Positions 1 through 64,000 of a stretch of 64,000 bases of DNA are shown one piece after another. Numbering within the stretch: position 1 is the stretch's first letter; every line of letters begins with the position of its first letter. The notes under the pieces were generated by a model, which saw nothing but the letters and a program-made list of their open reading frames with translations, did no database searches and was not told the origin of the DNA. Origin of the DNA: Patiria pectinifera (lineage: Eukaryota > Echinodermata > Asteroidea > Valvatida > Asterinidae); the NCBI GenBank assembly GCA_029964075.1, contig CM057150.1, positions 3,139,717-3,203,716 of the forward strand. The letters are read 5' to 3'. Made by a program: the position numbers and the translations under genes.

Positions 1-866
1 CAGGAAAGGGAGATAGGTAGAGGGTTTGGGGTCAAAATGTTGAAATTAAAGAGAAATACAAATGCAAAAAGATAAAATATAAATAAATTTATAAATAAAT
101 GAATTAAAACTTTGTTCATAGAATGGGAAATGTTGTAGTTGGTTTGGCAGTTAACTGTCAATGTTCAATGTTATAGTATTCATCTAAAAAAATCAGCTTC
201 AAAAGTTGGATGCCATTTCCTACAGATACAGCATTTTATGCCATCCTGCTCTAGGATCATTTGCATTCATCAGAAAAGTAACCTACCAAAATATTACCAA
301 AAACCTCACTTGGATTAAAGATTGTACAGGTACCAAACACCCTGTGAAATTATTCCGTCCGGCTTGCTATCTGAAGAAATCAAGAAATGTGCATGGTATC
401 TAATTATCAGTCAATTGACTGGACTGGAATAGAGTACACTGTAGAGAAAGTCATGTTTCATATTAAAGTTGTGTATAGTTTTTCACAGTTCTCTTGAAAA
501 TTGTAGTATCCACCGAGCTGAAACTTCAAGAGGTTGTGTTTCAAACATTCTTTTTGGGGTTTTGAGTGGTGTTATTATTGGAAACGAACAAAATGATCCT
601 TCATGTATATTCCATCGAAACAAATGAAAAAAAAAAAAGAATGATAACACATTTGTATGAGCTCAATAGGATTTGGGATTGAGTATGGCTAAACCAGTTG
701 GGACAAGCTATTTTTTCACTGACTGACTATAAGCCATTGTGCTAAGGAAAAAATGTCCTGAATGAAAATTTTCAAATGCAGCTCAACTAGTGTTGTTGCT
801 CAAAGTCTAATGCTGGAGAAAGCAGATTTCACACCTCACCAACTGATTTCACCTTGCGACTAACAG
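1..866. other. intron or 5' flank, no coding exon seen
   Basis: This stretch lies before the first recognisable exon and is AT-rich. Bases about 246-612 are a decayed copy of a dispersed element that recurs at 20528-20936, 38088-38640 and 40948-41773; they share the GGATCATTTGC end and the palindrome GTCAATTGAC. The open frame at 206-403 is part of that element and is not supported as coding. Confidence 0.6.
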
Positions 867-1170
867 GTACAGCAGTGCACAGACTGCCCCGGTGGCTACA
901 ACTGTCCCGACAACGCGGCCACTTCCTACAGCCACCTCTGCGACGAGGGCTACTGGTGCGACTCGGGTGTGGACCGCGCCAACCCAAACAACCCCTCGGA
1001 GAACGAGACCTACCCAGCGACCTGCCCGATCCTTGGGGGTCACACGGGGGTCGGTGGGGTGTGCCCGAGGGGCTACCGGTGCCCCGTGGGGACCGTGCTG
1101 CCGATTGGCTGTGAGGCTGGAGAATACCAGGACCAGGAGGGACAAGGGAGCTGCAAAGTGTGCCCTGAAG
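867..1170 (+). CDS. exon 1 (internal), Cys-rich repeats
   Basis: The frame reads CTDCPGGYNCPD, CDEGYWC, CPRGYRCP and CKVCPEG, which are GCC-type modules. The 3' end is a strong donor (GAAG|GTAAGC) in phase 1. The acceptor is phase 0 and ambiguous: after the AG at 866, or after AG at 872 or 875, all in frame. Because it opens mid-repeat after an AG, the gene must continue to the left. Intron 1 (253 nt) holds nothing notable. Confidence 0.7.
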
Positions 1171-4100
1171 GTAAGCGGGAATTCACTTCCTTTTGCCAAT
1201 TCATGTAAAAGCTCTGCTAAGCTCGCAAGGTTTGGTTAACTCCCTAGGCTGGCAATATTTAAATATTTGCTTGCAGTGACTTGAGTCGAGTCAGTTACCC
1301 GTTGGGACTCAAGTCTTGGCATTATTGCATTAGACCATTTCCCTTAAAATCCTGTTTTCCCTTTAAATCGTTCAATAAAAAACCAAATTTTTCTTTTAAA
1401 GTTCTTACCAATTTTTTTCCCAGGCTTCTTCTGTCTGGCCAATTCCACTGACTTCGTTGACAATATCTGCCCGACCGGCCACTACTGTCCCAACGGCACC
1501 ACCCTGTCCAACGAGTTCCCCTGCCCGCCGGGGACGTTCAATGACAAACCCCAAGAGATTGATGACGGGGCCTGCGTAGCGTGTACGGCCGGATCCTACT
1601 GCATGGGAACAGGCAATGACGCACCCACGTCCAACTGCAGGTACAGATTCTTAAATATGAAATAGGGCAATTCCAAGCTTACTCATGTTACATTTTTGAT
1701 GTACTCTTAAGATTCCTAGGGCTGTGATTACCTTACTGAAAAGGTTTAATAACTGTTATCCCCATGGTAGATAGAGTAGACCTAGACCTACCTAAGCACC
1801 AAAGATGACATCCAGAAAAATGTGTTATGTATGATAAACAAGACGCACAAAATCGGTTACTCATGTTACATTTTCGTAACGTGAGTAACCGATTTTGTGC
1901 GTCTGTTATTTTCAACTAATTAATTCTGATAGAGAGTTTGAATTAATAAGAGTTCTTTATTAAAAACAAAGGACTTGCCCTGCAAAAGTGAGCATGCATA
2001 ATACACAGTGAATTTTGTCGGTTTTTAAAGGTTTCATTAATTTACATAAGCCATTAGCACATAAGAATTTACACACTGTATTTTGTATGTAATAACGTTT
2101 TGGTGATGTACCACTTTATACAAACTTACGGGTTGCTTCAGACACATAGTTGAAACCAACTTATGGAACAGCTGGAAAGTACTACCAACGGTCTGGGCTT
2201 TAGTGTGTGCATTGCAACATTGACCAATGAAAGAGTGTATTGAGCTCATAAATATGTATTGGCTCATAAATATGCATGAGATGTAATAATGTCTCTCCTC
2301 TCCCCACAGTGATGGGTGGTATTGCATCCAAGGCGCCTCTAGTTCAACCCCAACAGACCCATCCATCGGGGGTCGGTGTGACCCAGGGGAGTACTGCCCA
2401 GGGGGCATTGAGAACCCCATCCCTTGTGACCCTGGGTACTACTGTGAGAGGGCGGGGCTAGCCGCGCCTCATCTGGAATGCTCACAGGGTAAGTGAGAAA
2501 AAAAATTGTCACGTGCCGTCAGGCCGGTGTTTATCTTCGGTATCAGTAGGGTGAAAAGACTGAGAATATTTCTATTCCCCCTGGATGGGATGCCGGTCTA
2601 TTTCTGGTTACTCCCTAGCTAATGCCAGTACCCGTTTGCACTCCTGTGTGGAGAGAGGCAAGTGGGGGTAGAGTGGCTTGCCCAAGGACACAACATACGA
2701 CCAGCAGCTGGATTCAAACCCCTGACACTCTGATCATGAGTCACGAACCCTAGCCATTAGTGCACACTTCCCCTTAACACAGTGAGAAGAGAATACATAA
2801 ATAAATAAATGGTAAATTGTTATTTTCCTAACAATGCAAAAGTTATTTACTCTTGATTGATTATCTTAATTTAGGTTACTACTGCACCCTGGGGGCCTCC
2901 ATCAGCAACCCCACCGACAACGTCACAGGCAACGTCTGCCCCCAGGGCCACTACTGCCCTGTAGGTTCCTGGGAGCCCACCCCCTGCCTGATCGGTTACT
3001 ACCTCGACGCCACGGAGCAAAGCGCCAACACCAGCTGCAAGATCTGCACCAAGGGGATGTACTGCCATCGGGAGGGTCTCCCCACCCCAACAGCTACCTG
3101 CCAGAGAGGCTTCTACTGCCCTGAAGGTCAGGTCACAGCCACCCCCGCCGACTACACCTGCCCCCAGGGTTACTTCTGTGGGGAAGGGTATGGCGATCCT
3201 GAACCCTGCCCGTCCGGGACCTACCAGGACACATTGGGACGGTGGGACTGCAAGACCTGCCCGGCGGGGCATTACTGTAACGCCACCATCGGGCCCGTGG
3301 TGTGGTACGGTTCCTATGTCTGCCCAAGTGGTTATTACTGCCCAAATGGGACAACGTACGCAGAGGAGTTCACCTGCCCTTACGGCACATTCAACAATCT
3401 GACAGGTAGGCTATTCCGTTTAACTCACTCTAACATTTCTGTAACCCTTTTAGTTGTATCTCGAAATACTTAGAAGTGTAATTTCTGTTATCTATCTTTG
3501 TTAATATTAAATTGTCTATCTGTCCTTGCGATGGATTACAATCTATGCTTTTTGGAGAGTGTTGTAGTCAAATCCATCACATGTCCAGTCACAATGAAAT
3601 CACAAGTCCAGTCACAAGTAACTGTGGATGAACATTAACAGAGACATGATTTTTATCACAATTTATTTGAGTAGCTTGCGATTTGACTTGGGACTGGATG
3701 ACTTGTGGTGGACTTGCGAGGACTTGTGAAAGCCTTGACTTGTTTATTTGATTTTTACCGTGAAAGAAGAAATAAATGTATCAAATTGAAATAAACATGT
3801 GATACCACAGTTTAGATTTGCATTTAATCAAGGCAGTGATTCGCCTGCCCTTTTTTTCCAGGTTTGACAGACCAATCAAACACCTCAGATAAATATTTGA
3901 AATTGATTTAATTGAATGTTTATCAAAGAATGGACCAAAGTGTCGGTGAAAGATTTATTCAATTAGGCCAGAGATGGAGCATAATGGCGATCCAGAGCAG
4001 CCAACCTCCGGTTTCAAGAAGTTACTAGATAGATAGATTGATCAATAAATCATGTGAAATTGGGCCATTTCTTTCCTTAGGATTAATGAGTGAACCTGCC

Positions 4101-7100
4101 TGCACACCGTGCCTGCCAGGGATGGCTTGTGATGAGCCAGGCCTGGTCTATCCCAACAGGCCATGCGAGGCTGGGTACTACTGCAGAAAGGGTGCCAACA
4201 TCACCACGCCCACTGATGGTATGAATATGCATGCTCAAGGCTCTCTCTTACTATAGAGTACCAAAGTGTGATATCAGCTGTCATTGTTCTGGTTCACCCT
4301 GGTTTGCGCGCTGATGTCTTCACACACTTAAGCTGTGCGCGTGGAATAGAATACGACGCGCGCTGCGGTACTCTATTACCTATGATAATCGTGCCATTAA
4401 AAGCAAAATCAACGCTGCCACTTCTCCAAAAATGATTTTTGGGAATTTTGGAAGTTTTGTTCCGTTGCTGCTGCCTGTAATAGTACATAAAGAAATGTTT
4501 ATGAGTGCAATGGTGAGAACAATTTAATGAGGAGACCGATTTAAATGATTTTTCCGTTGCATTAATTGTTATATACAAAGCCTTAACACCAGTAATGTAG
4601 AATGAAATCTTCTATTTTTGCAGTGCGTCCAGGCCGTGGGTTTGGACAAATAGTGACATGTGACCAACGACCCACCAATCAGATAACGGGGGAATTCATT
4701 CAAAAGTTCTATCAAATCATTCCTCAAACAAATTTCTACCATTTTCATTAAAAAGATGTTGTCTAGGATTTTTTTAGCATGAAGTGTCTTGATTTGTTCA
4801 TCATGATTTTTTTTTATTTGTCAATTCCTTTATTAAAATCAGGCATGCAACGTTTCCTCAGATTGGCTGATTTCCTCGTTTTTCACTTCACACTTATGCC
4901 ATTAAAAATATTGAAAAACAATGTGTAATAATAAGCTTGGAATGTCCTCTTTGGTTTTGTTACTTCCCAGTTGCATGTCTGTAATATTCATTTATTCATA
5001 AAGGTTATTTCATCAATGAATATTCTGCTGGTTATTGAGGGTACTAATGAACCACACGAACTCATGAATTATTCATCATTCATTATCATTATTCATAAGT
5101 TATTCATAAATTCACCAGGCCCAATGAACGACGAATGCCCTGCTGGTTATTACTGCATGGAGGGTACTGTGGAACCAGACGCCTGCCCAGAGGGGATGTT
5201 CAGCCCGGCCACCAAGCTGAAGATGGTAGAGGAATGCCTCAATTGCACGGCTGGCTACTTCTGCAATTCCACTGGTATGAAATGACACATAGGTTTTTAT
5301 CAAACTCAGGTTTTGTTATCCACTTTGGCTTCACCTCTGGCATTAGAAACCAAACAGATATTTTCTACTTTAGCCTCATATCAAAGGACTGGATGTTCCT
5401 GCAGCCGAATTCTCAAATCACTGCGTGGCTTACATCGTGGGTAGGATTAACGCAACAAAGTTGTCACACAGCTGAGCAATAAACCTGCAATCAATTCCAC
5501 AAAATTTGGTGTAGCTGTGCAACCGTTTACAGTAAATAATTTGAACTTTTTGGACAAGGATAACAGCTTTTTTGATGTCTGAAACAATCGTTGAATCACC
5601 TTCGTCTGCTACTTTGGAAACAAGTTTGTCTGACACTCGTCGGAAATATGAACAAAATATGGACAAAATAGAAAATCCTTTGAAACCAAAGCTGTATCAA
5701 TCCTGATAAGTTGGACACTAATGGGGCCCACAACAATCATGATTAGTCAGTAAATTATTCCATTATCAGTCGCTATGCCATAACTTAGAATGCCATGGTC
5801 CGTAGAATGCCATGGTCTGTAGAATGCCATGGTCCAGTGGTTACGGTGTTCGACTCATGTACCATGGTATGTGGGTTCGGCAAGACACTTAACTACAATT
5901 GCCTCTCTCCACCCAGGAGTATGAATGGGTACCTGTGAGGGTAGAGGACCAAATTGTGCGCTGATAAAATTTGGCTGCCGCGTGGTCTCGTGATGACCTG
6001 ATGTACAGGGGAATAAGTATAAAGTATTTTGAAGTTTACTGCAGTCATCTTGGGATTTTGAAACTGTGCATTGAAGAATTGGAAAGTGTGATCTGATATT
6101 ACTCCTCTTTTTCGTACCGCAGCTCAAACTGAAGTCAGCGGACCCTGCCTGCCCCGCTTCTACTGCAATGAGTCCTCGACCCGCCCAGACCAGACCATTT
6201 GTCCAGAGGGGTACTACTGCGAGGGGACCACATTCAACCCTGACCCGTGCCCCAGTGGAACATTCTCCAATGTAACTGGTCTGGCCGTAGCGTCCGAATG
6301 CCTGGATTGCACGGCTGGCTTCTACTGCGAAGGAACTGGTAAATTTGTCCCAAAAAGCATCTTTCTCATTATTGTAAATTGTTTTGCAGTTGTTAACAGT
6401 GACCTGAAATATATAATTTTTGATGTTTTAGGTCTGGATTTTCCAGCGTCGAGAAAGATTTTGGGAAATATTACTCATCAGACCCTGTTTCAATGTATCG
6501 TTTGTTGTTGACTTAAAACATATACCAAGCTTTTGTAAGCAATACTGTCACATTTAATGGGTCAAAATACGGAATGATTTTGGTTTGAAGTTACTAGAAC
6601 AATAACAACTTTCCATTTCTCTCTGAAAAGAAATTCAGAAAACCTTTTCATTTCTGTCAATTTTCTTATTGTACTTCTGTGCACTTATAGAGGTCATGGA
6701 AGTTACCAGAGATACATGTACATTTCGCATATTGTGTGCAAAACACAAATACCACAAAAAAATAAACCAATCAAAATAACAAATCCATATTTCTACCCTC
6801 TTTGCAGCCAATACGGAGGTGACGGGTCCCTGTGATCCTGGCTACTATTGCCCCCCTAGGTCCGACGCACCCACCCAGGTGATTTGCCCAGAGGGGAAAC
6901 ACTGCCCTCAACAGAGCGCTGAACCCCAGGACTGCCCGGCTGGCACCTATGTGGACTACGAGGGCGCTGCTGAGTGCTCCATCTGCCCAGAAGGTAAGTA
7001 CGAAATCTTGGTTTCTTCTCTAGCATCGGCGCCAGACTTTGGATTCATGATTTAAATTCCTTGACTTGACAGATGCCAGTACAAGCAGTGGTCAATTTTC

Positions 7101-10100
7101 TGCTGTAGAGACACCAAACTTTGTCACTCATGGGCAATGATTGCTGCACTTTTATTGGGTTTTAATGTGGTAGGATTCTTAAGAAACTTTGACTGGAGAC
7201 AGAGACATAGCTGAAGATGAGGCCAGAGTTTCATAAATGCCTGTGTAATTGTAAGCCATGGCCAAATAATTCAGAGATTGCCTTATGTTACGACTATCTC
7301 TTCCCCAGGATATTACTGCATCCCTGAATTGGTCGTGGAGGGCGATGGCTCAACAAGCTACCATCGCTGCCCACGGGGGTTCTACTGTCCCAACGGCACT
7401 GGGCACGACCACCAGCCCTGCCCGGCCGGCACCTACGGCCAATCAGACGGCCTAGCCGCCGCCGTGGAGTGCACTCCCTGCGATGCCGGCATGTACTGCC
7501 AAAATGTGAACCTGACGGCGCCCTCGGCGGAGTGCGACGCAGGCTTCTACTGCGTGTCTGGGGTAGACAAGCCCGATCCTGTCATGTTGGGCGGGGACCA
7601 GTGCCCGACGGGTACCGTGCATCCGATCATCGGTGATGTGTGCCCGAAAGGCCACTTCTGTGAACAGGGGTCTGAATACCCTACTGGTAAGGGACAACCA
7701 CTTATTTGTTTGGTTATTATTCAATATTTTTATTTTTTTTAATTAAAAGAGTATTTGATTAGGAATATAGTTGTTTTTAATTCAGCTTTCAATGCTTCTT
7801 GTACTGTGCATTGAAACCAAACCTAGTGAAAAAACTGTCGTTTGCATTTATGTCTTGGGATTCAAATGCATTTAAACTCTGGTATCTTTGCAGTAATTCC
7901 ACAGTAAATAACTTCTCTCCTTAGGGTTAGCACTAAATGTTCACACTATCCAAAATCTCTATGTTCGACCTGGGTCTAATACGGAGAGAACCCCTTTCAC
8001 ACCAGCAAGAATTCAGCTCGGCTTCTACATGGGTCCGGTGCTCTACATGGGTAATATTCAGCCCTGGTCAGGACCAGGGTCAAGAGGCTGTTACCTGGTA
8101 AAAAAGTCCAATATCACTAGCTGACTCAAGTACAGGCTGATGTAAGTTTGAACATTATGCCTTGCCTACCTGTTTACGTTAGGGCTGGTTCTGCTCACGG
8201 TGGACCCATGTTGATTTCAACCAGGCTAGGTGAGGGGATAGTGTAAAATCCGCTAGCCTGTATTCAGATTAGAAAAAGGATTCAAACCATTTCATCAAGC
8301 TTTTCCCTCTCCCCAGGTTGCGAGGCCGGCACTTACCAAGACCAAGTCCAGCAGTCCTCCTGCCTGCCCTGCCCAGAGAGCTACTACTGCTACCTCAACA
8401 CCACAGACTACACCCCCAACGACTGCCCCACGGGCTACTACTGCCCTCTCAACACCCCGGACCCGTACGCCTACCCCTGCCCGCCAGGAACCTTCAACAA
8501 TCTGACCCTGCAGAAGGGCCCCGAGGCCTGTGTGGCTTGCACCCCGGGGTGGTACTGCGAGGGTTACGGGAACAGCAACCCCACGGCGCAGTGCAGCCCT
8601 GGCTTCTACTGCTCGGGAGGCGCCAACGAAACTATGGTAAGTTGGAGGATCCATACCTTTTGTTACGTTGGTAACAAAAGGAGTTACTTGTGACGTGTGA
8701 TCAGGAAGAATTGTCATAAGTTACAGGGTCCATCTCAATTCATTTTCGGGACGAGTTCTGGACAAGGTGCGGGTAGAATCATTCACTTTGTCTGGAAGAA
8801 GCTCTGCATTTGTCACTGCCGTGTTCAGAGGAAATTGTCATCAGCAACTGCTTGACTCTCCAATACTGGTAACTTCATTGGGACAAAGATTGTGGGAAAG
8901 TTGTTCAGAATCCCGCAACTTATATCCGATAAAATGTCCGCAACTTGTCTCGAAATCACTCCAGATATTAATTGAGGCGAAGTTTAATGCTGACGTGCAA
9001 CAGTAGATCAAACTGAATCATTGGCTGAATGAAAATAAATGAAAAGAGTGTTCGATTCATGTGAGAAACTAACAGTAAATAAGACCATGAAGATTTATTT
9101 GGGGAAGGGTAATCTTTTCTTTTACTTAAACAAATCACCCAATATTCAAGGTAGAGTACAAAATTGTGGACTATAGAAGGATTTATGACTCTAAAAGGTC
9201 TAGCCCATTAGCACCTCAACTACATTGTATTACACTGTATTAACTCAGAATTCCATAAAACTATACAGTTCTGGGGCAGTTTGGGGCTGTACAAGGAGTA
9301 ACAGGCATGTCAGTTTGGGTACTACTCAAGCTAATTGGTTGAAGCAACATCTGTAATGACACTAAAGTAGTAAGAATATAAGTCCTAAAGACTAATATTG
9401 CGGCATTTGGCCACATTTTATTTGAAAATCTGATATTAAAATCATCATATTTCAATATTTTAGAGATCTTAAGTTACAATTTGTAAAAACAGAAAGGAAA
9501 ACTATCATATGCTTTCATGAATATGTGCAAGGACTAATGGGTTATTTAAAACATTCTGAACTTTTTTATTTTCAGCCAATTATGAATGGTGGCGAGTGCC
9601 AACCAGGCGACTACTGCCCCGGCGGCTCAGCCCAGCCCCAGCCCTGTGACCCGGGCTGGCACTGCAACACCACGGGCCTCTCCACACCCTCGGGCCAGTG
9701 CAGCCCTGGCTTCTACTGCCCCGAGGGCTCCTCCAGTCCCGAGGAGCGGGAATGTCCGGTTGGCCGGTACTGCCCGTTGGAGACCAGCGTCCCTGTACCT
9801 TGCTCCAATGGCACTTATAACCCGGCCACAGGGCAGGACGGTCTGGAGGATTGCCTGCCTTGCCAGGCTGGGTTCTACTGTAATGAGATCGGGGCTTCAA
9901 CCACGAGCGGCGTATGCTTGGCTGGTAGGCTCTATCACTTCAAATAATTCAATTTTTGAGTACTAAAATTTCACGAAATTTTATGAAATATTTCTTTGGA
10001 TATTAGTAGACATGGGGTTTATGACGGCTGTAACAACTGTAGTTTGCAATTTGTGCAACTTCCACTTCTTGCAAGAAATGATTTAATAAAAAATCAGGAA

Positions 10101-13100
10101 ATGAAAACAAAAGAATAAATTATCTGCATGAACAACTTGCCGTCACCCTTTTTTTTCTTCATCTACAATATTCATTTCCCAATATCCAATAATAACAATT
10201 GATTTGAAATCGCCGATCCGAATATGGCAACAACTGAAATACTTTGTTGCAGCCATCAGTTGCACGTATTTTTAAACATCCACAGGCACATGTGTGTGTA
10301 ATTACCAGCCTTAACCAAGACGATTATGAACATAGCTTTCTTTTTTCTTCTGAATAGGCTACTACTGCCCCCCTGGTCAGAACACCCCTACCCCGGCAGA
10401 CTACCTGTGCCCGGCGGGCCACTTCTGCAAGGACAACTTCCCCAACCCTGAACGGTGCAACAACGGCACGTATCAAGATGAAATAGGGAAGTCCGACTGC
10501 CTGCCGTGTGAAGAAGGTGAAAAGATTGGCTCGGAGGAAAACGCTAGATGATTTGTCTGTGTATTTCTTTCTTTGTATCAGAATATCTGTATCAGAATCC
10601 GTGGTGTTGGGAGTCGTAAGTTTCATAAAGAAACATGACTGGATTAACTACTAGCGCTCTAACGGCATGATTTTTAAGGACCAAAATGTTGTTTGATGTG
10701 TCGTTTGGAATTGAGAGTGGAAACCTAACGATGTCTGAACCGGATGCCGTTTAAACACCACTCAGTGTTTAAATGGGGGTGCTTAAAACTGGTCACGAGA
10801 CTCTGCACTCCGTGCCACATGCATGCAGTACATGCTGCTTGAGAACCGCTGATATTATCTCTATATAAGGTGATGTTGAGCACACTGCACGTTCAACGTA
10901 CAGTGTTCCATGTGCAGCATAAAAACGGCCTCAACATGGAGTGAAATGGTAGAAGAAACCATGGGAGTTTGTCAACTTTTTTGCTTTTGTTTATGGTTTT
11001 TGATCTGTTAAGGGCCTGGTTAACAATGAAAACCCTTGCCTTTGGCTTGGGTCTTTTTCAGTGGCCAGGCCCCTAACTGGTTTTAAACCATATGTATAAT
11101 GTCCATCACATTATTATTCCCTTGTTAAACATGACATTCATGTCTTTTACACTAAAGGTTACTTCTGCGATAACACTGAGGCTGCTGTGGTCCACCTCAA
11201 CGCCTCGGACTGCCCGACCGGCTACTACTGCCCGTCGGGCACCCAGCGGGCCAACGAATACCCGTGCCCTGCGGGTACCTTCAGTAACCTGACCAACGCC
11301 GTCAACGAGAGTTGGTGCGAGCCCTGCCTAGCTGGCTTCTACTGTCTGCCGGGGTCCAGCGCATCGGAGTTGCCGTGCTATGCAGGGTAAGAGAAGGATA
11401 CAAACGGCAACAAGTTTTGCAGATTTGCAGCCAACGCCTCACAAATAATTAAGTCTCAAGTCAACGTACAAACTATTCTAGTGAACATTTATGGAGGAAT
11501 TTGTTTGTTGTTAATCATCCCTTGTGATTTGGCCTGTGATTGACTTGTGATGGATTGACTGCAGCTCTGATTTTACAACATTTTATAACAAAGTTCAGAA
11601 CTAGTCAGGCTGAAACATTCATCGAAAGTTTTGTTTTTAAAATTTCATTTAGTTGTGTAACCCATTAGTCCCGTCGTGTTACTCCCTGTATCACCCCAAA
11701 CCACCCTGCCTGTTACTCACTGTACTGCTTAAACCATCCTGCCTGTTACTCCTTGTACTGCCCAAAACAACCCACCTGTTACTCCCTGTACCCCCCCCCA
11801 CTACCTGCCTGTTACTCCCTGTACCGCCCCAAACCACACTGCCTGTTACTCCCAGTACCACCCCAAACCACCCTGCCTGTTAGTCCCTGTACCACCCCAA
11901 ACCATTCTGCCTGTTAATCCCTGTACCACCCCAAATTGCCCTGCCTGTTACTGCCAGTATTGCCCCAAACCACCTGCCTGTTACTCCCTATATTTCAAAC
12001 TGCCCTGCCTGTTGCTCCCTGTACCGTCCCAAACACTTTTCCATCCATGCTTCCAAGTATAATAAAATTGAGGTGTACATTTTTTTTGATTTCAGATACT
12101 ACTGTGAAGGGGGCGACGCAGTCCCCAACCCCAATAAATGTCCTGAGGGTAGCTACTGTGTGGATGGTAGCTACCAGCCTACCCCATGCCCGGCAGGGAC
12201 CATATCATCTGGGTTAGGCAACAAGAATGTTACAGACTGCGCACCCTGCGAAATCGGCCACTACTGCAACGTCAACAGCTCTCAAAATGGTAAGAAGCCG
12301 AGTTTTGTTACCGTACAAACCATCAAGTACACATATGTCATGCAGATTGTTTTGTATTTTGCTCAGCTAGAACTGGTCTGTCCTAGCTGATGATGAACCT
12401 CAAAATTGAAATGTGATTTGGTTTTTAGCGAAGTTGACTGGATCAACTTAAAAATCAAGATAAATTCACAGAGAGAGTCTTCCATTCCCTTATTCCTGTT
12501 TTCTGCTTTCTCTCAAAATATTTCATATTGAAAAAGAAATATAAACCAAAAATGATTTATTTTATTTATTTTAGGTTTGACACCTCCCTGCGACCCCGGC
12601 TACATCTGTACCGGGGGCTCGGACATCCCTGACCCCTCAGACGGCATCAGGGGTTACATCTGCCCTGTGGGTCACTACTGCGAGTCAGGAGCCCCCAGCG
12701 AGATACCCTGCAACAAGGGCACATACGCCCCACATATCGGTCTAGGGGCGTGCCTGCCATGCCCAGAAAGTAGGTTCCTTTGTCTCAGATTTTATGCATT
12801 CCGCGTCCTTTTGTATTATTTATCATGTAATTGGACAATATTTCACAAGCTGCGTTGACACGATTCTACCGCAACAGTTCAATTCAAATTTAGCAGCAAA
12901 CTTGTTTAAAGGAAGAGTTTATTCAGTCATTTTTCAGTGTCAAAGCACTACGCAAAGAATCCATTTCACAAGGAAGTAGGAAACGGAGTTCGTGTTACAA
13001 TCAATTTGTGTTTACTGAAATGGAACAACATCACAAGCACAATGCCATTTTAGGGAAAGATCAGACGAGATCTCCCATCCTGGGTGTCAGCAAATTCTGT

Positions 13101-16100
13101 TACAAATACATATTCATATGTTACTTCTTCGTCTTTATTTCCTAGGATCTACGTGTCCTGAGAAAGGAATGAACACCACACTGCCGTGCCCAGTAGGCTA
13201 CTACTGTCCAGAAGGAACGGACGATAACGGACTGTCTTGTCAACCAGGTAAGGTCCCGCCTCAGGTCATATCCGGGACTAGTTCCGGACAAGTTTCGGAC
13301 ATTGTATTTGGTATAGGTTGAAGGAGTGTGAATTACTTTCATGCAGTCTTCCTGCAATGAAGTTATCAGTATTCGTGAGTCAAGTAGTTGCTGCTGAAAA
13401 TTTCCCTGAAACATGTCCGGGACAAATGCAGAGCTTCTTCGGAACTTTTGACAAAGTGTATGATTCTACCAACTTCTTGTCTGGATTTCGTCCAGGATAT
13501 GAATTGAGACGGGCCTTAGGCATCCAAGCACCAACAAGGTATCTTAGAACAAAGTGTCCAGCCACTCTGGAAATCAGGGACATTTGAATATGAGTTTCCA
13601 TTCTTTCCAGTCAGGGAAGACTCCAGGAATATGGGAAACACACCAAAAACTCAGGAAAACTCAAGGAAGATTACAGTGATCCAAAAGGGGAAAGTTTCGT
13701 CACTTTGGTGCATGTGTATCTGATTGATAAAAGTTGAAGAAAAGGGAAATAAATTTAAATTATTGCATGCACTGTCTACCACTCTTTTGCATATGGTTAG
13801 AAAAGGATGGCCATAAGGGGAGAAGGGAGGCCGTCGCTTGTCAACAAGTTGCCGGTATTATCAGCATCTTAGTTGCTTTGCTGCAACCACCTCTTGACTT
13901 CCCTGCAACCTGGTCAAAGTGAAAAACATTTCTCATGGAACTTTCTAAAATTCTCAGGGAAATGTCGGGGAAAACTCACCGAATATTTGTTATTAATAAA
14001 AGCTTGGAACCCTGTTCAAGAGACAAAACATGCAGTTCAGTAGTTTGAAAGTTGACATCACGTGACCACAACATCCATTCTGTCATTAATATGGAGTATT
14101 CATGGTCAAAATTTCTAAACTTTGTTCTGGTTGGTTCGAACCCCACCAGGTACCTTCAGCGACCAGCTCTCGCTGAAAGAGGAAGCGGAGTGCCAGCAAT
14201 GCCTGCTGGGAATGTTCTGCGAGACGCCTGCTTTGTCCTGGCCCACTGGAGACTGCGACGCGGGATTCCTCTGCCTGTCCGGTGCAGCCACGTCCAGCCC
14301 CGATGACGGCACCAATGCGCCCTGCATAGTCGGTCACTACTGCGAGAATGGTCAGTGCAAGCTTCTTGTGTTTACTCACTGTCATTACAGAGATTGCAGT
14401 TATGACATTACCGAGCATTTTTCATTTTTGTCTGTACATATTGGAAATTTTCAGTCAAATTTTCCCCTGTAAATGTAAATTTTGTAAAAATGCAAATTTT
14501 CCCCTGTATTTCAGCACATCTGACATCTCAAAGTTGATTGCGCTAGATTAATTTTTGTCCCGACGGATTTTGTATTAAGTTCACTATCTGCCTATAGCAG
14601 CCAAAGGATTTTACCATTAGCAAATGGAGGTCAACCTGTGGGCATGTTCAGGCATTCAAACCGTGGATGAAAACTGACGGAGAACAAAAGAGAACAATGT
14701 CGTCCGCGATTCCCAGCATTCGTCTGCTATTGGGATCATGTACAAAACTTTTGGGAGTCTTTCTAAAAAGTTTGAGTACAAACGAAAGAGGGACAATAGG
14801 ATGTCTATGGTTGAAGGTTGATACACGACGGGGTGTGTGCGTGTGTGCAGGCCTGGGCAATTGCAATGAATGTATTTTTCTGACGGCCAAAATTTGACGG
14901 AGTTTTGAAAATCTGTCGAGTCGGAAGACTAAAATCATGGAGCTAAAGCCTGAAGCTATAGCTAAAACACAGCAGAGATTTCAGAAATCCCTTTCATTTC
15001 ACCCACTCTTTCTGTGTACCCTTCCAGGCACCCACTCAGCCACCCCCTGTCCTCCCGGAACCATGAACCCTGACGAGGGTGGCAGATCCGTTGACGACTG
15101 CGTCCCGTGCGAGGCGGGTCATTTCTGCCAGGGCACGGGCCTGTCGGCGCCCACGGGCATCTGCTCAGAGCGCTACTACTGCCCGAGTGATGCTGTAATC
15201 GACTCGGCAGAGCCAGCTGGCTACGAGTGCCCGGCCGGGTCATTCTGCCCGAATGAGACGGCGACGCCGGTGGCCTGCGACCCAGGTAAGAATCCGATCA
15301 GTGGTGTAGTCAGTTCAAGTCCATCACAAGTCCTAACAAGTGCCTTGTGACCCAGGTAAGAATCCTACCAGAGTTGTACGCGGTAACTTCTCGGTCCCTG
15401 GTGCAGAACAACTTCTCATTTCCTTGTGTTTGTGTCCTTGGGCAAGACACTGCACTACAATTGCCTGTCTCCAACCAGGAGTATAAATGGGCTCCAGCTG
15501 GCTTCATTTCATATTTTCCTTTACTTTTAATTGTCCTTTTTACCATGAAAAAAGAAACATGCAACGAAATATAACAAACTAAATGTTTGACCTTGCTTTA
15601 AAATTTGTACAAAATCGTATGCATCAAGCAGGCTTTAGCACTCTAGTAATTTAATTAGAGATGTTGAATTATCCAAATCTTGCCAGGCACGTACCAGCCT
15701 TCTATGGCCGAGACAAACTGTGAAGTCTGCCCAGAAGGTTTCTTCTGCATGGTCAACACCAGCGCTCCCGAGCCCTGCAGTGCCTACTCCTACTGTCCTG
15801 AGGGCTCTGTCGAACCCACGCCCTGCCCTAACGGCACCTACACCATGGATGACGTCCGGGGGCTGAAGGAGTGGACGCAGTGCACCGAATGCCCAACAGG
15901 TCAGTTCACTGTCAAGGAATGATGAAAACCACAATTGTTGTCCGTAAAGTTTGTTCCTTGACATCACTCTTTCATGTGATGTAAAAATCAAGGTCATGTG
16001 TGCAAAAAAAGCAATGCCTGTTTTGTTTTTTATCGGGTCCTAGTTATCAAGCCATTATACCACATGACCAAATGGCACTCCATACCTCATGTTATGCATC

Positions 16101-19100
16101 AGTTCTTCCGAATATGTTTTCTCATACATTTGGAATGATAACACTGAGTAATCTACATGTACATCATAAGAATGATGCCAAAAAAACCCACTGTTTTATG
16201 TAGTATCTGGATCTGGATCAATACTGCAAGCAAACTCCAATTATGGGATGTACAAGTTGCAAGTGTGTGGTGCTGGGGACTCTGATAATACGCTCTGCTT
16301 CTTGATCTGGTTTGTGTATGTGTGGCAAAACATACCGGTTAAAAAGCAGTGAATATATCTGCGTTGTAGGCAGCGCCGGATTAAGTGTTTGGTAGGCCCT
16401 AGGCACAAGTGTTCCGGAGGCCCGACTCCGCACTAGGCTGTCCAGCACCAATGTCATGTTGATGCTAAGCTGTACTAAGAAAGCAAGTCCAAACTGGTAG
16501 CTCATAAAGTCTGTTGGCAAATTGTGATATTTTCATAGGCCCTCAAATTATTTGTAGGCCCCCAATTTTCTCGTAGGCCCCCATTTTTTCGTAGGCCCTA
16601 GGCACAGACCCTTCTGTGCCTGTTGGCTAATCCCGGCTCGGTTGTGGTAATTCTGTGTGTGGTTTCCTCATTGACTAAAGTCGCCTATGGTAAGGAAAGG
16701 GATAAGGTAAGGAAACACAGATTTTTTTTATCTTGTGAAGATCGCATCACACAATCCTCTGTAAAGCACTGAAGCATTAACCAGTATTTCTGGGGTCCAA
16801 ATCTCAAACTAGTAACTTTCCTTTCATTGTCTTTCTACAACCGGTTCCCCATCGGTTTTTTGACTTGATGTTAAGATTTTTATGCTTTCTTCCTTCAGGG
16901 AGTTACTGCCGAGGTGGTAGGATTGCAGGACCCTGCACGGCAGGATTCATCTGCTACTCTGGGTCTGACACCCCTACCCCCGATGGATCGGATCCAGTCA
17001 TGGGAGAGCTATGTCCGATTGGCTACTATTGCTTAGAAGGTAATTAATTTAAAACAAAAATCTAGGTTTGTTAATTTTGATTGGCTGACATTGTACGTTG
17101 AAATGTTTGATTGGCTGCATGTTTTTTTCTGGTTTTTTTTTCTTTGTTAATTAAACATATTTTTGAGAACCTGTTTCAGAACTTTTCACAGAATTTAGTT
17201 TTTAAACATTTTTTGGGAACACTTGGTAAAATTTCTTGATTTAAAGTAGTTCTGTGTCTGACGCATCCCAAACTTGCCTAAAGAAAAAGTTATGTTCTTG
17301 GTTATTCCAGCATCTCTGAACACAACACTTTAAACAGGTCAGTGTAACAATATTTGCTATAAAATATTAACTCCCAAATCCATCCATTTCTGAAAATTAC
17401 AGCAAAAGCAAATGTTGTATATTCCCTTCAATAAGTTTAAAAGGTGGCATTTGAGGGAGAGGGATGTGCTGGAAATGCGCTAAACACCGCATATTGTCCA
17501 AACACGGCTCCAAAAATATATTTTCGTTGTGAGCTCCATCTCGTAACTTGGCCAATCAGGCTACAAGGAAGGGAGAATAGAATCACCATGGCGCCAAGCA
17601 ACCAATGGAATCTCAGAACCTGAGAGGACATTGCCTGTTCTCATTTTATGAGATCAGGTTCCAGTCTAACAACACATCAATATTCAACCTGACGTTATAC
17701 AGCTGCTAAATTGATTGGTTTGCTGCTCCTCTTTTCCCAGGTGCCCTGAATGTGTCCACATGCTCACCGGGCCAAGTCATCACGGAGCCAGGGGCCAAGA
17801 GCTCAGCGGAGTGCACCCAGTGCCCAGCCGGCTACATCTGCACATTCGACAGCATCAAGGCCGAGCCATGCACTCCAGGTAGGCTGTCATTTATGCAGAT
17901 TTATTCATTTATGCGCATATCAAAATGTTTCACTAATCTCTTGACAACTGTTTACATGTAGTAGGTCAAGTGTAATGCCATCGTCCTAGCTATTCTTCAT
18001 TCTGTCAGCTGCCTTGATTGTTTTTCTGTTTTGAAGCCTTTATCTTGAGTGACGTTAGCATTGTGATTGTGGTCCTGTTACATTTATTTTTATGAAATTA
18101 TTTTTTTTTCAAAATGGTAGCTTTACATTATTTAAAAATAGGAGATTTAGGATTCATAAAGTAATCAAATGTATTGAAAACAGGCTTACAGTAAATCTCT
18201 AAAATAGATTGATGCATGCAGATTTAATTCGCTAAATATGTGTATCTAAAGATGAATCATATCTTGTTTTGATTTCAATTTTTTTTTCCCTAGGGTTCTT
18301 AGTGAAACATTGAAAAAACAAATTAAGAAACTGGCATTAAATTTGTGAAGTGAGACACAAACATTTGTTTGTGTTTTGCTTTTTTTCTTCGGGTTCTTAG
18401 TGGAACATTCAAAAAAATATTTTTCAGAAACTTGCATTGAATATAGTAGTGAAACACAAACATTTGAGAAAATTGTCTTATCTCGAAATTTTTCCCGCTT
18501 TTTTTCAAACGCAACATCCAGCCAAAGAATGTATGCAAAGAATAATGTCATTTTTTTTATATAGCACTTAACCGTCAAATTAATGTTTTTCATGAAATGT
18601 AAAACATTTCTTTAAAACAAATGCTCTCTGTTTTTTGTCTTGTTTCCAGGTTACTACTGCGAGTTTAACGAGGATCCCAAGCCCTGTCCGAACCGGACCT
18701 ACTCAGACGAATCGCAGGCTACTAATTCCAGCACGTGCATGCCGTGCCCGTCTGGCTATTGGTGCAACTACCCAGGTACATGCTTGGCCTTTCATTGGGT
18801 GAAATGTTTTGATGAAAAGGTCATTGGTGGAACAGTCGGGGTTCCCAGCCAGTCTGGAAAACCGTGAAGATGAATTTCCATTTTTTTCTGTCGGGGAAAA
18901 CTCAGGGAATGTGACAGTGACCCAGACGGAAAAGGTATTTTGCCAGTTTGGCGTGTGTGCGTCTTGTGCCATGCGTCCCAGTTGCGTCCAGTAACTGACT
19001 GGCTATGGTGGCTTTCTAGTGTTCATGCAGTGTGAATATTATCAGTATCTTAGTTGCTTTGCTGCAACCAACACTTGACTTCCTAGCTACCTTGTTAAAT

Positions 19101-22100
19101 GAAAATATTTCTCATGGAATTTTGGAAATTCCTTATCGGGGAAAACCTAGGGAATTTTATTTTCATAAAGACCCCGGAACCCTGACAGTAATGGTCGGAC
19201 TGCCTGTTTCAGGTTTCAGGATTATTTCCATACTATAAGGTACGTTAATTACATGGGCAAAACTTTTTAACAGAACTTGAAATAATAATATGGGGAGGTC
19301 AGACAAGAGGCCGAAGCTTGTACTGGGTCTGCCCCCTTCGCACAGAATACATTTGTGATTCATATTTTGGTTTCTGAGATCTCTTCAATTTCAATTTGAA
19401 AGTTTCTTTTCAACATCGTTCTTTATTTCTCCTTTTTTTGTAAACAGCCATGACAGACTTCACAATTAGTCCATGTCCGTTGGGTCACTACTGCCCCATT
19501 GCTACCCCAGAGCCTATCCCCTGCCCTCCAGGAACCTACAGGGACACGCAGGCTGCAAGAGGTATATTTGAAATATAGTATTTTTGAAATCCTTTCACCT
19601 GTATAGTAACGGCTGTTTTCTAATGATTATTCCACTTTGCAGTATTTGTTCAAATATTTAAATATTTGAGCATCGACATTGATCTATATGAAATATTAGG
19701 AACATCGTGTAAGTATCGATATATTTGTCCAAGGTAGTTGCTAGATGTTACTGATAGGACTTATCAATTATTCAAACTTGAGTTCATTTGAACATTGACA
19801 TTGAGCTAAAATGAAATATTAAGAACATTGCGTAAGTATCAACATATTTTTCAAAGGTAGCTAACTGGCAGTTTTACTGAATGGATTTTTTTAATGCTGT
19901 GCATGTTCGAATAATTTAGCATTCAATTATTTGAACTTTGAGTATGTTAGCATTTCCAAATGTTCGAACATTGACACTGAGCTCATTACAATTTTAGGAT
20001 TATTGTGTACGTAATGATATATTTTTTCAAGGTACATGTAACTGACTAGCTTATATTTTACAGATTTTAAACATGCAAAAATGGATAATATTCCTCACGA
20101 AAGCTCTCAAAATAAATTGTGAAAAGAAATTGTCCACAAAAATGTGGCATTTGATAAACAATAAAACCACCCATTTATATAAATGACATAAAATGGATTT
20201 TTAAAGAGTAATCATTGATGTAGTTCTTCTATATATCCTCTGAAAGTAACTTCATTTTCCAATTTTTCTTCAGGTCAAGATGAATGCTGGGTTTGCCCTG
20301 CCGGCTTCTACTGCCCCAACGACACGGCCAGCAGCTATGGCATTGAGTGCTTGGAAGGACAGTTCTGCCCTGAAGGCTCATGGGAACAGAGAGATTGCCA
20401 ACCGGGTAAGTCCGTAAAAATTACTCACTGGACATCAGTGAAAACCATAAAACAGATGGGAAAATGGCCAACACTTGCTGCACGCTGTATTGTGACTCAC
20501 ACCAGTTATACGTATCATCTAGTTGACCTTTAAAGACATATAGGATCATGTGCTTTTAACGCATGTAGCTCGTTTCCAATAATAACACTCAAAACCCAAA
20601 GAAGAATGTTCAAAAGCTAACCTGTTGACGTTTCAGCTCAGTGGATATTACACTTTTCGAGAAAACATTAAAACGAAAACATGCAGACGAAACACAATTG
20701 ATCACGAAATGCAATTTGGTCCGTTGCACTCTTTATTCCAACAATCATTCAATTGACTGATCGTTGGAAATCACCTACATTTCATGATTTCTTCTAAATG
20801 ACAGCAAGCCAGATAGAATAATTTCACAGGGTGTTTAGTATCATTTAGTATTTAGTATCTATAATCCAAGTAAGCATTTGCATAATAATTTGTTGGGTTA
20901 CTTTTGGCGTAAATACAAATGATCCTATATGCATTTAAACTTGTGTTTCATGTTACTGACATGGTCCTCCTTTTCTTTCCCCAATTTAGGATACTACTGT
21001 AACGCTTCCTTGACCCAGGAGCCGTGCCCCTCTGGCTTCTACTGCCCAGTCAACTCCAGCTACCCCATGCCCTGCCCGGCGGGACACTACTGTGGTGATG
21101 ACTGCGACACTGAACCCTGTGCAGGTAAGGAAGCGTCTAGTAGAATTCATTATTTGACCTTATCCAAGTAGACAGTTGTTTGAAATTAATATACATACAT
21201 GTACGTATTAGTACGGGCAGTGCCAAATGTTGCAATGAAGTGCCCGTCAAAACGACCTACGTTTTACTTAAATACATCAGTCCCTGTAGTGCCCAATACT
21301 GCCCTGTCTGTTGCTCCCTGTACTTCCCTAAACTGCCCAAGTACTGAATGGGTTTATGCATTCATCAAGGGATAAATACATTGTAATACAATATGGTACA
21401 AGCAACAATGGTTAATCATTCAGAAATTAGTAAAGACTTTTTTTCCAATTTTTTTTGTTCAACTAATCACAGGAGCCATAGTGCCGGTCAAATGCCCGCT
21501 AGGCTACCGCGAGAAAGATGGATCCCGCCGCTCCACGTTCGCCAACACCTGCGAGATCTGCCAGGCCGGGTACTACGGCAATGAGCCAGACCGTGCCAAT
21601 TGCAGCATCTGCCAGGCGGGCGTGGTCTGTCTGGAGGGGGCGACGACCGACACCCCGCAAGGCAACGACACCAGCCACGGGGTCAACGTGACCAACTCCT
21701 ATCCTTGCCCATACGGTAAACACTCTGGTTCATTTTGTTTTTACCATGGGCTTTCTCAATAGTTTGTCAGCCAGTCTTCACAAGCCAATCACAATTCCAT
21801 CACAAGTCAATCACAAGACAGTCACAAGTCAGTCACAAGTCAATCGCAAGTCAATCACAAGTCAGTCGCAAGTCAATCACAAGTCAGTCACAAGTCAGTC
21901 ACAATTCTGTCTCAACTCAGTCACTAGTCAGTCACAAGTCAATCGCAAGTCTGTCACAAGTCAATCGCAAGTCAATCGCAAGTCAGTCGCAAGTCAATCA
22001 CAAGTCAGTTACAATTCTGTCTCAACTCAGTCACAAGTCAGTCACAAGTCAGTCGCAAGTCTGTCACAAGTCAGTCACAAGTCAATCGCAAGTCAGTCGC

Positions 22101-25100
22101 AAGTCAAGCACAAGTCAGTCACAATTCAGTCACAAATCTCTTGACAGAGTACATGTAAGGCATCTGTTTGTTCGTTGTCATAGTTTATCTGTGATTACTT
22201 GTGAGCTTATTCATTATACTATAATATTATTTTGAAAATGTGACCAAGATACTGAACAATAAGAGATAAAAAGTGAAAAAGAAATTTAAACGTAGGTAAA
22301 ACTTCCAGTGGGATAGCTTGAAATTTTAGCCCCCAAAACAAACATTCGGAGAACACTACTATTATAAAATTTACAAATCTTCATTTTAACATTATTGGCT
22401 AATAACTGAAAAAAGATCTTTTCATAAAACCATGTTGCAATAGTCAAATGTCATTTGCTAGAAAAATCTTAGTGAGTAATTAAGTTGATTTAATGAACTA
22501 TTTTTTTTTCAAGTTTAAAATCTGAGCTCAGAGTGTCGGTTTGCAAAAAAAAGGAAAAGAATTTAGACATGTTTCTAGCACTGATAGGATTGCTATTCTA
22601 TGTCCATCTAGGCTACTACTGCCCAGAAGGATCAGCCATCGAGATCGCCTGCCCCATCGGGGTCTACAACGACGCACAGTTTGGCATGTCCCTGGCGGAC
22701 TGTCTGGCCTGCCCGGTGGATCACTTCAATCATCTGGAAGGGCAAGACGGCTGCTTCCACTGCGGTGCTGAAGCCTACCAGCCTGAGATGGGACAGGATC
22801 AGTGCATATGTACCGGCGCAGGCAAACAATTCCAGGTATGTTTATGTTGGGGAGAAGTAGTGTCGTTCCTCATGTGTCATTGAATTATTCGTCCTAGCCA
22901 ACGGCCTGGCCGCGCTGCAGAATAGAAGTTACATTCCAAGGTAATAGAAGTGCCATTCCATGGTATTTTCAGTTACCAATCAGATGACGAAGTTTTAATC
23001 AAAATAATGAAAGTTTCACATTCATGCAATGGAAAGAATAATTTCATTCGGTGACAGATTGAATGTCCGGCTTTACCTCATGGAATGGAACATTCCATCT
23101 GTCATCTCTTGCAATAATGTTTACCATTGCACTCAAACATACATTAATCGTATATCCAGGGGCGTCAATCGCTTCTCAAAAGTGGGGGAGGGGGACATAC
23201 CTTGATCAGAAATAATGCGAGCGCGAAGTGCAAAGCCCTTACAGCTAAATGCTCATGTGGTGTGATCTGAGGCAATTTCTGACCACTTTAACCAATATTT
23301 TCTGAGCAAAAGATAATGATTTAAACATCATTTTTGAGGTTGAAGTCTTTGAATAAGCTATTATTTTCTCAGCTAAAGGCGTGGGGTTCGAGGCCCACTT
23401 AAGGGCCCCGAAAAAAATTGATTCTAGATGCTCTGTGGTGCGATCTGAGGCAATTTCTGACCACTTTAACCAATATTTTCTTAGCAAAAGATACATTGTA
23501 GTACATCATAGGGCCCTGTAAATGAGGCATGAGTTCAAAAATCTGGGGGGGGGGACATTTGATATTGTGGCCCCCACCCTTCAAAAAGTGGGGGGGGGGA
23601 CATGTCCCCTTGTCCCCCCCGGGGGGACATGTCCCCTTGTCCCCCCCAGGATTGACGCCCATGCGTATTTCACCCTTCACTGAAGACGTGATTAGAATTA
23701 ACACTTACGTGGATAGGCTGTCAAAAACACAAAAAAATTGTATAGACATGCTTCACAATAATTTCTCATTGCACAATGCTTCTTATTCCAAGCCTTTCAT
23801 AATGAAGGCAAATTTTGTAATGCATTTATTTCATTTACTCACTTTTCATTAAAACAACAAATACAGACTGTTATCTGTTTTGAAAGATCTTGGGCCAGTT
23901 CATACTCGGTGCGAAAGTGAACGCGAATGCAGATTTTGTCAGGACAAGTTTTTGGCACAGCGAATTTGAACACATTTCAACTCCGGCGAATTTTGCAGCA
24001 AACGCTTAGTGACATAAAATTCACATTCGCATTCGCATGAAGTATGAACAGGCCTTTAGTCCCTGTATCGTCCCAAACCTCCCTGCCTGTTACTGTACTG
24101 CCAAAGTTTCCTAACACTTAATGGATTGAAGAATTTTTCAGGGAATAAATATAATGTAATATAATGGAATACACTGTGTTGAAATGTAATATACAGGTGC
24201 CAATACGTTTGAAAATTGAACTATATGATGAAAACTTAAGAAACCTTCAACATTTTACGTGTATCTTAAAAACACACTGACAAAAACAAAGGGGCCTGCT
24301 TGTTCTTATGGCCATTTTCATTCAAGTTGCTTTGGTGCACTATACGGTCTCTAAAAGGTTAACAGATAATTCTAATGTCTGGTACCCTGTGTCCCTATAT
24401 CAACAGCCTAGTGACCGTAAGTGCCTGTGCAAGCAGGGCTACCAGACTCTCATCGGACGGGAGCAGGATTGCGTGGAGGAGGTGTACGACATCTGCATAG
24501 AGGGAACGTCCCGCAACCAGAATGGAACGTGCCTGGACGCCGCTGGATGGGAAGAATACTGCAAAACAGGGGTAACAGAAAACACCAACAAAAAAGCTTA
24601 AAAAGTAGAACTACTGTTTGAAACTGAAGGTGTCAAATAATATCTCATGTGACATGCTCTACATGTTATTGTTACATGCATGCATTAATTTGTGTATTTT
24701 TCATTTGAAGTACCCAAAAATAATGTGTAGCTTTTTTGTAATAAAATTTCATTTGAAATAGCACAGACAAAAACGATGACAGTTGTGACTAAATGTGAAC
24801 TGTTCTCTATTTTTCACTGTTGAGTTGTCCTTGTGCAAAGAGTCCAAAGGTAATGCTGGCATTTTGAGAGATGTGATCTGTCAGTGTTGTAGTCGAATAC
24901 CTTTCTATGAGTACGAGTCCAATGGGCCATAGTAATTCCTGAGAGAGTTTACTTGGTTTCAACAATGAAATATATGGACGATTGAAAAACTATAAATGGA
25001 ATAAATCAAAGTGGAACAGTCTTTAACTGAATATTTTCCTTTTGTTCTTACTCAGGGCGGATGTCCATCTGCAGAAGTCTACCTTGGTTATGACGTGACA

Positions 25101-28100
25101 CTCTCGCTCTGCGTTTGTAAGGTTGACGACCTCCAGGAGATCTGTGACCTGGAGTGTCGTCTCAGCCAACGCAACCGTATCAGCCTGGTGTGCGACGACC
25201 CACCTATCGTGTGCATCGAGTACCCCAGTGGAGAACAGGTGAGTTTTGTTTTATTGTTTTAACAAAACGAAGGCAATTTTTATTGTTATCGACTTTCCCC
25301 CATCATGCTTTTTAAAAGTATGGGAAACCGGATGGTCTTTGTGGTACTTAGATGTCAAGCGATCAGACCCTCACATCTCTTGCCTATGTGTCTTGTTCTC
25401 CAGACCAAGATTCCTCTGACCAGTCTCACCAAGGTGATCAACGCACGCAACGCCATCTCAGCTGATCAGTGTGAGTCTTTGGATGGCAGTAAGCAGGTCA
25501 TTCATATCACTGAGGCCAGCGGTAAGTCTAGCTTCTTAAAACTGATGCATGTAACTAGCTCTTTACGCAGGTTTTTTTTTACCTGCCATGCTTTATTCCT
25601 GTCATTTGTTTTGTAATTGGAGAGCTTCACAGGGATGGATCTAGCTTTCCCCCGCCCCCCCCCCCCTTTTTGTTTATATTTTTTGGTCGGCCACTTCGGT
25701 GACCTTTGAAAATTGTTGAAGGCTTTTCCTATACCTTCTTATCATTATGCCCTTCAGCCAAATACACGTATGCTGAATATTTGAAAGTCGATCATCAACT
25801 GAATATCCAATCATCAACTGAATTTCTGACTAGGTTTTTAATTTTTTTTATTCAAACATTCAAAAAATGTTAGCGGTCTTGGGGAGATGATGAAAAACGT
25901 TTACTGCTGTGTGGTTTTGTGTGTTTGTCAAATGCTACACTTTTGTTGAATGCCATTTTCGCTATTGTTGTATTATAGATACCAGTAGAGTACTAGGATG
26001 GTATTGCAGTGTTCCTGATATTACATGTTCAAAACCCGCTCCAGTCAAATCTTTCTTTTACCTTAGCCTGCATCAGGGTTACTTGGATATTGCGGGACAA
26101 TAACACACAATTAGAAAGTGGATGATGAGCTCCGTGCGCCGACGAAAGAGGACGCCTTATTACCTAGCAACGACGTCCCATGGGCGGGACATTTCGCTGG
26201 TTGACGCGCACCGTTCCTTGTGTGTGACGCACGCACACTAGGGGATTTGTACTATGTACACGCAGTGGCCGCGCTTCGCGGCAAATGAATTGCAGTCAGG
26301 CAAGATGGCGTCGGTCGGTCACCCCCACTGTTCTTCCTTTGCCGGTGAGGGGGTACTTGTGAACGGAGCGGATGGTTTCCCTAGCCAAGTATTTGGATGC
26401 AACTCACGTATAATAATGGAATAAAAACGTGCTTGGCCGGTTTTAAACAATAAAGTTTAAAACTGGCTAGGGTCTCCCCCAACTCTCCCTTTCTTACCGT
26501 CAAGGGAGTGCACAGAGCCCATTGAATGATTTATTAATCCGTACACTCGTGCATTTCTTCCAAAGGTCAAGGGATGCTAGGCGTTTACGACCCAGCCCCG
26601 GAGCAGGTAGAGAGCCTGATCGTACAAAACGCCAAGGGCCTGAACAATGCCACCACTGTCAACGGTTCCTCCACGTACACGGTCTCGCGTCGCCGTCTGC
26701 TGTCTGTCTTTGACAACTCGACGATGACACGAGGTGGCAGCCGTCGCCTCTTGTCCAGCTCGGGGGTTCCAGGGTCCACCTTTACAGGTATTTCTGACCC
26801 GACGGTGTGCTTGAAGTACGGCGAGACCATGATGTTCTACGTGGACAACGAAAACTATCCCGTCTATGACAGGTGAGTTTGGGAGAATAAAGATTGACTT
26901 AGTTAGTATACATACATATCGTCGGTCGCACCACGATGTGGCATATCGTGTGCACAATGTTCATAGATGATATGTCATTTCGTGGTGCACCCGACGATAT
27001 GTATGCATTTATCAAATTCTCAGTAGCCAATAATGTACATATTGTATGCTTTATTTAGCTTCAATGCTTCAATCTCAATCGTAAAAAATGAATAATTCAC
27101 TTTAGCTCGCTCGAAGGATAGTTGGACGACTCATGTTAACTATTTGGAACAGGTACCCTTGGCACTGTTCCATAGCTGGTTATCAAAAGCTGCACCTATC
27201 GGGGAGCCAGGATCAAAAATTTACATGATGATGCTGTTGGTGTGTAGGCATAAGTTACATCGCTATTATAAAGCAACCACTGGGTCGATTAATGGTCCTC
27301 GCCGAACTTCTGAATGTCAACATTTCTTTTGTTGGTCTTTGTTGTTTCAGAGAGAACCTGTACAACACCAACGAGCAGTTTGACTACGGCGGTTTCCGTG
27401 AGTTGCAGGAGATGCAGACTCAGATCGGAACCTCCACCACGCTCTTCACCTATCGCTTTGTGGATCCTGGCGTGTACGTCTTCTCTCTCAGCAGCAACGC
27501 AGAGCGAAAGATGGTACGTAATCGTCATGTTTGTTGTTTGTTTTTTGTTCTTGCTTTTGTTATTTTTTAACAAAGTGTCACTTGGAAGAGTTGGTTAGTA
27601 CAATGAACACTAAGTCAGATATGTGGCTGAAGCATACATTGCTGTTTGCTCCTAATTTGTTGTACACCACGTTAGCACTTTTATTACATTGTAAACACAT
27701 TGTATTACATTGTACTGCAATTTATTACCTTGTTTATCATTGTATTTACTCTGTGATAAGTCATAAACCATTCAGTGCAGGGGCAGTTTAGTACAGTAAA
27801 CGGAAAACATGTAGGGCGGTACAGGGCAGTGCAGAGACACATGGATTTATCATTGTTTTGGTGGTTCAACAAATCAATTATAATTAAACAATAAAGTTAA
27901 ATGGCTTATCTGATAAATTTAAAGACAATTCAATCCAAAAATCCATTACGAAGCTGCACACACAGATGAAACATTCTTTTCTAGCATAATTCACTGATGC
28001 TGATAGAAATATACGTAAACTGTTGAGTTATTGATGTAGAATTAAAATACCCAAAAGAGATGGGTAGAAAAGGTGTTAAAAAAAAGATATTTAATAAAAT

Positions 28101-31100
28101 TGTGTCTAACCCTTGCAATCTAGTTGTCTACAAATGAAAATCATGTAAACAATCAGCTTTTTGTTATTTATGCCTTTTATTCACACAGATGTCAATAATG
28201 TTAACTTAAAATTGCATTTTGCTTTTTTAAATGACTCCCTTTTTCCCTCCAGTATGTGCGCGTCATGGCTCAGAATGCCCAGTGTTCAGAGGACGGACCG
28301 TTCTTCCCTGCCACGCCACGATACATCGTTCAGAACGGCATCGCCGTGGGCCAGTCTATCTTGCTGGCTCCCGATTGGGTGACTATCGGTCTGGTGCTCG
28401 GACTCATCCTGCTCCTCACCATCCTGCTGGTGCTGGTCCTGGTGAGTTCAGTGGGCTCTGTGGGCTCTGTGCACGAACAATAGGCAAGATGGCCTTCAAT
28501 GGGCCTTCGACACCAGGGCTCAATTTGATGGCTCTGCTAACTAACGCAATTTCGCTCTTATGATCATCAATCTGTGATAACAGCACTATAGCGACACAAT
28601 TCTGCTGTAATCTCTGTAAGCACAAGATCCTAAGTTATGGGATACAAGAACATGTGCATCAGCCAAAATTCCATGCTAACCTCCGTGAAAAACACTTACC
28701 GTAAGCACAAACTTTCTGCTACAGTATCCGGGAAATTTTGCTAACACCAAGCAGAGTTTCCCGTTGCCGATATTGAGGGGTTTCTTTCCATACAAAGGGT
28801 GATAAACATATTTTTTTGACATTGTTAATACTCAGACCCCGATTTTCAGAAAAACAATTTGAAAATTGTGGACAAATTTGGGACTTAGGTGGATTTTGTA
28901 TTTTTGTTTTGTTTTTTACCTTTTGGTCAGATGGATATTTGGGATTTTATACTCTGTTATTCCCAACAAGTGCTCTTTAAACTGAGTTTATTATTCAGCC
29001 CAGAGCCTGAAATTCTCATGTGAATAGCTGTGTTTATACTTATATACATGTACCTTTTTTATACTTTTTTATTTCTAACCCCTTTTATGGGGGAAGGCTG
29101 TGTTGGTTTTCTTCATCCAGTCTAATTTTACAACAATATTCTGACAATCTCTCTTGGAACAGATTCTCTTCCGCAAGTACGGCTGGGGCAAAGTCTCCTA
29201 CATCCGACCCAAGTACCGCGCCCTGATCCAGAACCACAACTTTGATGATTATGCTTCTAAGGGGTCCGCGGTGCACCCGGTCAAGAAATACCACAGGGCA
29301 CTGGAGGGGCGTGCTGAACATGGGGACGGGGCAGAGGGAGGGGTTGTCATTGACGGCAAGTTAGACAGTTTGCCTGATTCATTAACTAGTTCGCGCCAGG
29401 ATTATCTTGACAAGAACAGAATGAGACGCAGGATTTTTGTTCACTCGACCTCAAGCCAGGCGGGTTGAAGCCATCACCCTTGGGCAGCACACTCATATTT
29501 CTGGCCACGCACGCTGCGAGCTGGTCGCGTAGAGATATTTTCGGCCTTGCTCGCTGCGGGGTTATTTGTCATCTGTTCCGAATACCGCAAAACCTTTTTG
29601 TGTATACACCTCATCAGGCGCGAACTGGTTAAAGATGAGCAGTCCAGTCAACACACATTGGAGTGCCGTGGCCTTGTGGTCTGGACCATTGAACTCATGG
29701 TCTCTCGGGTTGCAGCCAACCCGAATCTTTTTAATTTTTTTCTGAGGACTTCCATTTACTGTCCAAATAATGCACACATAGTGCATTTGCAGCCTGAGTT
29801 TTCCGTCAAGAAAAGCTTGCTTGACTATCAGTCTGAGCCCAGCAAAGGGCTGAAGAAATAGGCCATGTTCTGAATTACGGGGCTTCGCTCAGCAATCGCA
29901 TAGCAGTATAACACATGAGCTCATGGAAGCTGCTGAAGTCACTTCCTATAGTCCATTAGGCCCAAAAAAAGTCTCCGGTTTCTGGTATGCGCGCGCGTCG
30001 CTGTAGCCATGCGCTTCGGCAAAAAGGTGGTTTTTTTTTCAATGTAAGATGATGTCTAAATACTGCCAAACTCACTGGTTTGACTGGAATCCTGCTGCTG
30101 CACAATTTTAATGTGTTTTTAGATGCGGTTACGATCGAGTATGAGCTTTATGTGGCCTCTCTGGACTCCCATATATTTTGCACTAAATTTAGTCGGGCAC
30201 CATTTGCAGTCATCAGCCGACATTTGAAGCAAAAAAAAGTAATAAAAAAAAAAAAAAGCAGCGTCGCTGCACCACTTTTGGGGCAAGCTCCATACCAGAA
30301 ACCGGAGACTTTTTTGGGGGGGCTTATCATGCTATAGCCATCTTGATTTTTTTCCCATTCGATCAACGTAACCAAAACGAGGCTGGAAGAGAAAATAGTC
30401 TGGTTCCTTTTTGCACATAACATATTATCATTCAGTACTGTTATTGGATACAGGGAACATGACTGAAATGGTGGCAGCATGATAAAGGCCTATAGATCCT
30501 GGTGTTGCTGCTGGCCGTGTGCAGGTAAACTTCATGCCACCTCACTATTCCTGTGATTTCAGGTTCAATATCAATTTCTTTTTCCCCATTTCAGATTCTT
30601 TTGAACTGAAAGGTGACGAGTATTGGGACTATGACAAGCAGGTTGATTTTGAGGCCTTCAGCACAGCAGACTTCTACGGGCATCTCGCTCAACAGTCTCG
30701 TCATGTGACCTCGGAGCTCGGACGACAAAAGGAAGAGGTACGGTTCAGAAACTGGAGTCATTTTTTGCTGGACCCAACCAATCGACTGACTAACTGAACC
30801 AAAATTTAATTGGATTTTTTTCTGAAACTGTACCGTAACTGGAAGTTGTTTTTATTTATTACTTTTTTCAGGCCAAGGCTTTGTACCAGAAGCTGTCCAA
30901 CCAGGCCGAGAACCTCAAAGGATTGTGGGTAGCCAAGATGAACCTGAAGGGACGCAGCGCCCTCGCGACAGAAGGAGACCTGGAAGCATATGAGCGCAAG
31001 AATGAGGAGGTGGGGTACCACACATGCAACTCACACTGTTTTCATTAACGTATTAATCCATGTATTACATTGTATTACATGTAGTACGTTTTTTATGACT

Positions 31101-34100
31101 TTGTATTGTGTTACATTGTATTACCTTGTATTGCTTTGTATTACATTGTGTTTGGTGGATCTACAGAGACTGACTTAAACTGGCTCCAAATCTGATGTTT
31201 TGAGCTTCAGTATTATATCTTGATATGAAAACATGGATAATGGGAGATATTGTCATTAGAGGGATGCATAGTCAAGTGCCAGTGCCATTTTGCAGATGGT
31301 CATACATGTATATTTAAATTACTCTTCAGTCAATGTTCTCTGTTGTTTGTTGTTGTTTTTGCCATATCACTGCACTTTACTCAGCAACTTCCAGACACAG
31401 GTTCTTGTGGGCGCTTTAAAAACTTCCAGATTATGTTGACTGCAACAACTCCGGCAGTTGCGGGGCAAGAGTGACCATTTTTTTGTTAAATCTGAAGAAA
31501 GGCAGACAGTTTTTATGATGTTATTTGTTTGCATCTGGTTTTTCAGCTCGAGATGGAGTTGGAGCGGCGCAAGGAGCTAGGTTTCCGCTTCGAAGCCATC
31601 TTGAAGCGACAGCTGGAGATCAAAGAGGAAGATGAAAAGAACAGAGAAGAGCACCAGGTCAGTATCCACACTAATTACCTTTGGGATTTGGGATAGAAGA
31701 AAAAAAGATGGGGAAAAAAATAGATATCGCGAATGAACAGAACGCAGGGCTGTTCAAGACTTTCGATGTGCCCTTCCCGTCTATCAATCAAACAGCCCAC
31801 ATTGACCAATCAGATCACAGCTCAAAGGGGGGCGGGGCTTATGTCGAATCCAGAACAGTCCATTGAACAGTCCATTTTTTATCCTTGTGAATAAAATTGC
31901 ATCCTCTTGCTATTTTGAGTACACAGTAATATCAGGGGTTTTTATGTTTTTATCCATCTTTTTTTGTTGTCTTCCTCTTTAGGTGTCATACCTATCAGCC
32001 CTGCGTGAAGCGGTCCGCACCCTGCATGATTACACAGAGAGCACGACCAGCGGAAAGAAGAGCTTGGAGCAAGAATTTGACAACACCACACAGAAACAGT
32101 GAGTCCTTCAAAACGTCTTCAATTGTGATGCGATCTAGCTAAATGAGTCTCTTGTCGGCCCATATCAAATGTTGGTTTTTAACATTTTTGAATAGAGTTA
32201 TCTGTTATCTTCTATTTGGTGAAAACCCCATGGGAATACCACTTTCCGTTCAGAAATTGTGGAACTAAGAACATAGCCAGATCAGAAAGAAGAAACCAGA
32301 GAAACCAAACAGAGAAATCAATGATTCAAAATTGAAGCTTTTAGTAAGCAACAATAAACATGCTTTATTTTACGTTATTGAATATTAACTCTCTATCAAA
32401 GATGTCACAGTTTAACTACATGTACTTTATCGTGGATTTTCTCAGAAAAAAATTGTTAACATGAAAGAGGACATATGTAGCCTTCCGATTTTACAAAAAC
32501 AAGTCAATTTTGAAATTTCCACCCATACTGAACTATTTTGGGCTGCATCTTAAAATCATAATTGCCCACAAACAACTCATTAGGCTTGATCGCATCACAA
32601 TTTAAGTGGCTCCAGTACAGAAAAACGGACCTATGTTACACTTTCTCAAAATCTAACATTTTCCACGTGTGAGGGTTTCACAGACTATGTCTCTCATATA
32701 TCCTCCCCTTTCAAAATGAGACATAAAGTCGACATACCTAGTTTGTTCATTAACAACTGTAGTCTTGTACTACATCGTATCACATTGCATTTGTTCTATG
32801 ATGAATGCATGCTGCCGTGGTTTTGTGCAGCACAGGGAGTATTAAACAGGCAGGGTACGTAGTTGGGACATGTACATTGACTAATGGTTTGAATCCCAAA
32901 CCATGTGAAAGGCTTTCCCAAATGAAAGATTCCCTTACGGACAACAAGTGACACCCGTTGTTTCTCAAGTGCTGTTCGATGACAAAGTTCCATAACAACA
33001 AATGTAGTAACATCTTTGTTTTTTTTGTCCAGTGTGATCCGTCGAGTTGGAGCCCTGCTAGGCCGCATGTCCAGTGAGGTATCGGCAGAGGCCCAGCGTA
33101 TCGGTGCCTGGGGTGTGCTAGGCCAGGGCATCGGTGCTCCCCTCCTTGCACCTGACACTAATACACCTGTACCCAAGGAAGAGCTATTCGGTAAAAGCCG
33201 CTAAACTTTTGTAGTTTGTTCAAGCTTATGCAGTTTCAACAAACTTAAAAAAAACCGAAAAGCAGGTTTTAAGTGGACGCAATTTTGATTTTAGGTTTGA
33301 GGGCCTGATGTTTTAATCCTAATATGAAATTTTTTTACCTCTGAAAAAAAATCGTCATTGGATCAAAATAAACACCCTCTTACTTTTATGATTTGTATAT
33401 TTTCGGTCTACCCAGTCAGTAAGCATGTTTTAATTTCTCATTGAGGGAAAGTCCTGGGTAACAGTATGTTATGTCCATGACAGAGCTTTTATGAGCTCAG
33501 TGAATAAACCTGAAAATGTATGTTTCAAATCTTTTACATCCACCATCTAGCAACGGTCCAGGAGATTACAGACGTGGAGGTTTGGATCAGTTCTCTGAAT
33601 CATTAATTAGATATCATGGTTAATTGGCTCTGTCGCAAACATTACACTTCCTTTAATAATGCTGGAATTGCCCTCCATGTATATTTGGACACTTTTGGGG
33701 CTGAAAATTAAAATGTTCAAACAGCCAATGTAACTCCTTAGTATTTAGTTCCAATTTCACAGACACAGAGATGCTAAGCGTAAAACTTTTTCTAGCAAAT
33801 TTTTCAAAGTTAACATTTGCCAAAATCCAGTCACGTGAAGGTTTTTTTCAATTTGTGGCCCTTTTTTGCTGATTAGAAGGGTTTGGTCTCATCAAATGTT
33901 TGTGAAAATCAGCTTTGTATTAAAAATGATCTTCCGAATTACACGTGACACGGTGACGTCACTTGATACAGTTTTCCTGTTGAACTGAAAATTTTGGATT
34001 ATAAAGATGAAATATCTACAACAGGAAAAGTTTTTCCTTTTTTTTTCTTTTTAAATTTCTCATTAAAAGGTCCCGATGGGAGTTTACAGTGCACGGACCT

Positions 34101-37100
34101 GGTTCACCAGAACACCACGACGGGTCTTATCGTACCAAACAGCGACGCTCGCATGCTATTGGCCAACGGTAAAGTCAAGAACATCCCTCCTGAATATTTC
34201 GTCCATCCTCAGACCGGTAACGCCCTGCCAATCCAGGGGAATGTTGGGTATGACCCTGTGACCTCCAGACTTGTCTACACCGTCGACTCCTCAGTCGGTA
34301 AGATTTCAGACTGTTGTCTTTCCAAAACATATCATCTGAGTATACCCAACACGATTTGAAACATAGTGGTATCCCCCATGTGCCTTTACCCTATACACGC
34401 CCTAGACTATTGCTACCTAGCATCCCCTCCCCAAAAGATATCTCAAAAGAATTCCTGAGATTCTGGTAACACAATGACCAACACCAAGGAGGGGGGGGGG
34501 GTCCCTCTGTCACATATCTTGCTACATATGCATCTGAGGATCAGGAGTTTAAATCCTGTGGTCGGTTAGTCATAATGTTTTGTCATTGTTTCCTTAAGCA
34601 AGCCTTTTTACTTGTACCTTTTCCGCCAGGACTACAGTAGTAGAAATAGGTACCTGTGTTTTTTAGAATTAGAATTCTGGGATGAGCCAGTATCCTATCT
34701 TCAAAAATATAGATATTCTTTGTTATTAGAAGCCAAGGAAACTGGAGATAAGCAATAACCTAAAAGCTACATGCATAATTATTAGCTTTAGACAAAATGG
34801 GTGCATTCACGGTATAAAATCTATGGTTAGCTTTATTTCCCTTTCAGGCATTTTTATTGGCTAATTTCAAATTTCCATATTTATCAGGTTTAATTAAGAC
34901 TGGGTTGCACTCATTCTCTCTTTGGGATTTGGATTTTGCATCTCAAATATAGACTGACTGTCCTTCAATTCATATTTCTAGGTGATTCGCTCCGCTCAGA
35001 CGAGCCCCTGATCCCCTACATTCCCTTCCCGACTGACCCCAACACGGGCCTGCCCGTCGCCAGCAAGCTGACTGCCACCGACCGTACCGGCGATCTCAAA
35101 CTCAACGCCCCCGTGTCGGACCCAGACACGGGTCTCAAGTGTCCCATCGTGGCTGTCACCATCCACCCGCAGTCTGGGGTGGCGTACCCCGTGGCGGGGA
35201 CCCACACAGACCCTGTGACGGGCCTGCCGGTACCCATTGAGATCGGTGCCATCATGATTGACCCCAGCAGTGAGCAGCCGGTTCCGGTATTGAGTGTGGC
35301 AATCGACCCTGAGACAGGTAAATCATTCATTGGTATAGTTCCTCTTTTAAATTTTTTTTTTCTGATTTTCAAAGCTCTTGTATACATCTGAGTATTAAGT
35401 GTTGAAGTCCTTATAGCAGGGTTCCCCCAGTCCTGGAAAATCCTGGAAAATCCTTGAATTGACTTGGAGAGTTATGGAAAACTCTTGGAAAATTTATAAT
35501 CCAAGAAAAAGACATGGAAAAATCATGGAATCCAGCACATCCCATGCATGATGATGCATAACGTTTGGGTATGGCAGTCTTCCAGGTTGCGGTTGCATAA
35601 CAATTCGCTGTTCTTGTATTTTATGCATGTATGGACTGTACTTGTAGCATGTTCTGTGCACCATTGGGACTCCTTTTGTTCTTATGTCAAACTGGAAAGC
35701 TGAAAGGGAGTGGGGTCCCTTGCCTCGGGGTGATGACTGGCCAGTGTATTGTAAATTATTCTCCTAAAAATGCCAAAACAGCATAGGAATTGGTTATGGA
35801 ATGTCATGCATAATTTTATCCCGGAAAAGTCATAGAAACGTCATGAAATTTTCATTTTTTAGATCTCGATGAGACTCCTGTTTTAGGAAATTGAACTACG
35901 GCAAAGTTTTGTCTTCAGCATAATCTGTCACTCTGATCCAAGAAGTACATTGTGCATACAATATATGACACTGAATCTCTCTTTGTTACAATATGTTCCT
36001 CCACCAGGCGACGCCATTCCAATTGGCGGCACACGGCAGCCGCCCAACAGTATACACAATGCCTACGTCACCATGGTGACCGGCGACCGCTTCCTGGAGC
36101 CCCTCAGCAACCTGCAGGTGCTGATCCGCAGCGCGGGTCTCCACGACGACGAGGTGCTGCCCTCTAGTGGCGGCTATCAGACATTGCTGGATGCCAACCT
36201 GATGGCGTGTGAGATCCGTATACTGGAGTGCGTCAAGGCCTATCTGGATGCCGCTGTCGGTATGTTGGAGGATTTTTGTTTTAATCACAATTTTTTGAAA
36301 GCTTCACGGGACAGTATATTTGTAATATTTGGAGTTAACCCGAACAATGCATCAAAGCTTCATGAGAAGTTGCAGAAAGTTTAATGAAATACACAAGAAA
36401 TAAGTAAGCCAAACAACCTTTTACAGGTTGAAAGAGGGATTTTGGACGCATGGGACAACAATACAATTTTAAAATGCTGATTTTTTATTTATTATGAATG
36501 TTTTTGTTTTGAAAGGAAAGATTAATAATCCGATGCTGGATGTGAGTTTAGTAATTGAGATTGAGTGCTCTTAATGGCAAAATTAATGTAACAAAAACCA
36601 TAACAATATATATATTATAACAATAACCAAACCGTAAGAAGAAATGAACATTCTGTATATTTAACCAAGTAGGTTATTAAATTATACCAAAAAGCAACAA
36701 ATAACACGCTAGCCAACCCCCCCCCCAAAAAAAAAAAACCCACTGGGAAAAACAACTGGTACTCATCTTCACAGGCCCGGAGGGAATGAACTGCCGCCAT
36801 GAGCAGAGCCAACTGGAGACCGCCCTCAAGGAGCTGGTGAAGACGAGGCTGCGTTGCCGTAGTAACCACATCCCAGCCATCCACAACATCCAGCGCCGTC
36901 TGGAGCGCGCTTCCATTCTGGCCGTCAGCGGCGGCTCCCCAGGTCTGTGTTTAGCCCATTTTGATTTTAATAAGCTTTTTTTTTAATTAAGAGCACTAGT
37001 GATGAACCATCGCTGCAATAAATCATGGTTTTGAGAAAACAAAGCTTACAAAGGATTGCATTAGGAGAAAATGCCAAATTAAACAAGTGGTAACTCAAGG

Positions 37101-40100
37101 TTAAACTCGAAGGTTACACCTCATAAAGCCCTGTAGATCCGAGGGGTGAACCTGGAGTTATGGCCTGTTTAATTTGCGTTCTTTCATTAAGTTAAGATTT
37201 GTGTATCTGTTGTTACACTTACATTTTTACATTTTGCCGGTACGTTACAACTATTCATTTTAGTTAATATCTATGTTGGCATGTATGAGCACCCAGAGAT
37301 AATTAAACCCAAGAGTCACAGAAACAAACTGCAACCTTACACATAATAATAATTTGCTTGTCCCATGGGGGGCCAGCCTATAGTCCTCATTGCAACTCAC
37401 TGACTTACTGACAGACTCACCTGCTGTCTCACTGACTGACTCACTGACTCTGTCAATGTCACTTGTGAGCTATGCAGTACTGCAGGATTACCCCATAACT
37501 CCAATGAATGAGTTAAATCCGGCCCAACGTGTACACAGATGCATGAAAAGACTTCCAGCGAATAGCCATTCTGAACCAATGGAATAGAATTTTGTGCGCA
37601 CTGGGCACAAACCGGTATTAGACTAACCTTGTCATGTTTTAAAATATCTTTGTAGGCATTTATGAGCACAGTAGGATAATAAAAGGAAAAATTGCCAAAG
37701 CAAAGCCATAATTTAATCAATATTTTGTTTTCCTTTGAAGGCATGTACGAGCATACAGCGACTGGCCAGATTCTACCCATACTAGTGGGCACCAAGATGA
37801 CGGATCCTGGCGGTTCCGGTCAAGAGGTGGCCATCCTGGGCGTGGAGAGGAACGCCAAGACAGGATCACTGATCCCACTGGGTGGAACCATGGAAGATCC
37901 TGATGGAGATGGTAAGGAATTAGGTGGTACCCACCATACCCACCACTGCGGGTAAAAAATACAAGGGTTCGTGGTGGTTTCAACTGGTGTCAACTAGTTT
38001 CAAATGGTACTAGTTGATTTAGAAATTGGCGACTGGTTCTGAACTGGTTTAACTGGCTTATGACTGGTATTCTTGGTTTTGAACCAGCTTAAAGCCAGAG
38101 TCCATCATTTGCAGCTATGCAAAAAGTAACCGGCGTGATTATTGTTCAAAAACATACTTGGTTTAAAGATAGTAAGTGGACTAAACTCCCTGTGAAATTA
38201 TTCTTTCTGGCAAGCTGTCATTTTGAAGAAATCAACGAAAGAAGGCCTTTCCAACGGTGCTTCTTAAGAAGCACCGTAGGAAATTCAAATTAGTAGTTCG
38301 TTTTGTTATTCGGCAAAGCGCGCGCAAGCATTGGCACGACGCACACGCGCGCGCGGTTGCTATAATTCGTCGGATCAGTGCGTGACATCACGTAGCTGCA
38401 ATCGGCTAGTGAGAAAGTGTCTCGGACGCTGGATTCATGCCCAATTCAAAACATGATTCAGCAACTGTTGATTTGAATTCGAGATCCTAGAATGTTGGTT
38501 TTCTGGAAAAATGCAGCTGAAGCTAAGCTGAAACTTCATCAGATTGGTTGTTCAGCATCGTTCTTCAGATATTGAGCACTTTTGTTGCTTCAAACGAACA
38601 AAATGCACAAATTACAAATGATGGACTATACCTTTAACCAGTTCAACTATGTAATAAAATTAATTTCTGAACTCTTTCCCTACCAGGACTGGTTCCCATC
38701 ATGATTGGCCGGCAAGCAGTGGATACCGTCACCGGTGACCTGAGCCCCATCACCGGGGTGCGCATCAACCCGGAGACGGAGACGGTCGTCCCGGTAACCG
38801 TCTCCGCTGACAAGAAGAAGAAACCACCTCTGGGAGCGGTATGTCTCATTTTTATCAAAGTATTTCATTTTTTAAATTTGTTTGGGTGTTTTGTTCTTAA
38901 TTTGACAGTATTGGCCAGTTTTCATACGGATATCATTGACCAATTCTCTTGCAACAGGTTGCCATGCTGGAGGATGAGATTGTTGCTAGGCGGGGCTTCT
39001 GGCGTCGCCAGCGGCAACGGGAGGAGGAGCTAACGGCCCAGGAATCCCGACTGGCCAATCAGCTGCTGCTGGACATGGAGAACGTTGACGTCAGCAAGGT
39101 TTGTTAATAGTCTGTTGGTTTCTCCGCCCTTTGCATTGCAAAAAAAATCTCCAGAAACATCAACAGAAACATTGACAGTTTACAAATCGTGCTTTGACCA
39201 GCCTAGGCAATTTTTTCCACATCCAGTACACTGCGTATTGGGTGCGGAATAGTACATAGGCCCAAAATTGCCTAGGCCGGCCAAATTGTGGCACTAACCT
39301 GTGTTTATAATTGTTTATTTTGTATGGCTTTCTAAGGTTGGTCTTTCATTTGGCTTTTTGTTTGTCATTCAGGTTGAGGTAGCCCTTGACTCTTTCAGCG
39401 ATGCGGCCAAATCTCTGGAGGACTCCAACAAGCGAGAGGTGACGAGACGCGTAGAGACCACGGAAGAACTGAACAATGTCCTGCCCCTGCACGTCATGGG
39501 AATACTCACTCAAGGTAAGCAGAAAGCATATCATACAACCGCTTACTAATTCTGCAATTACGATCTCCATTTCTACATTACATGCGTGGTGAGCAAAATA
39601 AAAAAAGGGCAACCGAAAAAACCCTGCATGTATGGGTTCCACAAAGACATAGACAAATTGGGAGACTAAAAAATTTATTTTAATTTCAATATTTGCCTTT
39701 CAAAACTTCTGAAGAGTAACCATTTGAAAGAGTCAATTTCTTCTTGGTAAGTATTATCTCTAATTTTGCACTGTTGATTTTTTGAATGTTTTTCTAGGAG
39801 ACGACATTGAGAAGTCGTGTGAAGAGCGCCACCACGCCTCCCACCAGAAGTTTGTAGACACGGTGCGCAAGATCTACAACCGTCTGCAGTCGGAGGAGGA
39901 CAAGTACAAGGAACGACTGGCAGAATTGGAGGTGAGGACAGTCGAGTGTGGACGACAAACTTTGTTGTGGTGATCTAGAGTTTTGGAGAAAAAGATTTTT
40001 GTAGTAGGTTGTGTAGATATGTGTAGTTTTACGTTTCTCATTGTTCCCCATGCCCATCTGGCCAAAAAAGTATGTCACGTTGTTTTTGAAAAGTATGTCA

Positions 40101-43100
40101 CGTTGTTTTTTGCTGGTTAGGACGCCCTGAATCCCGATGCAGAGTCGGCCGTCGTGATGCGCTACCGGCAGGCCAAGTCTCGTCTCCAGGCTGAACTGAA
40201 GGACCAGCTCCTGACGCGCATGGAGAACCTGGACGAGGACCACTCGGCCCTGGAGTACACCAGAGAGAGGAGTGAACTGCTCAGCCTGGAGGCCAAGGCT
40301 AGTCATGTATTCGTTAATCTTCAATATGGATCTCTTGCACAGTGGATTGCACTAGATGACCATTTTCGAGAGCTCCAAAGCGATGGACGCATCATGTGCG
40401 CGTACTGGAGTTTGTTTCTGCGTTCAATAGGGGACGTTGAACAAAAGAGGACAGTAGGGTCCCTAATTCTTAGATACACCAGTATTTATATGTTTATTAA
40501 TCTTTTCTTTTCATTCAAACAGGCCGTTCTATCGAACGCAGCCATCTTGGCCGGCGACTACGACGCCACCATGACAGGCGTTTATGGCGACAGCAACGTG
40601 ACGGAGCAGTCCAGTCGCGAGATCATTCCTTTACTGCGACAGATCATCGCTATGCTGGAGAAGGGGGCGCACTTCACGCTGTCTGCTGAGCTGCTGCAGG
40701 GGATAGCCGGGGGCGACGGTGACACTAAGATGCATGTAGGTTTCAGTAACTGGAGTAATTTGTTATCGAAGTATTACATAAGGGCGATACGGTTCACCCA
40801 TAGAGTCATATTTTATAAAGGCTAGAGAGTGCACTCGCTATGCTTCACGCACTACATGGACGTGCTGACATGGACACAGGTTTGCCATTCTGTTTGCATG
40901 TAGAGGCATAAATATCAAGCCATTTGAAACATCATTTGATTTTTGTTGAAGGCTTATAGGATCATTTGCATTTTTATATCCCTAAAAAGTAACATACCAA
41001 ATTATTATCCAAAACTTACTTGGAAGGTATTCCATCTAGCTTGCTGTTGTTTTAAAACAAGAAATGTAGATGACTTTTTAATGATCAGTCAATTGACTGA
41101 TTTTTTTAGTAAAGAGTGTTAAAGGGAAAATACAACATTTGCAAACATCAAAAAATAAAACTACCAAATCATTTTGAAATACCTTGCTGGACTGTTAGTG
41201 AATGACAGTGTAAAGCATCCTGTAAAATCATGGCACCTGGTATACTGTCATTTTCAGGAAAAGTGGTATTTCAAATACTGGCCCCAGTTGACCATCGTAT
41301 TTGTTTGCAATCGATTACACACCTATGAACGGGTAGCCAGCTGCTAGACTGGTTCCTGACCTTACAATTCAATATGTAAACTGCTCTGTTTCTTTTTTTA
41401 AATGGTTCAGGTCCAAGACTACAGGAAAATGATTGTTTTTCTTGGTTTTTATAGCATTTTCGAACCCAAAACCTCAAAAAAGTGAGTGTAACTATATTTG
41501 CTATATATTTCCAACCCCCCAATTCCATCCATTTCTGAAAATTACAGCAAAAGCAAATGATGTATATTCCCTTTAAAGACGAAATCGTGTTTCATGATCA
41601 AATGGTTGTGCACGTTTTTTTAATCATTTTCTCGAAAAATTTAATATCCACTGAGCTGAAAATTCAACAGGAATAGGGTTTGAACATTCCTCTTTGGATT
41701 TTGAGTGGTGCTATTATTGGAAACGAACAAAATGCATGAACAGCAAATGAACCTATATGCCTATAAAGGACCTTTGAAAATTCAACGTTTTCCCCTGAAC
41801 TATTGTCTGCTGTCCATTTTGTTTTTCTCAGTACGGCAAGGTGGCAACTTCAAGCAGTCGCACCGTCATCCAAGGTGATCAGTACAACGTCAACGTGGTG
41901 CAAGCCGACCATCTGCAAGTACCCCAGCAACCTGGCGGCGTGTCGTTGAATGTACCAGTCCGAGCTGCGGCCTCGCTTGGCGTGTCCGCCCGCTCGGAAG
42001 TTTCAAGTGAGTGTCAGTTGCATTCAAGTCTCAAAATCTGTGCTTACTACAAATACGTCAAGGTTAAATTAACCACCTGGGGTCCACAAACAAGGCTTGC
42101 ATTTTCCATAGCTAACAAGTTTAAGAATTGTTCCCTTCTTTCTCTCTGTTCCATGTGCTGTGTGGGCCAGTTTACTTAGATGCTCTTAAATTTTACCAGT
42201 GACTGTAATATCAGTGTTAAAAATACACAAGTGTCCACAGACACTTCAACCACTTGCCGCCAGGATTATTTTTGTCCGCAAAACAAAAGGCAAGACATAC
42301 GGGCCAAAGTTTAAAATTAGGTGAAAACACCACAAAACCGACTTCTTGAGAGTTATATGTACGATACTTCTCACTGTTACTTCATATACGGCAACAGTCC
42401 GAGGCCCCGCCATGGAGCAATATTTGCTACAACAGGCCTTGTGCAGCAGCTTAGTTCAAGTTCAAAACACGGTGTGTACAAAACCACGGGGAGCCACTGA
42501 TACGTATACACACATCCACGGCTGGAGACTAGGGTGGAAAAGCTTGGGATTTAACAGGTCACCCTCACCTGCGAGCATACATTGCCAGATCATGCTTACA
42601 CGTCCTCCAGCGTTAACTGGTTACAAACAGTTTTGTTTTCAGAATTTCATGAGAATTAATTTCATTTATGAGTTTTCATTTTCTTTGAAATAAATATATA
42701 AACACATTTGCAACATTTCTGGGAGGAGTGTTGCATTATTTCTCTGACCATACGTGGTCAAAATCAAAATTCCAGAAGCGTTGCCAACTGCGGAAGTGTG
42801 GAAAGTTTAGAAACATCTGAGCAAATTGAAACATAGGGCTCTGTTTTATTTGTATCCAGTGCAAAGTTCACGTGATATCCGCAGCAATCTGGTGGTCAGA
42901 AACAACCTGGTCTCTCTGACTGATGACGACAAGCACGCCATGGCCAAGTCCCTGTCTGAGAGACAGACCCTGGAAGCCATCAAGCTGGAGAGCCGTCTCC
43001 GAGAGAACGAGATCAAGGAGATCAACACGGTGGTGCAGGTAAAGTGCCAATCAGAGCTGGCATACAGTTCAAATGGACCAATCAGGTTACATTCGGTTTG

Positions 43101-46100
43101 AGAAACATCCAATCAGTGTTTTGAATTCTGGCAATTCTGGTTGTAGAATTTGCTTTGGTATGCGTTCATGTGGTTGTGAAAAAGATCTAATCTGAGAGCT
43201 TGGGTATTTTCTGTCCTTTAGTTCGGGTGAAGAATCACTCCCTCACAGGCCAGCCAATGAGAGCCATCTTATGGTCCAAATGGTCCAATCAGAATTTAGA
43301 GTTAACAATCGTCCAGTCAGAAAGCTTAGATACATATTGCCCATTAGGCGATAGTTTTTTTTAGAAATTTGGATGAAAAAGGTGTCCTGGTTTAATCAGA
43401 AGCATTTAGGTTTGAAATGTATCCACTGTAATTTTTTCATTTGTACAATGAGAGCCATTTTGTTTTTTCTGAATTTGCAAATTGTAATTTGGAGTGAGCA
43501 ATAATACAGTCCCTTATTAAAAACTAAATGAAGTACACAGGGAAAATGGTGCTGATTTGTCAAAGTGGGAGGGTAGAAAGGACTGAAGATTGAAAATGTT
43601 CGAATTAAAGGCCTTAGTCTTTTCTTACGCGGGTGTTGTATTTTTTTTGCTCAGGCATCGGAGGCAAAGAAGGAAGCTATCTTGAAGGAGATGCAGGAGG
43701 ATTTGAAGGAGAAGCTGAGGAGCGCATCCAGTGAGGAGGAGAAAACTAAGATCATGCAGGCCTTTGTGGAATCGGTCAGTCCATGCCTCGCTCACAGTCA
43801 ACGTAGAATAATTATTATGTATTATTATTACCGTCCATTGTTTTCAAAAATTGTCAAAAAAAATTGCTTCTATCAAGGATCTGTTTCTATCGTATAACAG
43901 GCTTCCAAGGTAGCCGAGAACATTGAATCGTCCAAGCAAGATCAGCTGAAGAACATGCAGAAGAAACTGGCCACACGCCGAGCACAGGCCAAGAAGGACT
44001 TGCACAAGTAAGTCAGAAGCAAAGTGCGAATGTCCATCCAGTTCGGAAAGGATTCTGTGCCAGTATCACCTAATCACTGTTAACATGAAATCCTGGCGTT
44101 TTGTTTACATTTAAGTAAAAACAGAGAACTAGAAAGCAGGAAGTTGTGGGTTCAAGTCCCACCTGAGTTGGCCTGTGATTTTTTATCTCTCTCAAGCTCT
44201 CCGACAGCACCGAGCATACGGTGCTTATTTATACTACATCGGTGATGGGCGAAACCCCATATTAAAAATGTGCATCTCCCCGATGCAAATACCATCATCA
44301 GTCAGGATTTTATAAATGGCATGCTTTATATTATCAACTCCTATGTTTTATGGAAGTAGATTTCATTTTGTTTTAGTGGTCCGTGGCTTTGGCGGATTTT
44401 GTTTGTAGGGAAGTAGAGTCTGAGAACCATTTGGTTGATAGTCTGGTTCCAAGAGCCAAAGATCATTGACGTTGAATATTGTAGGGTTAGGGAAATAGAC
44501 ATTCGATATATTTCTTTTTTGGCTTGTTACTTCAGTAAGCACCTTGAGGAGGCGAGGCAAGAAGGACTCGGGGAGGAGGTGGTGCCTGACTTGACAGCCA
44601 TGGACGAAGAGGACGCCAACAAGGAAATGCAGCTGCTCGCGCTGATGCAGCAACAACTCATTGCCGAGCTGCAGAAGGGATATGCGGAGGAGGATGAGGA
44701 GGTAGGGAGAATTCTGTGTTTACTGAACAATTGGGAGAATTTAGATGAGGTTGGGAGAATTAAGTGTAGAATTTGGGGTTGGTGGCATGAATGAGGAAAA
44801 AACCAACAAGGAACTGTAGCTGCAGACGATACGCAGAGGTAGATGAGGATATGGGAAGAATTCCGTGTTTACTCAGTGGTTGGGAGAATTGAGTGTTTAC
44901 TTAGCATAAGTTGGTGTCGGTAAAGATTGACCGAATTTGGATATTTGAGAAGCAAATCATTTGCCAAACAGAAAACAAAGGAAACAAAATAAAATTTGAA
45001 CATAATAGGTTTGGAGATTATTTTGTTTGTTTTTGATGGGAAGAATTTGGTTTGTGTAAGTTATGGCCCAACAAAAAGCAGAAATGATGAATAGGTATTG
45101 AGAACTTAATGAGTAGACTTTGATAAAGTGACGTTATACATTTAAGTCACTTAAACACTTAAAGACTCAGGCAGTGTCTTTTCCTTCCAAAAGGCTCTCA
45201 ACACCTACCTTTTCCCCCAAACGTAGCTGCATGTCCTTCTTTGTTGTTTTTTGTCTTCTATTCCTCTTTCTTCCTTTCTAGCGCCTGGTATCCTTTGGCA
45301 CTTTGGCGCTACACAAATCCAGTTATTATCATTATTATTATTATTATACTGAACTCTTTAAGTGGTAATACAAACTTTTCTACTGGTGTTGCATTGTCAT
45401 GCCACAAACCACTCAAAAGCAACCTCTTAATATGTTGTTTCTTTTATCTTTCAGTTTTTGAACAAGAAAAGGAACGGCCTGGACGCAGAGATGGAGGAGA
45501 AAATGAGACTGCTGAATCTGGCCAACAGGCAGAAAGTAGCAGATGTCGTTGATGCCATCCAACAGGTAGTGCTTAGGGAGATTTGAACTTAATTTCATCC
45601 AAACAATCATGTCTTATTTATTGATGTTGATAGGTGCCATGTACTCTTCAGATTGTAATTAAGCACGTAAAAGCCAAAGAAATACATGTAGTTGGGGTCG
45701 GGACCTGTTTCGTGGAGCTGATAATACCTGATAAAAAACTCAGAACAGTTTTTAACAACTATAGGTTACCACAAAAAACACCCACATGATGTATAAACCT
45801 TTGTTTTTGTTTGAAATATTGTATTGGTTGCAAAAAGGGCATAAGTTTAAGCCTTGGATGGCAACAGATTCTGCTCCAAAATTGCATATTAACACACTCA
45901 TTATGTGAGAAAGAGGCTTTTTATTTGTAATCCAGTGATATGATGGTAATCATTAAAGTATTCTTTATTTTGAAACATTGACCTTCCGTAGTTTGTCAAC
46001 CCATAGTTGGCAATAAGGTTTCACTTTGTCATTAAAATGGAAAATGTTTATGAACTCATCAATATATTGAACTTAAAGCCTACATAAGTTGTGGCATTTT

Positions 46101-49100
46101 TTGGGACAACAGAAATTTTATAATCTATAATAATATATAATTCATGATCTCCATCTTTCTCTTAAAATCTTTTTGCTAGAAAACAAACGACATCAACCGC
46201 GGGAACAGCAACTTGAAGAACAAGATGAAGGAACGGCTGAACAAGCGGCGTCACTCCAAGAAGCACCTGGTACCAGATGGAATCGAACCCGGTACCGATG
46301 AAGAGAAGCAGTATGTTCAAGGTAAAGGGCCTTACAAATTGAACCCCATCTCCCCCAGAAAGAATCCAACAGATGGTGTACAGGTAAAATTAAACCAAAA
46401 ACCTGACAAATGTTTTGACATGGAAGTGTCCTAAACATCCGAAGTCCAATGGACCATGCGTACTTCATCAAAATACAGAACTGGCTTATTGCAAATGTGC
46501 CTTTAATGCCATTTCAGGGAATGTATCGACCCTTTTTCTCTAGAGGGCGCCATTTTGCCTTGATATATCAGCTCAGCTTTTTCTCGTGCGTTTTTCTCTC
46601 GTGTTTAATAGTCGTGGAGTCTCAGATGGAAGCAGACCAGCAGCGCAGCATAGAGGCAGCCATGGAAGTGGCCCGTACCCTAGCCGACGAACAGCAGAAG
46701 GACGAACACGAGAAAGCTATCAAGGTACGGACTCTGCGTAAAAAAACACTCCCTCAGTGATCACAAAAAGAGAATAAGGCAGCATTGTTCAAGACATTAC
46801 CCAGGGTTCGCCCTTAACTTTTTATCACTAGCCAGCTGGACTAGTGAACCAGACTCTTATCTAGCTCGCAGGCCTTTTCACTTGTCTGCAATTTTTTTGG
46901 CACCAGGTAAACAACAATGTGCATACACATGTAACTTTATATGTACAGAGTCTGTGTTGTGTAATTTGTATGCTTTTATGTACCTATATACAAAACGCAG
47001 CGCCAGGCAACGTTCATCCTTTAATTTATACGCTAGCAATTTCGGTGCAGGATTCAGCGGCGCTGTGGCATAAAACAAGCCGAATGCGCGCCAGCAACAG
47101 ATTATTTTTCTCCCACGACCAGTTTTTTGAACAAAAATGTGGAAATCCGCAGATACGTGGAAAAGTTGCATACCTTACTTCAATAATTTTGACTCGCCAG
47201 GCGGACTTCTTAGAGATGGTTTCGACTAGTCTGCTACTTTTTTACTCGCATTTGGCTATGGGCTACCACTAAGTTCAAACTTTGGCTTTACCACAGTAAG
47301 CCTGACAATGAAGAGGGTATGGGAACTTTTAGATCATACGAAGATGCAATGTGTCCTGCAATCTCCTTTTCAGGTACAAATTCAAAATAGATATGCTGTG
47401 CAAAATAATTTCATCAAATGATCAATATTTATTTAACATCAGGAGGTTCTGAGCGATGAAGACAAGCCCGACGCCGAGGTTACTGCCATCATGGAGAAGT
47501 ACCTGGACGATGTTGGGGAACTCCAAGGCAAGATGGACTCAGCCCGGGAGGGGCAGAGAGCGCACCTACTGGCCAAGCTGGCTGCCAGGAAACGCCTCAA
47601 GGAGGACGTCATGGCCGAGGATGCGGTTGCTAAGCAACTGGACCACATCACCAAGAAACAGGTGAGACGGGGAGAAATGGTAAAAAAAAACCTGACAAGT
47701 GATGAAATTTCAGCATTGAGGAGATGTATGGTTTATATTTTTAAATGTAACCCTTCAGCAGTGTTTTGATTTTACCATACCACTTGTATACAAAATGGGA
47801 TATATTGTGGTCATGTTTCAGCGAATCACTTGATTCTGCAGTGGAAATTTGAATAAAAATTATGGAATAATCATGTCTATCATACAAGATGCAGAGTTAT
47901 CTATTAACACCAACACGCATCATATATTTCAATCAGTTTTTTGACTCCAGTTTCATAATTTCTGATGTCCACCATTATCAGAAATTCCCTTACTTACTTC
48001 TGTTTTGTTATCCCTGCAGGTGTTGAAGGGGACAGACGAGGGCGCTGTTGCCATTGATACAGTCAACAGCAACGTCATGGCCGACGAGTCTTTGGAGGAG
48101 AGAAACAAACTGCTGGTAAGATTCCCTAAGATTTGGTATAACTTGAATTGTTTTGGCCATCCATCATCCAGAGCTAAAAGAAATGTATCTGTTAGGACAA
48201 CTAGAAACAATCAGGTCTCTAGTTTCACAGGTACTCTTTTATACTCCTGTATGGAGAGAGGCAATTGGAGTAAAGTGTCTTGCCCAAGAACACAAACACC
48301 ATGTTCCTTGCCAGTGTTTAAATCTAAGTACCATCGCTCACAAGTCAGACTTTCTACTCAATAGATCACAGCACTCCATGGGAAAATTAAGGCCCTAGCA
48401 GGGATTAGCGGAGCAGGGCCAGAGGCAGGCTCGCAAACCAGGTACCCTGGCAAACCGAGTCCAATCTCTCCTATTTTGACCTCCTAATATTAATTATTCA
48501 TGAAACCTTTCAAATATAAAATGACAAAATGTCAAGACCGCTCTTTACAAAAGCTGACCCAGAATTGACCACCTACAAGATGAAATGGCAGCGTGCTGTG
48601 CCATCCTGAAAGAACACTAAGTTGACACTGTAATTCCATACCTAAATATGAAGTGCGTAGGAAGATGTCACAAAGTCTACTGAGAGAATCTGATCGGCTG
48701 ATATTGAGTGCCAAAATAGTAAAGATTTGGACTCAATTATGCCAGCGCATCTTAGGTTGTAAGAATGCCCTAGCTAGCGAGGACCACAGGGAAAGACGAA
48801 ATGGTATATTTATTTCATCGTCTTAACCCTAAAGGGGCCGGGTTATTTTGACCATCTCTCAGCCCGGGGGATTCGCCCCCCCTAAGATCGAGTGAGTCAA
48901 AAAAAAAAAATGTTGAAGCATGGCACATGCAACTCTTCTAAACATAAACAAACCCATTTCAAATTTCATGACTATAGGTTTTTGGGAATTTATGGCTAAT
49001 TAATTATTCATATGAATGTGGCAATTATCTGCTGTGTACACGTGACGATATACAAAAAATTCAGTTTTTCTCGCCTGAGCGCTAAAAATTTTTCACTACG

Positions 49101-52100
49101 CGGCAACCCGTGGTCCATTTTATGTTTATCAAAAGAAGATTAAAGCTAAAAAGAAAAGCAAGCTCTAAAAGTCTTTTTAAAGGCTATCACGGTTTTGGAA
49201 ATGATCGCCCGGCCCCTTTAGGGTTAATCAATTATTTTAAAAACACAAAACGGTAAAAAAAAATGACATCTTTGTTGACCAAAAACAACAAAAAGGAGGA
49301 TGCTGATATGATGGTTAGCCGTGCAAAATGATCAACGTGCTGAACGTACTCACTGCATATGGCCAGCTTGAGTGAGACGCACTGTATGCGGACGTAGTTG
49401 AAACACCAATATAACCATCCAGCATATTTTGGGGGAACTTTTTGGTAAACCCCCCCCCCCTTCCCCATGAAAAAGTTCTTGCTACGTTACTGATAGGTTC
49501 TTGGTTCTTGGTTGGTTCTTCTCCTAAATACTCCACATGGGGGAGTTACAGGAGGAGGCCAGAACGGGGCAAACAAACCCTTCTCTTAGATAAGTGTTAC
49601 TGGGTTCTTTTTACGTGCATTTATACAACACACACAGACTACGCGGAACGTCGTCCCCCGAAGGACGAAGCACAATGGGTTAAGTGCCTTGGCTTAAGGG
49701 CGCAAGTGTCCGGCCGGGAACTCCGTCACTGTCCACTGTTGCCTCTGAAACACCAGAACGTGAGTCCGGTGTTCTTAACCGCTAGGCCATCACACTCCAC
49801 ATAGTGCTTGCTAGTGCTTGCTTGTAAATTAGGAGGAACACACAAAACTTGTTTGCTTTTTTTCACCCCACAGGAAGAGCAAGAATCCCGCCAGGCCCAA
49901 CTCCACCTATCCCAGCAGGCCAAGCTGAACCGACTGGACAAAGATCTGGACAAGGAGCTGGCCGCAACGACCGCCTCGGTGGACGAGCAGCTGGAGGACC
50001 AGAAGAGGGCGCTTTTATCGCGCCAGGAGCGGGAGTTTGAGAAGGAGATGCAGGTCAAGCGCAAGACGCTGACAGAGGATGCCTCTAAGGAACTGGTGGA
50101 GGAACACACGAAAAATGTGAGCGCGTTTTCAAGAACTGTGGATTTGATATCAGGCTTCCCAGCCACTCTGGAAATCAGGCAAAACCTTAAAAATGAGTTT
50201 CCATTTTGAATTTCAGTCAGCAAAATTTCAGGAAATTTCTGAAAAAAATTCAGATTGTTATTTACACACTCACTACCATTTTGAAGACGCCACATGCTCA
50301 CATCTGTGCTGAGGAAGTGTCGTCGCGTCATGAGTGACATGAGCATTGTTGCGATTATTTTGTGTCAAGATGCCGCTTGTTCTACGATATTCACACGATT
50401 TGTCAGTTACTTTTCTGCTTGATGCCGACGGTTTCGTTTCGGCGCAAGTAAATGTGTTAAATGTAATATAATAGTGTTGCTAATGTGTTAAATGTAATAA
50501 TCATGTATACAAACAATTGTTTCTATTTTCAGATGGAGAAGCTGTCTCAAAGCATGGATCTGGAGAAAGACCGGCAGAAGGCATCCCTAGCGGACCGCAT
50601 CGCAGAGAAACGACGTCAGCACAAAGAGCGACTACAGCAGAAGAACCAATCTGAGATGTCCAAGGAAATACTGCAACAGAGAGCCGAGAGAGACCAGCTC
50701 AACAACAAACAGGTGGGACCAGCTGGTTCAAGACTGCGCCCTCTGTTGTTCATATTTCAAAATGTAGACTGCCTAAATCACTGCTATAACACGCTAAGGG
50801 TGTGTGTGTATTTGTTCTTACATATACGGTCTTATGAGGTCCAGGGAACTAAGGGCAACAATAGGGACAATGGTACGTTGCAAGTTGGTCTTTAGAAATC
50901 TCAGTACCCCAGGAGTGAACGCTATGCAGTTTGAGATTTCGGTAGGAACAAAGGAAAACAAAGAAGGGAAATCAAGTGGTCAATAGTTCACGAGTAGGCC
51001 TACAAAGTGTAATGGGCAAAACATGGCCTCTTTACCTTATATTTTATATATTTTTCCAATGATTTTCTCATTGCGTTGTTTACAGCTGAAGGGAGCAGAG
51101 CATCAAGCGCTGGTGGAATCATTGGAAGATGAGGAGAACGGGAAAGCTGAAAACATCATCTACCGGGTGCTGCGACAACGCCACATGAAGGAGCAAGTCC
51201 AACAGGTTTGTTTGTTTGTCAATCAGTCAGGCTGTCTATCTGTTGTTTTCTTTATCAGTTCATCTGCAGCAGATGGATATTCTGCTCATGTACTATGCTG
51301 TAACAAGATTCTGAATTGTGGCTGGCTCTTGGAAAACTAGCTAGACTGACCATTTTAGAGAACTTTTGATTGTATAATAATTTTCCATATGCACAGTTAC
51401 AAATTTGTGGACGGCACAATTTTGACAGACATGGCCTGCCACGTTGTTTTTGCGAAGACAAATTGCCTTTTGAGGAATGCCAGTACTAGCTGTGCATGTG
51501 AAATAAAGACGACACTGTAGCATTCCCACCAAATTGATTGGATGGCACTTACTTTGGAGTTGCCCCCATGTGCTCTTTGTGGATTTAAAATGGGGAAATC
51601 CGAGACCAACCAGGCAAGGCAGGGTATAGCCGAGCAGTGAGACCACAGTTGGAAAGGCTGGTTCCTACTCCTATTGGTATACACTATGGCTGCATTCAAA
51701 TTACTTTGCTTGTATTAGTGCATGTGTTGTAGCTGCCCATAGCCAAGTAATTTGAATGCAGCATTTATTTCAAAGTGTTGTGGGGACCAGACTGGCATTA
51801 CCTCACCAGGTTACTTTTGTGACGTTTTACCCCACTAACATTGAAAAGTCAGAAAGTCTCATTTTGATTGCAATTGTAACTTCTTGGAGATACAGTAGAT
51901 TTTGTTGTATGACCACTCGATCGCTCAAGTAAGTGGATCACGCTGTGCGCAGTGGTTCACATGGAAACGGTGCAAAGTCCAGTCATTTGTCCTTTCCCCG
52001 TCCAAATCTATCAAACAATCTGCTATAATTTTTCTTTCTTTTGGGGAATTTTCCATCCAGGAGGAGCAAATGGATCGGGAGAAGGAGGCAGCCATTGCTG

Positions 52101-55100
52101 ACGCCCGATCCAAGATGGCCGAGCTCTGTCAGAAGGAGCGGGACACCCTGGTGGAGGCTCAGCAGAAGGAATTCCTGGAGCTGGTAGCCAACTCGGGCTC
52201 GCTGTCGGCCGCTAACCTGGCCGAGAGGAAAGAGAAACTGCAGCAGCAACACCAGGTGGGTTAGAGGTGCCTATTGGATGGGTTGCTGACCAATAGAGGG
52301 CGCTGTGGCTTTATCACTTTTAAGGAGGTTCAAATACAGCCAGTTCGATACAGAACGTTGGTTAATTAGTAGTGGATCTGTGAGGTTCTTTACCTAAGCC
52401 AGATATTAAAGCATAAATGTCTCCTGTCTACTTCACGTGAAAATTATATTTGCATATGTTATTGTATATGATGTTATATCTAGTCTAGTGACATTGTTCA
52501 ATCGAGCTGTGAAAAAGGCAGTCCCTTGTTGTTCATCCCCTTATTTTTCTTGACCTGACTCGTGGTTAACCAGAATTTTTCTTGACTGGCAACAGACGTC
52601 CTGAAAAAATATTTTGAAGGTCATTTTTCACTGCAGAGAGATAAATTCTGGATTACTTCTTTTTTTAGAAACAACTAGAGGAGTATGACAAGGTGACGGC
52701 CCAGCGGGCAGAGCAGGCCGCCAAGGACTGCCTGCCTTCAACAGAGGTGAAACAAGCCCACGCCAGACTGGCCATGAGAGAGAGGCAGCTCAAGGAGCTG
52801 GCTGAGGCCATGAGGGACCTGTCTCCTGAAGAGGTCAGTAAACCGTAGGACAATCCATACATGCAGTACAGTTTGCTGAAAAACAGTTTCAAATGACCGC
52901 ACCATCTAATTTTCTTAACAAGTGTACTGTGACATGGTCGGTAGGTGAAATGATGGGAACATTGGTTGTTGCTTGGATCTTGTCCAAGGCTTGAAAACCC
53001 AAAATGTTGATGTAATTTGCTACGCCATTTCACTTTCTTTTTTCAATTCTTTCCGTAGGCTCTGGTCCACCAGTACACAGAGGCAGCCGAGAAGGCAGCC
53101 CGGGACGCCCAGAAGTTCCGGGAGCAGAAGATGAGCCAGATGACCTCGGATATCGAACGCATCAAGGCGGAGAAGAAGAAACGGGACGAGGAGAGGCGGA
53201 ACAAGATGGAGAAAGAGATGGCGTAAGATGTTGTTTTTTTGTTTTTTTATTGAACCTCGGCTTCACCTAATAAGGGGCTTGATCTGCAGCAGATCCTTAC
53301 ACCTCTTTATAGGAGACTCTGGCTTAATATAGGTTTAGAAAACTTGTACATATCGGAACATAGCGCATAGCACTTGCTCAAATAATGCGCGCACTGTACA
53401 TGTATATGCCTACATTGTGCGTGTGTATGGGAGCACTGTATACAATTACGCACGTGCGCGTACGTCCATGCACACAGCACTGACAGGGACTTAGCATTAT
53501 AAAACCGTAGGGTCTATACACTACTATTGACTAGGGCAATGGGTTACAATCGACCAATCACCATAAGTTTTACATGAATGTAATGAGAAAGTATTAGACT
53601 GCAACATGCCGCTTGGTCCAAATGACAACAACAAACGCTTCGGGAGTTATTGCAGGTTTTCTTGCACAAAGTAGCGCAAAACGTGCGTTTTTTCACACCT
53701 TGCCATCGACTTTTACCGAAAACGTGTTGACTTTAACTGGAAAGGGCAATTTATTGTCAGATAAGAAACAAAATAAGTCTTTTACTAATTAAAAGTATGT
53801 GAGTTTCTCCATCAATTAATCTACAAAAAAATTGTCATTGTGGTCTCGATATACTTTCAATTTAACGTTTGAAAACGGTCCTGTTGCTGCGCATTTACTA
53901 CACTTCTAATTGTAACAAAGCAAATGAGCTCTATGTTCCGTTATGTGTGAAAACCCGTAATGTGAAAACTTGTAGTGTGAGGTCATAGTTTAGTCAGGAT
54001 TCCCACAGTCATGGAAAATCCTGAAATTTTAAGCTATCACTGGAACTCGTGGAAAAGTCGTGGAAGTTTGTTATCATAAAAGAAGTTACGTGGTTGATAA
54101 CAATGCTTAACTGTTGTCATAGGACTTTGGAATCAGAGCTGGAGTTGGACCGCGTCCGGGACGAGCAGCGTCAGAAAGAGCGGGACGGGCAGCGCGTGAG
54201 GACGCTGGAGGAACAGAAACAGGAGAAAGAGAGACGACTGCAGCAGGAACTGCAGCAGCTGGAAGGCAACAAAGAAGCCCAGGAGGTATATAGAGTTGTG
54301 CACGCTCTACAGACGAATCCTGAGACATTTGATCACTGTACTCTCACAGGCCCCCTTCAATGGAGAAAGCATTGTGCATGCTATTGTACAAAGCAACTGC
54401 TCCATTGTTTCGCCATTGTAGGGGGTCTTCATGAAGTGAAAGCATGCCTGAATTCGTCTATAGAGGACCCTTTGACAGGCCCGTCGCTAAGGGGGGGGGG
54501 GGGTTCTCGTATGCACCCCATCCCGATGCTCAGGGCTGGCGACGGTGCCGCACTGTGATAAACCACAACTGTAGTGGGGGGTGGGGGGGGGGGGGTTTGA
54601 AACCTTGACTTCATTGCAAGTTTGAGGCTTTTGATTGGGGGACTCTGGCTCAATATAGGTTTGTGGGCTGCTTTAGGAACATCTAAACCTATCAAGGAAC
54701 ATCTGAAGCCATAAGTTGGAGTATTTATGTTTGGGTTTGGGCATGGAAGGCTTTACAATGACTCTCACGCCAGAGATGGACATGATGTATGCGGTGTTCT
54801 GTCCAAAACAGACTCTTCCAGCTGGTCAACATAGGTTTTTAAATATTGGTAAAATATAGGGTCTCCTTTCCACCGTTTTTTTGTGTGGAAACGGAACTCT
54901 TTTGATGAAATTATGCCCATTATAAAACAGTTCTTTATGTCACAAAGGTACAAATGGAACATGCCTGATAAAGTTTTATGCCGCTGCTATGCATTTCTGG
55001 AACTGATACAGTTCTTCAAATCTTACTAAAAGTCACCTTGAGAATTAGAGAAAAACAAACAGAAAATCAAATATATCAACCCCACATCTGTCAAGAATCA

Positions 55101-58100
55101 TCTGCTTTTGACAGAAAAAGTTCCAAATCGCTTGTGTGTCATGCTGCATTTTTGTTTTACTATTTAGTTTAGATTATGAGTTGAGGTTATGAGTTCTCAA
55201 AAGAGTTAAAGGTCGACCACCTTAAGTCAAAATTTTAATTCACTACCACAGAAACTACTGAGGGAGCACCAGGAGAACATGAAGCGGTTTGAGGACTCGC
55301 AACGCCTGGAGCAGGAGCGGAACCAGGAGAAGACTCGGGCCCGGCTGGAGGCCCGACGACGAAAGAAGAAAGAACAGGAGATGGAGAGGATCAAGGGGGA
55401 GGTGAATGGACAGGCCCAGGTGGACGACAGGCGAACCCAGGACCACCTGAATAACATCCAAAGGCAGGGTAGGTTTTTAGGGGTGTGAACCCTCCCTCCC
55501 GCACGCGCCCTCCCAAAAAACAGAGAGTATATAAGATAAAGGGAAGATAAAGGAATAAGAAAGATGATAAAGTACCCTATCCACTTTTTTAAATAAATGT
55601 GTTTTAAGTTAAAGTTAACGGCTTGAAATACTTTCAAGAACAATCAAGATACAGAATCTGTGGGTGACGTGTTATAAAGTGCAATACAAAAGTGGTCATT
55701 GGTTAATCACTTTGTTCTTTTTCGTTCTCTTCACAGGTGCGTCGGACCTGAACGAAACCATCAATTCTACCACTGCGCCGGATGCCCCCAGCGACTGGGC
55801 CCAGCGTGAGCAGGAAGCCCTGGACCGTTCCAAGCTGCCTTCCGGCATGGATGAGTCAGTCTTTGATGCCTTGCTGAAGTCCCCGCTCTACAAGGACCTG
55901 CAAGAGATCGAGGAGATTGTCAAGAGCACTGACGCCCTCAAGAGACCTGGGGTCAAAGGTCAGAGCAAAGAAAAAAACACCATGCATGCAAGAACAGTAG
56001 ATGTTGCTCTGTGGCCACTCACAACTTTACACATATGTGGCAATTTTAGGTACCAGGAACACGAATAGTGACAAAGGGATCCTACAAGTTGGTCATCAGA
56101 AATCCACGTGCTCCGTTAGGAAAATGCTATGTTTCAATAGAAACAAAGAGAACAAAAGTACAAATTAAGATCTAAAATACTGGTACTTCACATCTACTCA
56201 TGTATTTTTAGAAATACCGGAAGGTCTCAAACTCTTTAATTTTTGTTTCAAAATCCAGGTGCCGTTTCAGACGCCTTCATCGACATCAAAGATGCGCAGT
56301 GGCTCCTCTCCAACGACATCGCTCCGCTGGACATCAACAGCATCACCCCAAGCCAGTTTGTGGTCTACCGCTTCGGAGTCTTCATCGTCCGCCTCCTGCA
56401 GAAGACCAACCACACCCCTAACGTCACCCTCCTGCTGGCTTCCAACCTGCCGCAGAACGACTACAGCCGTAACATGTACCGGCGCTCCTTCTTCTACCAG
56501 CACGCCTCAAACATTCTCTTCGTTCGGCGGGAGAGGCTGGAGTCGGTCGGAGAGTTCGTCATGCTGATCATGCACTGCTTGGCGCACATCAAGATCGGTG
56601 ATCTCAAGGACGACACCAACCCGCTGTTCCTGAGGGAGTTCTACAAGGTACAATCAGACAAGTTTTCCTGGTCCCAGAGGGCCAGTAGAGTGTCCCTTCA
56701 TTGACTGACTGACTGCCACTTGTGACCTGGGCAGTGCTGTTATATAAGATAACCCCGTAATGCCAATGAATGAGCTAATATGTGGCCCATTGTGCAGACC
56801 AGATGCTTGAAAAGCCTCCCAGTGAATAAACATTCCGAACCAATAGAATAGAATTAAATGAGTTCTGTAACCAGCTTTACTGGGCTTGATTAGTCTTGTT
56901 TTTGGTTTTAAGGAGCTAATTTTTGTTTACCTTAAAACATTACACTGTGAGAAGAAAGTAACTTCTGGCATTTATTTCCACATAGTAAATACAGTCTGCT
57001 TTGGCCACATGTCCACCCTGATCATTGTAGTAGTCAAGTCCATCACAAGTTCAGCCACAAACAAATCAAAAGTCAATTTACAATACGTCACAAGGAACAG
57101 GGGATCGACAGTGATAAAGGAAGCCTTAATCGCAGTTCATTTGAACAGCAATTGTGACTTGACTTGGGACTTAAAGTATGCAATTGCCTGTGAGAACTTG
57201 TGGGGACTTCTTAAGGACTTTTGAGGACTTGTTAGGGACTTGTGGTTACTTGTGGGGTCTTAAGAGGACTTGTGGGGACTTTTGATGGACTTTTGAGGAC
57301 TTGTGATGACTTATGGGGACTTGTGAGGACTTGTGAGGACTTGTGAGGACTTGTTGTGACTTGTGATGTACTTGTGAGGACTTATAGGGAATTACAATGT
57401 ATAAGAACATATGATAGGCTTGTGGGGACTTATGAGGAATTGAAATGGACTCGACCATGATTCTAGTCCTTCACTCTACACATTGACAATAAGCCTCTGT
57501 ACTGATGACGTCACACTTTGTTTACGTGTGTGCTTTCCTATGGTGCTCAGTGGACCGTGGACCCCCACTGGCTCCATAGGAAAGTGCACATGTAAACAAA
57601 GTGTGACGTCATTAGTACAGAGGCTTATTGGGTAAACTTAACCCTTGGCACTCCTTGGAAAATAATTAATACATTTAACCCTGTTTTGTGTTGATTGTTC
57701 AGGCCATGAAGGTCATTTGTCAGGACATGTTCTTCGCCCGCTCGCGCACCACCCATTTGACGGGGGCACTCATCGGCGGGGCGCCCTCTAGTGGTAAGAC
57801 TGCCCTGGAGCACGCATTCAAGTACAGCAAGACAGACAGCGACAAGACCAGCGTGGTTGGGGAGTTGGTCAATGTGAAGGTCAAAGGGCCAGTTCAGCAA
57901 GACTTCAATGAAGAGGTATGGCAACAAAAAAAGACATACTGGGAGAATTTTTAAACACCTATAGTAATCTTCCAGGTTTTTTTTTTTTCTTCGTCTTTCT
58001 CTTTTTTTGCCTCGATGTTTCGCCATCGTGTGGAACTCTTTTGGGGAAATGATTATATTTTGTTTTCTGCGAAAATGAAAGGATGGTGGAATTTTCTTTC

Positions 58101-59203: not shown

Positions 59204-60474
59204 AGCAGCATCACCCCTGACCTCGGTATATGACCCTTGACCCTGGCATCTGACCTTTGACACCAACTACATTGACAAAGCAGATTGACCTGTGATATTT
59301 TTATGCGTTTGAATGTATGAATTTGTACATGTTTGATACCCGAAATGCCGAAATGTACATTGGGTTTGGAGCATTCCTGTAGCAAGTGCATGGCTTTAGA
59401 CCCATGATGTTAAGTTCATGACCTCCCACCAACAGTGGCGAGTGTATGACCTTTGACCTCATGTGGCTAGTATGGCCCTTTGTACATACTGGCATGTGTA
59501 TTATCATAAACTAGCAATAGCGCAATTGTATTAACCCTTCAAGTTGTAATGAAGTGTTCTCATATAAGGAATAGTTTAAATATTCAAGGTTTGCACTTGT
59601 CATTTCAATTTTGTAGATTACCAGAGATGTTTTGATGTAGAAGCAGTGATTTGGATTGTGTTTGTTTATTTTTGGTAATTTTTCTTTATTCAGTGCAGCT
59701 GTTATGAACAGAAGAATAATTTGTTAAAAAAAATATTCTTATGAGTAGTATTTCTTTGTAGATTTATGTACACAGATTTTAAATGTATTTTTTAAGAGAT
59801 TCCACTATTAATATATCCGTACTGTACATTTCTGTCAATGTTTGAATTTTGTGTGAAAATTATGATCAGTATTCTGATGTTTTGGTTTTATTTCTTATAT
59901 TAGTCCTATCCAATGTTTGGGTTTTTTTTCATTCCAAATTCCAAATGGATGTTGAATTAATTGTTTAAAAGGAATTTTAACTTTTTTAATTTTTTAAAAA
60001 GATTTTGAAAGTAGCATTGTTACAATGATCAAATGTATGAGTTCTGTGTAAGTTTAAAGATGTTTTGGACTGCTGTTCACGTGTTCATTTGTTTCATGTT
60101 TTTAGAAACTGAACGTATCTTACAACAGTACAAATTTAGTAGCATATGTCCATTTGTGTGTGAGGCAGAACAAATTGATATTTTCCGTGTGCCTTTGTGA
60201 CTGTTTTTTATTCCATCCATTGCGCCATGAAGAAATTCAGCAAATTCCGTCCGACTTTGAAATTATATATATAAAATATTTTTGCTTATATGAGTAGATA
60301 ATGGAGGCCATTCTTATCAGCCTACGATCAATGCACATTTACGATTATGTAATGGATACAATCATGTTCAGTGCTATTGACCCTGGCCTTGATTCAAGTC
60401 TGGTATTGCTGTTCCACTGTTGTTATGGCCAGTGAATGCTCATAGTTGCATGCCTGTCGGCAATCACCGACTTG

Positions 60475-60480
60475 AATAAA
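60475..60480 (+). terminator. candidate poly(A) signal 1
   Basis: AATAAA in AT-rich 3' flank, followed within 50 nt by GTCTTTGTACTATTCCGTCC and TTTGTTG, a plausible T/G-rich downstream element. Confidence 0.5.
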
Positions 60481-61023
60481 GACAAAAGCCGCTCCGTCCA
60501 TTAGACGCAAAAGTCTTTGTACTATTCCGTCCTTTGTTGATAGCCATCTAAAACTCACGCCTTTTGAAAAAAAAATGTATATTATAAAAATAGTGCTCTT
60601 ATAAAACGTCTTAAAGATACTCAATTTCAAAACAATGGCAATTAACGATAGAAATTGATTGATTGATAATTCTTATGCTGATTCAAATTATTTTGTTTAG
60701 TAGCATAGGCCTACTCACTTTTTTTCAATGATGCTTTTCTATTAACTGAATTTAGGTGTTGAAATCCTTGACGTTTGCAAGTGTACAAAATCATAGTATT
60801 AGTTTTTTTATATGGGAAATTATCTGTAAATTTCTGAATGTTAATGAGAATTATTTTGTCTTTCAAATTTATAAGGTTTTACTGAGTGCTCTAATAGAAT
60901 TGATACGAGATTTTGAGCATTTTGAGGACGCAATTATTTTACTTCACTCCACCGGTGAGTCTAGTTTAGCTGGAAATATTGTCACTCTGCAGATACATTG
61001 TAGATGTTTTATAATACGCAGTG

Positions 61024-61029
61024 AATAAA
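61024..61029 (+). terminator. candidate poly(A) signal 2
   Basis: AATAAA followed by TTGCATTTTGTAAATC and TTTGATCTTTGTTC. It could give a longer 3' end. Confidence 0.4.
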
Positions 61030-61185
61030 ACAGTTGCATTTTGTAAATCTGCCCCGATTTGATCTTTGTTCTTCACATAGAGTGGATAGCATGACTAGTT
61101 CGGATCGGTGACACCAATAACCTTGAGATCAAATAGCCTGTACGATATTTTCATTAGTAAAAGTGTCTATTGCGTCCAATAACAC

Positions 61186-61735
61186 CTCTATGTTCCAACA
61201 CCTCTATGTTCCAACACGCCTATGTTCCGACACCCCTATGTTCCGACTGCACATGTTCCTATTACTAACACTAGGTATTTATTACTAACCCTAACCCTAA
61301 GCCTAACGGGAGTAAGACAATCTTAGGCCAAAAAAAAAAAGTCTCCGGTTTCTGGTATGCGCGCGCGTCGCCTTAGCCATGCGCGTCGGCAAAATGAAAA
61401 AGTTTTTTTTTCAATGAAAGGTGATATCTCAAAACCGCCAAACTCACTGGTTTGACTGGAATCCTGCTGCTCCACAATTTTAACGTGTTTTTAGATGGGG
61501 TTATGATCGAGAATAAGCTTTATGTGGCCTCTCTGGTCTCCCATAATATTTGCACTAAGTTTAGTCGGGCACCATTTGCAGTCATGAGCCGACATTTGAA
61601 GCAAAAAAAAAACAGGTAAAAAAAAAAAAAGCCGCGTCGCCACACCACTTTTGGGCAAGCTCCACCAGAAACCGGAGACTTTTTTTTTGGCCTTATGTGA
61701 GGGTTGTCGGAACATAGTGGTATCGGAACATAGAG
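61186..61735. repeat. CTATGTTCC repeat element with telomere-like core, interrupted by a MITE
   Basis: Four units of CCTATGTTCCRACAC (61186-61250) are followed by AACCCTAACCCTAA near 61285. After the MITE (61326-61692) comes GGTTGTCGGAACATAGTGG and TATCGGAACATAG, the inverted end. Confidence 0.65.
61326..61692. mobile_element. PIF/Harbinger-type MITE, copy 2
   Basis: The ends GGCCAAAAAA...GTCTCCGGTTTCTGG and CCAGAAACCGGAGAC...GGCC are inverted, with TTA on each side. The inside (ACTCACTGGTTTGACTGGAA, CACCATTTGCAGTCAT) matches copy 1 in intron 34 in the same orientation. Confidence 0.85.
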
Positions 61736-62569
61736 CAGTCATCATTGCGTCCATGCAGTGGCATAACTAGGGTTACAATTCTGAGGCACTGGGGATGCAC
61801 AATTTTTCAGGAAGGGGGCACCTGACAGCAAGTGGTTTAGGCCTACAGGGTGTGTCCCAAAAAGGTATTCCAAAAATAATGGGTAACTTAATACGTAAAT
61901 GTTATTAGCTTGAGTACTGTCGAAGTGGCTCCATATTAAAGGTACCTCATTAGCTTTTCATACATATCTTAATTTGCATCTCTTCGGTCACGAGTTTGCT
62001 GAATAAGTGGTGAGTTAAGCTGTCGGATGAATGCGCTGTCGCTGTGGACAGTGCATTGCAACGGGGTATGTTGGAGATGTTTCTTATAGTGTACCATTTT
62101 CACAGAGCTGTAACACCATATTGACAAACACAGTGCAACTTTATAATTATTTTGTCAAAATCTACACGCACATTATTGGGGTGGGCCATCGCCATTGGCG
62201 TCCCGCCCAAAAGGTAATGGTATCAACTTGAAGAGAAAAACAACCCAACTTTTTTTCTCGCTTCGAAATGCTAAGCACATGTTCCTCCAAGGAAAGATGT
62301 ACAATGCTTTTGCACTTCAGCCATCTTAGGGAATTGTTCCCTGATTTTTATAAGATTTTGTTGGTGTACAGCCTACTAGCTAGACGCTGGCTTGAAAACT
62401 AAAAACTCGCGCTTTGCAAAAGTTCGTAAAATTGTGCCCGAAATCCAGGACCAATTTCCATCCACTACAGAAAGATCTAGAACATAGAGATGCTAAGTGT
62501 TGACACAACTGAATGGTATTGAAAAAGTACCATAACACCGAATTCAAACACACCCCTCCCCACTCCGTC
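61736..62569. other. intergenic, no feature recognised
   Basis: Mixed AT-rich sequence. The short open frame at 62031-62231 has no repeat, domain or splice context that supports coding. Confidence 0.5.
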
Positions 62570-63300
62570 TCTGCCGTGTTACCTCCATCCCCCAGACCCA
62601 GCTAGCCACAAGGCTGACCTCATTTTCTCGACCGAGTTCACGCTAATGAAATCGTCCTCTCGATCGCCTAGTACGGATACGTGTGTGTTCTCACGGATAT
62701 CCATGCATGACACCATTGGGCGAGAAATTCCCAAGGGACGATACAGCACGCCGAACGGACTGGGGCGGGGAAGTGGGAGGAAAAAAATCAATGAGTAGGG
62801 AATGTGGCTTGACCGGGACAAGGAACTGTCTATTCTTCGGAAATAGATCGCCTTGTCTGCCCACGATCCACCCCGGACTGTGTGAGAACGCCACTGACGA
62901 TCCTCGGTATTACAATGAAATTGCAGAAAAGCTGTCTCCTCCCGCTGTCCTTTCATTCTCCCTCACATCTAATAACGTGCCATCATCGATATGCGCAAGC
63001 CCATCACATTGTCTGCTTATCCATTGTCCGGGGCCACGTGTGGTCACATGTTCTTGTCCCCCGGCAACAATGCGCCAATCACAATGGGAGGACGGCGGAG
63101 ACGCGCGGAGCAGACGTATGAATAAGGACACGGATAAAAGCCAACTTTTTTTCGCTCGTCGGCGCACCACCCTGGTTGCACCGCACGTACGTACGGGGGA
63201 CGACACGTTGTGAGTTGCGTGTTGTTTAGAGCGCCACTTGACAAACAGACGATGCCGTATTGTATTGAGCGCGCTAATTTCCCGCGCAAAAAAAAAGGGA
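62570..63300 (+). promoter_or_regulatory. CpG-rich block, possible promoter of the next gene
   Basis: GC- and CG-rich sequence stands out from the AT-rich flank. On the plus strand GCGCCAATCACAA (CCAAT at 63075-63079) lies about 55 nt before GGATAAAAGCC (63132-63142), a TATA-like box. A start site would then fall near 63160-63175. The overlapping open frames (62683-63213 plus, 62910-63419 minus) follow from the GC content. No downstream exon is seen in the window. Confidence 0.35.
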
Positions 63301-63480
63301 AGAAGAAAAAAAAATATGACAAATTTGAGCGACGATCCACTTGTCTGCATCGCTGCGTGAGATGGTGGGCCTGAGTGCCAATGCATAAATGCATGCCTCG
63401 CTTGTACTAAAGTCCACAATAACGTCTATACCTTGGGATCCAAAGTCTATTCCAGAAAGTTATTTTAGAATAAAAAAAGG

Positions 63481-63540
63481 GCAATTTAAATCTAATACAG
63501 TACAACACATGTTTTTAGTACTGTATTAGATTTAAATTGC
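63481..63540. repeat. perfect 22-bp inverted repeat
   Basis: The arms 63481-63502 and 63519-63540 are exact complements around a 16-nt loop. Poly-A lies just left and poly-T just right, so the stem may extend. Confidence 0.9.
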
Positions 63541-63599
63541 TAATTTTTTTTTAGCATAGGCCTACACAAGTTATTCAATTTTGAACGAGACATCTACTC

Positions 63600-63722
63600 A
63601 ACCCACGTCTAACCCAGTTATACCGATGTTCCCCAACCCTAACCCTAACCCTAACCCTAATCCTAAGGATTTCGGGAAACATTGGTATTGGGGAACATAG
63701 GTATTGGGGAACATCGAATAGA
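63600..63722. repeat. CGATGTTCCCC element with (AACCCT)n
   Basis: TACCGATGTTCCCC leads into four AACCCT units (63635-63660). The inverted ends GGTATTGGGGAACATAGG and TATTGGGGAACATCGA follow. It has the same plan as the block at 61186-61735. Confidence 0.7.
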
Positions 63723-64000
63723 CCCCGTCCAGTTACGGGTTTATTGCTTTACAAATTTCGAATTGTTTGCGGCCCGACAACAATTCAGTCATCGCAAAAT
63801 AGACTGGTTCCCGACCCCACTATCAGTATCACTAATGAAGGGCGGATCTGTCTTTTGCGCAAAGGCAAGTCCGTATTTGTTTCGTATTTCTCCAGCAAAT
63901 TCACATTGGACACTCCGGGTAAAAAAACCCGCTCAGATATCGTTTTGGAATATCCTTTAAAATAGAAATTATTTCCCATGCTATTTTCGAGTTTTACCTG
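63723..64000. other. right edge, no supported gene
   Basis: An open frame at 63744-63965 has an ordinary-looking composition but no domain or splice evidence that I recognise. It could be a relic or an exon of a neighbouring gene. Confidence 0.3.

Follow-up and report, generated by a model that had tools for sequence, protein, structure and literature searches.

A 160-exon gene model from Patiria pectinifera predicts a giant single-pass membrane protein with a nested cysteine-rich ectodomain

A stretch of 64,000 nt from the 613.5-Mb assembly of Patiria pectinifera (C22:3139717-3203716, hereafter "the window") harbours the downstream part of what is very probably one gene. Judged from its sequence, the architecture of the encoded protein comprises a signal-peptide-like start, an ectodomain of nine super-repeats, a membrane-proximal domain, one membrane helix with a basic anchor and a cytoplasmic part made up of helical stretches, a DPxTG block and a C-terminal domain. 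If expressed as modelled, this would be a very large membrane protein of 10,000 aa encoded by 160 exons. A paralog of the gene is present on the same chromosome.

The exons were assigned by a spliced-gene finder which combines splice-site weight matrices and a codon model into a phase-consistent exon chain, and which was seeded by hand-picked exon-like segments and then re-estimated on the window. While a low exon penalty yielded 196 exons, many of them tiny, the model was built with a stricter setting resulting in a raw chain of 77 exons, the last of which lies beyond the stop codon of exon 76 and was dropped. The 76 candidate exons extend on the + strand from position 867 (first acceptor) to 59203 (end of the stop codon) and form a single open frame, 4,727 aa in length and closed by TAG. 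Both ends exactly recover the span given by the original prediction, which had been made by eye. Its count of 73 exons and at least 4,683 residues is close to the 74 exons and 4,697 aa that remain when the weak exons 62 (29 nt) and 63 (61 nt) are omitted, which the frame survives, while it falls short of the full candidate model. Exon 35 (29 nt) is weak as well, and small exons elsewhere may be missed or wrong. The chain score of the window amounts to 2,356 on the + strand compared to 311 on the reverse complement and to 4, 9 and 15 for three Markov-1 sequences, and a coding score above 20 is reached by 52 of the 77 exons on the + strand, by 8 of 50 on the reverse complement and by none in the Markov-1 sequences, the strand control being partly circular since the gene model was trained on the + strand of the window. 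For the whole gene region the chain score is 4,927 versus 542 for the control, and the 85 kb upstream flank scores 66. The features of the window are listed below; E-values refer to the paralog.

867..2915, +: exons 1-3 and first part of exon 4, tail of super-repeat copy 6, which starts upstream of the window
2916..9752, +: super-repeat copy 7, corresponding to aa 5576-6262 in the numbering of the 10,055-aa model, 73 Cys
9753..19533, +: super-repeat copy 8 (aa 6263-7000), 81 Cys, more divergent
19534..25521, +: remaining Cys-rich ectodomain following the super-repeats, from within exon 23 through exon 30
26566..26777, +: linker in the opening portion of exon 31, bearing RRLL twice (RRRLL in the paralog)
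26778..28264, +: membrane-proximal domain, exons 31-33, beta-rich by our reading; the paralog homologue is a single exon (domain E 3.6e-18)
28376..28441, +: membrane helix by hydropathy, exon 33, continuing into exon 34 by a few residues
29163..29359, +: basic stop-transfer segment carrying the PKYRAL motif, exon 34
29618..29646, +: weak candidate (exon 35) by which the model maintains phase, without independent support
30595..32098, +: first of the charged helix-prone stretches, encoded by exons 36-39, of which 36 and 37 are matched in the paralog (E 2.8e-6)
33033..38838, +: exons 40-46, DPxTG block, 11 motifs in exons 41-46 with a gap at exons 43-44
38958..55468, +: exons 47-71, long charged helix-prone stretch, including the doubtful exons 62 (48863-48891) and 63 (49699-49759)
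55737..55958, +: exon 72, acidic linker ahead of the C-terminal domain, lacking a counterpart in the part of the paralog that was read
56259..57915, +: C-terminal domain, conserved, exons 73-74; its HxLAHIKxGD motif starts at 56573 (domain E 3.6e-47)
58347..59203, +: C-terminal tail, exons 75-76, with TAG at 59201-59203

Both paralogs have RRLL-type motifs where the Cys-rich part gives way to the membrane-proximal domain (26685-26760; C22:13548055-13547537). By our reading they are non-canonical for furin and possibly constitute a processing site.

The locus proposed by the original prediction is thus real, yet too small, as 84 further exons and the start of the gene lie outside the window. 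Application of the gene finder to upstream stretches extends the Cys-rich exon chain to about -82.5 kb relative to the window. A search for signal-peptide-like starts from -112 to -72.5 kb, a range lying outside the window, provided two candidates. The first is an ATG-containing exon spanning -84119 to -84050, the donor of which is in phase with the next exon; the second, an ATG at -82525, would turn this next exon into the first one. All figures for the full-length model use the start at -84119, 84 kb upstream of the window. It consists of 160 exons spread over 143 kb (C22:3055597-3198919) and reads from ATG to TAG through 30,168 nt and 10,055 aa with zero internal stops. An exon chain read by eye from raw animal DNA can hence be right and nevertheless span about half a gene. 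Introns longer than 1.6 kb number just two; measuring 7.9 and 4.7 kb, they lie upstream of the window. Exon junctions are of phase 1 in 90 of 116 cases within the ectodomain and of phase 0 in 25 of 43 within the later part.

The ectodomain preceding the membrane helix is 7,606 aa long and contains 795 Cys and 157 N-x-S/T sequons, whereas the cytoplasmic part following it counts 12 Cys and 8 N-x-S/T in 2,424 aa. This asymmetry across the helix is what one expects from the sequence of a protein with a secreted and a cytosolic half. Only two hydrophobic segments are found by hydropathy, namely residues 4-26 and about 7606-7644 (10,061-aa model, see below), in agreement with the single membrane helix predicted originally. 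The model shows the hallmarks of a type I single-pass protein, i.e. an N-terminal signal-peptide-like start, one membrane helix and a basic cytosolic side. The layout of a surface linker suggested by the original prediction, with a long outside part, one helix and a long inside part, is supported in outline.

Within the ectodomain self-similarity is observed at lags near 690 and 1,380 residues. It arises from eight super-repeat copies of about 690 aa (aa 1433-7000) with pairwise identities of 34-49%, which are preceded by a ninth copy recognised by a local match (aa 653-1417), whose start we set at aa 740 for counting. From the first to the last, the copies contain 73, 69, 73, 73, 73, 73, 73, 73 and 81 Cys. 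Of the 74 Cys columns in copies 2-7, 72 are invariant, and all nine copies have Cys in 57 columns. The two non-invariant columns trace to copy 3, in which one GYYC is missing and an extra Cys is present nearby. An acceptor 18 nt upstream (splice score 3.0 vs 5.7) restores the GYYC, leading to 74 Cys and a protein of 10,061 aa; the comparison of the repeats reveals that one acceptor of the model is wrong. Alignment of a super-repeat copy with the others yields scores of 753-1,853, while the maximum reached by shuffles with fixed Cys positions (n=20, four places each) is 329. Since the copies derive from different exons and the repeats were not used in building the model, the agreement of the Cys positions strongly supports the latter. 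The conserved number of Cys per super-repeat is odd, so that by symmetry at least one Cys per unit would be free or bound to another chain. The nested repeats represent a clean natural case of growth by duplication of a ~690-aa unit with a frozen cysteine pattern.

The protein contains a known small Cys-rich module. As stated by the original prediction, GCC2/GCC3 repeats are present: PF07699 (Ephrin_rec_like, GCC2_GCC3) exceeds its cut-off of 23.1 bits in two of eight pieces of the window protein (29.3 and 25.7 bits) and scores below it in two more (21.5 and 18.2 bits). In an N-terminal piece encoded at about -74 kb, the Pfam model of the ELAPOR1-like TNFR domain matches five stretches (E 5.1e-13) and Ephrin_rec_like four. 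The Pfam scan of the window protein covered 4,697 of 4,727 aa in eight pieces, exons 62-63 being left out, and within this portion Ephrin_rec_like is the sole family above cut-off, other families remaining far below theirs. Neither a kinase nor any other catalytic family exceeds its cut-off there, and no cytoskeleton-binding domain is among the Pfam matches to the window protein.

The cytoplasmic part does, as predicted, contain DPxTG repeats. Eleven DPxTG-like motifs are located in exons 41-46, with a spacing of 15-17 residues where they are dense; a twelfth match to the pattern, further along, is of another type. Since all seven genome matches to a query from this block fall within the gene itself (14 of 14 candidates scored), it is not a dispersed repeat, and no second copy was found in the genome. 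A beta-propeller of the WD40/WRAP-T type was considered for this block and rejected. The E-values of the five best chains (2.9e-22 to 1e-15) are sums of weak matches, in which near-identical blades of the target repeatedly align to one query stretch of ~30 aa at 4-11 bits each, and no match was obtained in the follow-up search for the 148-aa piece in which DPxTG motifs are densest. The AlphaFold2 model of exon 42 alone has a mean pLDDT of 43.2, too low for a fold search.

The two coiled coils of the original prediction could not be substantiated as such. The stretches in question are charged (D/E/K/R up to 51%), poor in Gly/Pro (down to 0%) and helix-prone, but a heptad pattern with p<0.05 versus shuffles is detected in just 4 of 28 blocks of 84 aa, where phase shifts could mask heptads. 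Given this signal, single charged helices are as conceivable as coiled coils. Plectin repeats, spectrin repeats, the plakin domain and GRIP find no Pfam match in the cytoplasmic pieces.

In contrast, the globular end forecast for the protein is borne out by a C-terminal domain which is conserved between the gene and its paralog, including the HxLAHIKxGD motif. In our view this motif presumably recalls an inactivated zinc peptidase. An actual zincin metallopeptidase was rejected, as HExxH is lacking and both paralogs carry HxLAH with Cys or Ala replacing the Glu; Pfam, NCBIfam and PDB searches with the domain provide no zincin match. A single-sequence AlphaFold2 model of exon 73 displays a helix, strands and then a helix bearing the HxxxH, its mean pLDDT of 42.7 being too poor for a fold search. 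Neither the membrane-proximal nor the C-terminal domain is significantly matched in Pfam or PDB, and for the C-terminal domain the same holds for NCBIfam. Querying PDB with single sequences as well as two-row paralog alignments of both domains reached a best E of 0.12, nothing convincing. Relatives on viral contigs were found neither for exon 73 nor for exon 42 nor for most of exon 4. The statement of the original prediction that the combination is not known from a named family agrees with these Pfam, PDB and NCBIfam (one domain) searches. Because the membrane-proximal and C-terminal domains are common to two genes and lack a significant Pfam match, they delineate a definable and testable family, as opposed to one more version of a family already studied.

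From its shape, we give an even chance to the protein being a giant type I membrane tether, passive, with an extended Cys rod outside. The ectodomain would form a disulfide-stapled rod with a length of a few tenths of a micrometre, estimated from the ~3 nm which a small module of the TNF-receptor repeat type occupies. This rod would connect the membrane to a distant partner, to matrix or to a neighbouring cell, while the cytoplasmic part together with the C-terminal domain would pass the attachment on to an internal scaffold, for which actin, microtubules or vesicles are candidates. The protein would thus act as a passive tether and not as an enzyme-linked receptor. Distinctly less likely is an uptake or sorting receptor, the Cys-rich ectodomain of which would bind ligands while the helical part captures vesicles in the manner of a golgin. 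The match of the N-terminal piece to the ELAPOR1-like TNFR model points in this direction, and a long helical part in the cytoplasm is suited to the tethering of vesicles, but no sorting or GTPase-binding Pfam domain is found in the window protein (4,697 of 4,727 aa). Somewhat less probable still is a role as coat or hair on cilia, flagella or gametes, in which the protein, as a giant single-pass glycoprotein, would build a thick layer at the surface, its cytoplasmic part being tied to axoneme or cortex. Its favourable points are the 157 sequons of the ectodomain and the occurrence of giant single-pass surface glycoproteins on algal flagella; against it, an axonemal Pfam domain is absent from the same portion of the window protein.

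Several known systems share single traits with the putative tether. Ephrin_rec_like repeats are carried by Eph receptors and SCUBE, and the small Cys-rich module is common to this gene and to Ephrin_rec_like proteins including ELAPOR1. What distinguishes the present protein from these is the nesting into ~690-aa super-repeats, the 795 Cys and the very long cytoplasmic part; next to Ephrin_rec_like, no partner domain, be it a kinase or another one, is detected by Pfam in the pieces scanned. With Eph receptors in particular it has the Ephrin_rec_like module in common, while fibronectin III, tyrosine kinase, SAM and ephrin-binding domains are absent from the scanned 4,697 of the window protein's 4,727 aa, a portion comprising the entire cytoplasmic part apart from exons 62-63; upstream of the window, the search for these domains covered two pieces (227 and 171 aa) of 5,328 aa. 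Plakins and golgins possess, like this protein, a very long charged helix-prone stretch and a terminal domain, yet to our knowledge they are devoid of a giant secreted half. FMG1-B of Chlamydomonas flagella is single-pass with thousands of extracellular residues and a short cytoplasmic tail, in contrast to the 2,424 aa found here.

According to a survey of huge proteins (>5,000 aa), the proteomes richest in them are those of Patiria miniata (250) and Strongylocentrotus purpuratus (234) (PMC11573180, as far as accessible). The size class matches that of the protein described here, its architecture is not described in the accessible text, and the word "ephrin" is absent from the main text as accessible. 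With the same restriction to accessible text, our literature search, which included PMC2805694, PMC12716839 and PMC11573180, retrieved no paper on this architecture. As two echinoderm proteomes have the highest numbers of huge proteins in that survey (PMC11573180, accessible part), public databases may already contain a predicted entry for a protein of this kind.

The paralog became apparent with a 316-aa query covering nearly half a super-repeat, which gave at least 124 matches in the genome, at least 65 of them in this gene and at least 59 in the paralog (126 of 204 candidates scored). The latter are located on the minus strand at C22:13,557,891-13,651,092, about 10 Mb away. The paralog locus as a whole extends over C22:13522105-13682109 (minus), the upper bound being one PF07699 match assigned by inference. 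Downstream of the paralog super-repeats, the membrane-proximal domain is matched once and the C-terminal domain twice. We read 8.0 kb plus 2.0 kb of this region, and all E-values come from a search against one 2,855-aa sequence. One exon combines RRRLL with the membrane-proximal domain; the next predicted exon combines the membrane helix with KPRYRAL and is, taken alone, weak (E 0.03). Beyond the matches of the helical stretch and the C-terminal domain listed above, piece p7 of the eight paralog pieces shows a domain-level match alone (4.4e-6), its whole-sequence score being removed by the bias correction, and p5, p6 and p8 show no significant match. No DPxTG block occurs in the part of the paralog that was read (8.0 kb plus 2.0 kb), which suggests that the block was either gained in this gene or lost in the paralog. 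Common to both genes is thus the order of Cys super-repeats, RRLL with membrane-proximal domain, membrane helix, helical part and C-terminal domain.

The unbroken frame through 160 exons and the paralog keeping the same order argue for one gene rather than several neighbours. The original prediction had named two points, between exons 27 and 28 and between exons 33 and 34, at which transcripts might split the locus. Both are weakened, because the ends of the combination occur twice in the same order; at 33/34 a split would moreover cut a fused unit, given that one predicted paralog exon carries the helix together with [KR]P[KR]YRAL. In a rival arrangement of two or more head-to-tail genes, a Cys-rich protein, secreted or membrane-bound, and a cytoplasmic helical protein would be encoded separately, and their joining would be an artefact. 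This is compatible with a gene finder which seeks a single chain and is unable to choose between one gene and several, with the weakness of exon 35 directly after the membrane helix, and with a query of 326 aa taken from the long helical stretch which matches this gene and not the paralog, but the same order on the other strand about 10 Mb away and the fused paralog exon render it improbable.

Returning to the single-gene tether, a more elaborate version may be conceived from both sequences, though we consider it a long shot. It would constitute a two-gene tether family with a nested disulfide rod of exceptional length, whose odd Cys (73 in seven of nine copies) might lead to covalent dimers or bundles, with DPxTG motifs gained or kept in one paralog and a scaffold-docking head derived from a dead zinc peptidase.

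Elsewhere in the genome, at least 98 strong matches to PF07699 exons were counted (150 of 237 candidates scored), distributed over contigs C7 (33-43 Mb), C20, C18, C3, C8 and others; those on C7 are often tens of kb apart. Two of four other such loci inspected show Cys-rich frames with different spacing and are probably other genes. Within the window, neither RNA families at gathering threshold nor tRNAs were detected. A dispersed repeat, probably a transposon fragment, occurs in an intron (29964-30315) and downstream of the gene (61334-61685) with 89% identity over 356 aligned bases. Introns further contain minisatellites at 21778-22135 (11-base unit, about 32 copies) and at 11677-12034 (34-base unit, about 11 copies) as well as a near-palindrome at 57487-57630, which is 86% self-complementary over 146 aligned bases. 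Finally, a telomere-like run of six CCCTAA units is located at 63631-63666, deep within the contig.
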